Shown here: positions 1-60,060 of the stretch, piece after piece
Layout of the letters: each line of letters starts with the position of its first letter
Numbering within the stretch: position 1 is the stretch's first letter
Origin: a virus
IMG/VR virus record: IMGVR_UViG_3300042288_002007
Span: 1-60,060 of that record
Direction: 5' to 3' (one strand)
Length of the DNA stretch: 60,060 nucleotides
The notes under the pieces: model-generated
Databases searched by the model: none
Told to the model about the DNA's origin: nothing
What the model saw: the letters and a program-made list of their open reading frames with translations, nothing else
Position numbers and translations under genes: made by a program

Positions 1-1
1 T

Positions 2-470
2 GGTGGAGTATTGTTACCCGATGGAAGATTTTTTTGTGTACCTTACAATTCAACTACAGCAAGAATATACAATCCTGCTACTGATACAGTAACGACTCCA
101 TCAGGTACTTATCCTGGTAGTGATGCATTTGTTGGTGGAGTATTGTTACCCGATGGAAGAGTTTTTTGTGTACCTCACTCTTCAACTACAGCAAGAATAT
201 ACAATCCTGCTACTGATACAGTAACGACTCCATCAGGTACTTATCCTGGTAGTGATGCATTTATTGGTGGAGTATTGTTACCCGATGGAAGAGTTTTTTG
301 TGTACCTTACAATTCAACTACAGCAAGAATATACAATCCTGCTACTGATACAGTAACGACTCCATCAGGTACTTATCCTGGTAGTGATGCTGCATTTACT
401 GGTGGAGTATTGTTACCCGATGGAAGAGTTTTTTGTGTACCTCGCAATTCAACTACAGCAAGAATATATG
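2..470 (+). repeat. Tandem 132-bp coding repeats
   Basis: The anchor ttgttacccgatgg occurs at 11, 143, 275 and 410. The spacing is 132, 132 and 135 bp; the last interval carries one extra codon (Ala). Copies differ at only a few bases, mainly in the codons after FCVP and in the residue following DAF. The array runs off the left edge of the window. Confidence 0.95.
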
Positions 471-535
471 GGTTGCCTTTAAGCGCGTCTCTTCCAATGT
501 CCAGGACGCATTCTGCTTTTGATAATAAATTTTAA
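2..535 (+). CDS. Tail fibre / receptor-binding protein, C-terminal part (5' end outside window)
   Basis: The frame is open at the left edge, so the true start lies outside the window. What is visible is three and a half copies of a 44-residue repeat of the form LLPDGRVFCVP..STTARIYNPATDTVTTPSGTYPGSDAF, then a short unique tail ending FDNKF. The repeats resemble Kelch or beta-propeller blades (LPDGRVF and ARIYNPATDT segments), as in secreted or tail-fibre adhesins. Copies are almost identical at DNA level, which points to recent duplication or gene conversion. A role in host recognition is inferred from the repeat type and from the tail genes downstream. It could also be a host cell-surface protein if the phage boundary lies here. 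Confidence 0.7.
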   Translation, partial: GGVLLPDGRFFCVPYNSTTARIYNPATDTVTTPSGTYPGSDAFVGGVLLPDGRVFCVPHSSTTARIYNPATDTVTTPSGTYPGSDAFIGGVLLPDGRVFCVPYNSTTARIYNPATDTVTTPSGTYPGSDAAFTGGVLLPDGRVFCVPRNSTTARIYGLPLSASLPMSRTHSAFDNKF

Positions 536-543
536 ATCTAATC

Positions 544-975
544 ATGACAAAACAACAATGGCTGCTTTCTCAAATTGCACAATTCCCTGAACTATCCGCT
601 AGGGAATTAACTTCATATTTGAACGATAAGGTATTAGTTAATAATCCAGTTCCTATAGGACAAGTACCTGTAGCAACTACAATAAAAGAAGTAATGGATG
701 TAATTGCTGATGATGAAGTTTTGCTAATTGGAGAAAGCCCGCTTTATGACAAAATTCTTGATGCTAGAAATCAAGGTAGGTTCGATTGGGTGATTGATAA
801 TTTAAACGCTTTAAAACGTGGTGGAAAATTAAGTCAGGCAAGTTATGATGCAATTTTAGTATTACTTCAAAGAACTGAATTAGACCCTAATTATCAAGAG
901 CAAATATGGATAAGCCCTGCTGAGTTGGCGGGACATGGGGTTATTTTGGTGAGCGATGTTGAAGAATTAATTTAG
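544..975 (+). CDS. Hypothetical protein, tail-fibre-associated
   Basis: A 143-residue protein starting 8 bp after the fibre gene, so probably co-transcribed with it. It is soluble, with no signal peptide or membrane segment. The N-terminus (TKQQWLLSQIAQFPELSAREL) looks helical, and a central segment (LYDKILDARNQGRFDWVID) looks helical and tetratricopeptide-like. I do not recognise the family. Its position directly behind a fibre gene suggests a fibre chaperone or a small accessory tail protein, but that is inference from location only. Confidence 0.65.
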   Translation: MTKQQWLLSQIAQFPELSARELTSYLNDKVLVNNPVPIGQVPVATTIKEVMDVIADDEVLLIGESPLYDKILDARNQGRFDWVIDNLNALKRGGKLSQASYDAILVLLQRTELDPNYQEQIWISPAELAGHGVILVSDVEELI

Positions 976-1006
976 TGGGAAGCGATCGCGCAACAACATC
1001 TATAGT

Positions 1007-1471
1007 TCAACCTATAGACATACCAAACCCGCGAATAAAGTTAGCTAATTCTGAGTCAAGTTCTTCAATTTCTCTCTCTTCAATTTCCACTAAAATGCCA
1101 ATATGTTTAGGGGAATTTCTGAGTTTTCGCAACTTACTAAATTCCCCACTTGACTTGGTTACGTAGCTAGAAGAATCATTTTGGATAAGCTTAAATTTAA
1201 CCAAAGCATCTAAGATTGCTCCTGAAATATTATCCGCATCAGAACTCTTGAAATTCACAAAATGGCAGCACACGGAAACTGGTTTTGTGAATTTAGGAGT
1301 TTTTTGTTTGGCTAATTGAAGAATTACGCCGTTTGTCCATCGTCTATATTTTGGACAAGTGTGAAATCTAGTAACAGCGATCGCTCTCCCATTTTTCCTG
1401 ACTACTCGGCTGCTACCTCTAGGACGGGCTTTACCCATTCCTCTGCCCTCAATCCAAATTAATGTTTTCAT
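1007..1471 (-). CDS. rusA: RusA-like Holliday junction resolvase
   Basis: A 154-residue protein. The central motif DADNISGAILDALVK followed by QNDSSSYV matches the RusA signature, in which acidic residues of a DxDN motif and a downstream D bind magnesium and cut four-way junctions. In phages RusA resolves recombination intermediates before packaging. Length is a little above the usual ~120-140 residues, with a charged C-terminal tail (EIEEREIEELDSEL). It lies on the minus strand between plus-strand tail genes and is followed upstream on the same strand by an XRE regulator 7 bp away, so the pair looks like an inserted early-gene island. Confidence 0.8.
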   Translation of the reverse strand: MKTLIWIEGRGMGKARPRGSSRVVRKNGRAIAVTRFHTCPKYRRWTNGVILQLAKQKTPKFTKPVSVCCHFVNFKSSDADNISGAILDALVKFKLIQNDSSSYVTKSSGEFSKLRKLRNSPKHIGILVEIEEREIEELDSELANFIRGFGMSIG

Positions 1472-1478
1472 TGATCGC

Positions 1479-1667
1479 TCATTTCAATAAATCCTTCGGT
1501 TCGCAATTCAATATCTCGCACAATTTGATAATTCGCTCTATCCATATTGAGGCACTTGTTCCTGTTTCCCAGTTATGGATAGTTTTTTCTGTGACATCAA
1601 GAGCGATCGCCACCTCCCTTTGAATAATCCCTTTAGATTTCCGTAATTCAGCTATTTTATTCACCAT
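1479..1667 (-). CDS. XRE/Cro-type transcriptional regulator
   Basis: A 62-residue, single-domain helix-turn-helix protein. IAELRKSKGIIQREVAIALD forms helices 1-2 and VTEKTIHNWETGTS forms the recognition helix region, the usual Cro/CI/XRE layout with no extra domain. It is divergent from the tail operon that starts at 1785 and probably controls the 117-bp region between them. It is co-directional with and upstream of the RusA gene, so it may also control that gene. Confidence 0.8.
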   Translation of the reverse strand: MVNKIAELRKSKGIIQREVAIALDVTEKTIHNWETGTSASIWIERIIKLCEILNCEPKDLLK

Positions 1668-1784
1668 AAAAATATTTCAGGAATTACACTTACAGTAACA
1701 CATTTGCGGTAAAATATTTATGTAGGTAATTAGAATAGGTTTGGCTAAAATGTACTTAAAGCAGTACGTTTCCCTATTTTTGAT
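1668..1784. promoter_or_regulatory. Divergent promoter region with short palindrome
   Basis: This spacer separates the minus-strand XRE gene from the plus-strand tail operon. It is AT-rich and contains an inverted repeat GTACT-N6-AGTAC at 1752-1767, a plausible operator for the adjacent regulator. A clear -35/-10 pair could not be fixed by eye. Confidence 0.4.
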
Positions 1785-2165
1785 ATGGCTATTAATGCAA
1801 ATTATTTCCAATTTCGTGGATTCACTTTCAAGCCAGATTCTATCGCTTTTAGTGACAGAGAAACCCAAGACGTAAACATCAATCGAAATGGCACGATTAC
1901 TACCGTCCAGCTTGTCAAGAAGACAGTGACATTTACTTTGGTTGGGGCTACTGAAGCCGACTTGATACTATTTGAAAATGAACGAGATAATAATGTGTCT
2001 AGTTTGATCACTGGTGCAGCCAGCTTTGAGGATATCAACGTTTTTGGATATTTAATCCCAGACGCAATTTTAACTAAGGTTACTCCGTCTAAACCTTTCA
2101 CGGCAAATGGGATTAACTTTATGGATACAATTGAACTGGGGTATGATTCTCAGGCTTTCAAATAA
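1785..2165 (+). CDS. Putative tail structural protein (126 aa)
   Basis: A beta-rich protein with no membrane segment and little charge bias. Short strand-like stretches (ITTVQLVKKTVTFTLVG, FEDINVFGYLIPDAILT) suggest a small beta-sandwich as in tail completion or distal-tail proteins. It opens a run of tightly spaced plus-strand genes whose products look like tail-tip and fibre proteins. I do not recognise the family, so the tail role comes from context and fold impression. Confidence 0.6.
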   Translation: MAINANYFQFRGFTFKPDSIAFSDRETQDVNINRNGTITTVQLVKKTVTFTLVGATEADLILFENERDNNVSSLITGAASFEDINVFGYLIPDAILTKVTPSKPFTANGINFMDTIELGYDSQAFK

Positions 2166-2166
2166 T

Positions 2167-2952
2167 ATGTTCCGGCTCAATAATGTTGATTTACCCGTTT
2201 CTCCAGAACCCTTATCTAACATGGGTTCTGTTTGTCGTTTCTGGTATTCGGAAACTGATAGAGGAATGGGTCCGTTATTGAGGGTGAGCGCTTATGCAAA
2301 TTGGTGGACAAATCCAGGGTGGACAGTTGATGACTTGAATCCCGAAAAGCCTGATTTTATTGGTGATTACTCCACTGTTAGCGTAAATGCAGAATTAGCA
2401 GATGTGAGGATTGTCGGTTACAAAAAAGTATCATCAGCCGATGAAGCTTTACCTGATAGTTTTTGGTTTAGTACAGATAAAATTCACTTTTACCAAAAAA
2501 CTGTCCCAACTGAGGCAGCAATAACTTTCACTTCCAGTATCTTATCTACTGCACCATACACAATATCAATCCCTGATAATTTTACTCCTGCTGCTATTTC
2601 TCCTGGCGACAGTTTTGCTCAATCAGGAACATCACTGATAATTGACAGCACTGAGTTAATGGCTATTGGTGATTCAATTACTGTCACTGGCACATTAACC
2701 ATTAATCCTGTAGTTCAATGCGCGATCGCGTCTTTCATTCTCCCAGTAGAATTTTTAGATCAAGTTGACTGGATTGGTAAAAGTTTTCGCAGTTGCAAAG
2801 ACATTATTAATCCTGTGCTGTGGGAATTTACTTGGAATCAACCTAGTAAAGTAGCTAATACTTTTATTGATAGAAATTATTTACCTAATTTTCAAGAAAA
2901 TAATCAAATTACAGGCATTCAAGGAATTGGTTCTCTTACTTACGACAGATAA
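2167..2952 (+). CDS. Putative tail protein (261 aa)
   Basis: The ATG at 2167 was chosen because it lies 1 bp after the upstream stop; the frame stays open further 5' but that part overlaps the preceding gene. The protein is beta-rich, with a Thr/Ser/Pro-rich middle (residues ~110-180) that looks like an Ig-like insert, followed by a more conserved-looking C-terminal part (FLDQVDWIGKSFRSCKDI). It overlaps the next gene by one base (TAATG), indicating translational coupling. Family not recognised; tail-tip role inferred from neighbours. Confidence 0.65.
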   Translation: MFRLNNVDLPVSPEPLSNMGSVCRFWYSETDRGMGPLLRVSAYANWWTNPGWTVDDLNPEKPDFIGDYSTVSVNAELADVRIVGYKKVSSADEALPDSFWFSTDKIHFYQKTVPTEAAITFTSSILSTAPYTISIPDNFTPAAISPGDSFAQSGTSLIIDSTELMAIGDSITVTGTLTINPVVQCAIASFILPVEFLDQVDWIGKSFRSCKDIINPVLWEFTWNQPSKVANTFIDRNYLPNFQENNQITGIQGIGSLTYDR

Positions 2953-5312
2953 TGACCTTTAGAGGAAGAAAAGAAAATTTAACCACGTCAATTGTCAGGA
3001 ATCCCCCCGCGTTACCTGTCCCTATGACTGATGGGACTGCAAATTTTGGTGTTAGTTTCCAGGGTTTCCCGTCAGCGAATTTGGAGTATAAGGATATTTC
3101 TGAGCAAAATATTAATCAATTTGAATCTGCCTATAATCCCAAAACAGGCAATAAGAGAGTTACGATTTATGGGATAGATTATATCGTTGATGCTTACAGC
3201 TACAATCGCCAAAATTATGTATGGAGAAATAGCGTTAGATTTAGTATTTTTACTGTAAGCGTGACTCTAAAATCAGCTATTGAAGAGAAAATATCTAAAA
3301 AAGTTAAAGTATTTGAAATTGTTGCTTACGGTGCTAAAAATATTAGTTTGTCAGCGATCGCGTCTAAGGCTGGAATTTCTTATAATGGACCGAGTGCATT
3401 AATTCCCATCCCTGCTAATGCTGATAGGAATCTTTCTATATCGGTGGATGATTACGTTGCTAGTGTCGCTGCTGTCAATGGTTGTTATATTTCCTATAGC
3501 AATGGGTTTGTGAGCCTGAAAAAATTGGGATCTGGAGGTAGCTGGAATTTTGCTATTCAGGAGATAACTAGCGACGGCTCTAACACTTTGAGAAGGAATA
3601 ATAAAGGGATTAAAAATGCTGTGTTGACGTGGGGTGATGCAGAGGAAGATGATACTATATCTGTACCAAATTCTCCTGCTTCAACACCATTTACTAGGAA
3701 AGAACCATTTACCCAGATTCTCGTAGAAACAGATGAGGATTTTGATAACCCGCCTGAAGGAACGACAGTTTTGCGAGGGATAGATTCTACTAGCGATAAA
3801 TCTAGCCCCAGTAAAATTAGAAAAACAACTACTATTGTGAATGGCACAACCATGAAGGAAGTAGTAGAAATTGCTAAATTTGAATACACTTCAGAAAATA
3901 TACATGCAGGTAATGGATTATTATTTACTAATAGACCTGAAAACTTTTGGAAAGTTGTTGAATATCAAGTTACACAACCAGTTTATAAAAAGATATCTGG
4001 ACTAACTTTGAATATTCAAGCTCTTGCCCCTGATCAATCGGGGGCAAGTAGCCTGTCTCCTAGAATTGTTCCATTGATTCTCCATCCTGACTACGCATCT
4101 TTCGGAACTTTTGACTCTACTTTTGGGGGCGGCTCTTTTGCTAATAATGCTGAATATTTAGTTGAGCAGAAAACTACAGGCTGGAAAAGATTGAGGTTTG
4201 AACCAGAAAAAGGGACAGAGACGATTGAATATGGAGAAGATAGAGAAGAAGATGAATTTGCTCAAAAGATGTGGGAGTTGTACCAATACAAAAGAATCCC
4301 TTTTGAGTCAAGAACCGCATATAAATTAGCTTCTTCTGAACTATTTTATGGCAAAAATAATGACAGCCAACCTTTTACTGTTGAATGGAAAAACTATCAA
4401 GAGTTAGAGCCAAGATTAAAAGATAAAGTTAGGGCGAATGGGAACGAAGAACCTACGACGGTTGGTGTTATTTATCCAGATCCAAACTATGCTGCTTCGA
4501 TGCTTGTGGTAACTGAATCTAAAGTAAATTCATCCTTCGCTTTTACTCCTGACCCAGAATCACAACCAGATGAGCCTCGAAAGCCTAAAATAACTGGGGA
4601 GGAGTCATACTATAGAACTGATAGAACAGTAGTCACCCCAAATTTATATAAGGAAAAAATAACTGAGTTCTCTACCCAAAACTCCGGTTTTTCTGATTTG
4701 GGTGAGAAAACATCATTCAAAGATATATCTGGTAGACTTCCAGGGGCAATAGTTAAAAAAGTTGATTGGGAGAAAAACGAAGCGACTAAAAACGAGAATG
4801 CTTACAATCCTAAACAGCCAACAACTGTTTACTATGCGAATTATAATGAATCCTCTGATTTTGTTGAGGAAGGGGGGAGTAAAAGTTACCCACTGGCTCA
4901 ATCTGAGAGCCAAGCTAAGACAGCGTTAGAAACTGAATTGAGATTAGAAGCGCTCCAAAAAGATCAGTCCCAGAAAACTATCTTTACTTTTTATCCAGCA
5001 ATCAGGGATGGCGATTCTGTAGTATCTGAAGGCGATCGCTTTCAGGGTCAATGGATTGTGATGAGCGCATCTTGGTCGCTGGAATTTAAGGGCAATAATA
5101 ATGCTTTTGGTTTATCGCCATTGTGTATAGCTCAACCAACTTCTGTTACATTAGGGCTATTACCAAACATTAGTGTTTCTGTTACTAGCAAACAAGTAAC
5201 AGACCCATCAAAGCCGGATGTAACTGGCGATCCAACTTTAAAGGTTTCTGGTGGTAGTGCGAAAGTAATTGGCGATGTTTTGATAAATTCACCCAACAGG
5301 AGAAGGTTTTAA
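2952..5312 (+). CDS. Large tail-tip / baseplate-hub-like protein
   Basis: A 786-residue protein. The segment around residues 85-175 (SAIEEKISKKVKVFEIVAYG, then ISLSAIASKAGISYNGPSAL) resembles the part of phage hub or tail-associated proteins where repeated small domains surround the tail channel, as in gpD/gp27-type hubs. The C-terminal third is charged and Tyr-rich, then ends in a beta-rich stretch (KVSGGSAKVIGDVLIN). The resemblance is by pattern only and weak. It is coupled to both neighbours: it starts in the upstream stop, and the next ORF starts in its own stop (TAATG). Confidence 0.55.
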   Translation: MTFRGRKENLTTSIVRNPPALPVPMTDGTANFGVSFQGFPSANLEYKDISEQNINQFESAYNPKTGNKRVTIYGIDYIVDAYSYNRQNYVWRNSVRFSIFTVSVTLKSAIEEKISKKVKVFEIVAYGAKNISLSAIASKAGISYNGPSALIPIPANADRNLSISVDDYVASVAAVNGCYISYSNGFVSLKKLGSGGSWNFAIQEITSDGSNTLRRNNKGIKNAVLTWGDAEEDDTISVPNSPASTPFTRKEPFTQILVETDEDFDNPPEGTTVLRGIDSTSDKSSPSKIRKTTTIVNGTTMKEVVEIAKFEYTSENIHAGNGLLFTNRPENFWKVVEYQVTQPVYKKISGLTLNIQALAPDQSGASSLSPRIVPLILHPDYASFGTFDSTFGGGSFANNAEYLVEQKTTGWKRLRFEPEKGTETIEYGEDREEDEFAQKMWELYQYKRIPFESRTAYKLASSELFYGKNNDSQPFTVEWKNYQELEPRLKDKVRANGNEEPTTVGVIYPDPNYAASMLVVTESKVNSSFAFTPDPESQPDEPRKPKITGEESYYRTDRTVVTPNLYKEKITEFSTQNSGFSDLGEKTSFKDISGRLPGAIVKKVDWEKNEATKNENAYNPKQPTTVYYANYNESSDFVEEGGSKSYPLAQSESQAKTALETELRLEALQKDQSQKTIFTFYPAIRDGDSVVSEGDRFQGQWIVMSASWSLEFKGNNNAFGLSPLCIAQPTSVTLGLLPNISVSVTSKQVTDPSKPDVTGDPTLKVSGGSAKVIGDVLINSPNRRRF

Positions 5313-5479
5313 TGGCTAAAACTCAGAAGCAATTGGCGGAAGAATTAATATCTGTAATTAAGCAATTACAACCAAAATTTTCTATTTCTAATGGGAAATT
5401 AACTGATAGTAATGGTACAATTTCTTTAGAGTTGTATGCTCGAAATACAGTTAGAGATAATACCGTTTCTTACAGATGA
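5312..5479 (+). CDS. Small protein (55 aa) related to the N-terminus of the next gene
   Basis: The ATG overlaps the upstream TAA by one base and the TGA overlaps the next ATG (ATGA), so the ORF sits exactly in a coupled train. The protein begins MAKTQKQLAEELISVIKQLQ and contains KLTDSNGTISLELY. This parallels the start of the following 699-residue protein (QQLSQEIIDIIKATGNYF, then MSNDGTVNVYH), so the two share an N-terminal module of about 45 residues. It may be a duplicated or truncated copy, or a free assembly module. Confidence 0.6.
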   Translation: MAKTQKQLAEELISVIKQLQPKFSISNGKLTDSNGTISLELYARNTVRDNTVSYR

Positions 5480-7575
5480 AATCACCTCAGCAGTTATCCC
5501 AAGAAATTATTGATATTATCAAAGCCACTGGTAATTATTTTGTCGGGAATACCAGTGGCATGAGTAATGACGGGACTGTTAATGTTTATCATCCGAAGGG
5601 ATATTCTATTTCTGCGATCGCGGCTAATCCTATTTCTAGTGGTGAGGTAATAGTTTTTAAAGTCAATGACATTTGGTACGCTTTTGGTGAGCAAAGAACT
5701 GTAGTTAAGCAGGATATCTTGATTCAGAGAAAGTCAAGAGCGATCGTGGTAAATAATAATCACTCAATAATTACCTTAATAGGTGTTGAAGGTCTTGGGA
5801 ATAGCGGACTATTACCCGGCACAGGAAACCATACAGAATTTTGGTTAACAGGTGGTAGATATAGGGAAAAAAGGATAGATAACTTGAATGATACATCAAA
5901 TAGATATGATTCAAGATATTCTGCTAATACTGGGTTTATAACCAATCTGGGGAATGGTAAATATTATGTAGCCTCAAACTTATATAATCCAAATACAGAT
6001 TTTAGTGATGATTTCTCTACTTTTGGCTATGATAAAGTATTAAGATTTCAAAAAAATAATATATTGACTACTATCCCTATTGATCATAGTTTTATTAATC
6101 AGGATTTATATTATCAAGGTAATGGCATTTGGCAAAGCGTCCCTGAAAATGGTATGACGGATATTTTAACTGCATTAGAATTGCCACTATATGGAACCAG
6201 CCTACCAAGAGACAAGAATTGTGTTGTCTATAATAATGTATTACATCAATATACAGGTACAGTTGCATTTGAAACCTTTGAACTTAAGACTGAGTCTTTA
6301 TCTTTAATAATAGGTTTTGCAAATAAAAGTGTTGAATATGAGACATATTTGCCAAACGGCAATTCATTGTTTGCTTATAATGCGACAAGATCAGGGAACT
6401 TATCGCAATTCACATATACCGAATCTGTATCTGGCAATCTTTTGTTAATTGCATGGGCAAAACAATATATCACACACACATTTACGGCGGATAAAATATC
6501 TAATCTTACACGTATGTCATCAGATTCATTGGTCTCAAACTATAAATTAACAAAAACCATAAGTAAAACTGAAACAGTTACCCTTAAAACTTTTGGTGAC
6601 ACAGGAAGTAAAGATATTATTCTAGATACGGCTAGTAAATTTTATGTAATAGAAATGATTCCATCTGAACCATTAACATTAGAATCCACTGCATTTACTG
6701 TTAATCATGAAGATGTAGGGGTGAATTTTTATGAGGATATAGAAGGAATGGTATTTGATCCTTTCAACTTTATAGGAGAAAATATAATAACTTCCTACGC
6801 AATTGATAACAAAAAGCCTTATTTAATCAAAGGTGTATTAGAAGAAGTTACTTTAGTTCCTGTTAGTACCATATCAGGGATAAAAAACAGGATGAGACTT
6901 GTTTTTAATATTACTAGCAAGAAAGCTTTGCCTAAAATTAAATACAAAGGTACAGAATCTGTTTATATAGCTAATGATGGGAAATGGGGATTACCTATAA
7001 ATGCTATTATTCTTGATAACGGTGGTTTCTGGAATTACTGGCTATTATCTCAAATAAACAATGATAGCTACTACAGAACAGCGAATGCTTATGTTGTCTA
7101 TAGAGACGTTTACTTTAATAGCAACGAGTCTGGTGTAGGAAGTGGCTGGATTAATTATTACTCACCAGATCCATTTAGGCCTGTGCCTACAATACCAGGA
7201 TTTGAATCTCAGGTGTTTGGTGAATGTTTTATAAGCGCACACCCTCTCCCTGGCTTTTTATTTAGTAAAAAAATTGCCCCAGCGCATCCTATATTACTAA
7301 CAGATAATCTAGTTAATAATAAAATCTATTCTGTTAGAAATACATATACTTTACAGAATGATTATCAATTACTGAATGGTAATTTACTAAGCGATCAAAT
7401 ACGCTTTTCGCAATTACCTATAGCACAATGGGATATTAGTCAGGATGGAAAAATTAAATATAAGAACACTTTTTTGGTAGATTATGAAATGACAGTGCCT
7501 TATTTTGAAGGAGATCCGAAAGCATTAGTCTCCGGAATTACAGTACCTCAATCTTATAGTTACTACCCGCAATAG
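5476..7575 (+). CDS. Putative tail fibre / tail-tip protein (699 aa)
   Basis: A beta-rich protein high in Asn, Tyr and Ser with no membrane segment. The N-terminal ~50 residues match the preceding 55-residue protein. The rest has frequent aromatic and Gly/Asn turns, typical of receptor-binding fibres, with no recognisable catalytic motif. HIP1 sites are absent from about 5750 to 7575 while both flanks carry them, which suggests that the host-range part was acquired more recently. Host-recognition role is inferred. Confidence 0.6.
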   Translation: MKSPQQLSQEIIDIIKATGNYFVGNTSGMSNDGTVNVYHPKGYSISAIAANPISSGEVIVFKVNDIWYAFGEQRTVVKQDILIQRKSRAIVVNNNHSIITLIGVEGLGNSGLLPGTGNHTEFWLTGGRYREKRIDNLNDTSNRYDSRYSANTGFITNLGNGKYYVASNLYNPNTDFSDDFSTFGYDKVLRFQKNNILTTIPIDHSFINQDLYYQGNGIWQSVPENGMTDILTALELPLYGTSLPRDKNCVVYNNVLHQYTGTVAFETFELKTESLSLIIGFANKSVEYETYLPNGNSLFAYNATRSGNLSQFTYTESVSGNLLLIAWAKQYITHTFTADKISNLTRMSSDSLVSNYKLTKTISKTETVTLKTFGDTGSKDIILDTASKFYVIEMIPSEPLTLESTAFTVNHEDVGVNFYEDIEGMVFDPFNFIGENIITSYAIDNKKPYLIKGVLEEVTLVPVSTISGIKNRMRLVFNITSKKALPKIKYKGTESVYIANDGKWGLPINAIILDNGGFWNYWLLSQINNDSYYRTANAYVVYRDVYFNSNESGVGSGWINYYSPDPFRPVPTIPGFESQVFGECFISAHPLPGFLFSKKIAPAHPILLTDNLVNNKIYSVRNTYTLQNDYQLLNGNLLSDQIRFSQLPIAQWDISQDGKIKYKNTFLVDYEMTVPYFEGDPKALVSGITVPQSYSYYPQ

Positions 7576-7583
7576 TTAAAAAT

Positions 7584-9653
7584 ATGAGAACTCAATACGC
7601 ATCCACCCCAACACCTTCAGCCCCAGTCCTTGCTACTTCATCAGGAAATACAACGATCGCCATAGCAGGTACAAAATATATTTGGATTTACTGCCGAAAT
7701 CGTAGTGGCGTAACTGATTTTTCTCCAGTAGCTAGTATTGCGATCGCCCCCGGACAATCCCTACTAATTCCACTAGCATCAACAATCAGAAAAACAGCAA
7801 GCGATATTCATGAAATTGGTGTGGTGATGGCAACCACCAGTTCTCCGGCTTCGGGTTGTGTAGTGGCCACTTATCCAGGATTTGATATTGATGGAGTCAC
7901 CCCAACTACTTTACCCACAACAATTACTTTATCCTATGACTCCCATTTTCAACTAAATGCAGTGGTAGCGAACCCCGCAGCCTTACCATCTAGCAACAGA
8001 ATAAATGGGATGCGGCGATATGTGACTTCTACTGCTTTATTTATGGAGTGGAGCGATCGCGCCTCAGCTTGGATTCTGTGCAATCCCCAAAATTTCAATC
8101 CTTACGTAGCGTCAACAATAGATGAGGGAGGGGCAAATGTTGACTTATCAAAAATTACCAATTATTCAGCAATAATTACCCCTGATTACGATGTTTCTGG
8201 TGACTTGTCCACACCTGTAAAATACTGGATTGTCAATGATACTGATTATTTAATTCCCCAGGGTAAGCGGGTGAGAATAGCTTGCTCAACAGCTAACAAT
8301 GAGGTTGTTTCTGACGACTTCAAGGGGTTGATGAAAATTACTTTCTTGGGGTATGCAAATACTTTAACAGGAGTTTTAGATACAACTGGTATGTCCGTTG
8401 GTGGTCAGATGGATTACCAAGGGGATGTAATCACAAACTTGCTACTACCAAAAGATTTACCTGCCGGTTCTGCCTATGTGTTGCAAGTGCAAATGGCGTT
8501 TGATATGGCAGATGTTGACAACAAAGCCTACCAAGGGGAAGTTGTTAAAATTTATCCCTATCTAGCACCGCACTATGCAGAATATGACCCAGCTTACGAT
8601 GACATTGGCGATCGCATTTTTCCCACCGGTGGCAAAAGAAGAATTTTACCAAATGGCGCAGGTTTAGACTTATTAGCTGATAGTGGTTCAGGCTCAATTG
8701 CCTATTACAAATGGCGAAATGTTGGGCAAACTGATGTTTTTGGGGCAAGTTCAAATACTGCAAATCAAAATGTTTTAGTTACTAATAATGGAACTTGTTT
8801 TGTCGCTAATACTGTTCCTGATACCGCAGGGTTAAGAGCCGTAATTAGTACAGTAGACAGTGTTGGACATCCAACTGCTTGGACTGGTTCTATAGCTTTG
8901 GATGGCACCAAAATTCTGAGCATCACTGTCACTCATGCCACTGCAATTAGAGCCGATTATCCTGATATAATTGCTGGTACGACTGCAACACTAAACGCGG
9001 GCAAAGTGCGAGTCTATGCAAGGATTATTGGTAGCTCCAATATTCGTGTTTTTGATGCTCCTATCATCGGAGTTAACCCCACTGAAACAATCCTTGTTGG
9101 TGCATCTGGCAGCACGATAATCACGTCTTTACCCTCAATTGATGCTGAAGTTGGGCTATTTACTCCCACCTCATTTACTAGAACTTTTGCAACTAACTCC
9201 AGTGTCTTCACTTCTGGTAATTATGAAATTGCGATCGCTTATCTCTACGAAGATACTGTCACTTCAATTTCCCATGATGTAGCTTTGGGATGTGTGATTG
9301 AATCCGGTGGTACACTCACAGAACTACAGACTTTGTTCAGAGTCATTGGGCAACCGGTTGCTGATTTAGCTGCATTGAGTTTATTGGAACTAGCTAAAAT
9401 ATTTCCTTGGCAGACTCGCTATGTTATTTTTGAGAATGTAGAATATAGATTTAATCCCACTTCCTATGGAGCAGATGACAGTAATTCAATTATTAGACCA
9501 TCAGCAATTAATATTTCTTCTCCTGGTAGATGGATTAAAATAGCAGGAGGATCAGGTGGTGGCTTAGATTACAATATTTTAGACAAAATATTAACCGATT
9601 CTACTGGCAATGTACTGGTTAGTGCTAACGGGAATGTTCTTTATACTTTGTAA
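7584..9653 (+). CDS. Putative tail fibre protein (689 aa)
   Basis: The N-terminal ~110 residues look like a fibronectin or Ig-type beta-sandwich (KYIWIYCRNRSGVTDFSPVA). The middle is beta-rich. The C-terminus carries a module ending PGRWIKIAGGSGGG, followed by a short repeat-like end (LTDSTGNVLVSANGNVLYTL). The same kind of GR[WF]I..GG.GGG module occurs in the next gene, suggesting a shared docking or trimerisation element. The gene carries several HIP1 sites, unlike its upstream neighbour. Confidence 0.65.
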   Translation: MRTQYASTPTPSAPVLATSSGNTTIAIAGTKYIWIYCRNRSGVTDFSPVASIAIAPGQSLLIPLASTIRKTASDIHEIGVVMATTSSPASGCVVATYPGFDIDGVTPTTLPTTITLSYDSHFQLNAVVANPAALPSSNRINGMRRYVTSTALFMEWSDRASAWILCNPQNFNPYVASTIDEGGANVDLSKITNYSAIITPDYDVSGDLSTPVKYWIVNDTDYLIPQGKRVRIACSTANNEVVSDDFKGLMKITFLGYANTLTGVLDTTGMSVGGQMDYQGDVITNLLLPKDLPAGSAYVLQVQMAFDMADVDNKAYQGEVVKIYPYLAPHYAEYDPAYDDIGDRIFPTGGKRRILPNGAGLDLLADSGSGSIAYYKWRNVGQTDVFGASSNTANQNVLVTNNGTCFVANTVPDTAGLRAVISTVDSVGHPTAWTGSIALDGTKILSITVTHATAIRADYPDIIAGTTATLNAGKVRVYARIIGSSNIRVFDAPIIGVNPTETILVGASGSTIITSLPSIDAEVGLFTPTSFTRTFATNSSVFTSGNYEIAIAYLYEDTVTSISHDVALGCVIESGGTLTELQTLFRVIGQPVADLAALSLLELAKIFPWQTRYVIFENVEYRFNPTSYGADDSNSIIRPSAINISSPGRWIKIAGGSGGGLDYNILDKILTDSTGNVLVSANGNVLYTL

Positions 9654-9659
9654 ACAATC

Positions 9660-10097
9660 ATGGCATTTATTCAAGACGCTTTAAAAGTACCTAATATTGC
9701 AGCATTAAAAGCATTAACTTCATCTACGCCAATCAAGAGAGTTGACGGTGCTTTTTATGCAGTAGATAACAATGGCGACGACAATCCAGCTTGGTATCTC
9801 TATTCTGCGGCAGCATCTACTACAGAATCTTTACCTGCAATTGTTTCACCTACAGACACAATAGGTAGGTTCATTCAGTTTGGTGGTGCTGGAGGTGGTA
9901 ACGTAATACTGACTGTTAGTACATCTGCACCAACAAGTTCACCACCATCTGTTACACCGACTACAGGAGGAAAAGTATGCAAGCATTTTCAAATAACAGA
10001 TGATGATTATGGTAATATGACAATACGAGAATGGACTGGTATTAACAGTGCAGGAGCTAGTGGTAATAATGGTTGGGTATACGTAACTTTAATCTAA
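9660..10097 (+). CDS. Small tail-fibre-associated protein with shared GRFI-GG module
   Basis: A 145-residue protein. Residues ~5-85 (VPNIAALKALTSST ... YAVDNNGDDNP ... TIGRFIQFGGAGGGN) parallel the C-terminal module of the preceding fibre protein. A Ser/Thr/Pro linker (TSAPTSSPPSVTPTTGGK) and a short C-terminal domain with conserved-looking aromatic residues (IREWTGINSAG) follow. It may be a fibre extension or adaptor protein. It lies 6 bp after the fibre gene and is probably co-translated. Confidence 0.6.
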   Translation: MAFIQDALKVPNIAALKALTSSTPIKRVDGAFYAVDNNGDDNPAWYLYSAAASTTESLPAIVSPTDTIGRFIQFGGAGGGNVILTVSTSAPTSSPPSVTPTTGGKVCKHFQITDDDYGNMTIREWTGINSAGASGNNGWVYVTLI

Positions 10098-10099
10098 TT

Positions 10100-10726
10100 A
10101 TGTTTAGTTTTTATCTTTGGGTATGTAAATCTGATTGTCTTTTAGTTATTGAGTTAATTAATAACATCTATTTTTATTACCCAAATATAGAAATTATTGT
10201 AATATCTGATGGTGAGATTGATGAGGCAATAGTAGAACAAATACTTGAGTTAAATGTTATTTATTATCAAGATGAACGTAGAAAAATAATTGGTAATAAC
10301 GCAAACTTCTTGTACTTTAAATATAAAAAATTATTGGAATTAAGTGACGCTGTTCTATTTATTAAATTAGATCCTGATAGTAGATTGCTCAGGTGTTTTA
10401 CGTTGCTTAACTCAGACTGGTTTGGACAAATATTTAAACAAAATACTCTAACAGGTGTTTATGGTTGTGCGATGGGAATATCAAGATCAACCATTATTAC
10501 ATTACTTGATACATTAAATGTTCAAACTAATTTTACTTATACTAATTCAAGCAATGAGTTACGAATGTCTGAAGATATTGCAATAGCACATTACTTGAAT
10601 CAACTCAATATATATCCTGATAAATGGAATGAAGTTAATATAAGACTGTTCTTTCTGCCCTCTTTGTTAACAGATATAACTGCAATAATTCATCCTTGCA
10701 TAGACAAGAGCTATGCGCGAACGTAA
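10100..10726 (+). CDS. GT-A-like glycosyltransferase
   Basis: The ATG at 10100, 2 bp after the upstream stop, is preferred over an earlier in-frame start that overlaps the upstream gene. Of 208 residues, the N-terminal half looks like a nucleotide-sugar-binding Rossmann fold (IEIIVISDGEIDEAIVEQIL), and a DxD-type motif (IKLDPDSR, near residue 95) fits metal and sugar-nucleotide binding. A later SEDIAIAHYLNQL segment is glycosyltransferase-like. The gene is very AT-rich and has no HIP1 site, unlike the flanks. Placed at the end of the fibre operon, it may modify tail fibres or host glycans; that is inference. Confidence 0.5.
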   Translation: MFSFYLWVCKSDCLLVIELINNIYFYYPNIEIIVISDGEIDEAIVEQILELNVIYYQDERRKIIGNNANFLYFKYKKLLELSDAVLFIKLDPDSRLLRCFTLLNSDWFGQIFKQNTLTGVYGCAMGISRSTIITLLDTLNVQTNFTYTNSSNELRMSEDIAIAHYLNQLNIYPDKWNEVNIRLFFLPSLLTDITAIIHPCIDKSYART

Positions 10727-10766
10727 TTCAATAGATAAAATTAAACTCCAAGTTAAGCGATCGCCA

Positions 10767-11084
10767 TCAACATTCCCTTCTCCCCTCAATATTCCTGATA
10801 GCTTTTTCTCTCCAGTCATCCCCAACATTCTTGTAAAAATCTTTAATTGACAGACATTCAACTGAGGGTAGACAGAATAGGTTGGCGATCGCTAAAGCTA
10901 CCCCAAATTCAATCCTAGATTCTCCAGATTCAATTACACTCCAGGAATCGTGACCAATATCGATCAGTTCGGAAAGTTCAGACTGAGTTTTTTCAGTTTC
11001 AATCCGCAAATGCTTGATATTGGTTGCGATTATTTTATATAAATTTAAATTTCTATTGAGTGATTGACCTACCAGCTTACCCAT
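10767..11084 (-). CDS. XRE-family transcriptional regulator (105 aa)
   Basis: An N-terminal helix-turn-helix domain at about residues 15-75: IIATNIKHLRIETEKTQSEL, then the recognition region IGHDSWSVIESGESRIEF. A short C-terminal helix rich in Lys, Arg and Trp follows. It is divergent from the head operon starting at 11220, and the intervening sequence contains a clustered direct/inverted repeat that could be its operator. It probably controls late genes or itself. It is distinct from the shorter XRE gene at 1479. Confidence 0.8.
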   Translation of the reverse strand: MGKLVGQSLNRNLNLYKIIATNIKHLRIETEKTQSELSELIDIGHDSWSVIESGESRIEFGVALAIANLFCLPSVECLSIKDFYKNVGDDWREKAIRNIEGRREC

Positions 11085-11219
11085 AATTATTAAAAATTAG
11101 TTTCCCTGAATATATAATAACCGATTAATTAGCGATAAATCGGTTAATTAGCGATAAACATTTTTATTAAAAGTCAAGCAAATTAGGATGTTAGTAATAC
11201 TTTTATTCCTATTTCTGTT
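11085..11219 (+). promoter_or_regulatory. Head-operon promoter with operator-like repeats
   Basis: A TATAAT box lies at 11113-11118. Directly behind it an inverted repeat AACCGATT (11119-11126) pairs with AATCGGTT (11138-11145), and a 15-bp direct repeat TTAATTAGCGATAAA occurs at 11125-11139 and 11144-11158, a 19-bp period. A regulator bound here would cover the expected start site. The region sits between the divergent XRE gene and the DUF2213 gene. The -35 box is not obvious. Confidence 0.5.
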
Positions 11220-12692
11220 GTGGCAATAAGATTTGATTCTGGAACTATTCGCAGCCCGATCAAAACGCCTGAAGGTTACTTTAAGGCAGTAGGTTCGTTT
11301 GCGAAACAAGGAATTTTAGAATATCGCACACCAGATGGAGGAATCAGAAGAGAATTTCGCCCTGGGGAAGAAAACGAAAAAGCATTAAAAAAATGGGCTT
11401 CTCAGGTAGTCACCAATGAACATCCTGACAGATTAGTAAATGCTGAAAATGCCAAACAATATCAAGTAGGGATAACAGACTCAACAGTTTTTCTAGAGGA
11501 TGATTACGTTCGAGGTGTGGTGATTGTCACTGATGCTGAAGCTGTTAGATCCATAGAAAGAGGCGACACTACAGAAATATCCACCGGATATAAATGCCGT
11601 GTCATTAATGAGCCTGGAACTTGGAGAGGGCAACATTACGATGCAGTTCAAGTTGATATTGAGCCTAATCATGTAGCCCTAACCAAAAAAGGACGTGCGG
11701 GTTCTGACGTTGCCTTGCATTTAGATAGTGATGATAAAGATGTTGCCTATCAAACAACTAATAAATATAAATCTATGGCCAGTTTAACTATCAAGGGTGC
11801 GACTTACGAAGTTGACCCCCTTATTGCCTCTGTTGTCAGCGGGCATATTTCTGATTTGGAGAAGCAAGCTATAAAAGCCGATTCTCTATCAGAAAAAGAA
11901 ACCGAACTTGACAAACAAATAGCCTCACTTCAACAACAAATTGAAGAATTGACTGAGGAGCGCGATCGCTATCAAGGTCATGCTGATGCTTACGAAGTGG
12001 TAACTACCAATGCACTACCAATTCTTGAAAAGTATGGTTATGCCTGGAATGCTGACTCTGAAGAATTTGTTTTAGACAGCAAGAAAAAGAAAATGATGAT
12101 GGAGGAAGACGACGAGGAAGACGAGGACGAAGAGGACGATGAAGAGGCTGAAATGATGATGCCTAAGTCCAAAAAGAAAAAAATGGACATGAAGAAAATG
12201 CACATGAAAAAGTACGATTCCTCTGATGAAGACGAGGAAGACGACGACGAAGAAAGTGATGAGGATGATGACGACGAATATGAGGAAGTGGAAGATATGA
12301 CCGCAAGAAAAGACTCTGTTCCCGTCATTCTTGAAGCTTGGAAAAAAGCCGAAGATTTAGGGCTTAACTTCAAATTTGATTCTGCTTTAGATAGAGATGA
12401 CATCTATCAAGCGATCGCATCTGAACTCATGCCAGATGTTGATTTCTCAAATGCTTCATCTGCCTATTTGGAAGGTGTGATAGACCGCTTGTTAATTGAA
12501 TCTCAGTCAGATGATGAAGGTGATGATTTCGGTCGCGCTGATTCTGCTGATTCAGACATTTACAGCACCAATCTACAGCAAATGATTGGACTGACTCGCG
12601 GTAGTGAAAATCCTGCACAAAAACAAGCTGGGCGATCGCAAGAATTAGCAAATGCTTGGCAACAACCCTTGTCCCTTAGCAAAAATAGTTAA
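11220..12692 (+). CDS. DUF2213 family prohead protein (protease/scaffold-like)
   Basis: A 490-residue protein starting at GTG. The N-terminal ~170 residues have DUF2213 features, including the conserved-looking stretch TTEISTGYKCRV and VDIEPNHVALTKKGRAG. DUF2213 proteins sit next to the capsid gene and are generally read as prohead protease or scaffold components. A coiled-coil (residues ~215-250) follows, then an extreme charge-segregated region (~285-365) of Lys/Met blocks and long Asp/Glu runs, then a C-terminal helical part. Such acidic low-complexity regions suit a scaffold that is removed or packaged inside the head. Confidence 0.75.
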   Translation: MAIRFDSGTIRSPIKTPEGYFKAVGSFAKQGILEYRTPDGGIRREFRPGEENEKALKKWASQVVTNEHPDRLVNAENAKQYQVGITDSTVFLEDDYVRGVVIVTDAEAVRSIERGDTTEISTGYKCRVINEPGTWRGQHYDAVQVDIEPNHVALTKKGRAGSDVALHLDSDDKDVAYQTTNKYKSMASLTIKGATYEVDPLIASVVSGHISDLEKQAIKADSLSEKETELDKQIASLQQQIEELTEERDRYQGHADAYEVVTTNALPILEKYGYAWNADSEEFVLDSKKKKMMMEEDDEEDEDEEDDEEAEMMMPKSKKKKMDMKKMHMKKYDSSDEDEEDDDEESDEDDDDEYEEVEDMTARKDSVPVILEAWKKAEDLGLNFKFDSALDRDDIYQAIASELMPDVDFSNASSAYLEGVIDRLLIESQSDDEGDDFGRADSADSDIYSTNLQQMIGLTRGSENPAQKQAGRSQELANAWQQPLSLSKNS

Positions 12693-12697
12693 GAAAA

Positions 12698-13588
12698 ATG
12701 CCTGAATTTCAGTCTATTAACACTCCACCCGGACAAAGTAACTACACCCGATACATGGCACCGGCGCTCGCCGGGATGATGTCTGGTATCGGTTCTGCAA
12801 TCATGATTCCGGCGTTGAATAACTACGCCACTTACGACACTGTAACTATTACCCCACCTGAAACAGTAGACAACTCCGCTACTTACACCGTCACTATTGC
12901 AGCGATCGGTGGTGGTCAAAAGAACTTGTCTGAGTCATTTACCACTGATGGTAGTGCAACAACCGCAGAGTTAGGAACTGGCTTGTACAACGCAATGATT
13001 ACAGACCCAGAGTTTTATTCTGCGGTCAACATTGCTCTAAACACTAGCACTAGCGTTATTACCTTAACTGCTCGTTCTGTTGGCACTGTCTTGACTGTTA
13101 CTTCTAACTCCAGCGTAACTACTAATGATTTAACGATCGCTAAGACTGTAACAGGTGCAGCGAACACAATCATTCCTTTCGGTAGATTTGTTGGTAGACA
13201 AGCAGCCTACTATCGAGATCCATTGGAAGGTTTTGGCACGATGAGCTTAGTAGATCATGCGTCCAACTATTCTGAGTTTGGGATTACCATGCTGAGTCAA
13301 GCCACCGAGCAAGTTGGATTGTTCCAAAATGCTCAAGATGGTTATGCTTTCGGCAAAACAATGGAAATCCTGAGAAATTCTGGAACTTACAGAGGAATTT
13401 GGATTGAAACTGTTGAATCAGACTTGGTTTTTGGTGACACCGCAAGGATTCAAATTACTGCGGGTAATCAAGGGAAACTCACCAAGTCAACCAGTAGCAC
13501 GGTAAACGTTTCCTCGAATGTAACTATCTTGTCATCCACTCAACAAGCTTTTGGCAAGAACATCACTCTTTGTAAAGTTGACTTTTAA
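12698..13588 (+). CDS. Head decoration / structural cement protein with Ig-like insert
   Basis: A 296-residue protein between the DUF2213 gene and the major capsid gene, the position of DUF2190-type decoration proteins in phages with DUF2184 capsids. The ends (YMAPALAGMMSGIGSAIMIP and IPFGRFVGRQAAYYRDPLEG onward) look like the core. Residues ~45-150 are a Thr/Ser/Val-rich beta domain that looks like an inserted Ig-like fold probably displayed on the capsid surface. No catalytic motif is seen. Function is inferred from position and composition. Confidence 0.65.
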   Translation: MPEFQSINTPPGQSNYTRYMAPALAGMMSGIGSAIMIPALNNYATYDTVTITPPETVDNSATYTVTIAAIGGGQKNLSESFTTDGSATTAELGTGLYNAMITDPEFYSAVNIALNTSTSVITLTARSVGTVLTVTSNSSVTTNDLTIAKTVTGAANTIIPFGRFVGRQAAYYRDPLEGFGTMSLVDHASNYSEFGITMLSQATEQVGLFQNAQDGYAFGKTMEILRNSGTYRGIWIETVESDLVFGDTARIQITAGNQGKLTKSTSSTVNVSSNVTILSSTQQAFGKNITLCKVDF

Positions 13589-13599
13589 TTAGGAGCATT

Positions 13600-14532
13600 A
13601 TGTCTTTGTCTGCACCAGAAATTAGAATGGATGCTCCTACTATTGGGGCTTTCCAGAGAGAATTAGAATATCGAGAAGCCCAAGTAATTCAGGCAATGAA
13701 ACCCGAATTACCTGCGGCTGCTGGTAAGTTATTTCAAATTGAAGAACAGAATTTATCTTGGGCGGAATCTACCAGTTACACCACTATTGATGGTGTGGGT
13801 GGTTTTGAATTGGCGCGGGGACAAACCAGCAATTTGCCTTATGTGGAAATGGTTGGTGAACAGTTCAATCAAGGAATTTTCACATATCGCAACGGCTACA
13901 GATTTACAGAAAAAGAAGTAGCTGCAACCCTGAAAAGAAATGTTCCTATTGAGGAACAAAAAATCATGTTGGTTCAACGTGCCTACGAGGAAAAGTTGAA
14001 TCAATTGCTATTATTTGGTGATGTAAAAACTGGACTTCCTGGGTTCTTCAATCATCCATCTTGGTTGCGGTCAATGTCGTTGTTCAAGCTTGATGGTACT
14101 ACCATGAATGCTAACAACGTTCTAGCTGTACTAAATGCTGGTATTCAAGGTGGTAAAACAGCTACCAGCAAAATCATCAAGTATGACACCCTCCTACTCC
14201 CTGAAAACCGTTACGACTTCTTGATGAGTCAGTTCCGTCTCAGTGAATATGGACAAGAAAAATCAGTTCTCAGATATTTCTTGGAAAACAACCCCAGTAT
14301 CAAAGACATTCAGCCAATGGCAGAGCTTGAAACTGCTGGACCCAATGGTGAAGCTGTAGCAATGTTCTACAAGCGTGACCCGTCCTACTTCAAGGCTAGA
14401 ATCACTGACCCATTCCGCCCCCGTCCTTTAATTTCTGATGGACCTTGGGCTTTTTATCGTGGTTACAGTTTTGACTACAACGGTCTGACTGTATATCGCC
14501 GTTACGCTGCTCACGTTGTTATTGGGGTGTAA
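13600..14532 (+). CDS. Major capsid protein (DUF2184 family)
   Basis: A 310-residue protein preceded by a good ribosome binding site (TTAGGAGCATT). The pattern FQRELEYREAQVIQAMKPEL near the N-terminus, SYTTIDGVGGFELARG, VQRAYEEKLNQLLLFGD and a Tyr/Pro-rich C-terminus match DUF2184 capsid proteins, which adopt the HK97 fold. No long N-terminal scaffold domain is present, so scaffolding is presumably supplied by the DUF2213 protein upstream. Confidence 0.8.
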   Translation: MSLSAPEIRMDAPTIGAFQRELEYREAQVIQAMKPELPAAAGKLFQIEEQNLSWAESTSYTTIDGVGGFELARGQTSNLPYVEMVGEQFNQGIFTYRNGYRFTEKEVAATLKRNVPIEEQKIMLVQRAYEEKLNQLLLFGDVKTGLPGFFNHPSWLRSMSLFKLDGTTMNANNVLAVLNAGIQGGKTATSKIIKYDTLLLPENRYDFLMSQFRLSEYGQEKSVLRYFLENNPSIKDIQPMAELETAGPNGEAVAMFYKRDPSYFKARITDPFRPRPLISDGPWAFYRGYSFDYNGLTVYRRYAAHVVIGV

Positions 14533-14537
14533 TTAAC

Positions 14538-14858
14538 ATGAATAAAGTCACTCAAGAACACATCAATCAACTATTAGATTATGCTGAAACTGAAGAATAT
14601 ACTTTTCACGGTAAGCAGCACGTAGTTAGTTATAAATTCCCTAATGGGTTTGCAATTATCGGCGTAGGTAGTTGTGTAGATCCTGCTAATTTTGATATTG
14701 AACTTGGCAGGAAATATGCCAGGGAACAAGTTGAAAATAAATTGTGGGAACTAGAAGGCTATCTTTTGCAAAACATTTTGGATGGGAGAGTTCAGAAAAC
14801 CTCAATGACAGTTGAGGAAGCAAAAGCTCGATTAGGTGACGGTTACGCTGCTGTTTAG
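14538..14858 (+). CDS. Gp49/Gp66-like phage protein
   Basis: A 106-residue protein that fits the phage N4 Gp49 / Sf6 Gp66 family in its pattern of YTFHGKQHVVSYKFPNGFAI, GVGSCVDPANFDIELGRKYA and a C-terminal helix. The exact function of the family is not established; members are found in capsid modules and elsewhere in phages. It starts 5 bp after the capsid gene and is probably co-transcribed with it. Confidence 0.75.
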   Translation: MNKVTQEHINQLLDYAETEEYTFHGKQHVVSYKFPNGFAIIGVGSCVDPANFDIELGRKYAREQVENKLWELEGYLLQNILDGRVQKTSMTVEEAKARLGDGYAAV

Positions 14859-14869
14859 TAAATAGAAAA

Positions 14870-15379
14870 ATGTCCTACTTTGCGATCGCTTACCAACCCG
14901 AAAGAGAGAAAAGCCGACAAATGCCATTTGGTGTGCGCGGTGCAAGATTGTTCAATTACCAAATTGAGCGCCCAACTGCTGCCAAAAAAGACAGCAAATT
15001 AAGTTTAGCTGACCGGATAGAAATTGAAGTTGTCACTTTGAATAAGGGGACTAATTTCATTGATGCTGATAAGTGGAACAGTGTTCTCAAGCATGAAGTT
15101 AATCAGATTGCGATCGCTAATTTGATTAAATGTGGTGCGTTAACTGTTCACACTCCCACCGCAGAATTTCCAGTCAGAGATACCACTGATTTTGAAGATA
15201 TTGGCATCATTCAGGAGTTAGCTGAAAACTCCAAAGATGTTGATTGGTTGTCACTAAGCCTGAACGTAGATCGTCGTCCTGAAGTGAGAAAATTACTCGC
15301 TGACAGATTACGAGATATTTCAGATGAAGTTGCGGCTATGTCTCAAACTATTTCCGGTTCTATTGCTAGTGGTAGATAA
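14870..15379 (+). CDS. Putative head-tail connector region protein (169 aa)
   Basis: A soluble mixed alpha/beta protein, not recognised. Visible features are a central DKWNSVLKHEVNQIAIANL segment and a C-terminal helix pair (DVDWLSLSLNVDRRPEVRKL). It lies between the Gp49-like gene and the DUF4054-like gene, where head completion or connector proteins are usually coded. It starts 11 bp after the upstream stop and ends 2 bp before the next gene. Confidence 0.55.
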   Translation: MSYFAIAYQPEREKSRQMPFGVRGARLFNYQIERPTAAKKDSKLSLADRIEIEVVTLNKGTNFIDADKWNSVLKHEVNQIAIANLIKCGALTVHTPTAEFPVRDTTDFEDIGIIQELAENSKDVDWLSLSLNVDRRPEVRKLLADRLRDISDEVAAMSQTISGSIASGR

Positions 15380-15381
15380 TT

Positions 15382-15777
15382 ATGGTCGTCACACGCCCCA
15401 GTTTCCTTGTTAGATATAAAAAGTTCCAGACTCAAGATCCCGAAATTGTTGATTTTGCTTTAGAGCAAGCCAAGGAGTTTGTAGCTACGTCTCTATGGGG
15501 TCAACGTCGGGATACTGGAATTATGTTGTTAATGGCGCATTTCCTGGAAATGGAAGATGCCCAAATTGCGGAAACTGGTGGTAGAGCGATCGCAATGGCT
15601 TCTGGTAGTAGTGGTTCATCTCCATCTGCTCAACAGGATGATTTTCAGCTAACAACCTACGGCAGAAGATATAAAATGCTCAAGGATGAATTGTTAGCCG
15701 GAACACTCTCACCAAGAGTTGATGATGAAGATGAATGGGATGGAAACATCAAATTTGGCATAGGTTTCCCGATATGA
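15382..15777 (+). CDS. DUF4054-like head-tail adaptor
   Basis: A 131-residue protein. The layout FKTQDPEIVDFALEQAKEFV, WGQRRDTGIMLLMAHFLEM, and a C-terminal TTYGRRYKMLKDELL resembles DUF4054 head-tail connector proteins, which form a ring under the portal. A Ser/Gly-rich loop (residues ~70-85) interrupts the helices. It overlaps the following gene by ATGA. Confidence 0.7.
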   Translation: MVVTRPSFLVRYKKFQTQDPEIVDFALEQAKEFVATSLWGQRRDTGIMLLMAHFLEMEDAQIAETGGRAIAMASGSSGSSPSAQQDDFQLTTYGRRYKMLKDELLAGTLSPRVDDEDEWDGNIKFGIGFPI

Positions 15778-16196
15778 CAAACTACTTTGAAAGGATGTCA
15801 ATATTGCGCGATGCTGCTGCTAAAAAAGCCGTTGAGTATGGATTGCCAAAGGTTAGGGGTGTTTATATTCGTCGGCTAATTGGTGATGATTACCAAATTA
15901 CTCAAGTTATTCCAAATCCAGTTATTGAAGAAGCTAAATATGATTTGGAGAATATGAGTAGTCTGAGTAATTTACAAGGTGTGGCTAGAGTTCTTGATAT
16001 TAAGGGTATTTCTAAGCAGTATCCACGTCATGAACTAGAAGCCGAGAATATAGATTACTTGGTAGACAGTATTGACAATACTCCAGATGCCCCGCAAATG
16101 ACTTGTACTTTACTGCAATTAACTGATAATGGACTAACCTGGAGTATTCAAGTTAAGCAAGATCAAGGACAGCAAGAGGTCTATATTTATGAGTGA
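15774..16196 (+). CDS. Putative neck / tail completion protein (140 aa)
   Basis: The start was set at the ATG of the ATGA overlap with the upstream DUF4054-like gene rather than at an earlier in-frame start. The protein begins MTNYFERMSILRDAAAKKAV and has a VYIRRLIGDDYQITQVI strand pair and a C-terminal beta stretch (QLTDNGLTWSIQVKQDQG). Family not recognised. Position after a DUF4054 adaptor suggests a neck or tail-terminator protein. Confidence 0.6.
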   Translation: MTNYFERMSILRDAAAKKAVEYGLPKVRGVYIRRLIGDDYQITQVIPNPVIEEAKYDLENMSSLSNLQGVARVLDIKGISKQYPRHELEAENIDYLVDSIDNTPDAPQMTCTLLQLTDNGLTWSIQVKQDQGQQEVYIYE

Positions 16197-16353
16197 TATT
16201 AAAGACGGTTTTTTATTAGATGATTCTCACTTAGAGGGTAATGTTTTTGAGGGATTGATAACAAATGAAACTGCTGCCTCTGGCAAGGTTAAAGGGAAGA
16301 ATCGAGGCAAGGGCGGACTTCCAAAATCAAATCCTAAAGTGCAAGAAAGCTAA
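16189..16353 (+). CDS. Possible small basic protein (54 aa)
   Basis: The ATG overlaps the last codons of the upstream gene. The product begins MSDIKDGFLLDDSHLEGNVF and ends in a basic Gly/Lys-rich stretch (GKNRGKGGLPKSNPKV). It overlaps the next gene by 89 bp in another frame, so one of the two starts may be wrong. Reported because it sits in the coupled train; evidence is weak. Confidence 0.3.
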   Translation: MSDIKDGFLLDDSHLEGNVFEGLITNETAASGKVKGKNRGKGGLPKSNPKVQES

Positions 16354-16957
16354 TTATCAATGTGGTGATGCTTGTATTCCTAGAACCAAGAAATGTCGTC
16401 TTAGCGAGAAACAATTAGAAAAAATTGTTCAACGTCATGAAGATCAGATCAAGGATTTACCAACGGAAAGAGTATTAATCATTGATGATAAAGGTAGGGT
16501 AATTTTATCCAAGGGAGGCGATCGCACTTCAGTTGAATTTAGCTGGGAAGAAGAAAGAAAAGCTAAAGGAGCTATCGTTACTCATAATCATCCAAATTTA
16601 GGTTTTAGTAGAGATGATGCCAGAAGCAAAGGATTTAGTTTTTCTGATGCTGACTTAGAGTTTGCCGTATGGAGTGAAGTTAAAGAATTACGTGCAGTGA
16701 GTAGTGGCTACAGGCACTCTCTTAAACCCCCTAAAGATGGATGGGATAAAAACCTTTACTGGGATCAAATATGGTACAAAGTATCCGAATCTCAGAAGAA
16801 GCATAAAAAGGAAGTCTATGACGAGTTTGCAAAGAAAATAATTACTGGGCAAATGAAGATAGATGTAGCTGAACGAGATTATCACCACGAAGTTATTAAA
16901 CGGACTGCTAAAGATACAGGAATGATTTACAAACGAGAGGAAATTAAAAATGGTTGA
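16265..16957 (+). CDS. Cysteine-cassette protein with JAB/HNHP-like domain
   Basis: A 230-residue protein. Residues 26-44 carry the cassette CKKANYQCGDACIPRTKKC, the first of eight copies in this region. Residues ~65-160 have a beta strand (VLIIDDKGRVILSKGG), then THNHPNLGFSRDD and FSFSDADLEFA, then LRAVSSGYRHSL. HxHP followed by SxxD is the JAB/MPN metallopeptidase pattern, but the spacing is longer than in RadC. Similar HNHP..SFS..D domains occur at the C-terminus of phage minor head proteins. Role may be processing or an effector activity. It overlaps the next gene by 8 bp. Confidence 0.55.
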   Translation: MKLLPLARLKGRIEARADFQNQILKCKKANYQCGDACIPRTKKCRLSEKQLEKIVQRHEDQIKDLPTERVLIIDDKGRVILSKGGDRTSVEFSWEEERKAKGAIVTHNHPNLGFSRDDARSKGFSFSDADLEFAVWSEVKELRAVSSGYRHSLKPPKDGWDKNLYWDQIWYKVSESQKKHKKEVYDEFAKKIITGQMKIDVAERDYHHEVIKRTAKDTGMIYKREEIKNG

Positions 16958-18104
16958 ATTATTAGAAGATTACCAACAAGTTCTTAATGAAATCGGCGAA
17001 GTATTTGTTGATGAATTTGACGCTCCTGTTTCTCAAGTTTTAACCGCGAATATCAACGAGAATGGCGTAGTTTATGGCGATTTAATCAGTGGTGGCAACT
17101 ACTATCATTACGCTTCTGATGGTGAAGAAATTGGATTAAATTTCTTGCCAGATGAAACCAGAGAAATCAACGAATACGCTCAAGGGTTTTTCTCTGCTAG
17201 ATACGGCATAAATCTAGATAGTGCAGTCAGCCCCTATGAGTATGTAATGGGATTTTACCGCCAAGATGCACGAGTTAAGTGTAAAAAAGGTGGTGTTGCT
17301 TGCGGAAAAGTTTGTTTACCTAAAGGTGCTGTTTGTCGCAAATTTGGCTCTGGTGGTAATGCCAACACAATGAAAGGTGCAGCAGGTAAATTAAGAAGTC
17401 CGGGAATGGCTGGAGCCGCGATCGCTGGTGGTGCAGCTTTAGCAGGTGCAGCAGCATTAGGTGGTGCTGGTTATATGGCATCACAAGATCCTAGTATTCG
17501 TCGAGGTGCGAATGTAGCAGCCGAGAGAGTTAAACGTGGTGCAGCTAAAGCGGGGGAAGAAGTCAGTAAAGGCGTTGATGAAGCGAAAGAGTCTATCAAG
17601 GCAACTGCACAGAGAGTAGAACAGCAAGTTAAAAAAGGTAGTTATGGCAAAGCCGCAGCTAGTGTGGCTGGTGGAGCAAGGGAAGTATCTAAAATAGCAG
17701 GGGAAACACAACAAAATGCAGCTAACGCATCCGGTAAAGACTTTCAACGTGCAGGACAAGCAGTAGAGCGTGGTGTCAAGGGTTCTGCTGTCGGAAAACA
17801 AGCAAAAGCTACTGCTGAAACAGTGCAAAAAACAGCCGCACAAGTACAAGCGAATGTCGAAAAAGCTCAAGGGGAAGTCGCTAAGGGGGCTAGGAAGGCA
17901 AGTCGAGTAGCCAAAGTCATTGGTGGCAGGATTCAAAAGGGTGGGGCTAAAGCAGAAGAGATTTATAACAAGGGCGAGGAAATGGCTGGAAATATCAGAA
18001 AAACAGCAGGTGATCTTGCAACTAAAGCAGCCAAGGGGGAAGTTGAAAAAGCTGCAAAATTTATTGAAAAACAAACTACTCCAAAATCTCAAAAAAAAAA
18101 GTAA
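16950..18104 (+). CDS. Cysteine-cassette protein with long Ala/Lys amphipathic helices
   Basis: A 384-residue protein. The N-terminal ~105 residues form a folded domain. The cassette CKKGGVACGKVCLPKGAVC starts at residue 111. A Gly/Ala-rich hydrophobic helix (AAIAGGAALAGAAALGGAGY, ~150-172) could span a membrane. The remaining ~200 residues are Ala/Lys/Gln/Glu repeats resembling apolipoprotein or LEA-type amphipathic helices. A good site (GAGGAAATTAAAA) precedes the ATG. The gene ends CAA AAA AAA AAG TAA, where a -1 shift would extend the protein by 134 residues into the next ORF. Role unknown; membrane or DNA association is possible. Confidence 0.6.
   Translation: MVELLEDYQQVLNEIGEVFVDEFDAPVSQVLTANINENGVVYGDLISGGNYYHYASDGEEIGLNFLPDETREINEYAQGFFSARYGINLDSAVSPYEYVMGFYRQDARVKCKKGGVACGKVCLPKGAVCRKFGSGGNANTMKGAAGKLRSPGMAGAAIAGGAALAGAAALGGAGYMASQDPSIRRGANVAAERVKRGAAKAGEEVSKGVDEAKESIKATAQRVEQQVKKGSYGKAAASVAGGAREVSKIAGETQQNAANASGKDFQRAGQAVERGVKGSAVGKQAKATAETVQKTAAQVQANVEKAQGEVAKGARKASRVAKVIGGRIQKGGAKAEEIYNKGEEMAGNIRKTAGDLATKAAKGEVEKAAKFIEKQTTPKSQKKK
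18095..18101 (+). promoter_or_regulatory. -1 frameshift slippery heptamer A AAA AAG
   Basis: In the frame of the 16950 gene the last sense codons read A_AAA_AAG immediately before TAA. This is the classic efficient bacterial -1 heptamer known from dnaX. It is part of a run of ten A (18091-18100), which also favours polymerase slippage. After a -1 shift the frame stays open through 18101-18160 and runs into the ORF at 18161, giving a product of about 518 residues. I saw no strong downstream stem-loop. Confidence 0.55.
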
Positions 18105-18160
18105 CTAACGAACCCGATAATAAACCCACTGAGTCCGATACTTCTACCTCTAGCACGAAA

Positions 18161-18505
18161 ATGAGCAACAGTAATTCCAAGAAAAAAGAAAGCGATTTTA
18201 GCGGATTAAGTGCCTCTAAAGCAGAGTCGCCAGTAGAAGCACAACTCATTACTGGAGGCTACAAAATGAAAGGTCGTCCTCCCAGAATCAAAAGAGCGCG
18301 TAATCCTAAAGTTCAAGGACAATCAGCGTTTACTAGTACCAGGGTGAAAGATAAGAAAAATAAACCCTACGAACCACCAGCGGACTATCCTGATGCTACT
18401 CCTGGTGCTTGGGTTGAACCTTTCGCTACGGCTGCTGTAGTAACAAATCAAGCTGCTGTGAAAGCTAAAAAATCAAAAGGCAAGGGATTTGCCAAGGATG
18501 GATGA
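18161..18505 (+). CDS. Basic low-complexity protein, likely -1 extension of the upstream gene
   Basis: As an independent ORF it would start at ATG 18161 (114 residues), but there is no ribosome binding site (CTAGCACGAAA precedes it). The frame is open upstream to the poly-A run at 18091. The product is Lys/Ser/Pro-rich with a patch GRPPRIKRARNPKVQG and a C-terminal KAKKSKGKGFAKDG. I favour reading it as the C-terminal extension made by -1 frameshifting. It overlaps the next gene by ATGA. Confidence 0.5.
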   Translation: MSNSNSKKKESDFSGLSASKAESPVEAQLITGGYKMKGRPPRIKRARNPKVQGQSAFTSTRVKDKKNKPYEPPADYPDATPGAWVEPFATAAVVTNQAAVKAKKSKGKGFAKDG

Positions 18506-20862
18506 TCATGGGACACAGCACTTACAAAATTAGCGTAGATTCAAAGGGGAAGGCGATATGTAAGATCGGAAAACAATGTGGCGATATTTGCATACCTAAA
18601 CGCAAAAAGTGCAAAGATACTCGCGGTGAAGCCGCAGCTTTAGTTAAGGAATTGCAAGGGGTTAGGAAAGAATTATCTGAATTGCGTAATGAACTACGCA
18701 GCATGAGATCAGGAAATAATACACCTCAAAAGCCCAGTCAAGAACTTCAAAAATCGCTAGACAAAACATCTAAGGCTATTGCTAATTCCGTAGATATTTC
18801 CAAAGTTGCTGCTGTTGGCGCGATCGCGGGAATGTCTTTAATTGCTTTGCCACCTGCCGGATATTTAGCTTTTAGGGCAAATTATCATAATAATTTTAAT
18901 AAATCTGCTGAAGAAGCAAAAAACATAGCCAACGAAATCAAAGATGATATTCCTAACGATTTAAAAGGTGGGTATAAAGGGACTAATGGTGATACTCCTG
19001 CTAATCAAATCACTTTTGTTGTAGGTGGATTTGCAGGGCAAGGCGGGGAAAATTCATTGCAATATGCACAGCAATTTGCCCCAAATAGAGGAAGTGGCGC
19101 ACAAAATACCCTAAAACAATCCGCCGAAGACGCTAGTGATTCCCCTGATTTATTTGAGGATCATCACGTAGTCGCAATCAACAATAGAGACTTTGAGATT
19201 CGTCCGTCAGGTAAACGAGAAACAGTATCTATACCTATTCCATTTACAGACCAAACAATCACAGATGGAACTACAGAACAGTTCAAAACAATGTTGGAAA
19301 CTTCTGTAGTCAAAGGTAGTAATCCTGTTAGTATAGAGCTTGCTGCAAAAGCCTATGCTTATAGACAGAAACACCCAGATAAACCGATTAATTTAATGGG
19401 ATATTCTGCTGGAGGAATGGTAACTCATGAAGCAGCACATATTCTTGAGAAAATGGGTGTCAAGGATGTGCGAGTGGCTAACTTTGGTTCTCCCTATTGG
19501 GGATTAACTGACAAAGTTGGTCAGTCGGTTACATTCGCATCCGAGAATGACCCTGTTGTTAGCCAAGGGGGCGTAGCAATCAGAGATCCTATTCTTGTTA
19601 ATAAAGTGGCTAATCACTTTGCATATCTCCAGAATCCAGATACTAGAAGGCATTTAGCAAATTTCTTTGATAGAAGCAAATCGAATGTTAAACCTAATCA
19701 AGATGTGTGGGTTCCCGGTGTTACTCCTACACCAAAAGAGCAAAGCAGTAATCTAACTCCTGGAAGTAAGCCTAAACCCAAGGAAGGGGAAACAGAAGCC
19801 GAATATAACGCAAGAGTAGCAAGAGAGAAAAAGCGTCAACGAAGGGAAGATCCTGCGGTTCAAGCTGAATTGCAAAGAAAAATGCAGGAAAGAGCTTCTA
19901 GGCAAGCAGCAAGTAAAAACGATAGTTTCACTTATCATCTATCTAGGCTTGATGCTATTAAAAAAGCTACTTGCAAAGTCGGGAAACAGTGCGGCGATGT
20001 TTGTATTCCTAAGAAGAAGAAATGCACTGGCGATCGCCTTAAACAAAAAAAGCCGTCATTGGATTTTAGTCCATTAATTACTGCTGGAATTACTGTTGCG
20101 GGTATTGCTGCTGTAACCGGGCTGACTGTTGCCGGATTAAAAATGAAGCATGATAGTGGAATTAATTTAGCAGCTAAGTCTATTAAAGATAATCCAGAGT
20201 TTGTTGATAGCGTTGAAGTTAGTCCAGTTAAAATAAATAATTCCAATCCTATTATTTATACAGCATCAGGATTAGGCGTAGCTGATTCTGAAGTAAGTAA
20301 ATTTTATAATGATGAATTTGGTGATGATTCCTATGGCAGAGAAGTGTCCAATGCTTTAGGGAAAGAGGGATATAATTATATTTCTCTACCATTAAAATTC
20401 AACCAAGTTAAAGAGAATACTGGATTTGATGAAGCGGTTAAGAAATATGTTACTCCTTTACTAGAAAAAGGGTATAACCCCGACGCTTATGAATTAGCCA
20501 AGCACGTATATTATCAACATCAATTAAATCCCAACAATCAAATATATTTAAGTGGTCATAGCGCAGGTAGTGTTGTTACCAATCATGCCCAAGAAATATT
20601 AGATAAACTGGGCGTTCAATCAACCGTCATCAACTCGCATGGATATTATTCTGGTATAGAAAATCTCAAGCCACAAAATAATGTCACTATACTAGGAAGA
20701 TCGGATGCGGTTGTTAAACCTTTCTATTCTCATAATCCCACAATGATTGATGGTGAACATAATGCTATGTATGAAGACCCTGATGGAGAAAATGGGTATC
20801 AGTATAGAAACTGGAGGAATGAATTATTAAATCAATTTAATTCAAAAAGGAAAACGCGATGA
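18502..20862 (+). CDS. Double alpha/beta-hydrolase-like protein with cysteine cassettes
   Basis: A 786-residue protein made of two similar units. Unit 1: cassette at residues 20-37 (CKIGKQCGDICIPKRKKC), coiled coil, hydrophobic helix (AAVGAIAGMSLIALPPAGYL), AFRANYHNNF motif, then a hydrolase-like domain with nucleophile elbow GYSAGG (Ser302), candidate acid in SENDPV and candidate His in ANHFAYL. A charged linker follows. Unit 2: cassette from Cys491, hydrophobic helix (ITAGITVAGIAAVTGLTVAG), and GHSAGS (Ser687) with HNAMYED near the end. The fold resembles lipases or esterases; substrate unknown. It is coupled to both neighbours by ATGA overlaps and probably membrane-linked. Confidence 0.65.
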   Translation: MIMGHSTYKISVDSKGKAICKIGKQCGDICIPKRKKCKDTRGEAAALVKELQGVRKELSELRNELRSMRSGNNTPQKPSQELQKSLDKTSKAIANSVDISKVAAVGAIAGMSLIALPPAGYLAFRANYHNNFNKSAEEAKNIANEIKDDIPNDLKGGYKGTNGDTPANQITFVVGGFAGQGGENSLQYAQQFAPNRGSGAQNTLKQSAEDASDSPDLFEDHHVVAINNRDFEIRPSGKRETVSIPIPFTDQTITDGTTEQFKTMLETSVVKGSNPVSIELAAKAYAYRQKHPDKPINLMGYSAGGMVTHEAAHILEKMGVKDVRVANFGSPYWGLTDKVGQSVTFASENDPVVSQGGVAIRDPILVNKVANHFAYLQNPDTRRHLANFFDRSKSNVKPNQDVWVPGVTPTPKEQSSNLTPGSKPKPKEGETEAEYNARVAREKKRQRREDPAVQAELQRKMQERASRQAASKNDSFTYHLSRLDAIKKATCKVGKQCGDVCIPKKKKCTGDRLKQKKPSLDFSPLITAGITVAGIAAVTGLTVAGLKMKHDSGINLAAKSIKDNPEFVDSVEVSPVKINNSNPIIYTASGLGVADSEVSKFYNDEFGDDSYGREVSNALGKEGYNYISLPLKFNQVKENTGFDEAVKKYVTPLLEKGYNPDAYELAKHVYYQHQLNPNNQIYLSGHSAGSVVTNHAQEILDKLGVQSTVINSHGYYSGIENLKPQNNVTILGRSDAVVKPFYSHNPTMIDGEHNAMYEDPDGENGYQYRNWRNELLNQFNSKRKTR

Positions 20863-23800
20863 ACAAATATAGAACAGAACTATTAGAAAGACTTGATAAA
20901 AAAGCTAATTGCAAAGTTGGTAAACAATGTGGCGACATTTGTATTCCCAAGAAAAGCGAGTGTCAGCTAAATGCGCCTGACATTCCAAAAGTATCACCTG
21001 AATTGGTAAAAGGTGTTGGTGCTGGTGCTGGGATACTGGGAATGTCAACTGCAAGCTATTTGGCTTTTAGGGCTAAATATCGGGCTGGTTTTGCAGAATC
21101 AGCGCAAATGGCTGAGGAAATGGCTAATGATGTCAAAGTTGATGATATCCCGCCTGAACAGACAAAAATTACTTTTGCTACAGGTGGTTTTTATGGATCG
21201 ATGGGAGCAGAAGGCAAGAAAAAAGCTGAGGATTATTTTAGCTATAAGCTCAAAACCAATGTTCTCGACGCAGATCATCATGTAATCACTCACCGAAATG
21301 ATGAGTTTAATATCCCTGAAAGCAAGCCTTTAATCAAGGCGATGGAGTTAGATAAAGAAGGTAAAAAGCCCGACCCATTGTTATTTACTCAAGTAGCAAA
21401 AGACGCTATTGTTGATCATTATAAGCAAACGCTAGAAACGGCATTAATCAGAGGTAGAAATCCAGAAGCAGTAAAACTTGCATCAGAAGTAATTGCTTAC
21501 AATCGCGCATATCCAGATAAAGAAATATATTTAACCGGACATTCAGCAGGGGGAATGATAAATCATGAGGCTGCTGAAATTTTAGATAAATTAAAAATTA
21601 AAGTTAATGTTGTTAATTTTGGTTCTGGCTATTTTGGATTAACTGAAAAGGTTGGTAATTCCGCAACTATTGTTAATAGAAGTGACTTTTATTTCAAGAC
21701 GATGGCTGGGGTTCGAGATCCTATTTACATTGGTGAAACCGATAAAATAGCAGACGATGGCGGTCATGCTGTGAAAATATATATGAACTCACCTGAGATA
21801 GTAAAAACAGCCAAGTCACTCTTTAATCAAAAACAAAATACTAAAAAAGATAGCATTGATAACAAAGGGCGCAAATGTGGCGATTCCCACATATCCAAAA
21901 AGTTTAAATGCAAGAAAAATGGAGAAATTCAGGAAGTTTCTGATAACACTAAATTAGCTGCTGTAGCACTAGCTGGAGCAGGGGTAGCCGCACTACCAGT
22001 CGGCGCGATCGCAATAATGCGAAGTAATTATATTGCTAATTTGCCCAAATCCGCCGAAGATGTAAAACGCCAAGGAAAAGCAATAGATCCTGGCACGTTA
22101 AAAGATTTTGGAGACAAGCAGGATATTCTTTTTTACCAAAAAGGATTTAATTCACGTGGTGATTCAACTAAATTAGAATCACACTTAAATTCACTGTTTG
22201 AGAATAGTGGTACTGTAGTCAGAGATAATAAAGATTTTAATTTTCCCAATATTCCCATTGACTCACCTGATTTTAAAGGAAGATTCATTCAATCTGCCGT
22301 TACTACAACAATTAAACCTATTTTGCATGATGGTAGAAATCCAGAATCAGTTGCATTAGCCTCTGAGGTTTATGCTTACCATTTAAAATATCCAGATAAA
22401 CCAATTAATATTATTGGACATTCAGCAGGTGGCATGATTGTCCGCGAAGCATCGGATATTCTTAATAAATTAGAAATAAAACATAATGTTGCAGCGATCG
22501 CTAGTCCTGACTTTGGACTATTCAATACTAAAAATTATATGGCTATCAACTCTGACAAAGATCCTCTGAGTTCAATTCTGCCAAACGCCAAAGCAATGAA
22601 AGTGAGTGTAGAGGGTCACACTGGGGACGATTATCTGAGTGATGCAAAAACTGTTGATTTGCTGAGAAATCATTTTAAAAATAATATGAAAACTGATGCT
22701 TATTATTTAGCCCGTGCTGATGCGATGAAAAAGGCTAAGTGCAAAGTTGGTAAACCATGCGGTGATATTTGTATTCCCAAAAAGAATGAATGTAAAAACG
22801 AGTCCATAGAAGAATCTATTGCTAGACAGCAAAAAGAATACAGGGAATATCAGAAAAAACTTACCGAGCAAGGTAGAAAAAATACCGGAACACCACAAGA
22901 CATATTCAGCGCGATAGGAATTGCTGTAGGAGGTGCGTTATTTAACGGAGGGATTATACTTGCTACCGCTAACATTGCCGGCGCAGCAGATAGAGAAGCC
23001 TACCAAACTAAAACGATTGATCAAGAAGTTAGCAGATTTAACGAGAATAAAGACGATGACATATCGAAATTAATAGACATAAAAGAATATATCGAAAAAG
23101 AGAAGCAGATTATTGGCAACGAAAAAAGAAAGGATCTTGAATCAACTCTCAATGAATACAGCCAAGCACTTTTAGCTGTTGAACAAGAAAGAGACAGATA
23201 TGAAAGACAACTTGAGGAGTATAAGCGAAAATACTCTTCACGAAACTTTAAGCCAAAAGACCGTCCTTTTCAAGATCAGGATTTCCAGAATCTTCAAGGA
23301 ACTGCGGCTGGGTTGAATATGGTGCAATCAAGGCTTGGTAGTATTAAAGAGTCTTACGAGGAACTAACAAATAGACCATTAATGTACAGTCCATTGCGAA
23401 CAAACTCAGGGAAAGACGCATGGAGTGTCCTGGGGCTAGACAAAAATGCCTCCGAAAGTGAAGTTAACTCTGCCTACAAAAAATTAGCAAAACAGTATCA
23501 TCCAGACTTGCATACACGCAAAAGTGCTGATGTTCAACAAAAGCAAGCAGAGAAAATGCAAGAAATAGGTCAGGCTGCAAAAATAGCGCGAAGAATATTA
23601 ACTAATCGAAAAGTATACAAAAGAAGAAGCTCGGCTTATTTATTGCCACCTACTAAACCTTCTTCGGCTAAGACCGACTCTTCACTTACTACACAAGAAC
23701 GGATACAGCTTCAATGCAAAATTTTATTAGCTAGAGCAACTAAAGAATCAATTACTAAAATCAGCAACGTCAAAACTACTAGCAACGGCTCATTAAGTGG

Positions 23801-25490
23801 ATTATTTTCTATCAAGAATAAAACATTTAAGTTTGATATTAATGATAAAAATATCACCTATTCTGCTGTTACTGCCAGGATAGATAGTTTTCAGCGATTC
23901 ATGCGATTTGATGCTAAAAAGAAAAAGTGCAAAATTGGTATCGCTTGCGGTGAAACTTGTATTGGCTCTCGGAAAAAGTGTGAATTATCTACATCAGCGA
24001 TCGCTAAACCTTCAGAATTACGCCAACTAAAGACAACCGCATCAAAATTATTTGTTGAACAAAATCCCATCAATCCTGTTAAACAAGAAAAACCATCAAA
24101 TGATTACGGGATAAACCCTGACACAAAACAACCTTATACAATCAGAGAACTCAAAAAAATAGCTAGTAGTCGCGGTATATATGGCTATGGTTCTATGACA
24201 ATGCAGGAGTTAAAAGAATCGCTAACACTCAACGATAAAGATCCTGATTCCGGTAGAAGGATAGCCGAAGGTATTATTAGAAAAAGAACTTCTGCCAGTA
24301 GATTAATTGACGCTGTTGGATTGAAAGGAAAAAATAAAGGGGCTGAGGGTAATACCAAAAAGGCAATTAGTGAACTGCTTGATAACTGGAAAAGAATTGA
24401 GGCGTTATCTAAGTTCGCTGGGAATAATACCCTTCAATGGAGTGCTGCGGCTGTTGGTGCATTCTTGATTGGTACTACAGTCAGAACTTACGAAAAACTC
24501 AAAGAAGATTATCGTGATGGGTTTGATGAATCCGCCAAAATAGCACAAGAAAGAGCCGCTAAAATCAATCTCCAGCATCCAGAAGAAAGTAATGGTAAAC
24601 CTGTAATCAGAAATGGTAAACAGGTGATGACATCGAAAATAAAGCAGGATAACATCACCTTCGCTGTCGGTTCTGGCAAGGGACATGGGGCTGAGGAAAT
24701 TAAATCTTTATTGCTTGATGGAGAAAAGGGAGACAAATCAGATGAGTGGCTAAAAAAAAGTCATTACATCATCCCTTTTAACCTGCAAGAAACCGGTTCA
24801 CCAAAGCTATCTGCTACAGGTAATCCAGCCGTTGACGCTGCAAATGATGTTGTCAATGGGTTTGGCGATTCTATGCGGAATTGGAGGCAAAAAAGAAACC
24901 AAGATTCGGTAGATTTAGCTGCTCAAATTTATGCTCATGCGATCGCGGTTGACCAGTCAGACGGCAAAACTTTAGTTAATGCAAACAAGAAAATCAACTT
25001 ACTAGCACATGGTTATGGTGGTCAGGTAACAAAAGAAGCCTTGGAAATATTAGCCAGAATGGAGATCAAGGGCAGTCCTCCAGGGAAGGAAGTATTAAAA
25101 CAAGTTAACGCTGTTTACCTTGGTACACCTCATTTTGGTTTTGCCGAGAATGTTTCCAGAAGACAACGGACAATAGTTAGCCAACAAGATCCGGTAGCAA
25201 TGTTACCCACTTTTGGGGATGGGGCGAGACAGCAATGGATTAGCTCTGTACCGGGTCATGCTCCTAGCGATTATTTAGAAGATCCAAGGGTACGAGAATC
25301 TGTGAAAGAAGCGTTTGGATACTATCAAGGTAGCCCAGAGGAAATTAGGCGAACTCAGAGAAAGCAAAGAGCAAGATTAAGCTTTAAACCTAAGTCCAGT
25401 AAACCCACCAAACCCCCTGAAAACAAACAAAATAACAGCGATTCTTACGATATTCAGTATCTATCAACTATTCAAGAAATAGTTAGGTAG
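20859..25490 (+). CDS. Giant protein: three hydrolase-like units, J-domain, four cysteine cassettes
   Basis: A 1543-residue protein with AAGGA upstream of its start. Cassettes begin near residues 18, 340 (degenerate, CGDSHISKKFKC with His for Cys), 628 and 1024. Hydrolase-like unit 3 has GHSAGG at Ser229 and unit 4 has GHSAGG at Ser522. Unit 5 has AHGYGG with Gly1385 at the serine position, so it is presumably inactive. Each is preceded by a hydrophobic helix. A J-domain (WSVLGLDKNASESEV, HPD near residue 880) and a SAP-like segment (YTIRELKKIASSRGIYGYG, ~1090) lie between units 4 and 5. It precedes the tape measure gene. I infer a virion-associated membrane-acting protein that may recruit host DnaK. 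Confidence 0.65.
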   Translation: MNKYRTELLERLDKKANCKVGKQCGDICIPKKSECQLNAPDIPKVSPELVKGVGAGAGILGMSTASYLAFRAKYRAGFAESAQMAEEMANDVKVDDIPPEQTKITFATGGFYGSMGAEGKKKAEDYFSYKLKTNVLDADHHVITHRNDEFNIPESKPLIKAMELDKEGKKPDPLLFTQVAKDAIVDHYKQTLETALIRGRNPEAVKLASEVIAYNRAYPDKEIYLTGHSAGGMINHEAAEILDKLKIKVNVVNFGSGYFGLTEKVGNSATIVNRSDFYFKTMAGVRDPIYIGETDKIADDGGHAVKIYMNSPEIVKTAKSLFNQKQNTKKDSIDNKGRKCGDSHISKKFKCKKNGEIQEVSDNTKLAAVALAGAGVAALPVGAIAIMRSNYIANLPKSAEDVKRQGKAIDPGTLKDFGDKQDILFYQKGFNSRGDSTKLESHLNSLFENSGTVVRDNKDFNFPNIPIDSPDFKGRFIQSAVTTTIKPILHDGRNPESVALASEVYAYHLKYPDKPINIIGHSAGGMIVREASDILNKLEIKHNVAAIASPDFGLFNTKNYMAINSDKDPLSSILPNAKAMKVSVEGHTGDDYLSDAKTVDLLRNHFKNNMKTDAYYLARADAMKKAKCKVGKPCGDICIPKKNECKNESIEESIARQQKEYREYQKKLTEQGRKNTGTPQDIFSAIGIAVGGALFNGGIILATANIAGAADREAYQTKTIDQEVSRFNENKDDDISKLIDIKEYIEKEKQIIGNEKRKDLESTLNEYSQALLAVEQERDRYERQLEEYKRKYSSRNFKPKDRPFQDQDFQNLQGTAAGLNMVQSRLGSIKESYEELTNRPLMYSPLRTNSGKDAWSVLGLDKNASESEVNSAYKKLAKQYHPDLHTRKSADVQQKQAEKMQEIGQAAKIARRILTNRKVYKRRSSAYLLPPTKPSSAKTDSSLTTQERIQLQCKILLARATKESITKISNVKTTSNGSLSGLFSIKNKTFKFDINDKNITYSAVTARIDSFQRFMRFDAKKKKCKIGIACGETCIGSRKKCELSTSAIAKPSELRQLKTTASKLFVEQNPINPVKQEKPSNDYGINPDTKQPYTIRELKKIASSRGIYGYGSMTMQELKESLTLNDKDPDSGRRIAEGIIRKRTSASRLIDAVGLKGKNKGAEGNTKKAISELLDNWKRIEALSKFAGNNTLQWSAAAVGAFLIGTTVRTYEKLKEDYRDGFDESAKIAQERAAKINLQHPEESNGKPVIRNGKQVMTSKIKQDNITFAVGSGKGHGAEEIKSLLLDGEKGDKSDEWLKKSHYIIPFNLQETGSPKLSATGNPAVDAANDVVNGFGDSMRNWRQKRNQDSVDLAAQIYAHAIAVDQSDGKTLVNANKKINLLAHGYGGQVTKEALEILARMEIKGSPPGKEVLKQVNAVYLGTPHFGFAENVSRRQRTIVSQQDPVAMLPTFGDGARQQWISSVPGHAPSDYLEDPRVRESVKEAFGYYQGSPEEIRRTQRKQRARLSFKPKSSKPTKPPENKQNNSDSYDIQYLSTIQEIVR

Positions 25491-25537
25491 TCGTAATATC
25501 TGGACTTTTAAAAAGTAAATAAAATAGATTAAATAAT

Positions 25538-28500
25538 ATGGTAAATACAGCAGGCGATCGCTCATCTAGTTCATTAGAAATTAAGATTCAAGCCAGAGAT
25601 GAAGCCACTGGAACTATCAAAGGGACACAAGTTGCTGTTGCCAATCTCAAAGATGAATCAACATTATTGTCTAGGTCTCTAACCGCAACCAGTACAGCAT
25701 TAACTAATGTTTCTAATACGGCCACTCTTGCGGGTGACAGAGTTAGACAAGTAGGTGCAGGATTCCAACTAGCTGGAGTTGCTGCGGCTGGTGCTTTTGT
25801 TGGGGCAACTTCAGCGATCGGTGATTTATTTGCTGCTACAAATGCCGTTTTCTCTGTCCTCAATAATCCAGTTGCTACTACTCTTTTTTCAACCATTGGT
25901 AACGAAGCAGAATCGGCATTGAGTCAAATTGCTCCATTGAGTGATGTCCTTCGCCAAACTACTATTGTTGCCACAAAGTTTGGCGCATCCTTCGCGCAAA
26001 GTTTAACAGGAATTAATATACAACAGACGGGGCAACAAACAGGAAGCGCATTTCTAACTGGCTTCATAAATGCAGGTTTTGATAGAATCGGACCCGCACT
26101 AAACATTTTCGATAATCAAATTCGAGGTGTATTTGAAGCACTAGGTTCTGTATCAGGGAAGGCATCACAAGCCTTAAATATAATCGGTTTATTCCCTGGA
26201 CAAGTAGCAGGGATTGATGAACAACTAGAGATATTTGGCTATGTAGAACAAGTTTTTAGTGGTATTTCTGAAGGTATTGCCCTAGTCGGGCAAAAGATAT
26301 TTTTCTTCAGTCAAGCGATCGGCTCACTCCAGGGACTTGTTCAAAACGGTCCATTTAAAATATTAATTGGGCAAACAGTTGAGTTAAGAGAGCAGCTTTT
26401 AGCTACACAAGCCTCCTTGGTTGGTACGTCAGCTATTTTCAATAAATTTACTGGGCAAGAAATTAAAGATCCGACAACAGCCATCAAAGCCCTTGATTTA
26501 CCTATCCTTGGACAAATAGAAAAACTGCGAACTGAATCCTTGGAATTAGTTGGGGTGACATCCAAAGATTTAGTCCCACTATACCAACAAGTCGCTAGTC
26601 GTATTACTGGAATTGGAGGAAGTCTAACAGATGCAAAAGACCTTGCGTTAGATTTTGCAGCAAGTTTAGGTACTTTAAATATTCCTCTATTTCAGTCACA
26701 ACAAGAAATAGCTTCTATATTAACTGGACAAATTGATCAAAATAGTGCATTAGCCAAAAGTTTAAATATTACTAATGAACAAGTAAATATATATAAATCA
26801 CAAGGAAGAGTAGTAGAGGAATTAAGAAAACGGTTAGAGGCATTTAGAGCAGGGAATAAATTAGCATCTGAAAGCTTGGGCGGTTACACGAGCAACATTC
26901 AAGAAATCTTTGATGAAATTGGCAGAAAAGCCGGACAACCGCTACTAGATCCGCTACTCAAACAAGTATCTATTTTTTATGAGTTTCTTCGTCAAAATCA
27001 GAAGCAATTAATTGATTATTTTGGGCAATTCTCTGACTATATGCTGAGAATTGGATCTGCCGGCACTCAAATTGTGCAGCAAATCATCAAAGCTTTCCAA
27101 GATATAGCGCCCAAAATACCTGTTCTTTTATTTGAATCGCTAACAAGTATCATGGAGTCGTTAGCGCAAGTAATTGGTGTCGTCACTCAAGCATTAACTC
27201 CAGTTATAAACACTCTCGCTGCAATGATTGAAGTGTCAGGGAGATTGGGTGGTCCACTACTGCAAATATTTTTAACAACTACTGCACTCTCATCTGCTAT
27301 TACTGCATTGAATGGCGTTTTCACAGTAATAGCTAAAACTATTCCTGGGTTGGGAGAATTGATGTACTTAATAGACGTAAGATCGACTGGACTTATCAAT
27401 CAATTCACCAATTTATCCAGTGCTGTTGGAATTGGTGCAAGTGGATTTCTCCTATTAGGTAAAAATCTAGAATCTATTCCCGGAGCAGCAGGAATATTAC
27501 AGCAAGCACTCGGTCCAGTTGGGGGAATACTCGCTGGTTACATCCCAACGATCGCGGGAATTGGGATTCAATTAGCTGGGTTAACAATATTATTCCCTGC
27601 TGTTGGGGCATTTTTCAGTAATTTAGTCACATTAACACCTGGATTATTGAGAACTGCGGCTGCTTTTCTCCAAAATAATAGATTTTTAGCACCACTCGCT
27701 CCTTTATTGGTACAAGCATCTGTAGCTACAGAACTCTATGCAGACGTAAACACAAGAGCAACTGTCATAGGCTCTCAATTTGCCACAGCATTAAAATCAA
27801 TCGGACAAGCTGTAGCAGCGAACGTTGTAAGCTTGGCATTTTTAGCTGGTGGTGTTTATGCTGCATTTGTGATATTTGATAATTTTGTTCTCAAGAATGA
27901 AGCAGTCAAGCAAGTCCTATCTGCTGTAGGAGAGGGACTGTCAACTCTAGGAAAAATAGTTGTAGATGTCTTCAGTAATCCATTCACAGCAGCGATCGCC
28001 GCAGTAGTCGGATTAGGTTTAGCTATTCGCGTGGGGTTGATTCCCCAAATTAAAGAATTATTGGTATTGCAATTTGCAACATGGGCAGGTGGAGCAGCCG
28101 CAGGATTAAATGCTTTGTCTGGAGCAGCTAAAGCATTAGGTCTAACCAATTTGGCTGCAACTTTGCTTAAATCTAGTGTGGGATTAGGAATAATTCAGAC
28201 ATTATTCACATCTGGCTCAGGCGCAGCGATCGCTTTTGCTGCAAGTCAAGGTGTCACAGTCGGGGCTTTAAGCTTTTTACCACCGTCACTAGCAGCGGCC
28301 ACAACAGGACTCTCTGTATTTACCAAAGCATTATATCTAGCGATCGCCCCCATGCTCCCAATTATTGCCACAATCGGATTAGCAGTAGCAGCGATCGCTA
28401 GTATTGGATTAGCAGTACAGCAAGTAAAATTAGCCCAAGGTATTGCAGAGGTTGAAGAATATGGTAGACAACTTGAGAATGCGTCAGATCAATCATTAAA

Positions 28501-31500
28501 GCTTGCCCAAAGTTTAAAACGCGCTGGTGATGCACAAGCTGAAGCCAATAAACGAGGTGTTCAACTCACCAAAGAACAGTACGCGGAAAATGCGAAATTA
28601 TTAAAACAAACCGAACTCCAAGCTGCGCGTCTTGATGATGAAATAAAAAATCGGCAGGAAGCTCTAAAGGCTATTAATGGAGATGAAAACAAAGCCGCAT
28701 TACAAGCCCAAATTGATGACTTAAAAAGGCAGAAAGAACAATTATTAAGATTGTCTGGGGACGCGATTCAAACTCAGCCCAAAGAGATTCTTGATAAAGG
28801 TTCAGTATTTGAGCAACTACGGATAAAAGCTGAAGGCGCAAAAGCTGCAATCGAGAAACCTGCCGACGATACAGCATTAAAGCAGAAGTCCCAAGAATTA
28901 ATAGAAATTACTCAACAACAACTTGAATTAGGTGCAATCACCGCAGAAGAAGCCAGGAAAAATCTCAGTCAAGTTGCTAATAATGCCAAAGTTGAGCAAG
29001 ATATTAGAATTAAAGCCCAGAAAGCGATCGCCGAAACATACAAGAGTACGTCAAAAGTTGATGCACTTAAAGCGGAATCTGAATTAATTAACGCCCAATT
29101 AGCAGCAGGACTATTAGACTTTGCTGACAATGCTAAGGCGATCGCTGACATCCAAAATTCTGCACTCAATGACAGAATGACGAATGAGGAAGCAGCGCAT
29201 AAAGCAACCATGAAACGGTTGCAGGATGAGTATGAGGGCAAGAAACTTTTACTTGAACAAGATTTATTATCTGCTAGACTTGCTGCTAGTAAAAATGCGG
29301 GGACAGAGGAGGGTAAACAACAATTAGCTAAAGCCGAAGAATTTGCTAAACAATTACAACAATTAGAAGCTAAAAAGAACCAAGATATAGGAGAAGAAGG
29401 TAAGCGAAATGCTGAGGCTAATGCGGCACTCACTAAAGAAATTGCAGATAATCAAGCCAAGCAATACCAACTTGCCAAGGACTTAGAAAAGCAAGTGCGA
29501 GATGGTTCAATTAGTGAAGAACAAGCCGCACTGCGTCAATCGTCAGAAGCCAAAAAAGCAGAATTGGCACAGCAATTAAAATCAAGTGAGGATGCTTATA
29601 AAAAACAAAAAGAACTAATCAATCAACAGCTTGAGCAAGATGTATCTACTGCCCAAAAACAGGTAAGAGAGAAAATAGAAGCGGCTGCCAAATTACCAGT
29701 AGGGAGTAAAGAATATCAGACTGCAATTCAAGATGCTGCGATCGCAAATGCAAAAATTCAAAGTTCTGAAGCAGCCAGCAAGCAAGCTCTATTGAAAGCC
29801 GAGAGGGAGTACAACACAGAGACAGCTAAATTATCGTCTCAGTCGTTACAAGCACAAGCTGATAACGAGAAAAAACAACGGGATGCTGCCATTAAATTCC
29901 TTGATACTAAACAAAAAGAGGCTCAAGATGTTCTCCAGAAATCCCAGAATCAGCAGTTAATAAATATTCAGAAATTAGAAACCACAGGATTGTCAATCAA
30001 GGAACAATCAGAGTTTCAAAAGACTAAATTAACTGGTGAACAAATAGCTCTCCAGTTGCAACAAGAACAGGAAAAATTAAAGAAATTAGAATCTCTTGAA
30101 AAGCCCAAAGGTCAACAAGAAAGATTAGCTCTTGATGCACAAATCCGGGGGTCTAGGTTAAAAACTCAAGAGTTAGTCCGACAGGGCTTAGAAAATGAAC
30201 AGAAAGCTTATGACGGGATAATTAACTTAGTTAAAGCCAATATCAAGTTAGAGGGTGAAGCTAAAGAAACTAAGCTAGAAAGACAGCGATTGACATTGGG
30301 TGAAGCCGCGATCGCACAAACGTTGGCTAGACAGAAAGTTACTGATTTAGAGAAGGAATTATCCAAAGAAACTAAAAATATTGCTAGGCGATCGGCACTA
30401 ATTCTAGAGCTAGAAAAAGCTAGAACCGCAGCGAGACGGGCTGCTATTGCTGATGAACTCAATGATTTTGATAACACTACTGCACAATTGCAAGCGGGAC
30501 TTGAGAGTAGATATAACAAGGGTCAAGCTTCTGAGTCGCGGATTAAAGTTATTGAGGCACAGAGAGCCGTTGAACGCGCTCAGAAGGAACTTAATCTTGA
30601 GAAGGATAATGTTGACAAGAAATACAAATTGCAACTGGCACTAGAGAAAGCCAAAACAGCTTTACTTGATGCCCAAATTGCTGAACGTCAGAAATTAATT
30701 GAAACTGAGAACCAGGAATATCTCAATCAAATTGAGGAACAGAATCAAGCGATTAAACGCCAGTCAATGCTGTATGAAGTCATGGCTTCTGCGCTGACTG
30801 AAAGGAATAAAGTCTTAGAGGCAAGCAAGAATCTAGCCGCAGCAGCAGCCGGATTTATGACTAGCGAACTTGATGTTTTATCCAAAATTGAAACCAGTGA
30901 ATATCGTCGTAAACAATTAGCCGAAATTGCAGCAGCTATTAAATTAGAGGCATTGGCGAAACAGCAAGAATTTGAGCGTGAGAGCCTAGAAAATCAAATA
31001 CTGCAAAATAAATATGCTTTGGAGCGCGAGGCAATTCAAAACCGAATTAACCAAGCAACTAAAATAGCTGAGATTGCCAAGCAACAAGCCGAGATTGAAG
31101 TCTTTAAAGCAGATCCTCGCAATGAAAGTCGTTCCGGTAGAGCGCAGTTGAGAGCCATGGAATTAGCCCTAGAAGCTAACCAATATGGATTAGTTCAGTT
31201 GGGGCTGCAAGGGGGATTGATTCAAAAACAACAAGGTGGTCAAGATGAATTAGCTAACTTCCAAAGGCGATCGCTCGAACTCAAGCAAAAGGGTGATGAG
31301 AGACAAGCGCAAGCAGAATTGATTAATGCCTTACCACCGGGAAGAAGGCAACGTGCATCAAGAGCGTTTGAGCAACAAATTATAGAAGAAGCAGGATATG
31401 ACAGTAAGCGTGGCTTCATAAATGCTGGACTAGCAAAATCCAGAGGAATAATTAAAGATAAATTTGGCATTACACCATCCATAGATTTACTTGGTGCTGT

Positions 31501-31930
31501 AGACCCAGAATTAGCAGGATTACTAGAAAATTTATCTCCATCTCAACAAGCAGCCGCCATAGGAAATGTCCAAAGTAATTTCAATAGAGATTTTGGTGGC
31601 ACTCAATCATTGAGTAATGTTTCTTCTCCTAATCCCACTGGTAAGCCACTGCAATTACTTCCAGAATTTCAGGGTAAGTTGACTCTACCCTCACCTACCC
31701 AGCGCGGTTCATCAATTGTGAATTTAGAAAAATCTGGTAATTTATTCCAGACTGGTGTAGAGAAATTAATTGATTATTTAGATGGACAAAAGAAAGATTC
31801 TAAAGGCACTAGCTACAACATCAATATCACGTCACCAGTTGGCAATACTTCTACTTCTGGAACTGCTAATAAAGTATCCACTCTAGAAGATACTCTCAGA
31901 ATTGCTAAACAGTTGGCAGGAATTAAATAA
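25538..31930 (+). CDS. Tail tape measure protein
   Basis: A 2130-residue protein. Residues ~1-970 are rich in hydrophobic Ala/Gly/Val helices (for example LAIAPMLPIIATIGLAVAAI), the membrane-active part common to tape measures. Residues ~970-1900 are continuous Ala/Gln/Glu/Lys coiled coil, followed by a Gly/Pro/Ser-rich C-terminus. If about 0.15 nm of tail per residue applies, the tail would be near 300 nm, consistent with a long siphovirus-type tail; no sheath gene is visible. It starts 47 bp after the hydrolase-like gene. A promoter-like box overlaps the spacer just after its end. Confidence 0.85.
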   Translation: MVNTAGDRSSSSLEIKIQARDEATGTIKGTQVAVANLKDESTLLSRSLTATSTALTNVSNTATLAGDRVRQVGAGFQLAGVAAAGAFVGATSAIGDLFAATNAVFSVLNNPVATTLFSTIGNEAESALSQIAPLSDVLRQTTIVATKFGASFAQSLTGINIQQTGQQTGSAFLTGFINAGFDRIGPALNIFDNQIRGVFEALGSVSGKASQALNIIGLFPGQVAGIDEQLEIFGYVEQVFSGISEGIALVGQKIFFFSQAIGSLQGLVQNGPFKILIGQTVELREQLLATQASLVGTSAIFNKFTGQEIKDPTTAIKALDLPILGQIEKLRTESLELVGVTSKDLVPLYQQVASRITGIGGSLTDAKDLALDFAASLGTLNIPLFQSQQEIASILTGQIDQNSALAKSLNITNEQVNIYKSQGRVVEELRKRLEAFRAGNKLASESLGGYTSNIQEIFDEIGRKAGQPLLDPLLKQVSIFYEFLRQNQKQLIDYFGQFSDYMLRIGSAGTQIVQQIIKAFQDIAPKIPVLLFESLTSIMESLAQVIGVVTQALTPVINTLAAMIEVSGRLGGPLLQIFLTTTALSSAITALNGVFTVIAKTIPGLGELMYLIDVRSTGLINQFTNLSSAVGIGASGFLLLGKNLESIPGAAGILQQALGPVGGILAGYIPTIAGIGIQLAGLTILFPAVGAFFSNLVTLTPGLLRTAAAFLQNNRFLAPLAPLLVQASVATELYADVNTRATVIGSQFATALKSIGQAVAANVVSLAFLAGGVYAAFVIFDNFVLKNEAVKQVLSAVGEGLSTLGKIVVDVFSNPFTAAIAAVVGLGLAIRVGLIPQIKELLVLQFATWAGGAAAGLNALSGAAKALGLTNLAATLLKSSVGLGIIQTLFTSGSGAAIAFAASQGVTVGALSFLPPSLAAATTGLSVFTKALYLAIAPMLPIIATIGLAVAAIASIGLAVQQVKLAQGIAEVEEYGRQLENASDQSLKLAQSLKRAGDAQAEANKRGVQLTKEQYAENAKLLKQTELQAARLDDEIKNRQEALKAINGDENKAALQAQIDDLKRQKEQLLRLSGDAIQTQPKEILDKGSVFEQLRIKAEGAKAAIEKPADDTALKQKSQELIEITQQQLELGAITAEEARKNLSQVANNAKVEQDIRIKAQKAIAETYKSTSKVDALKAESELINAQLAAGLLDFADNAKAIADIQNSALNDRMTNEEAAHKATMKRLQDEYEGKKLLLEQDLLSARLAASKNAGTEEGKQQLAKAEEFAKQLQQLEAKKNQDIGEEGKRNAEANAALTKEIADNQAKQYQLAKDLEKQVRDGSISEEQAALRQSSEAKKAELAQQLKSSEDAYKKQKELINQQLEQDVSTAQKQVREKIEAAAKLPVGSKEYQTAIQDAAIANAKIQSSEAASKQALLKAEREYNTETAKLSSQSLQAQADNEKKQRDAAIKFLDTKQKEAQDVLQKSQNQQLINIQKLETTGLSIKEQSEFQKTKLTGEQIALQLQQEQEKLKKLESLEKPKGQQERLALDAQIRGSRLKTQELVRQGLENEQKAYDGIINLVKANIKLEGEAKETKLERQRLTLGEAAIAQTLARQKVTDLEKELSKETKNIARRSALILELEKARTAARRAAIADELNDFDNTTAQLQAGLESRYNKGQASESRIKVIEAQRAVERAQKELNLEKDNVDKKYKLQLALEKAKTALLDAQIAERQKLIETENQEYLNQIEEQNQAIKRQSMLYEVMASALTERNKVLEASKNLAAAAAGFMTSELDVLSKIETSEYRRKQLAEIAAAIKLEALAKQQEFERESLENQILQNKYALEREAIQNRINQATKIAEIAKQQAEIEVFKADPRNESRSGRAQLRAMELALEANQYGLVQLGLQGGLIQKQQGGQDELANFQRRSLELKQKGDERQAQAELINALPPGRRQRASRAFEQQIIEEAGYDSKRGFINAGLAKSRGIIKDKFGITPSIDLLGAVDPELAGLLENLSPSQQAAAIGNVQSNFNRDFGGTQSLSNVSSPNPTGKPLQLLPEFQGKLTLPSPTQRGSSIVNLEKSGNLFQTGVEKLIDYLDGQKKDSKGTSYNINITSPVGNTSTSGTANKVSTLEDTLRIAKQLAGIK

Positions 31931-31943
31931 TCGCTGATATAAT
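31913..31943 (+). promoter_or_regulatory. Promoter with extended -10 (TGATATAAT)
   Basis: TTGGCA at 31913-31918 and TGATATAAT at 31935-31943 with a 19-bp gap between the hexamers. It lies across the end of the tape measure gene and in front of the gene at 31966. The same TGNTATAAT box occurs before two other genes here. Confidence 0.5.
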
Positions 31944-31965
31944 AATATTTATTTAGCGATTGCAT

Positions 31966-32613
31966 ATGACATTTAGTATTGATATTCCTCACTTCAAATG
32001 CTTTATAAATAAATCATTTCTTTATAATTGGGATTCACAACAAATTGGATATATACCCGTCAGAGTATTTGGAATAACTTCTATTCCTGGTCGCTCAGTT
32101 GGATTTAATTTGATGACCAATCAGGGAGCGCAATTTGCTAGAGTCCCGATTCATGCTTTGTCGTGGAGAGAGGATTGCGATCGCCTACCATTGGATTGGT
32201 TGCAGTTATGGGATTGCCTAAGTTACGAGCCATGCGCGATCGCCTATTCCTACCTTTCTGAACTACGCTGCAAAACTATTCTCAAGGATGGGAAATGGTA
32301 CGACGGTGAATATATGTTCACAATTGACTGGGTTGGTGGTGACTGGGCGGAAGATCCAAGTGAGCATAAATGTGGTCATGTTTTGAAATTGGATAACGGA
32401 TGCTTCACTATTCAACCTAATAATCGAATTGTATGGCTTGACCCCAGTTTCATAACTGAGCCACTAACCAAAAATCCTGGTTACAAAATTCATACCCACA
32501 GATACAAAAGTGAATCATCCGGGAAGTGGGTGTCAGAAAATAGTGACAACTTTTTCTATGGAACTAACTTAATACTGGATGCAGAGATCAAACCTGCTTG
32601 TGCCACATTATGA
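31966..32613 (+). CDS. Conserved phage protein of unknown function (215 aa)
   Basis: The ATG at 31966 is preferred to a TTG two codons earlier. The pattern YIPVRVFGITSIPGRSVGF, FARVPIHALSW, LQLWDCLSY and CGHVLKLDNGCFTIQPNNRI is of a kind I recall from hypothetical proteins in many phages, including cyanophages, without an assigned function. Trp and Cys are frequent. No membrane segment. It has its own promoter-like box and begins the early/nucleotide block rather than belonging to the tail operon. Confidence 0.7.
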   Translation: MTFSIDIPHFKCFINKSFLYNWDSQQIGYIPVRVFGITSIPGRSVGFNLMTNQGAQFARVPIHALSWREDCDRLPLDWLQLWDCLSYEPCAIAYSYLSELRCKTILKDGKWYDGEYMFTIDWVGGDWAEDPSEHKCGHVLKLDNGCFTIQPNNRIVWLDPSFITEPLTKNPGYKIHTHRYKSESSGKWVSENSDNFFYGTNLILDAEIKPACATL

Positions 32614-32698
32614 GTATGGTGCTTTAACCAATCAGCCAATCCAGTAGACGCGATCGCAAATTCATTGTATCTTAAATAGGATTCAATAGAGCAACAAA

Positions 32699-33307
32699 AT
32701 GATATTAAACGACGAGCAAATAACAAAGTTAGCTCAACAGGGAATGATTCAACCGTTTCAGTCAGAATTAATCAGAGAAGTCACGATTAATGGACATCCT
32801 GACATGAGTTCTCAGTTGCCAGTAATTAGTTATGGATTAAGTTCTTTTGGGTATGATATTCGCCTTAGCCCTAAAGAATTTAAAATCTTTAAACATATTC
32901 CGGGAACTGTAATCAATCCTAAACGGTTTAATCCCAAAAATCTTGAATCAGTTGAATTAAATCGAGATATTGACGGTGAATTTTTTGTGCTTCCAGGTCA
33001 TTCTTATGGTTTAGGTGTAGCATCTGAAAAACTAGAAATTCCCGAAGATGTCACGGTTCTTTGCATGACTAAAAGCACTTATGCTAGAGTTGCGATCGCA
33101 GCTAACTTAACCCCCGCAGAAGCGGGCTGGAAGGGCTTTTTGACTATCGAGATATCTAATAATTGCGGTGCTGATTGTCGAATTTATGCCAATGAAGGAA
33201 TCGCTCAATTATTATTTCTAAAAGGTGAACCTTGCACTGTTTCCTATGAAGATAGACGTGGTAAATATCAAGATCAACCCGAATCAATTGTGTTAGCAAA
33301 GGTTTAA
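32699..33307 (+). CDS. dcd: dCTP deaminase
   Basis: A 202-residue protein of the dCTP deaminase/dUTPase superfamily. Conserved parts are ISYGLSSFGYDIRL, VLPGHSYGLGVASEKLEIP, CMTKSTYARVAI, then GWKGFLTIEISNN with the catalytic Glu, and the C-terminal YEDRRGKYQDQPE. It converts dCTP to dUTP, which feeds thymidylate synthesis by the ThyX coded two genes downstream. It sits 1 bp before the DUF3310 gene. A second copy is at 43021. Confidence 0.9.
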   Translation: MILNDEQITKLAQQGMIQPFQSELIREVTINGHPDMSSQLPVISYGLSSFGYDIRLSPKEFKIFKHIPGTVINPKRFNPKNLESVELNRDIDGEFFVLPGHSYGLGVASEKLEIPEDVTVLCMTKSTYARVAIAANLTPAEAGWKGFLTIEISNNCGADCRIYANEGIAQLLFLKGEPCTVSYEDRRGKYQDQPESIVLAKV

Positions 33308-33308
33308 C

Positions 33309-33533
33309 ATGAATCACGATCATCCATCTCATTACAACCAAGGCAATATAGAGTGTATTGACGCGATCGCCTCCGCACTTTCTCCCCAAGAATTAGACGG
33401 TTTTGTTCGGGGTAATGTAATGAAATATATATGGCGATCGCCTCACAAAAATAAAGTTGAGGACTTGAAAAAAGCGCAATGGTATCTGAGTTGGTATATA
33501 TCTAGGTTGGAGAAAGATGATGCAGTTAATTAA
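33309..33533 (+). CDS. DUF3310 protein (T7 gp1.7-like)
   Basis: A 74-residue protein with the DUF3310 signature HPSHYNQGNIECIDAI, then GFVRGNVMKYIWR and VEDLKKAQWYLSWYI. In phage T7 the family member gp1.7 is a nucleotide kinase. Its place between dCTP deaminase and ThyX fits a role in dTTP supply. It overlaps thyX by 17 bp. Confidence 0.8.
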   Translation: MNHDHPSHYNQGNIECIDAIASALSPQELDGFVRGNVMKYIWRSPHKNKVEDLKKAQWYLSWYISRLEKDDAVN

Positions 33534-34254
33534 AGATTCTCATTTTCAGGTAGTAATTGATAAAGATGCGAGTTCCCCAAACCCCCAAGTCGCTATATGG
33601 AAAGGTCAGCATAGATGTGTTGCCGAAAAGTTTTTACCCGACGATAAGACACCTACCCCAGAAAGCTGTGGAGAAGCCGTCATCAAATATCAGTTAGCAG
33701 GTGACAGGGGGCATTATTCAGTTCTCAGAAAAGCCTTTGTTAGTTTCCACTGCTTAGGTTTTCCCCATAGTGTCGTGAGTCAAATCACAAGACATCAAGA
33801 TTCAGCTTTTCTTGTTCAGTCAATGCGGTATACAGGACAAAGAATTGTTGATTGTGCTGAGGGTAATATTCCTATTGAAGATGTTTTTTATTTTCGACCG
33901 GTGGGTAGTTATTGCGATCGCCAAGGCAACAAATATGATTATACCAATGCCGATTTACTGGATGATAGAGTAGGTTCTTATGCTTCTGCGGTTTTGTACA
34001 GTGAAAAGATTCAAAATGGACATTCCGAGGAACACGCTAGAGATTTTTTAGCCTATAACTTCCGTCAGGATTTTGACCTTAGTGGAGACTTACAAGCTAT
34101 TTGGCATTTGCTAGACCAGCGCACCAAAGCCGATTCTCAAATAGAAGTCAGAACTCTAGCTTGGATGATATTAGATTGCTTGAAAGAATTTACCCCTGAA
34201 CTTACCCAATGGTATTTAGAAAATCGTGCGGGTAAAGCTAGACTTGCTCCTTGA
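33517..34254 (+). CDS. thyX: FAD-dependent thymidylate synthase ThyX
   Basis: A 245-residue protein. The ThyX motif, normally RHR-x7-S, reads RHQDSAFLVQS (around residue 91), so the second Arg is Gln. MRYTGQR and the C-terminal stretch VRTLAWMILDCLKEFTPELT support the call. ThyX methylates dUMP using methylene-tetrahydrofolate and NADPH with FAD. A good site (GGTTGGAGAAAG) precedes the start ATGATG; the second ATG is also possible. With dcd and the DUF3310 gene it forms a dTTP-synthesis operon. Confidence 0.9.
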   Translation: MMQLIKDSHFQVVIDKDASSPNPQVAIWKGQHRCVAEKFLPDDKTPTPESCGEAVIKYQLAGDRGHYSVLRKAFVSFHCLGFPHSVVSQITRHQDSAFLVQSMRYTGQRIVDCAEGNIPIEDVFYFRPVGSYCDRQGNKYDYTNADLLDDRVGSYASAVLYSEKIQNGHSEEHARDFLAYNFRQDFDLSGDLQAIWHLLDQRTKADSQIEVRTLAWMILDCLKEFTPELTQWYLENRAGKARLAP

Positions 34255-34463
34255 TGTTTAACGCGATCGCCGCGCTGAACACCAAAAGAAATTATTTTTG
34301 CATAGAGAGAGATGAAAAGTATTTTGAGATTATGAAAAATAGGATTGATGATTGGCACTCTCAATCTGGACTTATCCAAAATGATCAAGTGCGATCGCCT
34401 CATCTCCAAACCAACAAAGTTATAAGCATAGAGAAGCATAAGCAACTATCACTATTTGGTTAA
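34254..34463 (+). pseudogene. C-terminal remnant of a DNA methyltransferase
   Basis: A 69-residue ORF starting in the thyX stop (ATGA). Its N-terminal part AIAALNTKRNYFCIERDEKYFEIM followed by KNRIDDW matches the end of N4/N6 type DNA methyltransferases, after the GSGT motif, but the catalytic region is missing. It ends KQLSLFG, a beta-clamp-binding type motif. Either it is a degraded methyltransferase or the tail has been kept as a small clamp-binding protein. Confidence 0.55.
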
Positions 34464-34502
34464 TCCATCAAAAGCATTGATATTACTGCACTCTATAACT
34501 CA

Positions 34503-34608
34503 TGAGTACAGAATCATTTTCATAGTGACTATGATTTAATTTCTTTTAATCCAAGAGAAGAATTAAATTAAATAGCTTGTGAGTCTGATAAAAATGATTC
34601 TGTACTCA
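34503..34608. repeat. 106-nt structured inverted repeat (three-way junction)
   Basis: Perfect 18-bp arms: TGAGTACAGAATCATTTT at 34503-34520 and its complement at 34591-34608. Inside are a hairpin CATAG-TGA-CTATG at 34521-34533 and an imperfect one formed by TTTAATTTCTT and AAGAATTAAA. The whole can fold as an outer stem with two inner hairpins. Possibilities are a small RNA, a replication or recombination site, or a MITE-like remnant. I found no target-site duplication. It fills most of the 34464-34636 gap, which otherwise holds nothing I can name. Confidence 0.6.
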
Positions 34609-34636
34609 AAGTTTACGCAGCAACGCTTTCAGACGC

Positions 34637-34666
34637 TTGACAATTATTGAGTAAATAGCTTAGAAT
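34637..34666 (+). promoter_or_regulatory. Sigma70-type promoter
   Basis: TTGACA at 34637-34642 and TAGAAT at 34661-34666 with an 18-bp spacer, the best consensus promoter seen in the window. Transcription would begin near 34673 and read the gene at 34762 through a leader of about 90 nt. Confidence 0.65.
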
Positions 34667-34679
34667 GTGCATAACGGAC

Positions 34680-34715
34680 AAAACGCCCCAGTGTTTTTCG
34701 CACTAAGACGTTTTT
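34680..34715 (+). promoter_or_regulatory. Leader hairpin with U-run (attenuator-like)
   Basis: AAAACG (34680-34685) pairs with CGTTTT (34709-34714) around an inner AGTG/CACT stem (34690-34693 with 34701-34704), and the right arm runs into TTTTT. It lies right after the predicted transcription start. It may act as an attenuator or a stabilising 5' hairpin. A ribosome binding site (GAGGAA) follows before the ATG at 34762. Confidence 0.4.
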
Positions 34716-34761
34716 CTTTATCTGCCCGCTCGACCTCTACCACAGACCGAGGAAATAATAA

Positions 34762-35643
34762 ATGAATCATACTGCAAACTTGCTCCAGTCACAAGGTACA
34801 ACCGTACTCAGTCAGATAGAAATTGCCGAAACCCGCGAATTAGCGTTTGAATTTGCCAACAGCTTAGACAACAAACAACTCCTAACTCAAATGGGGATGT
34901 TCAACGCCTACGCTTGGAGAGCCGCCATAAATCACGGAGCGCTCTACTACGAAGTGGACAAATACAGAATTAGTTATCCAGAGTGGAACAACTTGCTCAA
35001 CTGCTCACACCAAGGAAAACTAGAAATTGTTGTGGCTACTGAGTGGCTACAGGAATACATGAAGGAAAACTGGAAAGGCGCGTGCCACAGTGAAAACACC
35101 CTAAGAAAATATCGCAAACAGCACGTAGGACTAGGATTAATCTACTTTGACATCGAGAATCGCCCCAAAGGCGCATATTGGGGAAGTAGAAATGGGGAGA
35201 AGGGACACGCCACAGCTACACCACCAAAATTAGAAAAAGTAGACTTGCCCAGAATCTTGATTTTCTATCAAGTTTGCGATCAAATCTACAGAGACAGACT
35301 AAACCAAAAACTCATGAACTCTGAGGACGTAACCGCGTTCGACTGTATGCCCTCACATGGTGGCATGGTCATGGTTGAACTGTATAATGCTCTGAATATC
35401 AGCGATTTTCGGGGTAATGTTGGAGCATCAGAAATAGTTGCCCAAGCACAAGAGGAAGTAGCGATCGCAAAACCTCGCGTAGCTTTCAGTTGGAGGAATA
35501 ACCCTAAAAATTACTTTGACCCGGCAATTTGGAAATATTTGGTTGAGAGTGCCAAATTTGTAGCCAGTCAGGTCAAGGAGGTTGTTATAGAAATAGCTTC
35601 TGAACTGATGCCACTTGGCACTCTTGATGAAGTTCCATATTAA
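34762..35643 (+). CDS. Hypothetical protein under strong promoter (293 aa)
   Basis: A soluble protein I do not recognise. Features: many Trp and Tyr residues, a HSENTLRKYRKQHVGLGLIY segment that may be a helix-turn-helix, and a C-terminal part ending KNYFDPAIWKYLVESAKFVA and a long helix. It has the best promoter in the window and a clear ribosome binding site, so it is probably made early or in quantity. It is followed 11 bp later by the primase zinc finger gene, hinting at a replication role. Confidence 0.65.
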   Translation: MNHTANLLQSQGTTVLSQIEIAETRELAFEFANSLDNKQLLTQMGMFNAYAWRAAINHGALYYEVDKYRISYPEWNNLLNCSHQGKLEIVVATEWLQEYMKENWKGACHSENTLRKYRKQHVGLGLIYFDIENRPKGAYWGSRNGEKGHATATPPKLEKVDLPRILIFYQVCDQIYRDRLNQKLMNSEDVTAFDCMPSHGGMVMVELYNALNISDFRGNVGASEIVAQAQEEVAIAKPRVAFSWRNNPKNYFDPAIWKYLVESAKFVASQVKEVVIEIASELMPLGTLDEVPY

Positions 35644-35654
35644 TAACTAAAAAT

Positions 35655-35966
35655 ATGACAGAAAGAATACACCCAGGCACTATCGAAGAAGTAAAAGCGC
35701 GTGCTGATATTGCCAAAATAATATCAGAATATGTAGTTTTAACTGAGCAGGGTAAAGACCTCGTTGGTAGTTGCCCATTTTGTAAGGAGCAACCCAAAGC
35801 TAGTTTTCGTGTTAGTCCAGTCAAAGGTATGTACTACTGCTTTAACTGCCACGAAGCTGGTAATTCAATTAAATTCTTAATAGGTATTCAATCTCGACCG
35901 TTCTCTGATGTAGTAAAAAGCCTAGCAGAGAAGTTTCAAATTCCGGTTAAATTGTTGGGGAAATAA
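35655..35966 (+). CDS. Stand-alone primase-type zinc finger protein
   Basis: A 103-residue protein matching only the N-terminal zinc-binding domain of DnaG: IAKIISEYVVLTEQGKDLVG, SCPFCKEQPKASFRVSP, YYCFNCHEAGNSIKFL. The ligand set is CxxC...CxxC instead of the usual CxxH...CxxC. The TOPRIM catalytic domain and helicase-interaction domain are absent, and no continuation is found downstream. It may load or stimulate another primase, or be a decoy. DnaB is coded far away on the other strand. Confidence 0.8.
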   Translation: MTERIHPGTIEEVKARADIAKIISEYVVLTEQGKDLVGSCPFCKEQPKASFRVSPVKGMYYCFNCHEAGNSIKFLIGIQSRPFSDVVKSLAEKFQIPVKLLGK

Positions 35967-36004
35967 TAGCGATCGCACAAAAAGCACATAATTAGGAGGA
36001 AATA

Positions 36005-36298
36005 ATGATTGTTGCAGGAAAATTAGAGGTAACAGCCAAAATCACTGAACTACCCAAATCATCCACTGACAAGAACGGGTGGCATGAGTTCTTTGTGAAT
36101 TGTGACAGCACGAAAATCAGGGTTAAAGTAAAACCTAAAGTCTGGAATAAGCTGCTTCATGCCGATGCAAATTACCCTATGTGGGTGGCATCAATCACGG
36201 GTAAAGTAGGTGAACCAATATCAGGCGGTTTTAATGTCATCGAACCTGCTATCCAAGTCTACGAGAAAAAGCCCAAGCCCCCGAAGGAAGAAAATTAA
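36005..36298 (+). CDS. Small conserved cyanobacterial protein, sometimes named FinO-like
   Basis: A 97-residue protein with an excellent ribosome binding site (TTAGGAGGAAATA). Pattern GKLEVTAKITELPKSS, IRVKVKPKVWNKLL, WVASITGKVGEPI, then a Lys/Pro tail. From memory, similar small proteins in Nostocales are labelled fertility-inhibition FinO-like; I am not sure of the label. The beta-rich look and basic tail would suit a nucleic-acid-binding protein. Confidence 0.6.
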   Translation: MIVAGKLEVTAKITELPKSSTDKNGWHEFFVNCDSTKIRVKVKPKVWNKLLHADANYPMWVASITGKVGEPISGGFNVIEPAIQVYEKKPKPPKEEN

Positions 36299-36317
36299 TT
36301 GATAGGCGATCGCATTG

Positions 36318-36335
36318 AATAAGCGATCGCTTATT
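36318..36335. repeat. Perfect 18-bp palindrome around a HIP1 site
   Basis: AATAAGCGATCGCTTATT, directly after the FinO-like gene. It extends the usual 8-bp HIP1 by five bases on each side. It could form a hairpin in RNA and limit read-through into the gene at 36441, but lacks a long U-run. Confidence 0.4.
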
Positions 36336-36440
36336 ATTTCCCCGCAAAATGACGTATTTTTATAGCTTTTAAAGTGGTAATCATTTAAAATAAATACTTA
36401 TTGCTGATGTTTTAAAGCTGTTTATTTACAATATATTCTT

Positions 36441-36836
36441 GTGCAATTTGAAATTGATCGTAACAAGATAAATGAATTAAAAAATATGAGTAATTACAGA
36501 AAAACTCATATTTGCCAAGGCACTTCTGTCTCCATGTGGGGAAGATGGATAAGAGACATACACTCCCCTGGCATCCGAACTTTAGAAGATATATCCAAGC
36601 ATGGTGGATTAAACCCAGCAGAATTAGCGATCGCTATTCTAGAACTTCGACAAGAATACCTGGAAAGTCAATCTTCTGATTACTCATTTGAGCGTCAGGT
36701 GGAAGAGATGAGTGAGGAGCAGTCGAAAGAACTTTTAGTAAAGTTGTATAAACAGATGACAGAGTGTGGGATAACCCATCTGCCTGAGCGTGATTCTGAT
36801 AAGTGTACGCTTCCTGAGAATGTATTAGTTAGCTAA
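36441..36836 (+). CDS. Hypothetical protein, possible DNA-binding (131 aa)
   Basis: A GTG start at 36441 gives 131 residues; an ATG at 36486 is an alternative, and neither has a clear ribosome binding site. The region CQGTSVSMWGRWIRDIHSP through LEDISKHGGLNPAELAIAI reads like a helix-turn-helix in an XRE-like arrangement. The C-terminal half is acidic and helical. It may be a regulator. It is followed by a hairpin at 36849. Confidence 0.55.
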   Translation: MQFEIDRNKINELKNMSNYRKTHICQGTSVSMWGRWIRDIHSPGIRTLEDISKHGGLNPAELAIAILELRQEYLESQSSDYSFERQVEEMSEEQSKELLVKLYKQMTECGITHLPERDSDKCTLPENVLVS

Positions 36837-36848
36837 TATTTTCTATCC

Positions 36849-36870
36849 ACCCATTTATTACTAAATGGGT
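36849..36870 (+). terminator. Hairpin after the 36441 gene
   Basis: A perfect 9-bp stem ACCCATTTA / TAAATGGGT with the loop TTAC, 13 bp after the stop codon. There is no U-run, so termination efficiency is uncertain; it may act as a 3' stabiliser. Confidence 0.5.
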
Positions 36871-36887
36871 AGATACTATTAAACAAA

Positions 36888-36896
36888 TGCTATAAT
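36888..36896 (+). promoter_or_regulatory. Extended -10 promoter box (TGCTATAAT)
   Basis: TGC TATAAT, 23 bp before the ATG at 36920, so the leader would be about 17 nt. No good -35 hexamer is visible at 17 bp, as is usual for extended -10 promoters. Confidence 0.5.
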
Positions 36897-36919
36897 TCCA
36901 ACAAATTACTAATTAAACT

Positions 36920-37162
36920 ATGGCTACCAAGAAAGAACCACTAGAAATAATTGAGGAAGTTAATACTTCAGATTGGCGATCGCTTCCTGTCGTTCCCGTA
37001 CTAAAGAGCGATCGCCGTCAATTATTAATTGATAATCTTGTACCAGCAATATTATCAGGGTTGAAACTTGACTTGGACAAAATACCAAGCCAAGAACAAA
37101 GAAACAAGATTGTTAACTTTGCTGTCAAATTAGCAAATGATGTAATAGCTGCAACTAATTAG
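36920..37162 (+). CDS. Hypothetical small protein (80 aa)
   Basis: An N-terminal acidic part, then a likely helical C-terminus (RQLLIDNLVPAILSGLKLDL, FAVKLANDVIAATN). Two HIP1 sites lie inside the gene. It has its own extended -10 box. Its stop overlaps the stop of the convergent minus-strand gene by 4 bp. Family not recognised. Confidence 0.5.
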   Translation: MATKKEPLEIIEEVNTSDWRSLPVVPVLKSDRRQLLIDNLVPAILSGLKLDLDKIPSQEQRNKIVNFAVKLANDVIAATN

Positions 37163-37653
37163 GGTCTGGGTATTACGCCGTTACAAATGTAGCTGTACAT
37201 TCTCTGACTTGCGCTATCTACCTCGCGTCTAATAGGCTCAAACTCAAGAGTTTCATATTCTTCTTTCCCCTTGAGTTTACCCTTGTAAGTAACTGATTCA
37301 GACTTATAAGCGATCGCGTAATTATTGCAATCAATAACTACTTCGTCGTCAAACCTGTACCCGTGAGAGAATATTGTCACTTGCAGGAACGGCTTACTCA
37401 TTCCACCGGTGACAGTAATATTTTTCTGAATATAGAACTTTGCTACTACTTTTTTCCCTTCCCTGCTTGTCTCATTCCTCTTACCCAAATACAAAAAAGA
37501 TGGCTTGGATGTCACTGTCAAGCACTCTTGCTGACCTGTCTGAGGGTTCACCCAGTAATTTGCACAGGATTGAGCAGCGGCAGGGGAGTTAAAAGTACCA
37601 ACCGAAGCGATCGCTGGCAGTAGTCCCAAAACAAGTCCTAAGAAGTATTTCAT
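37159..37653 (-). CDS. Secreted protein with signal peptide (164 aa)
   Basis: The N-terminus MKYFLGLVLGLLPAIASVGT followed by FNSPAAAQSC is a clear Sec signal peptide with an AxA cleavage site near residue 27, so the product should reach the periplasm or outside. The mature part is beta-rich with two Cys pairs possible (Cys30/44 and Cys110/157 by position). It lies on the opposite strand to its neighbours, between the early block and the terminase, like a lysogenic-conversion or host-derived cargo gene. Function unknown. Confidence 0.7.
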   Translation of the reverse strand: MKYFLGLVLGLLPAIASVGTFNSPAAAQSCANYWVNPQTGQQECLTVTSKPSFLYLGKRNETSREGKKVVAKFYIQKNITVTGGMSKPFLQVTIFSHGYRFDDEVVIDCNNYAIAYKSESVTYKGKLKGKEEYETLEFEPIRREVDSASQRMYSYICNGVIPRP

Positions 37654-37732
37654 TATTCCCTCTGAATGTGTTATTTATAAATCAAGTATTATTAATAATA
37701 TTACGGAATTAACCACTTACTAATAATTAAGG

Positions 37733-38233
37733 ATGTCTGATAAACCCATATATGAAAAACTAGAAACCGAGACACAAGTAGCTTATGAAGCTTTCTGTGT
37801 TTATCGTGATATGGGTTCATCACGGAGTGTCCCAAGGGTGCGAGATGAGATCGGTGGTACTAGTAGAAGGTTAGAACAATGGTGTTCTAAGCATAGTTGG
37901 ATTGCAAGAGCCGACGTTTATGACACAGATCAAGAAGCGATCGCTCGACAAATTTTAGAGGAAGAAAATAGAGAATCATATAGAGAAAAGTTAAGAAAAT
38001 ATCGCCAAGAAAATGAAGAAATTGGCAATGCACTTCGAGCAACTGCCGTAATTGTATTGAAGAAATTTAGAACATTTGCTAATGAATTAAATCCCAAAGA
38101 TATTAAACCTAGCAATGCTGCTAATATAGTTAGGTCAATAGATACTTGTTTGACGCAAGGCGATCGCTTGTTATCCGATTCTTTGGCAATAGAAAAACTA
38201 TTACAGCAAATGAGTTCTGATGAGGAAGAGTAG
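37733..38233 (+). CDS. terS: Terminase small subunit
   Basis: A 166-residue protein directly in front of the large terminase and overlapping it by 14 bp. YEAFCVYRDMGSSRSVPRVR and RRLEQWCSKHSWIARADVYD form a helix-turn-helix typical of small terminases (W..R...YD), followed by a coiled coil for ring assembly and an acidic tail (MSSDEEE). It would recognise phage DNA and stimulate the large subunit. Confidence 0.8.
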   Translation: MSDKPIYEKLETETQVAYEAFCVYRDMGSSRSVPRVRDEIGGTSRRLEQWCSKHSWIARADVYDTDQEAIARQILEEENRESYREKLRKYRQENEEIGNALRATAVIVLKKFRTFANELNPKDIKPSNAANIVRSIDTCLTQGDRLLSDSLAIEKLLQQMSSDEEE

Positions 38234-39818
38234 AGCTAAAGATATTATCCTTGAAGATATATATGCCGAAAATCCTTTGGTAAATTATCATTCGCAAAAG
38301 TCGGAGAAGCGATCGCATAAAGCCAAGAAAACTGCACAAGATGAGTTTCTTGAGCAAGTATGGAAACCTCAAGACGGGTTTCAACAAAAAGTGTATGAAT
38401 CAGAAGCAGATGAGCTTTTAGTGGGTGGCGCGGCTGGTCCCGGTAAAAGTGCAGCCCTGTTGATTGTCGCTACAAGGCTTCACAGGAATGCAATTATTTT
38501 TAGGCGGGAATATTCTCGTTTGAAAGACATAATTGAAAAGAGTCGAAGAATGTTGAATTCTACCAGTGGCAGATATAACAGCACCGATAAAATATGGCGA
38601 CTTCCTGGTAGTAAAACTTTAGAATTTGGTGCGGTTCAATATGAAGATGACAAGGAGAATTATCGGGGGCGTGAACATGATTTAAAAGGATTTGATGAAT
38701 TAACAGAATTTAGCCAGACCCAGTACGAATTTATTATTACTTGGAATAGATCATCTGACCCTAATCAAAAATGCAGGGTAATCTCAACTTGTAATCCTCC
38801 ATCCTCAACAGAAGGGGCGTGGATTATTGATTATTGGAGTCCTTGGTTAAAAGAAGATTATCCAGGCGATCGCGCATTACCAGGGGAACTCAGATGGTTT
38901 GCAACTTTGGATGGTGAATCAGTAGAAGTTCCCAATGGGGACCCGATTGAACATACAAATCAGGATGGGATAACAGAAACTATTATTCCCCGTTCTCGCT
39001 CATTCATCCCTGGGTCACTGGATGAAAACATCTACTTGCGAGATACCAATTACAGGGGGATGTTACAGCGATTACCTGAACCATTGCGATCGCAGCTCTT
39101 GTACGGTTCATTCAAAACTGTTGCTACAAAAGACCATCCTTGGCAGATTGTTCCAACTGAATGGTACGATGCGGCTGTAGCGAGATGGACAGCGATCGCA
39201 CCAGCACCACAATCTCATTTAGGAGTTGATGTGGCACGGGGTGGGGATTGTTATAGTGTGATTGCACCAAGACATCATCACTGGCTTGCACAGTTGATTG
39301 AGATTCCTGGTAAAGATACACCCGATGGTGATACTTTGGCATTGGAAATATTGAAGGTAATGCGATCGCAGAAAACAGAAATTAGAATTGACGTAGTGGG
39401 TGTTGGTAGTTCACCCTATGATTCTTTGCGGCGAATGAATGTTGAGCCAATTCCTATTAATGGTGGTGCTACTGTTAAGGATGAAGATGGCAACCCAAGA
39501 AAAGACAGAAGTGGTGTTTTGCAATTCTATAATTTGCGATCGTATCTCTACTGGAACATGAGAGAAATTCTTGATCCTAAATATGGGCTAAACATAGCTT
39601 TACCACCTAATCCAAAACTCAGAACACAGTTATTGGCTCATAGATGGTCGGTTACAAAAGGCAGGACTCAATTTGGGGAAATTAGAGTTGAGAGTAAGAC
39701 CGACCCACTTCTTATGAAACGACTTGGTGGGCGATCGCCTGATGAAGCAGATGCCACAGTTTACGCTTTTGGTGAGATAGAAAATGAATTGTCTTATGAG
39801 TGGATGCGGGAAATTTGA
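38220..39818 (+). CDS. terL: Terminase large subunit
   Basis: A 532-residue packaging ATPase and nuclease. Walker A is GGAAGPGKS at about residues 69-77, and LKGFDELTEF near residue 160 is the Walker B and coupling region. STCNPPS is the C-motif-like segment. The C-terminal RNaseH-like nuclease starts with LGVDVARGGD (about residue 340) and ends with RSPDEADATVYAF carrying the last acidic residues. No portal gene follows it, which is unusual: an antirepressor comes next. Confidence 0.92.
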   Translation: MRKSRAKDIILEDIYAENPLVNYHSQKSEKRSHKAKKTAQDEFLEQVWKPQDGFQQKVYESEADELLVGGAAGPGKSAALLIVATRLHRNAIIFRREYSRLKDIIEKSRRMLNSTSGRYNSTDKIWRLPGSKTLEFGAVQYEDDKENYRGREHDLKGFDELTEFSQTQYEFIITWNRSSDPNQKCRVISTCNPPSSTEGAWIIDYWSPWLKEDYPGDRALPGELRWFATLDGESVEVPNGDPIEHTNQDGITETIIPRSRSFIPGSLDENIYLRDTNYRGMLQRLPEPLRSQLLYGSFKTVATKDHPWQIVPTEWYDAAVARWTAIAPAPQSHLGVDVARGGDCYSVIAPRHHHWLAQLIEIPGKDTPDGDTLALEILKVMRSQKTEIRIDVVGVGSSPYDSLRRMNVEPIPINGGATVKDEDGNPRKDRSGVLQFYNLRSYLYWNMREILDPKYGLNIALPPNPKLRTQLLAHRWSVTKGRTQFGEIRVESKTDPLLMKRLGGRSPDEADATVYAFGEIENELSYEWMREI

Positions 39819-39943
39819 GTTAGGGGAATTTACGCGATCGCTATAAACTAAATGTAATTCGCTAACCAATAATATCCCAACTTGGTATTTCTATATTTAC
39901 ACCTATTGGCATTTATTGAAAGTGCAAAATTGTGTATTAATTG

Positions 39944-39952
39944 TGATATAAT
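39944..39952 (+). promoter_or_regulatory. Extended -10 promoter box (TGATATAAT)
   Basis: TGA TATAAT, identical to the box at 31935. Transcription would start near 39959, so the hairpin at 39958-40007 would form the very 5' end of the transcript for the antirepressor gene. Confidence 0.55.
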
Positions 39953-39957
39953 AATTA

Positions 39958-40007
39958 AACCAGCCCACGAAGGAATACTAGACATATTCCAGGTGGTTTC
40001 GCTGGTT
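39958..40007 (+). promoter_or_regulatory. Structured 5' leader of the antirepressor gene
   Basis: Three nested stems can form: AACCAGC/GCTGGTT (39958-39964 with 40001-40007), CCAC/GTGG (39965-39968 with 39993-39996) and GGAATA/TATTCC (39972-39977 with 39985-39990), the last with loop CTAGACA. Internal loops are small. It may be a protein- or RNA-controlled leader or simply a stability hairpin. Nothing else was seen in the 39819-40038 gap. Confidence 0.5.
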
Positions 40008-40038
40008 ATCTTTCTCCTGTACTAGCAGGTTACTCAAC

Positions 40039-40764
40039 ATGACTAATATATCATTTAATCAAGAATTAGCGATCGCGCTTTATGAGTGTTCCGATGATTT
40101 CCCAGTAAATTTAGACGACGCATGGCAGTGGCTAGGCTATTCCAGTAAGCAAAAAGCAAAAGATAAGCTGGTTCGGAATTTTGAAAAAGAGTTTGATTTC
40201 CGTATTACCCAAATGGTTGAGACTAAGCCAGATGGACGTTTTAGCCATCGCTACGAAAAAATAGAGCTATCTATAGATTGCTTTAAATCACTCGGTATGA
40301 TGGCTGGTACAGCACAGGGAAAAGCAATCAGGAAATATTTTCTTGAGTGTGAACGCATAGCTAAAACAGCAAAACCTCACGCTAAAGTTTTAGGAGCATA
40401 CACAGAGCGTGTCGAGTGCATGATGCTTGACTGCAATAAAATTCCTCACGGTTACTGGTGCGTTCTCCATGAATCAGCTAATTTGCTGGTCTATGTGGAA
40501 ACAGTGCTTAAATTGCCTATCAACAAATCAGACTTGCTAGATGGCAGTATTGGCATTACATGGTCAAATCATCGCAAGGATAAGTCTTGGGCTGGCGATC
40601 GCGTTAAATACTCCTATCGCTTCCCTGATGGTCGTCCTTGTCAGCCTTGGTGTTATCGAATGAGAGAGTTAGAACACTTTAGATATTTTCTGGAGGACAT
40701 TTATAAACCACTTTTGATGCCAAGATATTTAGAGGACAAATACCCTAATCTGGTTCACATTTAG
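40039..40764 (+). CDS. AntA/AntB-type phage antirepressor
   Basis: A 241-residue protein. The N-terminal ~115 residues fit the AntA/AntB domain: [20 protein letters not shown], then FRITQMVE, then [20 protein letters not shown] followed by [11 protein letters not shown]. The C-terminal half ([20 protein letters not shown]) is a separate domain common in cyanobacterial phage antirepressors. It would relieve repression or modify host regulation during induction. It has its own extended -10 box and leader hairpin. Confidence 0.8.
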
Positions 40765-40826
40765 ATCGCTGGTTGGGTGGGTGGGATAGCGATCGCAACT
40801 TTCAAATAAAATCAAATGGAGTAAAT

Positions 40827-41477
40827 ATGTTCATAGCAAAAGTATTAGAAACTGAAGATAGACTTGATGCGACATTATTCCAGTCAAGTTCAGAAATCCG
40901 AAAACAGTATCCGCCCGGTAGTATTGTATGTCCTGATTGTGGATCTACTGTGTTTGCGAGAGGCTCTAGTAAAAGATTGACTCATTTTTTCCATCAGAGA
41001 AAATGCACATCAACAATCAATAAACACGCAGAATCAGCCGATCATTTATTAGGTAAAAAAGCTTTATACAAAAAAATGATTGGTGACTTTGCTAAAGAAG
41101 GGATTGATGTTGCTGTTTTTTACGAATACAGATTGCCGGAATGCGGGGAGAATGGGCGTATAGCCGATGTACTTGGGTTACTACCTTGCGGGTACAAAAT
41201 AATATACGAATGTCAATTATCTCCTATTACACCAGAAAAGCTTGAAGAAAGGACTTTGGACTATGCAAGTATTGGAGCGGATGTTATCTGGTATCTCGGT
41301 AAAAGTGCTGACAGTTACCAAAATAGAGAATGGTGTATCGATCATCAAGGTGAATCATTCAGTCTTGGCTATAAAACAATCAGCCAGGGAGCAGAATGTT
41401 TGCATCAAGAGTATGGGCAAGAAGTTGCTAGAGAAGATTTCGGAACTACGCAAATGGATGAACAAAAGCTGGCTTGA
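40827..41477 (+). CDS. CoiA-like protein
   Basis: The ATG at 40827 was chosen for its GGAG site (AAATGGAGTAAAT); an earlier in-frame start has none. Of 216 residues, a zinc ribbon (CPDCGSTVFARG, then HFFHQRKC) is followed by a predicted nuclease core: HLLGKKALYKKM, GRIADVLGLL, IIYECQLSPITPEKLEERTL, and IGADVIWYLG. CoiA-family proteins take part in recombination of incoming DNA. HIP1 is absent from about 40800 to 42050, suggesting recent acquisition. The last ~25 residues look atypical, so a frameshift into the next ORF is possible. Confidence 0.7.
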   Translation: MFIAKVLETEDRLDATLFQSSSEIRKQYPPGSIVCPDCGSTVFARGSSKRLTHFFHQRKCTSTINKHAESADHLLGKKALYKKMIGDFAKEGIDVAVFYEYRLPECGENGRIADVLGLLPCGYKIIYECQLSPITPEKLEERTLDYASIGADVIWYLGKSADSYQNREWCIDHQGESFSLGYKTISQGAECLHQEYGQEVAREDFGTTQMDEQKLA

Positions 41478-42015
41478 TGAACAATCTTGTCCATACTGGG
41501 TTAAAGAAATGATACTTTTGAGTGGACAAGCAATTATTCAAATATTGAAAGAACGACGCTACAAAAATCTTTGGGCAGAATTTTGTTTTGGGAGGATAGG
41601 AATAACACAACATAATTTCTCAAATTTTGTAAAATATTTAGGATGCGATTTTGTGTCTAGGCAAATTGTATCTGATTTCCTCGTCTATATAATTGAAATG
41701 CATCATTCATCTGAAGATAAATTACCTATAAGTAGGCTATCTGTGTATAGACTTGTAGAATGCTGGGGGTTATTGTCGTTAGAAAAAGTCAAAGCTGGCA
41801 TTGCTTTCTCTGAGCATAATTCTATTGACGTTAATCAAACTATATCGTCTTGTTTTATCAAAAAGAAGGGAGTTGTAGAGTTAAAAAAAATAAGGAAAAT
41901 ATCCCAATTAAGAGTTATCCCTTTTTCTGAACTTGCATTAGATCAAATGAGAACTCATGCAAAGCAATTCAAGGAAGCTAGAAAAAAAGGTGATTTTGGA
42001 GCATTAGGAATTTAG
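41413..42015 (+). CDS. Hypothetical protein overlapping the CoiA-like gene
   Basis: ATG 41413 (or 41458) gives about 200 or 185 residues. It overlaps the CoiA-like gene by up to 65 bp in the +1 frame. The product is helical (WVKEMILLSGQAIIQILKER; VKYLGCDFVSRQIVSDFLVY) with a Lys-rich C-terminus. Two readings are possible: an independent gene, or the C-terminal domain of the CoiA-like protein separated by a frameshift near 41380-41412. No family recognised. Confidence 0.5.
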   Translation: MGKKLLEKISELRKWMNKSWLDEQSCPYWVKEMILLSGQAIIQILKERRYKNLWAEFCFGRIGITQHNFSNFVKYLGCDFVSRQIVSDFLVYIIEMHHSSEDKLPISRLSVYRLVECWGLLSLEKVKAGIAFSEHNSIDVNQTISSCFIKKKGVVELKKIRKISQLRVIPFSELALDQMRTHAKQFKEARKKGDFGALGI

Positions 42016-42119
42016 ATATTTTAGTCATAATATCTTTCTTTATACAACTTGCGATCGCCAACAATCATAACTTTTATTTATGGTTGATTAAACACCCAAA
42101 ATCTTTAGGTACAAAATCG

Positions 42120-42155
42120 CCACTGTAAAGACGGCATGACTCGTATTTACAGTGG
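42120..42155. terminator. Inverted repeat between convergent genes
   Basis: Perfect 10-bp arms CCACTGTAAA (42120-42129) and TTTACAGTGG (42146-42155) with a 16-nt loop. It lies between the stop at 42015 and the end of the minus-strand gene at 42177, a usual site for a bidirectional terminator, but there is no U-run on either side. Confidence 0.4.
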
Positions 42156-42176
42156 ACATAGAGCGATCGCCCCTAT

Positions 42177-42392
42177 TTATTCCTCACTCCATCCTGCTAA
42201 CCGATCTTTAAGCTGATTCAATTCTGCTGTCACAAAACCAATTGTGAGACCTAAAGTATATTCAACACTCTCTTTTCTATTTACCGCGTTTCTGTTCCCG
42301 TATTCCAGCCTTTCCTCTATCCTTTCAATAATGCTGTTAAACTTTTTAATTTCTTCAACTGGAATACGAGCGATACCAACTTCTTCATTCAT
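42177..42392 (-). CDS. Hypothetical small protein (71 aa)
   Basis: An acidic, helical product (ARIPVEEIKKFNSIIERIEE, LGLTIGFVTAELNQLKDRLA) with a possible coiled coil. A TATAAT-like box lies upstream on the minus strand in the 42393-42462 spacer shared with the divergent acetyltransferase gene. Family not recognised; it is alone on this strand between plus-strand genes. Confidence 0.55.
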   Translation of the reverse strand: MNEEVGIARIPVEEIKKFNSIIERIEERLEYGNRNAVNRKESVEYTLGLTIGFVTAELNQLKDRLAGWSEE

Positions 42393-42462
42393 AATATTTG
42401 TTTTTTGTTTTAGCTATCAATTAATATTATACTTTAAGCAGTGTTAAAATTATTCCAAAACT

Positions 42463-42828
42463 ATGACAAGAAAGAAAGTTAAAAAGATTAGTTTCAATAA
42501 ATATTCAATCAAGATAATTGTTGATGATAAAGTTGCTGGTAAATTGTTAGCGATCGCGGACACCAAGCTAGATTTTCATGTTCTCCAGGTTAAATTAGAC
42601 AAGAAATTTTGGATTATTGAGGAGATAGAAATTATCCCAGAATTTTTAGGTAACGGATTGGGGACTGAGTTGTTAACTTTTGCTATCAAATATTTATGTT
42701 TCCGGCAAAAACTTCCTTTGCTTGTCGTACCTCCCAAAAACGAATATACCGAAAAACTGATAAACTGGTATAAGAGATTTGGCTTTATAGAAACACAGAA
42801 AGGTTATTTGATAAATACTGGAGAATGA
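42463..42828 (+). CDS. GNAT-family N-acetyltransferase
   Basis: A 121-residue protein. IIEEIEIIPEFLGNGLGTEL is GNAT motif A with the acetyl-CoA loop (G-x-G-x-G variant GNGLG), and LINWYKRFGFIETQ is motif B. The Lys-rich N-terminus is typical. It transfers an acetyl group from acetyl-CoA to an unknown amine: protein, antibiotic or small molecule. It is followed 10 bp later by a 57-residue ORF. Confidence 0.8.
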   Translation: MTRKKVKKISFNKYSIKIIVDDKVAGKLLAIADTKLDFHVLQVKLDKKFWIIEEIEIIPEFLGNGLGTELLTFAIKYLCFRQKLPLLVVPPKNEYTEKLINWYKRFGFIETQKGYLINTGE

Positions 42829-42838
42829 GATAGAAATT

Positions 42839-43012
42839 ATGGACGATTTAACCCAGAAACTTCAATCACTACTCGACGGTTTTGGTAACAGAGGCAATGC
42901 CAAGATTGAAAGACGACACGACGGTTTTTATTATATAAGTCAAGCTATGTCTGCTCATTTAGATAGTGAGTACCATAGCGCGATCGCAATATTAAAGCAA
43001 TTATTTATTTAG
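42839..43012 (+). CDS. Small protein (57 aa) between acetyltransferase and dcd
   Basis: ATG 42839 to TAG 43012, 10 bp after the acetyltransferase and 8 bp before the second dcd gene, so it fits the train. The product begins MDDLTQKLQSLLDGFGNRGN, has an ERRHDGFYYISQAM centre and a helical C-terminus. Not recognised. Confidence 0.5.
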   Translation: MDDLTQKLQSLLDGFGNRGNAKIERRHDGFYYISQAMSAHLDSEYHSAIAILKQLFI

Positions 43013-43020
43013 GGGAAACT

Positions 43021-43632
43021 ATGATTTTAAACGATGCCCAGATTACAGAATTAGCTATTAATGGAATGATTACTCCATTTCAGATTCAATTAATTAGAGA
43101 AGTTGGTATTTGCGGTCATGCAGAAATGCCCAGGCAGATTAGAAAAGTTATCAGCTATGGCTTGTCATCTTATGGATATGATATTAGATTAAGTTCTAAA
43201 GAATTTAAAGTATTCAAGCATATTCCCGGTACAATTGTTAATCCCAAAAACTTTAATCCTGATAATTTAGAATCTGTAAAATTACAGCATGACTCATGGG
43301 GCGACTATTTCATTATTCCTGCACATTCCTATGGACTGGGTGTAGCGATCGAAAGATTGGAAATGCCATCAGATTTAACAGCAATTTGTATAGGAAAATC
43401 AAGCTACGCACGTGCGGGGATAATCGCAAATCTTACACCAATAGAAAGTCAGTGGCGTGGAAATTTAACTATCGAGATATCTAATTCATCAAGTGCAGAT
43501 TGTCGGGTTTATGCTAATGAAGGTATCTGTCAATTGTTGTTTTTAAGAGGTAAGCCCTGCGAAGTTTCCTATGAAGATAGACAGGGTAAATACCAAGATC
43601 AACCCGAAGAAATTGTACTAGCAAAAGTATAA
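43021..43632 (+). CDS. dcd: dCTP deaminase, second copy
   Basis: A 203-residue protein with a strong ribosome binding site (AGGGGAAACT). It aligns along its whole length with the copy at 32699: ISYGLSSYGYDIRL, SYGLGVAIERLEMPSDLT, CIGKSSYARAGI, GNLTIEISNSS and YEDRQGKYQDQPEE. The differences are spread out, so the copies diverged some time ago or one was imported. One may have shifted specificity (dCTP deaminase, dUTPase, or a bifunctional form). Confidence 0.9.
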   Translation: MILNDAQITELAINGMITPFQIQLIREVGICGHAEMPRQIRKVISYGLSSYGYDIRLSSKEFKVFKHIPGTIVNPKNFNPDNLESVKLQHDSWGDYFIIPAHSYGLGVAIERLEMPSDLTAICIGKSSYARAGIIANLTPIESQWRGNLTIEISNSSSADCRVYANEGICQLLFLRGKPCEVSYEDRQGKYQDQPEEIVLAKV

Positions 43633-44008
43633 TTTTCCCTCATTCAAATCATGGGAGTCGTCAGCTAATTCCCAGCGAATTTCTTTTTCTAACAGCCTAA
43701 TCCAGTTGGCTTGCTCTATTTGCGATCGCCAACTGAATTTCTTAGTTTGAGTGCGTGGAAAGCTACGGATGCGATCGCTTTTTGAGAAGTATTTCGGATA
43801 AATGCACTCGATGGGATTCTGTCACCACATAGGTCAACATCCCAAAAGTGCTGAGGAATAGTGTGAGTTCCAACAACAATAAAGATACCAAAATAGTTAA
43901 GTTTCTTTTTGTTTTGACTTCTGTACCCATATTCCACCGAAACCAATGTGCGGTTTTATTTTCTTCTTTTGCGGATTTTGAGCCAATTTTTGAGGATAAA
44001 TTTTTCAA
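43633..44008 (-). pseudogene. Degenerate or frameshifted coding region
   Basis: Two readings compete on the minus strand. (a) One frame begins near 43946 and reads THTIPQHFWDVDLCGDRIP; near 43810 the convincing protein pattern moves to another frame (ECIYPKYFSKSDRIRSF, then FSWRSQIEQANWIRLLEKEI) and ends near 43630, as expected from a one-base loss in an old gene. (b) An intact 81-residue frame from a TTG at 44008 to 43763 contains one membrane helix (ILVSLLLLELTLFLSTFGML). I cannot decide between them, and no family is recognised. Confidence 0.3.
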
Positions 44009-44066
44009 TTTTCTTTACCAAATTTTTAACTTAGGATACCACTAATAAATTATTATAAATGCTAAA

Positions 44067-44303
44067 TTATTTTTTATTCTTGCTTCCTAAAATTCCCAAT
44101 ACATTAAGCCCCAATAAATAACTAACTAGAGATATTTCAGCGATCGCTAGAGCTTCGGGAATTTCTTCTATTTTAAAAGATTTTATCTGAGGAAGTTGAT
44201 CTTTGGAAAAATCAATCTCTACGCGGATAGACTGAATTACCATTAACCAAGTAATTATCAGCGCGAAAATATACCGATAGATTCTGCCAATCTGATTTTC
44301 CAT
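44067..44303 (-). CDS. Small membrane protein, holin-like candidate (78 aa)
   Basis: Two hydrophobic helices (YIFALIITWLMVIQ and ISLVSYLLGLNVLGILG) separated by a charged loop with several Glu and Lys, and a Lys-rich C-terminus (GSKNKK). The size and topology fit a class II holin, but small membrane proteins of other kinds look the same and no endolysin is seen nearby. Confidence 0.5.
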   Translation of the reverse strand: MENQIGRIYRYIFALIITWLMVIQSIRVEIDFSKDQLPQIKSFKIEEIPEALAIAEISLVSYLLGLNVLGILGSKNKK

Positions 44304-44388
44304 AATTAATAAAGAGCGATCGCCTGTGATCGCGATCGCCTAAAGCTAGGGTGCATCTATCATAAATAGATGCCCTGATTATAGCAAG

Positions 44389-45297
44389 TTATTGGTTCAG
44401 ATGTGTCAATAAAAACTTCATGATTTTCCAGCTTGCACCGTTTCCAACTACTTCCATTGCCAATGTTTTACGCTCTGGTAGCCAAATTTTATCTGCCGTT
44501 TCTTTATCCCCAAAAAATCTTAGGCAAGCGCAAGGCGTAACCGACTTAACTATGTTGTCAATCAGAACGTTTGCTTGATTCCAGTGGTTGTCAGCTTTAC
44601 GTCCAAATGCCCGGATTGTGAATGATGGTTCAGATGGTTGATAGGCTCGATTATTTGCTTTATTTGCCCCTATTCGACGTATCAAACAATTGTTGGTCAT
44701 ACCCTTACACTTCTGCTGATATTTGGAAAGAAATATCTCTGGAAGTGTAGGAATTAAATCAGCGATCGCTTCATACCATCCCAATAGTCCAACTTGAGGT
44801 AATTGGATATCGCTAATCTCTTGATTCCTGGCTGCTAACAGATACATTCTTTTCCGAGATTGGGCAATACCAAAATCCTGTAGATTTAATATTTGGGTAG
44901 TGGTACAATATCCTTGGGTGGTTAATTCCTCCTCAATCTGAGTAAAGCTCTCAAAATTCTTGTAACCTGCCACATTCTCTAGTAGGAAGAATTTTGGGAG
45001 TTTTGCTTTAATAATCCCAACTATGGATTTCGCCACAATTAAATCATCTTCTGTTTCACCTGCTTTTGAATTAGCGATAGAGGCATTCCTGCAACTGGGC
45101 GTTGCAATTATGCAATCTACATCTTCTAATTCATTGGGGTCAACATTCTGGACATAATCACAAATAATTTTGCTGTGGGGATGATTTTTAGCATAGACAT
45201 CAGCGATCGCGCGATCGCACTCAATCCCCCAGATATTAGTCCCTAGTCCGTGTAATGCCATGCCCATGCCTGAGCATATTGAACCAATTCTAATCAT
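44389..45297 (-). CDS. DNA (cytosine-5) methyltransferase
   Basis: A 302-residue protein. Motif I is SICSGMGMALHG. Motif IV is ATPSCRNAS with catalytic Cys69; the usual PPC is PSC, a variant also met in cyanobacterial and phage enzymes. Motif VI is LLENVAGY and motif VIII QSRKRMYLLAARN. A short target-recognition region is followed by the conserved C-terminus (VVGNGASWKIMKFL). It puts a methyl group on C5 of cytosine in DNA, probably to escape restriction. Its start overlaps the ASCH gene by 8 bp. No cognate endonuclease is seen. Confidence 0.9.
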   Translation of the reverse strand: MIRIGSICSGMGMALHGLGTNIWGIECDRAIADVYAKNHPHSKIICDYVQNVDPNELEDVDCIIATPSCRNASIANSKAGETEDDLIVAKSIVGIIKAKLPKFFLLENVAGYKNFESFTQIEEELTTQGYCTTTQILNLQDFGIAQSRKRMYLLAARNQEISDIQLPQVGLLGWYEAIADLIPTLPEIFLSKYQQKCKGMTNNCLIRRIGANKANNRAYQPSEPSFTIRAFGRKADNHWNQANVLIDNIVKSVTPCACLRFFGDKETADKIWLPERKTLAMEVVGNGASWKIMKFLLTHLNQ

Positions 45298-45715
45298 TGA
45301 ATTTAACTCCTAATTTTTCAATCATTTCATCTGACAAATATCTAAACCCTTGGGGTGGTAAAATTCCTGCTTCACGCATCATTGAAAGTGGAATTGGAGT
45401 GATTCTTTTGGGGTTTCTGATTCTAATCCCGTAACCCATGCGATCGCCTAAATAATCCCAAATTTCACGGGAATTTAAGCACAAGCTTGATTGGTAATTG
45501 TTGCAAAAAGTTTGAGCATCTTTGCAGAGAATTTCAACGGATTCACAATAGCCAACTATCTCTGCTGTTGGAGTAGTTTCATAAATTAAGATGTAATCAA
45601 AAGCTGGTTGGCGATTTTCTTCTCGGACACCTCGCTTTCTCAACTCAATTGTTTTCTTCCCTGCAAAAATATTTTGACTGTGACGTGGGTGCAAGCTAAT
45701 TAGCAATGTTTCCAT
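45290..45715 (-). CDS. ASCH-domain (PUA-like) protein
   Basis: A 141-residue protein. LISLHPRHSQNIFAGKKTIE followed by LRKRGVREENRQPAFDYILI, YETTPTAEIVGY and a helical C-terminus match ASCH domains, PUA-like folds with predicted nucleic-acid or modified-nucleoside binding; an E. coli relative hydrolyses N4-acetylcytidine. It overlaps the C5 methyltransferase by 8 bp, suggesting coupled expression and perhaps a joint role in modified-base handling. That link is inference. Confidence 0.8.
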   Translation of the reverse strand: METLLISLHPRHSQNIFAGKKTIELRKRGVREENRQPAFDYILIYETTPTAEIVGYCESVEILCKDAQTFCNNYQSSLCLNSREIWDYLGDRMGYGIRIRNPKRITPIPLSMMREAGILPPQGFRYLSDEMIEKLGVKFND

Positions 45716-45716
45716 T

Positions 45717-45926
45717 TTATCCTTCCTGATTTTCTAGTAATTGATTGTTTGCGATCGCCACCTCTAACGCTTCTGTCACTTTTTCTTTGTCCCCAGAGAA
45801 CTCAAACAAATCAGAAGAAATTAATACTACTGATGGTTCACCGAATGGGAAAACCATTTGCATAACAACTTCTGTTTCCGTGAGGTTGTAATGGATAGCT
45901 GAATACTGTTCAAATAGTTCAGTCAT
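45717..45926 (-). CDS. Hypothetical small acidic protein (69 aa)
   Basis: The product begins MTELFEQYSAIHYNLTETEV and is acidic throughout, with a beta-like VVMQMVFPFGEPSVVLISSD segment. It stops 1 bp before the ASCH gene and has a good upstream site (AGGAGAAAATC). Not recognised. Confidence 0.55.
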   Translation of the reverse strand: MTELFEQYSAIHYNLTETEVVMQMVFPFGEPSVVLISSDLFEFSGDKEKVTEALEVAIANNQLLENQEG

Positions 45927-45935
45927 GATTTTCTC

Positions 45936-46328
45936 CTATTTAAAAAGTGAAAGTTGGATTGAATTAATTTGATGTCTGTGGTGTTTCTCTAAATACTCCA
46001 TTGCAGTATTGAGGCTGGGCGTTACTGATTCTGCCCAGCGAGGTGGAGCAATTTGTTTTTTCTCCATCTCACTACAGCATTCGTCAAATAGGTTGGCAGC
46101 ATCTAGAAATGAAGTCACTGCATCAAAAGCCAATCTATTTAGCTTTGCTCTAACTCTATTCTTGGTGGCAGTATTTGAGCCGTTCCAGAAAATAGAGTTA
46201 AACACCTTGCTATAAGCTTCCGCATAGGATACGAAAAGGGTTAATTCCAGTTTCATGGATATTAGTAATTCATGGTTGCTAGGGATTTTTTCTAGTAAGC
46301 AATGAATTACACACTGAGGTATTAGCAT
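45936..46328 (-). CDS. Hypothetical protein with C-terminal clamp-binding-like motif (130 aa)
   Basis: The start was set at the ATG overlapping the upstream stop by one base (TAATG), not at an earlier in-frame ATG inside the upstream gene. The product is helical and Cys-containing (LRFV-type helices; ANLFDECCSEMEKKQIAPPR), and four-helix-bundle-like (AMEYLEKHHRHQI). It ends SIQLSLFK, which matches the bacterial beta-clamp-binding consensus QL[S/D]LF. It could be recruited to the sliding clamp. Confidence 0.6.
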   Translation of the reverse strand: MLIPQCVIHCLLEKIPSNHELLISMKLELTLFVSYAEAYSKVFNSIFWNGSNTATKNRVRAKLNRLAFDAVTSFLDAANLFDECCSEMEKKQIAPPRWAESVTPSLNTAMEYLEKHHRHQINSIQLSLFK

Positions 46329-46594
46329 TAAAGTAAATCGGAATATTCTGGAAATCCTTCCACCCTTTGATAGTCGCCGACGCAAGTATCGCACCAGTCC
46401 TCAAAAATGTCACCGCTTCCCCTGCAAAAGGGCATCAGCCTATGACATCTTAGACACTCAAAATAATCACCTGGATTGCAACCCCAAGAACACAATCGTG
46501 ACCGTGTTTTTCTGGAATGACACAACAAGGGAGGTCTTCCGATAAAGCCAAGCGCAACTTGCTTGGAATTTAAAATTGCTATTCGTAAATTCAT
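46328..46594 (-). CDS. Small zinc-binding protein (88 aa)
   Basis: Cys-rich: CSWGCNPGDYFECLRCHRLM and DWCDTCVGDY give a set of CxxC-type pairs that could bind zinc. The start has a good site (AGGAGAAACC). Similar small Cys-rich proteins are common in cyanobacterial phages and plasmids without known function. It lies between the N6 methyltransferase and the clamp-motif gene. Confidence 0.6.
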   Translation of the reverse strand: MNLRIAILNSKQVALGFIGRPPLLCHSRKTRSRLCSWGCNPGDYFECLRCHRLMPFCRGSGDIFEDWCDTCVGDYQRVEGFPEYSDLL

Positions 46595-46602
46595 GGTTTC
46601 TC

Positions 46603-47292
46603 CTAGTACAAAAAAGTTGTCGAAGGGTTTTCCTTCCCTAATCTGATGTCAAACACAGCATCATAACATTGTCGCCCTGACATCATTTTGGGCTTTCTTG
46701 AAAGTGCGTTTATCATGTCCTTCCCGTTGTCTAATTTCTTGGGAGTTTTACTGCAAGGAACTCCATTAATTAAATAGTCAACTCGCTTGGGTATACGATA
46801 AACGTGATGGATATGTGCATCCAATTCATTCCAAACTTTTGCTCTTGATTGAGCGCAATTCCAATCTAGTGGCATCAAGAATAATAATCTTGCTGTGGGA
46901 TTATCGGGATTGAGTAATTTGAGTGAGTGCGCGATCGCCTCCATGCACAAACTAAATGGTGGATTAGTAACAACCAAATCATAAACTCTTAAATTGCCTT
47001 TGATTGTGAATGTTTCAAAGAAATCCATTCCTTCCCAGACGACTAAGCCACGATTACGTCTATCGTTCCATTCAAGTATTTTTCGAGCGCGAGATGGCTT
47101 TATTTCTACTGCGTCAATATTGCGATCGCTGGGCAGATATTTAACAATTTGTCCACTTCCTGCAAAGGGTTCAAGGATGTTTTTGTCTGTTGGTAATACT
47201 AAACTTGCGATCGCCTTAGCTTCTTTGTCAGGAGTCTCGTAATCGTCGTTAGTAAACTCTTCAACTGACTGAGATAATGATAGCTGATTCAT
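46603..47292 (-). CDS. N6-adenine-type DNA methyltransferase
   Basis: A 229-residue protein. Motif I is EPFAGSGQI, an acidic segment DAVEIKPSRA follows, and motif IV is NPPF, giving a class I N6-adenine type enzyme without a recognisable target-recognition domain. It begins MNQLSLSQ, near the clamp-binding consensus, at the N-terminus rather than the C-terminus. It would protect phage DNA or modify host DNA. It overlaps the upstream Myb-like gene by 4 bp. Confidence 0.8.
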   Translation of the reverse strand: MNQLSLSQSVEEFTNDDYETPDKEAKAIASLVLPTDKNILEPFAGSGQIVKYLPSDRNIDAVEIKPSRARKILEWNDRRNRGLVVWEGMDFFETFTIKGNLRVYDLVVTNPPFSLCMEAIAHSLKLLNPDNPTARLLFLMPLDWNCAQSRAKVWNELDAHIHHVYRIPKRVDYLINGVPCSKTPKKLDNGKDMINALSRKPKMMSGRQCYDAVFDIRLGKENPSTTFLY

Positions 47293-47930
47293 ACAATTTT
47301 GTCCAGTATTTTTGCTCTGAAGTTGTGAATATTTTTGCAGTATTCTACAGCTGATTTAGGACTATGAGAATAAAGACTTTTTACCATTTGAATTTGCCCT
47401 GGTAGCAAATCAGGGAAGTTTCTCAGGATTTCGTTAATCCCAGGAACTACTTGTTTTTCCTGTGTAACTTTAGCAAGGCGATTCTTTATTTCATCCTCGC
47501 TCACATTGAACAACTCGGCAGTTCTTTCAACGGGATTATTGCTTATTCTTTTAAGAAGAATAGCGTCATCTTCAGGAGTCCATATTCTCGGTTTCAATGG
47601 CTTCTCTTTTAGTTGCTGTGGAATAGGCGATCGCCCATTAAAGAGAACTGTTCCGCGCATTCGTCTCTTAATTCTTCTGACGGTTGCTTCATGGACATCA
47701 AGTAATTCTGCTGCTTCTTTTGAGGTTTTTTCTAAGCAGATTTTTATTTCAGAATCCGTAAGGTTCTTATGCTTTCTTATTTTCTTGGGACTAACACCAA
47801 GAACTTCGCACCGATGCTCTGCTTGTCTTCGAGTAACTTTCAGAGTTTTACCTAGTTCTGCGGTAGTGAAATTACTGCCGAAATTAATTAAGTATGAATC
47901 CTCTTCAGGACTCCATTTTCTTCCTTTCAT
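47289..47930 (-). CDS. Myb/SANT-like multi-HTH DNA-binding protein (213 aa)
   Basis: Three helix-turn-helix or SANT-like modules: WSPEEDSYLINFGSNFTTAE with VTRRQAEHRC; SEIKICLEKTSKEAAELLDV with HEATVRRI; and WTPEDDAILLKRISNNPVER with SEDEIKNRL. Conserved W and acidic residues open modules 1 and 3, as in Myb domains. It is likely a DNA-binding regulator or helicase-loader accessory. It is coupled by ATGA overlap to both neighbours. Confidence 0.65.
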   Translation of the reverse strand: MKGRKWSPEEDSYLINFGSNFTTAELGKTLKVTRRQAEHRCEVLGVSPKKIRKHKNLTDSEIKICLEKTSKEAAELLDVHEATVRRIKRRMRGTVLFNGRSPIPQQLKEKPLKPRIWTPEDDAILLKRISNNPVERTAELFNVSEDEIKNRLAKVTQEKQVVPGINEILRNFPDLLPGQIQMVKSLYSHSPKSAVEYCKNIHNFRAKILDKIV

Positions 47931-48181
47931 TCTTCTTCCTCATACTCTTCTAGTTGCGGATAGTTTGTGGCTGTTTTATTGAGTGCTGTAAACAGGCTTC
48001 TTGTGATATGCCTTTCTACTTCCAATAACTGAAACTTTTTCTTGGATAATGCTTCTTGGCATTCCCCGTATTTGACAATTGAATTTGTAGAAGCAGCGGC
48101 TAAATAACAAAGTTGCAGTATTTCTTGTTGAAGCCATTCTTGCTGTTCAAGCATCATTCTTAGGCTTGGATTCTCGTTCAC
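47927..48181 (-). CDS. Hypothetical helical protein (84 aa)
   Basis: The start is taken as the GTG at 48181, which overlaps the upstream stop (GTGA); longer in-frame starts lie inside the upstream gene. The product (from VNENPSLRMMLEQQEWLQQE) is helical and ends in an acidic tail (LEEYEEEE). Possible coiled coil. Not recognised. Confidence 0.45.
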   Translation of the reverse strand: MNENPSLRMMLEQQEWLQQEILQLCYLAAASTNSIVKYGECQEALSKKKFQLLEVERHITRSLFTALNKTATNYPQLEEYEEEE

Positions 48182-48441
48182 AGGTTTGACTCCTTTTCGA
48201 TTGGATGCCCAAGTGATGAATCTAGTGATAAGCATTTTGACAAGTGAATGCGATCGCTTTCCAATGCTTTTAAATTGTCTAAAGTCTGGTTTATATACCA
48301 TAATCTTTGTCGAACCTCTCTCAATTGTTGGTGGTAGTAATCGCCGTAAATCTTGATGTCCTTAGTAGCTAATTCGTGGGAATATTTTTCCTGAAGCTGT
48401 TCTAGGTAAATTTTGAGTGTTTCGAGTTTGGTAATGTCCAT
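48178..48441 (-). CDS. Hypothetical coiled-coil protein (87 aa)
   Basis: The start is set at an internal ATG (MDITKLETLKIYLEQLQEKY); the longer in-frame form overlaps the upstream gene more. The product is almost all helix with two predicted coiled coils (YYHQQLREVRQRLWYINQTL). It overlaps the upstream gene by 40 bp. Not recognised; may oligomerise. Confidence 0.45.
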   Translation of the reverse strand: MDITKLETLKIYLEQLQEKYSHELATKDIKIYGDYYHQQLREVRQRLWYINQTLDNLKALESDRIHLSKCLSLDSSLGHPIEKESNL

Positions 48442-48644
48442 AAAAACGAAAGTCCGCATTCAGGGAAAATAACAACATGAAAAGTTTCGGGAATATCTAG
48501 CTCTTCTAAAGTGAAATTAGATAATGATTGGGAATCAAAAGCGATCGCATCTTCCCGGACAACTGCATGATTGTCATAACCTGCATTGACATTTTTGAGT
48601 TGATAGGAAGTTAGGGTGAATGAGCGATCGCTTATTTTCTTCAT
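48402..48644 (-). CDS. Hypothetical protein (80 aa)
   Basis: A mixed beta and helix product (MKKISDRSFTLTSYQLKNVN; FTLEELDIPETFHVVIFPEC). It starts at the last base of the DnaB gene, so it is coupled to it. A role with the helicase is possible only by position. Confidence 0.5.
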   Translation of the reverse strand: MKKISDRSFTLTSYQLKNVNAGYDNHAVVREDAIAFDSQSLSNFTLEELDIPETFHVVIFPECGLSFLWTLPNSKHSKFT

Positions 48645-50053
48645 TAGTATTGGGGTTTGACTAAGTTTTTGAACTCTGCGAATTGAGAATTGAAAAGTAA
48701 TTTAATTACTCCCGTTCCGGTATCTCTGCCTTTGGCAATATTTAATTCTGCAATGCCTTTGTCTGGAGTATCTTCGTTGTAATACTCATCTCTGTACAAC
48801 AAAAATACAAAATCTGCGTCCTGCTCCAAAGCCCCCGACGCTCTCAAGTCACTCATCATCGGTCTTCTGTTTGTCCGCGCATCAACACCTCTATTTAATT
48901 GAGCTAATCCAAATACCGGACACCCAAAGCCATCCTCTTTAGAAGATATTTCTTTGAGAAACCTCGATGCTTTTGTTATCTTTGCGTATTCATCATTAGC
49001 CCCTTCCTCTGTTCCTGCTAAGATGTGAATATGATCTATAAATATCGCGCCTGGATTACTACCCGTTGTAGCGATGAAACGGCGGATACTTGCGGCAACA
49101 TCAAGAACATCCATCTTCTTTTTGTCGCAAATATACAAGTTTGACTGTTCTTTCTCGTATTGAGCCATAGCCAAAGAAACTTTCACCCAATCATCTTCTC
49201 TCATCATCTTTGGTTGTTTCAAGACAGTCCCTTCAATTCGACTTTCCTGCGCTATCAATCTCCTACATAACTGCTCCGCGTTCATTTCTAGGGAAAAGTA
49301 GTAAATATCTTTTGGCTGTTCGCGTGACATATTCGCGGCTGCTTTTAAAGCAAATCCCGTTTTACCCGAACCTGGCCTACCACCAACAACTATGAACTCA
49401 TCTTCATTAAAGCCACCTGTTTTGTCGTCAATATCATAAAATCCTGATTTAATTGGTTGAATTTCCCCTGCCAGCTTCTTCTCCATTTCTGAATACGTTT
49501 CCTGCATATATTCAGAAACGTGAACCAACTTTGGGCGATCGTCTACGAGTGTTTGGGATAAGTTAAACACTGATTTTTGGGCTTCATCTAAAACCACTGA
49601 AAGTTTTATCTCTGTGGCATAAGCTAATTTGATGTTCTGCTGGGAAACACGAATTAACTCTCGACGCAAGTATTTCTCCATAACCAGCCCCGCTAAAGCA
49701 TCAATATTCACTGCGGAAACTGTGCAGTCAACAAGTGCGGCTAATTTACTTCTACCACCGACTAGAGTTAAGTAATTTTTCCCAGTAACTTTATCAATCT
49801 TGTCCGTCAGCCACAATGTTACAAAACGTAAGTCAGTTGGCTTTTGCTCTCTATAGAGTTCAAGCATGGCCTCATATATTTTTCTGTGATGCTCAAGATA
49901 AAAGATTTCTGGAGAGATGCGATCGCATATTCGGGTGATAGCTTCAGGGTCTAGTAGTATCCCCCCTAAGATTGCTTCCTCAGCCTCAATATTTTGGGGT
50001 GGCAAGCGGTCAGGACTGTTGCTTGCGAAGTCTAGTTCATTTTCGGTAAACAT
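48644..50053 (-). CDS. dnaB: Replicative DNA helicase DnaB
   Basis: A 469-residue protein. The N-terminal DnaB domain begins PPQNIEAEEAILGGILLDPE, with the expected YLEHHRKIYEAM. Walker A is GGRPGSGKT at about residues 224-232 and Walker B-like FIDHIHIL near 335. The C-terminal DLRASGALEQDADFVFLLYR with an arginine finger-like region completes the RecA-like core. No intein. It unwinds DNA at the phage fork. Its only primase-type neighbour in the window is the lone zinc finger at 35655. It lies 41 bp from the upstream replication gene. Confidence 0.92.
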   Translation of the reverse strand: MFTENELDFASNSPDRLPPQNIEAEEAILGGILLDPEAITRICDRISPEIFYLEHHRKIYEAMLELYREQKPTDLRFVTLWLTDKIDKVTGKNYLTLVGGRSKLAALVDCTVSAVNIDALAGLVMEKYLRRELIRVSQQNIKLAYATEIKLSVVLDEAQKSVFNLSQTLVDDRPKLVHVSEYMQETYSEMEKKLAGEIQPIKSGFYDIDDKTGGFNEDEFIVVGGRPGSGKTGFALKAAANMSREQPKDIYYFSLEMNAEQLCRRLIAQESRIEGTVLKQPKMMREDDWVKVSLAMAQYEKEQSNLYICDKKKMDVLDVAASIRRFIATTGSNPGAIFIDHIHILAGTEEGANDEYAKITKASRFLKEISSKEDGFGCPVFGLAQLNRGVDARTNRRPMMSDLRASGALEQDADFVFLLYRDEYYNEDTPDKGIAELNIAKGRDTGTGVIKLLFNSQFAEFKNLVKPQY

Positions 50054-50094
50054 GGCACTTTATCCTGGATTTTAAAAGGGGTTGTTGAAGCGAG

Positions 50095-51363
50095 TTATTT
50101 TGACCAGTCCCAAGAGGGGAATTTTTCTTTTGCAAATTCGTACCAAGGCTTGTTGTCCTTGTCTTTGGCGAAAAAGACTTCTAGACTCCTAGCAGCACGA
50201 AACTTTTCATGCAGGATTTCGTGGTATGAGTCATGCCACCCCTTGATATGCCTGGGAGTTTCCGCTAATTCCTCTGCTGATTCCGTAGAAACTTGGTCTA
50301 CAGGGCGATCGCAGTAAGTCATTAAGTTTGTCCATCCACCCTTTGTTTGCTCCCACAGATTGATAGTTGCGATCGCCCAGTCATATTTTTGAGCCGGTGT
50401 AGCTTTGTCTTTTACTGCCAGTTGAGTTGCGAGTTTTTTGACAACTTCTGAGTTGAACGTTCCAAACTCTTTTGTTTTAGTGAGCGATCGCCATGGCCAT
50501 CTCCATTGACTCCATTTGTATTTTTCGTTGTAGACAGCTAACAGTTCCGACGGTGGCTTTGCATCTGCCAAATCAGGACTATCTAAGCACAAATCTACTA
50601 ATTCCCACACATTTGCAGCTTGGGCGTAAATGTTTTGAAGCGGGCGGGCGGAACACCCGTCTCCATGAGGGGTTATCTGTTTTACCGAAGATTCTGTTTT
50701 TGTAATCAACGAAGCGGTTGATTCTGAACTACTCCTCTCTTCCTCTTTAATTGAATTTAATTCAATTAAGTGCGCTTGCTCTTTTGTTAAAACAGACTGT
50801 TTATTAAGACTGTTAGAAGAATATAGATCATCCTGTAAATTCAACGACTCGTGCGTTTTTTTTACTAGCTCGTGCGTTCTTTTTACAGGTTCCAACGTTT
50901 TTTCTACTGACTCGTGCGTTCTTTTTACCGCCTCGGAATTTTCAATGCTTTGAGAGTTCCACCACTGATCTAGGGATGATTGAATTAACTCAGTATTGAA
51001 CTTATATTCCTTGGTTCTGTCAAAGTCATGCTTTGATTTTCGAGAATCAATAAACTCCCATACAATAAGCTTCTTGAGCGATCGCCTAATGGAAGAATCG
51101 CCATAAGCGTCAAGCATACCTTCACTTATGTCTGTTATTGTCTCGTACAGCCATAAACCAGGCGGTTGCATTAAGGGTATATTCCCTCTTCTGCTTTGCT
51201 CGTTATAGCTTTCTACCCGCTTAATTTCTTCTAGTCTACAAATAGTCCAGAACTCAAAAAGACTGAGTATCTGGGATGCACAATCATCACCCTGGCAAAT
51301 TGCCTGATAATCTTCGTGGCGATAAATGTATTTCCCATAATGCCTTATAAGATGTTTTGCCAT
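50095..51363 (-). CDS. Phage replication protein, helicase-loader or initiator-like (422 aa)
   Basis: The ATG at 51363 has a strong site (TGGAGGTGTGTA); an upstream TTG in frame lacks one. The N-terminal part (KYIYRHEDYQAICQGDDCAS, EFWTICRLEEIKRVESYNEQ) and residues ~80-130 look like a winged helix. Residues ~150-185 carry a short degenerate repeat (VKRTHESVEKTLEPVKR, then THELVKKTHES). The C-terminal domain has LAVYNEKYKWSQWRWPWRSL. Directly upstream of dnaB, it fits a phage initiator or DnaB loader. It has no ATPase motif that I can see. Confidence 0.6.
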   Translation of the reverse strand: MAKHLIRHYGKYIYRHEDYQAICQGDDCASQILSLFEFWTICRLEEIKRVESYNEQSRRGNIPLMQPPGLWLYETITDISEGMLDAYGDSSIRRSLKKLIVWEFIDSRKSKHDFDRTKEYKFNTELIQSSLDQWWNSQSIENSEAVKRTHESVEKTLEPVKRTHELVKKTHESLNLQDDLYSSNSLNKQSVLTKEQAHLIELNSIKEEERSSSESTASLITKTESSVKQITPHGDGCSARPLQNIYAQAANVWELVDLCLDSPDLADAKPPSELLAVYNEKYKWSQWRWPWRSLTKTKEFGTFNSEVVKKLATQLAVKDKATPAQKYDWAIATINLWEQTKGGWTNLMTYCDRPVDQVSTESAEELAETPRHIKGWHDSYHEILHEKFRAARSLEVFFAKDKDNKPWYEFAKEKFPSWDWSK

Positions 51364-51510
51364 TACACACCTCCAAAGATGTGCAACAATTCGCCCGATC
51401 GCTTGACGGGCATAGAAATATTCGATATCATCCAAATAACTCCTATGGCTTTGAGATGGATTAGGGGTCGCCCCTCGACTACTTGCAATAGTGCGGGGGA
51501 AATATTGAAA

Positions 51511-51705
51511 CTACTCTGCCAATAACGACTGAGCGTGTTTGAGAAGTTCATCAGCGATCGCGGGATTACTGTCAAGACAGTGAGCGATCGCCATAAGTGA
51601 GGTTTGCAGTTTAACAGGAACTCTACAAACTGTAGTTTTTCCTGATTTCCATTTGAATTTAAACTGTGATTCCAATGGAACAGGGATTGGTTTTGGGTTT
51701 GACAT
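51511..51705 (-). CDS. Small hypothetical protein (64 aa)
   Basis: The product is MSNPKPIPVPLESQFKFKWK, then a short helix-rich part (MAIAHCLDSNPAIADELLKH). Two HIP1 sites lie inside the gene. It is separated by about 150 bp from the replication gene downstream; that gap holds nothing recognised. Not recognised. Confidence 0.5.
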   Translation of the reverse strand: MSNPKPIPVPLESQFKFKWKSGKTTVCRVPVKLQTSLMAIAHCLDSNPAIADELLKHAQSLLAE

Positions 51706-51828
51706 ATCCCTCTCTGTGTTCTATGTGAATCATGATACTCTAATCGCGTGTAACAAGTCAATAGGGAAGTCAAAAATCTTTTCATACTAAGTGCAAAGTG
51801 GTGTAGTGGATATGAAAAAAGCGCAAAC

Positions 51829-52899
51829 TTATGGAGTTAATTCAAAAAACACCCCTTTCCTGGTTGCAGGTCTAGGCGCGATCGCAATTTTTCCCTGCCC
51901 CTGAAGTTCTGCAAGGATTTTGCTGACTCCTATAGTGCATCTCCTGAGATTCCCTAGATGCTGAGAAATTTCTTGTTTATTCTTGGGTCCATCCTTGAGA
52001 AAGTTCAAAATTTTGTGATGCGGTTGATTGTTGTTGAAGTCAAAAAATGCTTTTTCGTTAGTAGTAGACACAAACTTTTCTCCATGCTCCTGATAATCGA
52101 AACAGGAAACAGCATCACCTCTGACCACTAAAAACCGTAGACAATAACGTATGCTTGTCTTGCTTTTCTTGCCTTTGACCTTGCTATAGATTTCTGTAGC
52201 AGAAGTTATTTTATCGCTTGCATCTAAAATCGCTTTTACTTTTTCAATTGTTGGTAGGCGAGAAACGCAAACACCCCGATATTTCTCTAGAACTTCAGCA
52301 TGAGAGTGATGAGCATAAATTCTATTTCTTTGTTTACCGACATAAACAATTTCCCCATCTTCTACCAACCTTGTTGTTGTTATCCAAGTTGAAGTCGGGA
52401 GCGATCGCAGCTTCCTAGCAATGTCTGATAATGAAAATCCTGCATTGTTTCTTTTTAGGAGATCAAGAATTTCCTTCTGTAATAAACCGCTGCCAAATTC
52501 CCTGTATAACTTAATTTTTTTCTTGATTTCCTTGGGCTTATTTTTGATTTCTTTGGGTTTATTTTTGATTTCTTTGGGTTTATTTTTGATTTCTTTGGGC
52601 TTATTCTTGATTTCTTTGGGTTTATTCTTGATTTCCTTGGGCTTATTTTTGATTTCTTTGGGTTTATTTTTGCGGACTCTAGGAGTTTTGAGTTTAGCTT
52701 GCTTAACTGAAGATGGTTCAGTTTTTGGTTGCGATATGATAGTCAACCGTTGTTGATTTCTCAATGTTGTGACGCAATCCAAGCATAATATTTTAGACTC
52801 AGATTCGTGATTACAGCCTCGATATCTGTGGCAGCTTCCACATCTTCCAAAAGTTTTTTCTATTTGTTTGACTGTTATATGTTCGAGTGTTTGCAGCAT
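51829..52899 (-). CDS. Zinc-ribbon and winged-helix protein with heptad (NKPKEIK) repeats
   Basis: A 356-residue protein. An N-terminal CGSCHRYRGCNH and CLDC pair suggests a zinc ribbon. Residues ~80-130 contain seven copies of NKPKEIK, a basic linker encoded by 21-bp repeats. The C-terminal part has at least two winged-helix domains: GSGLLQKEILDLLKRNNAGF with SLSDIARKL, and HHKILNFLKDGPKNKQEISQ. It is likely a DNA-binding replication or regulatory protein whose linker length varies by repeat slippage. Confidence 0.65.
   Translation of the reverse strand: MLQTLEHITVKQIEKTFGRCGSCHRYRGCNHESESKILCLDCVTTLRNQQRLTIISQPKTEPSSVKQAKLKTPRVRKNKPKEIKNKPKEIKNKPKEIKNKPKEIKNKPKEIKNKPKEIKNKPKEIKKKIKLYREFGSGLLQKEILDLLKRNNAGFSLSDIARKLRSLPTSTWITTTRLVEDGEIVYVGKQRNRIYAHHSHAEVLEKYRGVCVSRLPTIEKVKAILDASDKITSATEIYSKVKGKKSKTSIRYCLRFLVVRGDAVSCFDYQEHGEKFVSTTNEKAFFDFNNNQPHHKILNFLKDGPKNKQEISQHLGNLRRCTIGVSKILAELQGQGKIAIAPRPATRKGVFFELTP
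52521..52670 (-). repeat. Tandem 21-bp repeat encoding NKPKEIK
   Basis: Seven consecutive 21-bp units (core TTGATTTCTTTGGGTTTATT on the plus strand) with a few synonymous differences, inside the gene at 51829. Repeats of this kind are prone to slippage, so copy number should vary between relatives. Confidence 0.9.
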
Positions 52900-52956
52900 G
52901 GTAATTATTTGTAGTGTGTGGAGCGATCGCTAATTAAATGCGATCGCTTGCTGAAC

Positions 52957-53190
52957 TTACGCAGATGGTCTAATCTGGTCAAGATAAAAGGCTTTAAACA
53001 ATTTGCCTTTTACTGACAATTCAATGAAGCTCCACTTCGCTCCTGTGGGGGCTAAACTTGGGGTATAGAACTCATGGAAAATTGCCTCTACCCAACCATT
53101 TGCTTTGGGATGTTTATATTGAATCTTGTCCCCATTTTTCAGATTGGATTCTACTAATTGAGTAGATTGTGTTTGTGTTAGAATAGTCAT
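52957..53190 (-). CDS. Hypothetical protein (77 aa)
   Basis: Beta-rich, with an SH3- or chromo-like pattern (NGDKIQYKHPKANGWVEAIF, HEFYTPSLAPTGAKW, IELSVKGKLFKAFYLDQIRP). A good site (GGGGGAATCTCATA) overlaps the stop of the upstream 45-residue gene, so the two are coupled. Not recognised. Confidence 0.55.
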   Translation of the reverse strand: MTILTQTQSTQLVESNLKNGDKIQYKHPKANGWVEAIFHEFYTPSLAPTGAKWSFIELSVKGKLFKAFYLDQIRPSA

Positions 53191-53203
53191 TATGAGATTC
53201 CCC

Positions 53204-53341
53204 CTAATGCTTGTTGAATTGTTGTTTAGCAGGCATTATTTTTTGAGTTTGAACTACAAAAAATAGAATGCCGAGTAAGGTTATCAGCATTGATTCAAGC
53301 CCGATAATAAATAGAGTGAAAATCCACAAGTGATATTGCAT
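53204..53341 (-). CDS. Small single-helix membrane protein (45 aa)
   Basis: The product begins MQYHLWIFTLFIIGLESMLI and continues TLLGILFFVV, a hydrophobic segment of about 26 residues with few charges, then a polar tail (QTQKIMPAKQQFNKH). It sits 2 bp after the upstream gene and its stop lies next to the ribosome binding site of the gene at 53190. Too short for confident typing; a holin or regulatory membrane peptide is possible. Confidence 0.5.
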   Translation of the reverse strand: MQYHLWIFTLFIIGLESMLITLLGILFFVVQTQKIMPAKQQFNKH

Positions 53342-53343
53342 GG

Positions 53344-53880
53344 CTAAAATAATGATTGTTGAGCGCTTGCTTTTCTTGCACCATCGAGATAGGCGATCGC
53401 TTCCTGTTGAAGTGCCATAACTAAGTCGTAATCAAAGGTATCTTGAGCGATCGCATAGGGTGAGGTTGGGCAAGGGTAAGCGCCGTTAATTTCACATTTT
53501 CCAGTGATAGTTATGCCGATATTCTCTTCTGTGTGTTTGAAGGAAACGCCGATTATTTGTCCTTCTTCCCACTGGATAGAATCAAGCCCAATTGCATTTA
53601 TCAGAAGTGGTAAAAGTTCATCCATGCTGCCGTAAAATTCCTCCCTAGCTTCTTCTTTGGAGGTGAAAGTAGCGGAAAACCAACCGTCTTTAGCTTTGTC
53701 GTGAGCTACTTCATATTCGATGGTAATTAGTTCAGCATCTTCAAGTCTTTTTGCTTTTACTTTGGTAATTCTGCGTTCTGCTGATGGGCTTACAGTGGCT
53801 ATTTCTTCTAGCGGTTCAAATGCTTCAAGATGATCAATTACTGGCTCTACTGGTTTTGTCGCTACTGCTGTTGATTTCAT
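53344..53880 (-). CDS. Hypothetical protein ending in a clamp-binding-like motif (178 aa)
   Basis: Mixed alpha/beta; residues ~45-150 form the main domain (LEDAELITIEYEVAHDKAKD; FSATFTSKEEAREEFYGSMD; IIGVSFKHTEENIGITITGK). The last residues are ASAQQSLF, one mismatch from the beta-clamp consensus QL[S/D]LF. It may be a clamp-recruited factor or a clamp inhibitor. Confidence 0.55.
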   Translation of the reverse strand: MKSTAVATKPVEPVIDHLEAFEPLEEIATVSPSAERRITKVKAKRLEDAELITIEYEVAHDKAKDGWFSATFTSKEEAREEFYGSMDELLPLLINAIGLDSIQWEEGQIIGVSFKHTEENIGITITGKCEINGAYPCPTSPYAIAQDTFDYDLVMALQQEAIAYLDGARKASAQQSLF

Positions 53881-53902
53881 GATTTATTCCTTGTTTGGTT
53901 GA

Positions 53903-54175
53903 CTAATTAATTGCAGGTGTCCAGGGTTTAACGCCTCTACTCCAACGAACAGATGGAGGTTCTTTCTTGCGCCCTGGCAGACAGAAACAAATAGTTGCTG
54001 ATGGTGTGGTCATGCGGAAATATTGATGAATTTCCCCTGCTTCTCGCAACTCCTTAATTGAATCCCATAGCTCAATGTTGGAGATTTTCAGCGCTTGCTT
54101 TATCTCAATTGCGAACATATCGCCTTTGTTTAGTTGAGCAAGAATTTTGTCTTTTGTTAGTTTGTTTGTGGACAT
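53903..54175 (-). CDS. Winged-helix protein (90 aa)
   Basis: TKDKILAQLNKGDMFAIEIK, ALKISNIELWDSIKELREAG and EIHQYFRM form a winged helix (helix, helix, recognition helix, wing). A short basic C-terminus follows. One of two small winged-helix genes in a row (next at 54196). Likely DNA-binding. Confidence 0.6.
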   Translation of the reverse strand: MSTNKLTKDKILAQLNKGDMFAIEIKQALKISNIELWDSIKELREAGEIHQYFRMTTPSATICFCLPGRKKEPPSVRWSRGVKPWTPAIN

Positions 54176-54195
54176 AAATAATTAGGGGCGATCGC

Positions 54196-54390
54196 TTACT
54201 TAACTTCTGGAACTACAAGCTGAAATCTAATGTCAGGCTCTATCTTTTTCTCACTTTGCAATTTTTCAAGGCAAATATAAATGGCGTTCAAGGTGTGATT
54301 CTTGTTGAACTTATTGGTAATTTCCTGGTAAGTGGGCTTCTCCCCAATAAATTCAAGAATTTCTGCTTCTAGATCAACTTGCTGCTGCAT
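54196..54390 (-). CDS. Small winged-helix protein (64 aa)
   Basis: EAEILEFIGEKPTYQEITNK followed by LNAIYICLEKLQSEKKIEPD is a compact helix-turn-helix with a wing (IRFQLVVPEVK). It overlaps the upstream gene by 17 bp, indicating coupling. Similar in style to the winged helices at 53903 and in the 51829 gene. Confidence 0.55.
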   Translation of the reverse strand: MQQQVDLEAEILEFIGEKPTYQEITNKFNKNHTLNAIYICLEKLQSEKKIEPDIRFQLVVPEVK

Positions 54391-54772
54391 TATTTAACCT
54401 CGATTCAAAATGAAGCCCATAGGCTGTGTAGCCACCTTTTTGGAAAGATAGGACAGCGATCGCCCAAGCAGTTTTAGAGAATTTATTGCCATAGAGCATC
54501 CCCATTCCCTGTTTTTCAACTAAGTCTGCGGTGGCTTTTGCTTGTGTGGCCATTTCCTCAGAGATAAATTGTTGAAAATTTATCTGTTGAAGTCTCATGA
54601 AAACTGCGGCTTTTAGGCTGGGGATTTTGTCAGGTTCAATCCCTGTGTTGCGTTCTAGGCTGGGAAAACATTGGTCGCTTCTCCCTAATCCCAGTTGTCT
54701 TTGCTGCTTGTTGAGTTCACTGGCAACTGACATTTTGCGGCGGCCACTGCCGCGATGAGATTTAGTTTTCAT
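54374..54772 (-). CDS. Hypothetical basic-N-terminal protein (132 aa)
   Basis: The ATG at 54772 was chosen for its AGGAATAC site; an earlier in-frame start overlaps the upstream gene more. The N-terminus is basic (MKTKSHRGSGRRKMSVAS) with a nearby QRQLGLG stretch, and the C-terminal half is helical (INFQQFISEEMATQAKATAD; FSKTAWAIAVLSFQKGGYTA). Not recognised; may bind DNA. Confidence 0.5.
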   Translation of the reverse strand: MKTKSHRGSGRRKMSVASELNKQQRQLGLGRSDQCFPSLERNTGIEPDKIPSLKAAVFMRLQQINFQQFISEEMATQAKATADLVEKQGMGMLYGNKFSKTAWAIAVLSFQKGGYTAYGLHFESRLNNAAAS

Positions 54773-54986
54773 GTATTCCTGTTGCTGCTGCTTTTTTCTG
54801 ATCACGTATCTTGTCGAGGCGCTCTTTTCTTCTGGCATAGTTCCCGAATGCTTTGGGAGTTAGTTCTTCGGGAATAAATTCTTTTGGCTCTGAAAGTACG
54901 TGTAACTCCTCAACGGGTACGCCCTTACGCACTCGGTCATATTCGTAGACTGGGACTGTGTAAGCGATGCAAGCTCCATTCTTCAT
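54762..54986 (-). CDS. Hypothetical small protein (74 aa)
   Basis: The start is taken at an internal ATG (MKNGACIAYTVPVYEYDRVR) 2 bp after the upstream gene, as the longer form lies inside that gene. The product ends in a basic helix (NYARRKERLDKIRDQKKAAA). Not recognised. Confidence 0.5.
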   Translation of the reverse strand: MKNGACIAYTVPVYEYDRVRKGVPVEELHVLSEPKEFIPEELTPKAFGNYARRKERLDKIRDQKKAAATGIHEN

Positions 54987-54988
54987 GT

Positions 54989-55786
54989 TTATTCCCCGAA
55001 TATCATCTGACGGTTTCCTTCCTTGCTGGCAAATTTGGTTTTGACAACTTCTAGATGATCTGGCGTTAGTCGTGGGGTGTGGACTAGAGCCGGTTGACTT
55101 TCCCAAAACCCGCTATCCTTTCCGTAGCCAATACTGTCTAACCAGTCCCAAGCTGCTTTGGTTGACTTGAACCCGAAGCGTTTTTGAATGTAGGTTATAC
55201 CCACGCCTTCAAAAGTGCCATTGTTGGTAATGGTGCGCTCGATGTATTCATTGCGGGTAATTACTGCGTCGGGTCTGCCAAGTGCTAAAGGTGCTAGACC
55301 GGGGGCGACGGTTTCAAGCAAATGAACTGTTGCTAATAATTTGTGTTGGCTGTTAGACAATCGCTCTTGAGTTCTAGCGAGTTCTAACTGCATTTCTAAT
55401 TCACGAAGGCGATCGCTCTGTTGAGGAATTACGGTTTCAGCTTCACGGGCTTTGACTACGAAGTATTTTTTAGCCAAGGATACTTCTGTCTTTCGAGCGT
55501 CGCAGCAAATAGCTGTCATGTAGCATCCGTATCGAGACAACCTATAGTCTTTGGCGTTTCTCCCTTTACTTTTTATTGATACCAATAAGAAGTGGTCAGA
55601 AGTCTTGTCTTGGTTGAGTTCTAGATTTTCGATAGCTTCTTCAATGGACTTCTCGAAATTTTGCCATAGTCCATAACCCATTACTTTCATGAGGTCACGG
55701 GCTAACCAGTATTCGCCTTGCTCATCTGTGCGGCGAATACTATCAAATGGGCTTGTGTCGTTACCTGTATTTATCGCTAAACTCAC
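54989..55786 (-). CDS. DinD/BRO-N type antirepressor
   Basis: A 265-residue protein starting at GTG within a TGA overlap with the upstream gene (GTGAG). The N-terminus SPFDSIRRTDEQGEYWLARD followed by LMKVMGYGLWQNFEKSIEEA fits the DinD/BRO-N domain. Residues ~120-160 are coiled coil and the C-terminal ~100 residues form a second DNA-binding-like domain (YIQKRFGFKSTKAAWDWLDS). It is a second antirepressor type besides the AntA-like gene at 40039. DinD proteins are linked to the SOS response; here the role is inferred. Confidence 0.75.
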   Translation of the reverse strand: MSLAINTGNDTSPFDSIRRTDEQGEYWLARDLMKVMGYGLWQNFEKSIEEAIENLELNQDKTSDHFLLVSIKSKGRNAKDYRLSRYGCYMTAICCDARKTEVSLAKKYFVVKAREAETVIPQQSDRLRELEMQLELARTQERLSNSQHKLLATVHLLETVAPGLAPLALGRPDAVITRNEYIERTITNNGTFEGVGITYIQKRFGFKSTKAAWDWLDSIGYGKDSGFWESQPALVHTPRLTPDHLEVVKTKFASKEGNRQMIFGE

Positions 55787-55944
55787 GCTAATACCTCCAG
55801 TATTTCTTGCTCTGAAAAAACTTTGGTTAAACCGCTATTCTTTTGGTAGTAGAGGCAAGTCCAGCCTCCTTGACGGTTAGGACGGATGACTTTGTACTCA
55901 GTCTCGCCTACTTTAAATTTTGTCCCTGGAGCGATCGCGGTCAT
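55783..55944 (-). CDS. Small protein (53 aa), coupled to both neighbours
   Basis: ATG 55944 overlaps the stop of the ribbon-helix-helix gene (ATGA) and its TGA overlaps the GTG of the antirepressor. The product MTAIAPGTKFKVGETEYKVI then RPNRQGGWTCLYYQKNSGLT is beta-rich and small. The overlaps on both sides strongly support its being a real gene. Not recognised. Confidence 0.6.
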   Translation of the reverse strand: MTAIAPGTKFKVGETEYKVIRPNRQGGWTCLYYQKNSGLTKVFSEQEILEVLA

Positions 55945-56141
55945 GCTGCTACCCTCTCAGCATCTTCACTGACTTGCTCTATTCCAATCTGTAATAATGC
56001 TTCAAGCATTGCGGTCTGAGTCATTCCCTTGTCAGCAGCGATCGCTTTGACTCTAGCCAAGAGTGCAGGATGGATTCTGACCATTGGGCGATCGCTGATA
56101 GAGATATCTTTCAGCGCTGGAGGTAGTGAAATTTGTGCCAT
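55941..56141 (-). CDS. Ribbon-helix-helix regulator (66 aa)
   Basis: The ATG at 56141 gives MAQISLPPALKDISISDRPM and the RHH core VRIHPALLARVKAIAADKGM, then TQTAMLEALLQIGI. An upstream in-frame start is possible but runs into the promoter region. CopG/Arc-type proteins repress their own operon and bind short inverted repeats; a matching repeat pair lies at 56163-56209. Confidence 0.7.
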   Translation of the reverse strand: MAQISLPPALKDISISDRPMVRIHPALLARVKAIAADKGMTQTAMLEALLQIGIEQVSEDAERVAA

Positions 56142-56313
56142 ATTTTTAACAAATTTGTAACTGTTTCCTATAAGAAATACTATAAACAATTTCATTTCTT
56201 GCGGGAAACATACTTAATATTTCTTAACAAATGTTTGCAAATAGCTGATTTTGTGTATACTGAGGGATACAATAAAGGTAGATAAAGATGTGTGCAAACA
56301 TAATGAAACTCCG
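56142..56313. promoter_or_regulatory. Divergent control region with a pair of operator-like sites
   Basis: It separates the minus-strand early train from the plus-strand repressor gene. GTTTCCTATAAGAAAT (56163-56178) and ATTTCTTGCGGGAAAC (56194-56209) are inverted copies (13 of 16 bases match), spaced about three helical turns centre to centre. TTGCAA (56235-56240) and TATACT (56256-56261), with a 15-bp spacer, may be the repressor promoter. The layout resembles a lysis/lysogeny-type switch. Confidence 0.5.
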
Positions 56314-56883
56314 ATGCAATCAGAGCAGGGATTAAAAGTATTAGGGAAAATAATTAAATCTAGTATTGAATATCGTGGGCTAACTCAACAAGAAGCGGCG
56401 GACAAAATTAGCTCATCCACTGGTCACTACATTAGCAAGGGCGGTTTAAACAAAATAATGAACGCCACTACTAAAAATCCAGAATGGAATACTTTAGTTG
56501 CGATCGCTGCATCTAAACTCATTACCTGTGACAGAGGCATCCCTTTAACAATCTATGATTTCATAGATATTGCCTCTGAAAATAGGGTGACGGACATGGA
56601 TATTTTGATTAAGTTAATAAAATTAGAGTTACAAAATCGTGGCTGGACGCTTCGCCGAATGGCTGAAGAGACTGGGATTGAACTTGCTGATTTACTTGAT
56701 ATTTCTGAGGGACGACAATCTGAGGATTTTGAGGGGGATTTAACTCTCTTGGCATTGGTGCTGACAAATCCAAAGACGCGGCGAACTTTCACTACCGCTC
56801 AAGATATTGCTCAATTTTGTGGGATAAAAATTAACCCTACTCACACTGATTGTGAGCAGGATCATTGCTTGGGGCTAACTTAA
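56314..56883 (+). CDS. Two-HTH repressor (XRE-like, 189 aa)
   Basis: ATG 56314 was chosen (MQSEQGLKVLGKIIKSSIEY); a longer in-frame start lies in the control region. The first HTH is GLTQQEAADKISSSTGHYIS with GGLNKIMNATTKNPEW, and the second LIKLELQNRGWTLRRMAEET with GIELADLLDISEGRQ. Paired XRE domains with no peptidase domain suggest a dimeric repressor. It is divergent from the ribbon-helix-helix train and likely binds the operator pair. Its stop overlaps the convergent PAS gene by 9 bp. Confidence 0.65.
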   Translation: MQSEQGLKVLGKIIKSSIEYRGLTQQEAADKISSSTGHYISKGGLNKIMNATTKNPEWNTLVAIAASKLITCDRGIPLTIYDFIDIASENRVTDMDILIKLIKLELQNRGWTLRRMAEETGIELADLLDISEGRQSEDFEGDLTLLALVLTNPKTRRTFTTAQDIAQFCGIKINPTHTDCEQDHCLGLT

Positions 56884-57576
56884 TAACTCACGGGAAATTG
56901 TCTTGACTAGCCGTGCCGGTTCACCATTCCAAATTACCATTCTGGCATTGACAGTCAAGCGGGCATTTTCCCCAGAAAACATCTTGGCTACGTAGGAATA
57001 ATTTCGCAATTCCTCGTCTTGGCGAAGGCGCTCTAAATATTTATCCAGTTCCGACTCTATCCAAAAGTCGGACATTTTTTTGCCTAACCAATCGTTCGGG
57101 TGGGCATTAGAGGATAAAACAATCTGGGAGTTAGAAAATAGACCTTTGTGGTCTGACATCCGCACGACTCCGCAAGCCCCATCATACGCCATACACTCAT
57201 CTATCAGGTCTATGACTGGAACTAATAGATTTTGACGTGGTGGAATTTCTATCACAGTATTCATGAGCAGCACCCTATCATAGTTCAAGGGAAAAGAAGT
57301 TACTTTTCTCCCTACTGCTATTGTCACCATTTTTATATTTTTTGCAATTATCCCTGCTCGGATTTCTTCGCCAATTTCTGAACCGAGGCTCATTAATGCT
57401 TTAGGTAAGATGTTGCGGGATTTTACCAGCTTCGCGCAAGTAGGAATGGTTGGACAAGAAATATACAGACTTGACGGCAAGGATGTGATGCTGCATTTTT
57501 GGAGGAGTAGGGCGATCGCTTGAACTGTGATCATGGGGGGGGGTGATGCTGTTATGTTGATACTGGATGACTGCAT
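56875..57576 (-). CDS. PAS-domain protein (233 aa)
   Basis: The C-terminal ~100 residues (GLFSNSQIVLSSNAHPNDWL, GKKMSDFWIESELDKYLERL, RLTVNARMVIWNGEPARLV) are PAS-like. The N-terminal part has strand-like and loop segments of unknown fold. Starts at 57576 or at ATG 57534, which follows a run of eight C on the coding strand. Likely a sensor or adaptor domain protein; no kinase or HTH attached. Confidence 0.55.
   Translation of the reverse strand: MQSSSINITASPPPMITVQAIALLLQKCSITSLPSSLYISCPTIPTCAKLVKSRNILPKALMSLGSEIGEEIRAGIIAKNIKMVTIAVGRKVTSFPLNYDRVLLMNTVIEIPPRQNLLVPVIDLIDECMAYDGACGVVRMSDHKGLFSNSQIVLSSNAHPNDWLGKKMSDFWIESELDKYLERLRQDEELRNYSYVAKMFSGENARLTVNARMVIWNGEPARLVKTISRELLS
57535..57542. 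repeat. Eight-base G/C homopolymer at a candidate start
   Basis: GGGGGGGG on the plus strand (C run in coding sense), directly in front of an ATG of the PAS gene. Such runs can slip, moving the upstream start in or out of frame. Confidence 0.7.
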
Positions 57577-57672
57577 GCCACTACTGGAACTGGCACGTTA
57601 GACAAGTATAATATATGCGACGGTTATTATTTTAACTTGTTTCAATTATAGGCTAAGTGATCGCAGTGGTAA

Positions 57673-57876
57673 CTATTTATTGATCTTATACTCAACTACG
57701 TAGTGCCAGTCAATCCAGAATTTGAAACAAGCGAAAAATATCATTAAAGTGCCATAGCTTCGGTCAATGTAGAGCGATCGCCAATTGAGTAAAGTTATCT
57801 GGAATTTCACCTCAATCCCGTCAATAGTTTGCCCGTTATATTTGCCTTTGGGAAGTTTGTTTTTGAGTTGGTTCAC
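57673..57876 (-). CDS. Hypothetical protein (67 aa)
   Basis: Basic N-terminus and an aromatic-rich C-terminus (YGTLMIFFACFKFWIDWHYV). A TATAAT-like box lies upstream on the minus strand near 57904. Not recognised; low evidence beyond an open frame and a promoter-like box. Confidence 0.35.
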   Translation of the reverse strand: MNQLKNKLPKGKYNGQTIDGIEVKFQITLLNWRSLYIDRSYGTLMIFFACFKFWIDWHYVVEYKINK

Positions 57877-57924
57877 GGTTTTTAATAATTGTATTAATCT
57901 ATAATATTATACATATTTATGATC

Positions 57925-57950
57925 AAAAAAAAGCCCCTGATTTCTCAGAG
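57925..57950 (-). terminator. Rho-independent terminator with GNRA tetraloop
   Basis: On the minus strand CTCTGA-GAAA-TCAGGG forms a 6-bp stem (one G-T pair) with a GAAA loop, followed by GC and a run of eight T (57932-57925). It should end transcripts coming from 58251 or from the 58305-59222 gene. It is the clearest terminator in the window. Confidence 0.7.
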
Positions 57951-58059
57951 ACTAATATTTGAACTTTTACTTTTCTTGCTTCAAAAGATTTCTCATTTTG
58001 CGATGCAATTACTCCTCCTAAAACTGCGTTGTTCATGTTTTTATTTGGGTAGGCGATCG

Positions 58060-58251
58060 CTATCTATTGATTACAGGTTTTGTGAAAATCACATGGTTTG
58101 GTATTTTTGTTGTAGCGTGAAATTTATACAACGTAACATTAAACCATCCGAAGGGGTATTCCCCATCTTTGCATCCATGACAGTTAATAACTATCCATTT
58201 TAAATCAATGCACAGCCAACCTTCTGAACTAATCTGTATTTGCATTTGCAT
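58060..58251 (-). CDS. Hypothetical small protein (63 aa)
   Basis: An ATG at 58251 gives MQMQIQISSEGWLCIDLKWI, an aromatic beta-rich product ending in KPVINR. It resembles the 57673 product in composition and in its end (YKINK). It lies upstream of the terminator at 57925. The opposite strand is also open here (57919-58203) but looks like a shadow. Weak evidence. Confidence 0.35.
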   Translation of the reverse strand: MQMQIQISSEGWLCIDLKWIVINCHGCKDGEYPFGWFNVTLYKFHATTKIPNHVIFTKPVINR

Positions 58252-58304
58252 TTCCTTATTTGATAATTGCGATCGCATTGAGGAGCGATCGCAATTGAAG
58301 TTAA

Positions 58305-59222
58305 TTAGTATGGAGGATAACCAAATTCATCATCTTCTGGGTTTTGTCCTGCCGATTGAACAGCCGCATTAAACTCATTCGGATTGGGTTTGCCTTCATC
58401 TTCGGTAGCAGTTTCTTTTAGTGACGGTCTCCAATCCTTGACTAACTCTCTGCTGAGTTTTATTTGCTCACTCAACTCACTGCCGTTTGTCACAAGAGAA
58501 GACATGGTAGCTGGTTTATAGCTCTCAACAACAGCTACATTTGCTGTGTTAGGAGCTATGCCCCGCACGGCATCTGTTATTGTGGGTTCATAAATGCAAT
58601 GAGCATGAAACAAGTCCCCCATCGGTTTATATGGCTGTTTCCTGCTTTGAGCGTAAGCTTTCTCCATGTCACAGCAAAAACCACCTCGATTTGTCTCTTT
58701 AGTTTGATGTTGAAGCCATGAGGCATTGAAAGATGCGCCACTTGCCCCACCAAGGGATATCCTGATTGGCGCAGTGTGACAGGGTTTATTGTCTTGTCCT
58801 AAGACGTAGCAATAACTCCAACTTGCTGTTTTGTAGAGATTTTTATTCTTCCAAAAATCACTGAATTTTCTCATCTCGCCGATGAGTTCGTTTTTTTCTC
58901 TCATCTTCCCAGACAAGAATCCTTCGTTCCTGCTTTTCAAGTAAACAGGGGTGCTAGAGAGGATTAATAGTCTTGGCTTTAAAGTCATCAAAACAATTTC
59001 TTTGTCGCCACTAGGCCACTCATGTTCTACTATTTCCCAATTTTCAGGGAGATCAAAGGAACATGATTCTGCATCTTTTTTAGTTATCGCAAATCCGTAA
59101 GGAAGAATACCAGTTCTTCCAAACCTGGGATTAATTATTAGAGCAATTGGCGGACGCTCAGAGACTGGTGCGGAAAATTGTTGATCTTCAAAATCAGGCG
59201 CTAATACTGCTGTGTTTGTCAT
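58305..59222 (-). CDS. Conserved cyanobacterial protein, possibly single-strand DNA handling (305 aa)
   Basis: A 305-residue protein. Its N-terminal region (ALIINPRFGRTGILPYGFAI, DLPENWEIVEHEWPSG) and middle (LILSSTPVYLKSRNEGFLSG) are of a kind I associate with a cyanobacterial family of unknown function. The C-terminus is disordered, acidic and ends DDEFGYPPY, like the acidic tip of SSB proteins that contact other replication proteins. The call is tentative. It is the longest gene in the right-hand minus block. Confidence 0.5.
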   Translation of the reverse strand: MTNTAVLAPDFEDQQFSAPVSERPPIALIINPRFGRTGILPYGFAITKKDAESCSFDLPENWEIVEHEWPSGDKEIVLMTLKPRLLILSSTPVYLKSRNEGFLSGKMREKNELIGEMRKFSDFWKNKNLYKTASWSYCYVLGQDNKPCHTAPIRISLGGASGASFNASWLQHQTKETNRGGFCCDMEKAYAQSRKQPYKPMGDLFHAHCIYEPTITDAVRGIAPNTANVAVVESYKPATMSSLVTNGSELSEQIKLSRELVKDWRPSLKETATEDEGKPNPNEFNAAVQSAGQNPEDDEFGYPPY

Positions 59223-59395
59223 CGTTTTGTCCTGCTTGTTATTATTTTATCTGTGCGGAGTTGATAAGGCGATCGCACCCAGCCAATTGATAATAGTTAA
59301 AACTTGAATTTGTGGTAGCTAAAATAATTATGCTACCTTCTATTTTAGCAGTTGCGATCGCTCAAATATTTTAACTAAAGCGATCGCGGAAATTA
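59223..59395. other. Intergenic region with HIP1 sites
   Basis: An AT-rich spacer with three or four HIP1 palindromes and no clear ORF, hairpin or promoter. The minus-strand gene at 59222 should start from here. Confidence 0.4.
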
Positions 59396-59731
59396 CTAAA
59401 CTGCTACGAGACAGGGAACTTTATCGCGCCCACTACCTCGTTCATCACATACCAAATCTTCTATGTATTGCTCAAATTCTGATCGAGCTTCACTAATTTG
59501 ATACCCTTGCCAGTTGCAGTGACGTTCACACTGGGAATAAGTATGAGCGCGAAACACAATCTGATTATTGACCTTGACAGTATAGGGCTGGGTTAAGCTG
59601 CTGAAACTAACGTCTTCATACTTAATAACAGCTTCATTTGATTGCTCATGGAACAAATAATCATCTAGTTCAATTTCTTCTACTACCTCTACAGTCTGGG
59701 GTAGTTTGCGAGAATAGACAGTGTGTGTCAT
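59396..59731 (-). CDS. Hypothetical protein (111 aa)
   Basis: Mixed beta/alpha; features are VEVVEEIELDDYLFHEQSNE, a YTVKVNNQIVFRAHTYSQCE strand pair, then HCNWQGYQISEARSEFEQYI. A few Cys and His. Not recognised. Confidence 0.5.
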   Translation of the reverse strand: MTHTVYSRKLPQTVEVVEEIELDDYLFHEQSNEAVIKYEDVSFSSLTQPYTVKVNNQIVFRAHTYSQCERHCNWQGYQISEARSEFEQYIEDLVCDERGSGRDKVPCLVAV

Positions 59732-59833
59732 GATTGATTAGACCTTTTAGGTTGTGGGGCGATCGCTTACTTCTTTGCCGGAGGGGCGATCGCTTTGCTT
59801 ATACAATAATTCTATGTCCATAGAATAAATTTG

Positions 59834-60040
59834 TCAAGCTATTTTTGAAGATTTTTCTTTGTTCTCAATAAAAACAGCCAAACCCCTTGCTACAGAAGGA
59901 ATACGAACTACTTGCTCTAGTAGCTCACTCAGCTTTAAATTAAGATTAGCAGCATATTCCTCATACAATGCGATCGCTGTAGGAGTGAGGTTAATGTGCT
60001 TAGAAACCTTCTTTTCACTATATTTCTGACTTCGTGCCAT
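59834..60040 (-). CDS. Ribbon-helix-helix-like protein (68 aa)
   Basis: KKVSKHINLTPTAIALYEEY, AANLNLKLSELLEQVVRIPS and a short C-terminal helix fit an RHH/CopG-like fold with an N-terminal strand and two helices, preceded by a basic tail (MARSQKYSE). It may be an autoregulated repressor or a plasmid/partition-type regulator. The window ends 20 bp upstream of its start, so its promoter is not visible. Confidence 0.55.
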   Translation of the reverse strand: MARSQKYSEKKVSKHINLTPTAIALYEEYAANLNLKLSELLEQVVRIPSVARGLAVFIENKEKSSKIA

Positions 60041-60060
60041 ATCTCTCCTTTCTATGTCCA

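Follow-up and report, generated by a model that had tools for sequence, protein, structure and literature searches.

Our analysis of a 60,060-base stretch of DNA from the IMG/VR virus record IMGVR_UViG_3300042288_002007 (the window) identified two adjacent genes, p1 (18502..20862) and p2 (20859..25490). The product of p1 (786 aa) contains hydrolase units 1 and 2, that of p2 (1543 aa) contains units 3, 4 and 5 together with a module bearing a J-domain, and the six modules have a common order of Cys cassette, hydrophobic Gly/Ala-rich segment and cargo domain. We propose that both products are virion-associated proteins of modular build that probably enter the host together with the DNA or shortly ahead of it, in a manner like that of the ‘polyvalent’ proteins, and assign this reading a probability of roughly 0.6. 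The preliminary description of the sequence had counted five hydrolase units, which stand, but a sixth module carrying the J-domain and no hydrolase has to be added to them.

The two genes, like all features given here with a start and an end, are located on the plus strand. They are flanked by head and neck genes on one side and on the other by a gene for a 2130-aa tape-measure protein (25538..31930), which is without a PHROG match of its own and whose homologue in Aphanizomenon phage vB_AphaS-CL131, gp049, is annotated as tape measure. Pfam and PHROGs identified a maturation protease, a cement protein and the major capsid protein in the head region; furthermore, a virion structural protein was identified at 15382, and a large terminase is present in the same record. 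No endolysin or holin was identified among the window ORFs scanned, the neighbours of p1 and p2 being head and tail genes. Two genes upstream of p1 carry the cassette as well, and in both the window and CL131 the cassette pattern is confined to genes between neck and tape measure. The first upstream gene (16265..16957, 230 aa, cassette CKKANYQCGDACIPRTKKC) has cassette-bearing homologues in CL131, L015, L019, L046, L047 and L049. By eye, its product also shows an H-x-H-P / S-x-x-D pattern and looks JAB-like; Pfam gave no support for a JAB peptidase identity. The second (16950..18104, 384 aa), a homologue of CL131 gp045, runs from an N-terminal pre-domain through the cassette and a Gly/Ala-rich hydrophobic segment into a long helical tail.

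The cassette usually consists of R-x-D, a few residues and then C-x5/6-C-G-x2-C-[ILV]-x5-C. We gathered 59 distinct cassettes from the window and its relatives, and all four Cys are invariant in an alignment of 25 sequences. In unit 1, the cassette (18559..18612, p1 residues 20-37) precedes a hydrophobic segment (18796..18852, residues 99-117) with a Kyte-Doolittle maximum of 1.71 and the hydrolase domain (18994..19686), and unit 2 follows with its cassette at 19972..20025 (491-508), segment at 20074..20130 (525-543, maximum 1.94) and hydrolase at 20224..20856. Unit 3 opens p2 with a cassette at 20910..20963 (p2 residues 18-35), a segment at 21012..21068 (52-70) scoring 1.19, compared with 1.43 for its CL131 counterpart, and a hydrolase at 21156..21836. 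Unit 4 has what reads in the sequence as a degenerate cassette, CGDSHISKKFKC (21876..21911, residues 340-351), followed by a segment at 21963..22019 (369-387) and a hydrolase at 22071..22685; the segment maximum of 2.15 comes from a direct scan, the hydropathy script having taken the wrong motif in a few rows including this one. The preliminary description had placed a cassette in every unit, which holds generally apart from this degenerate copy. The FRAxYxxxF segment that it had likewise ascribed to each unit is clear in units 1, 3 and 4, reads LKEDYRDGF in unit 5 and is degenerate in unit 2 (LKMKHDSGI).

Between units 4 and 5, residues 610-1001 of p2 form a module without hydrolase, composed of a cassette (22740..22793, 628-645), a hydrophobic segment (22902..22958, 682-700, maximum 1.85), a charged helical linker and a J-domain (23418..23585, 854-909; PF00226 3.8e-11, above cut-off) with an HPD motif reading YHPDLH. 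A pre-cassette domain (23676..23858), predicted as one helix and four strands with a pLDDT of about 90, then leads to the unit 5 cassette (23928..23981, 1024-1041). By eye, similar pre-cassette domains precede cassettes in other phages and in portal-linked prophage proteins. The remainder of unit 5 comprises a weak Rho_N-like motif (24138..24212, 1094-1118; PF07498 E 0.013, below cut-off), a weak hydrophobic segment (24426..24482, 1190-1208, Kyte-Doolittle 0.99) and a dead hydrolase (24606..25319). Judged by hydropathy, the hydrophobic segments may insert into membranes; the AlphaFold2 model of unit 3 splits the stretch into two short helices.

The Ser-Asp-His triad is complete in units 1-4 (Ser302, Asp350 and His372, and Ser687, Asp735 and His753 in p1; Ser229, Asp276 and His303, and Ser522, Asp568 and His587 in p2), the GxSxG serines being exactly those noted before. 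The description of the fifth unit as altered is also correct: its elbow reads AHGYGG, with Gly1385 at the place of the nucleophile, and of the triad it lacks only this Ser, Asp1444 and His1467 being kept. Since unit 5 has no nucleophile, the idea of five active lipases is wrong; units 1-4 are putative lipases or esterases. A profile of the units, which themselves helped to build it, covers all five at E 1e-101 or better and gives an extra partial match where the J-domain module has its cassette and hydrophobic stretch, while a query made from p1 only retrieves the units within p2 at 2.5e-39. Moreover, the Pfam models Cutinase, DUF676, Thioesterase and Lipase_3 independently match several unit positions, with Cutinase at 1.4e-7 in unit 1 and DUF676 at 4.1e-8 in unit 4, both above the Pfam cut-off.

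Structure prediction, which had been proposed as a check of the alpha/beta-hydrolase fold, bore it out for the two units modelled. The AlphaFold2 model of unit 3, run on an alignment of 17 units, reached a mean pLDDT of 82 and a pTM of 0.80, and Foldseek matched it in the PDB to alpha/beta hydrolases nearly throughout (thioesterases, cutinases, lipases and a T6SS lipase effector), with a target TM-score of 0.65 for Bacillus lipase A. Only one of these matches passes 1e-3 and identities are about 10-20%, so this is fold-level evidence. For unit 5 (pLDDT 73), the best matches are cutinases, none below 1e-3. In the Foldseek viral library, CL131 homologues and one other protein were followed by a phage ‘Tape measure domain protein’. 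Overall, the models support an alpha/beta-hydrolase fold of the lipase/cutinase type in units 3 and 5, whereas the assignment rests on Pfam for units 1 and 4 and on homology for unit 2. With cutinases, minimal lipases and PGAP1/DUF676 esterases the units have fold, GxSxG and triad order in common; they differ from these in being only 10-20% identical in sequence, tandem, tagged and phage-borne.

The nearest isolate is CL131, whose gp047 (unit 2 alone) and gp048 (units 3, 4 and 5), both annotated as hypothetical, are direct homologues of the window units. CL131 is without unit 1, and in place of the J-domain module region it has two different cassette modules, identity to the window being 30% in the J-domain stretch versus 82-94% in the shared units. 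In a tree of 52 units, the window units are scattered, and four of them have the corresponding units of other phages as neighbours: those of CL131 and L049 for unit 2, of CL131 for unit 3, and of CL131 and L019 for unit 4. Unit 5 falls in a clade of 14 rows (support 100/97) that also takes in CL131, L015, L016, L019, L032, L039, L046, L047, L049, L061 and L062. Unit 1 is loosely grouped with units from L016, L018 and L041. Because the window units occupy separate places, the unit types are old and recombined rather than locally duplicated, and the tree rules out the local duplication for which a phylogeny had been suggested as a check. The nucleophile Ser is lost throughout the unit 5 clade except in the L016 member, two members carrying Cys there. 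Among the units, dN/dS is lowest for unit 5, at 0.050; the others lie at 0.086-0.105, and the major capsid protein at 0.038. This constraint on a dead unit suggests a structural role. Between the window and CL131, modules have been exchanged, and the shared units are under purifying selection. The label ‘polyprotein’, in turn, would call for cleavage sites in p1 and p2 and is hypothetical.

Finding further relatives required alignments: p1 or p2 as single query gave no match in the viral and genome collections, tblastn of the phage collection matched the hydrolases to CL131 only, and the exact DNA cassette pattern had three matches in viral contigs, none holding the cassette in an open frame. 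Alignment-based scans retrieved IMG/VR contigs and one cyanobacterial genome contig. Homologues thereby turned up in phage and viral records, in line with the phage provenance assumed from the sequence. The hydrolase is present in 5/386 cyanobacterial genomes, and the cassette is nearly absent from these 386 genomes, with only five matches. The two strongest of these come from a single genome, where they lie on contigs of phage type, and two weaker ones correspond to portal-linked proteins of L071 and L072. Phage records 100-154 kb long have their cassettes clustered round the virion genes, with one more copy downstream in G003. Additionally, a hydrolase gene lies directly upstream of a long tape-measure-like ORF in twelve records (the window, CL131 and the ten loci listed above for the unit 5 clade), the tape-measure call being based on the CL131 annotation, position, length and similar N-termini, with PHROG support only in L046; several ORFs in this set run off the end of their locus, and in L049 the gap is about 650 bases.

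The best evidence that domains of the p1 and p2 type may be delivered by the virion comes from fusions in the sequences of relatives. The hydrolase domain lies inside tape-measure proteins, recognised by tape-measure PHROGs, of three prophages from cyanobacteria (L034, L035 and L036, with profile E values of 1e-37, 1e-20 and 1e-13, respectively) and inside a tape-measure protein of the viral contig L051 (TMP_3 and PHROGs). An ORF of 3625 aa in L052, tape-measure-like at its N-terminus by appearance, has two copies of it. Intact fusions to MuF number two, in L033 and L043, where the MuF domain is followed by the hydrolase. The cassette and pre-domain, moreover, are fused to a Mu-type portal in the prophage L071, and in L072 a cassette and pre-domain protein adjoins a portal carrying an InPase domain. 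These tape-measure and MuF fusions of the domain, together with the portal fusion of the cassette, back the earlier proposal of a virion-region position and a probable virion-delivered role. None of the tape-measure-borne hydrolases (6/6) has the hydrophobic segment, their 19-residue Kyte-Doolittle maximum ranging from -0.16 to 0.56, whereas most other hydrolases reach about 1.0-2.0, MuF-borne copies included. This distribution would fit a membrane-engaging role of the segment that becomes unneeded when the tape measure carries the domain. All of these fusions were found in relatives and not in the window phage itself. For a further locus, L038, the C-terminal part matches a portal-family extension; a ParB reading of this locus made by eye had no Pfam support.

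Polyvalent proteins combine several unrelated effector domains per polypeptide, are encoded beside virion genes, have domains fused to MuF or portal proteins and are predicted to be packaged and injected (PMC5512222). Similarly, p2 joins hydrolases and a J-domain, unrelated according to Pfam, in one polypeptide, both genes lie among the late/virion genes of a portal-terminase phage, and the InPase on the L072 prophage portal is one of the domains named in that work (PMC5512222); by analogy with the fusions in relatives, p1 and p2 would be packaged and injected as well. Unlike polyvalent proteins, they carry repeated alpha/beta hydrolases and a J-domain with a common Cys cassette and hydrophobic segments, and Pfam detected none of the polyvalent hub domains (MPTase, ArdC, ART, DdrB-ParB, PBECR) in them at E up to 1. 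Because they have neither a hub domain nor a MuF domain, we do not file them as members, although they would work alike if delivered. The polyvalent paper describes such proteins as scarce in cyanobacteria, and its text mentions neither hydrolase nor lipase, DnaJ or tape measure (PMC5512222). MuF polymorphic toxins place an effector on the phage minor-head protein, as the MuF-hydrolase proteins of L033 and L043 do, but Pfam detects no MuF domain in p1 and p2; the text of that paper (PMC5576092) is without lipase, hydrolase or cyanobacteria. Tox-ABhydrolase-1, compared here by its description only, is a lipase-like hydrolase on phage tail-type modules, as in the relatives, and is found in base-plate fusions of bacterial toxin systems (PMC3482391). 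Our literature search found no paper linking a lipase domain with a tape-measure protein, or a cyanophage virion with lipase and DnaJ.

Siphophages usually encode tail-assembly chaperones just upstream of the tape-measure gene, and the position of p1 and p2 directly 5’ of this gene would fit such a site. They could accordingly be undelivered tail-assembly factors acting in chaperoning or maturation of the tape measure, with the J-domain recruiting host Hsp70 and the hydrolase folds serving mainly as binding scaffolds. The J-domain in p2 supports this, as the DnaJ proteins of jumbo phages are predicted to bring in the host's Hsp70 as an aid to folding and assembly (PMC7824862), and the retention of the unit 5 clade without its nucleophile favours a scaffold. 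However, four units keep whole triads under purifying selection, the hydrolase domain forms part of tape-measure and minor-head proteins in relatives, and the J-domain module is dispensable, as it is absent from CL131, which leaves a pure assembly role unlikely.

The MuF-hydrolase fusions also speak for phage-borne effectors of the polymorphic-toxin type that would poison membranes of the host or a competitor rather than aid entry, in particular as base-plate-linked alpha/beta-hydrolase toxin domains (PMC3482391) and MuF polymorphic toxins of temperate phages (PMC5576092) are known. The cargo of p1 and p2, however, is repeated in tandem instead of forming one variable domain at the C-terminus, the closest relative comes from a phage isolate and not just from prophages, and no immunity gene was identified, short of a systematic search; we regard a toxin function as quite improbable. 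Even less credible to us are membrane proteins made in the infected cell, either LysB-like lysis helpers or superinfection-exclusion proteins altering host lipids, a view that draws on the hydrophobic segments and on a weak similarity (E 0.001) between unit 1 and an endolysin PHROG, mycobacteriophage LysB being an alpha/beta-hydrolase esterase. Against this, the genes sit among virion genes, no lysis cassette was identified in the scanned ORFs, and relatives show fusions to tape-measure, MuF and portal proteins; the lysis role considered in the preliminary description is disfavoured by this gene position and these fusions.

Returning to virion delivery, and going beyond the anatomy, homology, fusions and selection that the sequences show, the modules would be built into the particle near neck and tail, perhaps via the cassette and the dead unit 5, and would exit together with the tape measure and the DNA. 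The hydrophobic segments would insert in the host membrane, units 1-4 would most likely attack lipids of the membrane, or some other acyl ester, where the phage enters, and the J-domain could enlist the host's DnaK for import or refolding of the proteins, though a J-domain also fits an assembly role. The Cys cassette would probably be a loading or docking tag, and unit 5 without its nucleophile is probably a conserved structural core anchoring the array near the tape measure. That the R-x-D and four-Cys cassette represents a virion-delivery tag of these phages’ own, routing hydrolase arrays on a dead core and a chaperone-recruiting J-domain to the host membrane, is a tentative extension of this model that we would sooner expect to fail than to hold.

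How siphophages pass DNA and proteins through the envelope of filamentous cyanobacteria is little understood. If p1 and p2 are delivered, the particle would be unusual among phages in bringing along a whole set of hydrolases directed at the membrane, and the two proteins would close the gap left by the scarcity of the polyvalent type reported for cyanobacteria (PMC5512222). Part of the published account of CL131 covers a proteomic analysis of its virions, with 23 proteins (PMC6293099), and such an isolate makes delivery directly testable. If the model is true, the cassette would provide a sequence handle for recognising delivered proteins among those cyanophage products that currently carry a hypothetical annotation.

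Two additional genes carrying the cysteine cassette lie immediately upstream of p1, at 16265-16957 and 16950-18104. The former contains an H-x-H-P / S-x-x-D pattern and appears JAB-like by eye, a reading that Pfam did not confirm, and the latter carries a pre-domain of the type found ahead of other cassettes. Cassettes also occur in other loci with links to portals: in L071 (7786-11583) a prophage portal is fused to the pre-domain, a cassette and an uncharacterised C-terminal part, in L072 (7464-12184) a prophage portal with an InPase domain is followed by a cassette protein bearing DUF3626, and in L038 (6086-8137) the C-terminal part of a cassette protein matches a portal-family C-terminal extension (phrog_21, 1.6e-20).

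Among the counterparts of unit 5, the last hydrolase unit of p2, those of loci L046 and L047 have Cys at the nucleophile position (AHCNGG), where most of the clade has Gly, and have lost the His. Two hydrolase domains are present in a tape-measure-like ORF of 3625 aa (L052, 5912-16786). The hydrolase genes of L045 and L050 are broken into separate frames; they may be copies of the L043 MuF-type gene that have decayed or were misassembled.

Beyond the tape measure, the 202-aa dCTP deaminase (32699-33307) apparently lacks the self-excising intein that has been reported in the enzyme of the nearest isolate, Aphanizomenon phage vB_AphaS-CL131. A tRNA-Met (32572-32646), overlapping the end of ORF 31960-32613, was placed on the minus strand by ARAGORN, whereas in the CL131 record the equivalent position carries a plus-strand tRNA-Met. 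ORF 31960-32613 itself matches a PHROG named ferredoxin (1e-74), but the CL131 record names the corresponding gene product phosphoribosylaminoimidazole synthetase (PurM), and one or the other name is likely to be wrong. Further downstream, a BstA-like or antirepressor-like gene (40039-40764; phrog_6287, 3e-17) may have an abortive-infection or lysogeny-related function.

Follow-up and report, generated by a model that had tools for sequence, protein, structure and literature searches.

Terminal QLSLF-type peptides as likely sliding-clamp-binding motifs on proteins of a cyanophage group

Results

The window (the whole 60,060-nucleotide stretch of viral DNA that was analyzed, positions 1 to 60,060 of IMG/VR record IMGVR_UViG_3300042288_002007) encodes four products with a peptide resembling the bacterial clamp-binding consensus QL[S/D]LF at one end; among these, the 34254 product is a relic and the 46603 product is off-motif. 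An earlier note on this DNA had reported three proteins ending in or near QL[S/D]LF, and all three peptides were located: KQLSLFG at 34254 and IQLSLFK at 45936 are exact consensus, and AQQSLF at 53344 is near-consensus, with Gln for the preferred Leu at position 2 (all C-terminal). The N-terminus of the 46603 product was confirmed as MNQLSLSQ. The motif consensus and the clamp peptide pocket were taken from PMC11139829 and PMC12309361; the published forms are Q-phi-x-[L/M]-[F/L] or the hexamer Q-phi-x-[L/M]-x-[F/L], with Ile at position 5 counted as tolerated (PMC11139829).

The gene at 45936 to 46394 (minus strand) encodes a small helical protein with a putative C-terminal clamp-binding motif and has homologs in CL131 (gp074) and on Nostocales plasmids. 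Its product is 130 amino acids long from an ATG at 46328 or 152 from a GTG at 46394; comparison with homologs makes the ATG the more likely start. The motif (QLSLF, 45942 to 45956, minus strand) comprises five residues followed by a terminal Lys. It fits the published definition and reads QLSLF in the window, CL131, and G005, QLTLL in G003, and QLPLF in G001; it is lost in the G013 homolog (QLKIQ). Among the plasmid homologs (26 to 31% identity, Nostocales), Q-L-x-L was invariant and was followed by F, L, or I or took the hexamer form: QLALPL and QLTLNL fit the hexamer, resembling QLSLPL of Hda, and QLSLI, QLTLI, and QLILI have Ile at position 5. An antirestriction gene lay near the homolog in three of eight plasmid cases. 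Alignment-based scans of genome contigs for relatives of 45936 and 46603, which do not amount to a survey of cyanobacterial chromosomes, returned none.

The gene at 53344 to 53880 (minus strand) encodes a phrog_9403 protein (E = 1.3e-31) with a clamp-binding-like motif on a low-confidence C-terminal tail (QQSLF, 53347 to 53361, minus strand, at the very C-terminus). Relatives (40 to 53% identity) keep Q-x-S-L-F despite an adjoining indel, variable residues before it, and differing tails after it. Position 2 is Gln in the window; QLSLF in G003 and G004 matches the consensus, and QPSLF in G006, G007, and G009 resembles QPLLI of MutL. Both QQSLF and QPSLF deviate from the preferred Leu. No relative was found in a plasmid search.

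Structure models, built from shallow alignments, placed both C-terminal motifs on accessible, flexible segments with pLDDT below 50. The AlphaFold model of 45936 is a helical bundle with a low-confidence tail (residues 126 to 130), and that of 53344 is a strand-rich core with a helix at 151 to 166 and a low-confidence tail (residues 172 to 178). Foldseek searches of both models against the PDB gave no confident match, and a PDB sequence search with 53344 found none at all. In both families, the motif was conserved beyond its neighboring residues, down to about 30 to 40% identity, apart from the G013 loss and the substitutions at position 2; its codons differ synonymously, and the pentamer/hexamer switches are typical of clamp-binding motifs. 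The tails might have been conserved for another reason, such as packing of the last helix, a different peptide partner, or a degradation tag, and only resemble the motif; the predicted helix of 45936 does run into it. We consider this unlikely, given that the motif occurs in unrelated proteins and at either terminus, alternates between pentamer and hexamer, and holds its Gln and hydrophobic pair constant while neighbors change.

The open reading frame at 34254 to 34463 (plus strand) is a relic of an N4/N6 DNA methyltransferase, of which just the last ~65 residues remain (C-terminal matches to phrog_67/3008), with QLSLF at 34443 to 34457 followed by Gly and a stop. DPPY and the greater part of the S-adenosylmethionine (SAM)-binding motif are missing, and the product does not qualify as an N4/N6 methyltransferase; full-length relatives (PF01555) have DPPY and end in QLSLF (QQLSLF/HQLSLF). 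Downstream of thyX, L024 is identical at 57 of 57 nucleotides through the octamer GCGATCGC (34263 to 34270, plus strand), after which identity ends. As read from this break, the start of 34254 is DNA from downstream of thyX, fused at GCGATCGC to a methyltransferase tail. CL131 retains just the last ~24 codons, conserved no better than the noncoding DNA that follows. Homology and the recombination junction led us to reject 34254 as an independent functional protein.

The product of 46603 to 47292 (minus strand; phrog_799, E = 2.1e-24) is a predicted N6-adenine DNA methyltransferase with its catalytic and SAM-binding motifs present (VVTNPPFSL and LEPFAGSGQI). The earlier note had counted its beginning, MNQLSLSQ, among the clamp-binding-like peptides; the sequence is there, but with Ser at position 5 and Gln at position 6 it fits neither published form. 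The degenerate motif (QLSLS, 47272 to 47286, minus strand) has Ser where relatives have the position 5 Phe; these start MNQL[T/A]LF (MNQLTLF/MNQLALF) and fit. The motif is also absent from the methyltransferases of G003 and G013 (MNQLLSIRS) and of G011. With the key Phe missing, 46603 was rejected as a clamp binder in the window phage.

Counting the motif at protein ends in related phages against random expectation, a check that the earlier note had proposed, placed it far above chance (5 of 587 families versus 0.15). In the 73 called window genes, C-terminal Q-x-[SD]-LF was observed three times versus 0.004 expected (Poisson P = 1e-8), and the strict form Q[LM][STDAGNE][LM]F twice versus 0.005 (P = 1e-5), the background being how often the motif occurs inside the phage group's proteins. 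Across 1,324 genes from 20 related records, the strict motif stood at the termini of 15 proteins in five families; because these records were retrieved with three of the motif proteins and ThyX as seeds, the protein count is inflated and the number of families is to be preferred. Whole-protein shuffles gave a mean of 0.15 such families (maximum, 2), and 59 permuted motifs averaged 0.08. In an IMG/VR scan for CAR-YTG-AGC-YTG-TTC-TAA, 9 of 27 matches ended an open reading frame of at least 100 amino acids, whereas none of the 21 matches to a permuted pattern did. The carriers contain same-gene repeats and one doubtful open reading frame; they include a C5 methyltransferase and a protein resembling a PAPS reductase. 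The short tails, the relic at 34254, and the off-motif 46603 would fit a reading as chance matches plus a methyltransferase remnant and nothing else. The internal-rate, shuffle, and permuted-motif controls led us to reject chance as the explanation, and together with conservation in homologs, they make that reading extremely improbable for 45936 and 53344.

Clamp genes were sought in the window (TIGR00663, PF02768), a genome fragment, and none was found. Phage-encoded DnaN is known from CL131 (ORF145, PMC6293099, a paper in which the word clamp does not appear) and Nodularia phage 2AV2, and the same protein family occurs in relatives of the window phage, though not in the window fragment itself. 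Complete DnaN proteins (PF00712/02767/02768) are encoded by G007, G009, and G013, the last scoring 341.9 bits on TIGR00663 (cutoff, 137.65) and matching 150 of 50,697 phage records. All three have three domains and a mostly conserved pocket (T172, G174, H175, R176, L177, P242, N320, Y323, M362, and P363, Escherichia coli numbering). CL131 gp145 carries a Pol III beta annotation, but its matches are confined to the N-terminal and central domains, and the clamp-like protein of G001 is more divergent still; both answer only partly to the three-domain and pocket description. These proteins suggest that the tailed clients may dock on a phage-encoded DnaN and not on the host clamp, giving the phage group its own clamp with a motif-bearing clientele. 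Although this is a real possibility, we lean against it. The window, covering part of the genome, has no such gene; the pockets of CL131 and G001, its closest relatives, are eroded; and the three-domain DnaN of 2AV2 has a degraded pocket, yet one 2AV2 protein ends QLDLF. Eight plasmids carrying 45936 homologs lacked dnaN, and G013 combines an intact pocket with degenerate motif copies of its own. No link between intact phage-clamp pockets and intact motifs was found.

Discussion

The enrichment at termini and the retention in diverged relatives make these peptides likely clamp-binding motifs. We put the probability at roughly 0.74 that terminal QLSLF-type peptides are functional as such in at least two families, those of 45936 and 53344 (phrog_9403), as well as in relatives of two methyltransferases. 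The methyltransferase relatives concerned belong to the 46603 family (motif N-terminal) and the N4/N6 family of the relic 34254 (motif C-terminal). In the proposed mechanism, Gln of the flexible tail would occupy subsite II of a DnaN-type sliding clamp and Leu-Phe subsite I, which would hold the carrier protein on newly replicated DNA. For a methyltransferase, such tethering would couple modification to replication, and progeny DNA would carry a mark that guards it from host restriction. The docking partner may be the host clamp, a phage clamp in those phages that encode one with an intact pocket, or both. What the data show is that the motifs are there, enriched, and conserved, and which genomes have clamps; binding, tethering, and function are inferred from this.

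The proposal that the phage systematically docks its proteins on the host clamp thus held in part: recurrence is above chance and the motif is conserved in two families. "Systematic" use is unsupported, given that 34254 is a relic and that 46603, the N-terminal case, lacks the key residue, and the target need not be the host clamp, as related phages encode complete DnaN proteins; conversely, plasmids with the 45936 family lack dnaN. Competition with host polymerases for the clamp, also proposed earlier, found no evidence in its favor. A related alternative is that small tailed proteins fill the clamp pocket, displace the host polymerase, and stop host replication, like Caulobacter SocB. The 45936 product is small and helical with a consensus motif, and clamp inhibition has precedents in SocB and in Gp168, a phage protein (PMC9690074, PMC11139829), but enzymes make up the other carriers of the group, and 45936 homologs occur on cyanobacterial plasmids, three of eight near an antirestriction gene; plasmid carriage and such neighbors fit a maintenance role better than poisoning. 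We judge inhibition quite unlikely.

The motif itself is known from host polymerases, repair proteins, and transposases; the phage clients appear to be new. The pentapeptide of the QL[S/D]LF system (Dalrymple et al. 2001, reviewed in PMC11139829; PolC QLSLF, PMC12309361) recurs in 45936 and relatives of 34254, terminal as in PolC. Known carriers are polymerases and mismatch-repair proteins, whereas the putative binders here are phage and plasmid proteins and DNA methyltransferases. Clamp-binding transposases and TnsE of Tn7 (PMC4549789, PMC9690074) are likewise mobile-element proteins that gain access to replicating DNA through the host's clamp motif; the present carriers differ in being modification enzymes and small proteins of a tailed phage whose relatives also encode their own clamp. 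In replication-coupled methylation by Dnmt1 on PCNA (PMC9690074), a DNA methyltransferase likewise has a sliding-clamp motif, but Dnmt1 is a eukaryotic cytosine maintenance methylase with a PCNA motif, and the phage enzymes are adenine or N4/N6 methyltransferases with the bacterial motif, for which coupling is conjectural. The plasmid methyltransferases M.EcoGIX and M.BceJIII are also mobile-element enzymes tied to replication and antirestriction; as described in PMC7736820, they associate with DNA polymerase I, the clamp being named as a possible intermediary. Searches of open-licence PMC papers turned up none that dealt with clamp motifs in phage methyltransferases.

A broader scenario, conceivable if rather doubtful, is that this cyanophage group runs replication-coupled DNA modification. 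Terminal motifs would tether adenine and N4/N6 methyltransferases, along with small accessory proteins, to a sliding clamp (phage-encoded DnaN in some members), and nascent phage DNA would receive its methylation at the fork ahead of any attack by host restriction enzymes. Such a system would be a prokaryotic counterpart of Dnmt1 on PCNA.

A conserved motif on phage methyltransferases and two unannotated families would place those proteins at the replication fork, and a testable prokaryotic parallel to Dnmt1-PCNA would follow. Phage-encoded clamps alongside the motifs raise the question of whether such a clamp serves a clientele of its own. Terminal clamp-binding motifs would offer an inexpensive hint at the function of unannotated phage proteins.

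All four peptides from which an earlier note had proposed docking of phage proteins on the host sliding clamp (DnaN), or competition for it, were found in translations of the window, a virus record of 60 kb: three at the ends of ORFs 34254, 45936 and 53344, and one opening the methyltransferase 46603 (ORFs and their families are named by coordinate). Clamp-binding motifs are known in two forms, a pentamer and a hexamer, published as Q-phi-x-[L/M]-[F/L] and Q-phi-x-[L/M]-x-[F/L], with QLxLF the strongest (PMC11139829). The consensus is matched by KQLSLFG (34254) and IQLSLFK (45936) and nearly matched by AQQSLF (53344), but not by MNQLSLSQ (46603). The suggested recurrence held against chance, with three C-terminal Q-x-[SD]-LF motifs observed in the window and 0.004 expected.

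Genes (1,324; simple gene caller) from 20 records of the phage group and Nodularia phage 2AV2 were grouped by BLAST into 587 families. A strict motif, Q[LM][STDAGNE][LM]F, counted ≤4 residues from the C-terminus or starting in the first seven residues, occurred in 15 proteins from 5/587 families. Because ThyX and three of the proteins studied here served as seeds in fetching many of the records, protein counts are inflated, an effect that touches the family counts less. Shuffled proteins gave a mean of 0.15 families (maximum, 2; 300 shuffles), and the other 59 arrangements of the five motif elements a mean of 0.08. A scan of IMG/VR for one exact codon pattern of QLSLF-stop, independent of the seeds, agreed in direction with this family-level enrichment: 9/27 exact matches lay at the end of ORFs of 100 aa or more (permuted pattern, 0/21), although these nine include repeated copies of one gene and one doubtful ORF. 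Carriers included C5 methyltransferase, PAPS-reductase-like, and ImmA/IrrE-like proteins.

Homologs of 45936 were found in Aphanizomenon phage CL131 (91% identity), other phages (63 to 65%), and Nostocales plasmids (26 to 31%). Gln147, Leu148, and Leu150 were invariant in 9/9 aligned sequences; at the last motif position stood Phe, Leu, or Ile, unless the hexamer form was used (QLALPL, QLTLNL), and one phage homolog (G013, QLKIQ) had lost the motif. Judged from sequence, a true clamp-binding motif is likely. Structure modeling gave a bundle of helices ending in a tail of low confidence, and neighboring window genes encode an adenine methyltransferase, an ASCH-type protein, and a C5 methyltransferase. 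An antirestriction gene lay near the homolog on 3/8 plasmids. A TIGR00663 search found dnaN on none of these eight plasmids, so the only clamp available there would be host-encoded elsewhere. In related phage G001 (L049:11301-11909), the reading frame of the homolog runs on beyond QLPLFK and into the counterpart of the adjacent window gene, 45717-45926, so that both form a single fused ORF.

A true motif is probable in 53344, a member of phrog_9403 (no assigned function). Its relatives in G003 and G004 end in RQLSLF, and in more distant relatives, 40 to 53% identical to the window protein, KQQSLFDQ or KQPSLFT precedes differing tails; the motif is kept although a three-residue indel and variable residues directly precede it. 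Position 2 is L, Q, or P, and affinity is therefore uncertain; the MutL motif is QPLLI (PMC11139829).

The N-terminus MNQLSLSQ of 46603 is common to the window, G001, and G005. Five relatives (54 to 57% identity, tblastn) begin MNQLTLFE or MNQLALFE, G003 and G013 have MNQLLSIRS, and G011 is without such a segment; the motif may be either ancestral and decayed in one branch or gained in the other.

ORF 34254 matches N4/N6 methyltransferase families at their C-terminal ends only, and its first codons derive from DNA downstream of thyX (57/57 bases identical to viral locus L024), the similarity running through the GCGATCGC octamer at 34263-34270 and stopping after it. CL131 (84.5% identity to the window over 42% of 20 kb queried) retains just the last ~24 codons, at a level of conservation similar to that of the non-coding DNA after them. 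For these reasons 34254 is a relic, and an intact enzyme was ruled out: it is a C-terminal remnant joined to thyX-downstream DNA. Full-length relatives (G007, G010, and G014; 305 to 313 aa) have DPPY and end in QQLSLF or HQLSLF, that of G010 matching PF01555. On sequence comparison, what 34254 preserves is the tag of a formerly complete enzyme, and methyltransferases are pointed to as recurrent motif carriers in this phage group.

The GCGATCGC octamer, cyanobacterial HIP1, occurs at 119 window sites (e.g., 34263, 34391, and 45203; 0.25 expected from dinucleotide shuffles), one copy being the recombination junction of ORF 34254. The ThyX-like gene (33517-34254, +) was present in eight viral loci (83 to 92% identity) and is not annotated in the matching CL131 region, where CL131 rejoins the window sequence at GCGATCGC near 34391. 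Two intact dCTP-deaminase-like paralogs (32699-33307, +, and 43021-43632, +) share 70% protein identity, their CL131 counterpart being annotated dCTP deaminase, and the protein at 51829-52899 (−) contains about seven tandem copies of NKPKEIK.

Complete DnaN is encoded by G007, G009, G013, and 2AV2, and CL131 ORF145 is annotated DNA polymerase III subunit beta (PMC6293099). Aligned to E. coli DnaN, the G007, G009, and G013 clamps keep T172, G174, H175, R176, L177, P242, N320, Y323, M362, and P363, and depart at R246 and R365 (to Gln) and, in G007, L155 (to Ile). The pocket set is not fully kept in 2AV2 (A at 175, H at 323, F at 362) or in the divergent clamp-like proteins of CL131 and G001. With complete phage clamps in relatives, and no clamp gene found in the window, itself a genome fragment, host and phage clamps are both possible docking targets. 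The state of the clamp and that of the motif showed no clear association, and neither DnaE nor family A polymerase scored above cut-off in the 13 records searched. In G013 (L079:418-1995), dnaN directly adjoins an ORF ending DTSEPDDIPF, a possible clamp-SSB operon; an acidic C-terminal tail is typical of SSB. In CL131 (L094:7009-11189), the divergent DnaN-like gp145 lies in the same run as VWA-domain-like gp146 and MoxR-like ATPase gp147.

Further candidate motifs end three DUF5131-like (PF07505) proteins of relatives (KQVALF[N/K]; L067:12058-12813, L071:15736-16494, and L062:963-1718). In 2AV2, a 2OG-Fe(II) oxygenase-like (AlkB-like) protein ends in KQLDLF (L097:15085-15675) and a helicase-like protein in KQLNIF (L099:14966-16408).

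Use of the motif by mobile elements is already known from TnsE and insertion-sequence transposases, with SocB as an inhibitor (PMC4549789, PMC9690074); within the literature searched, the carriers in this phage group appear new. Competition with host polymerases for the clamp is no more than a possibility. Given the known role of the motif, the proteins bearing it would be tethered to replicating DNA, and the benefit of tethering may be replication-coupled modification.
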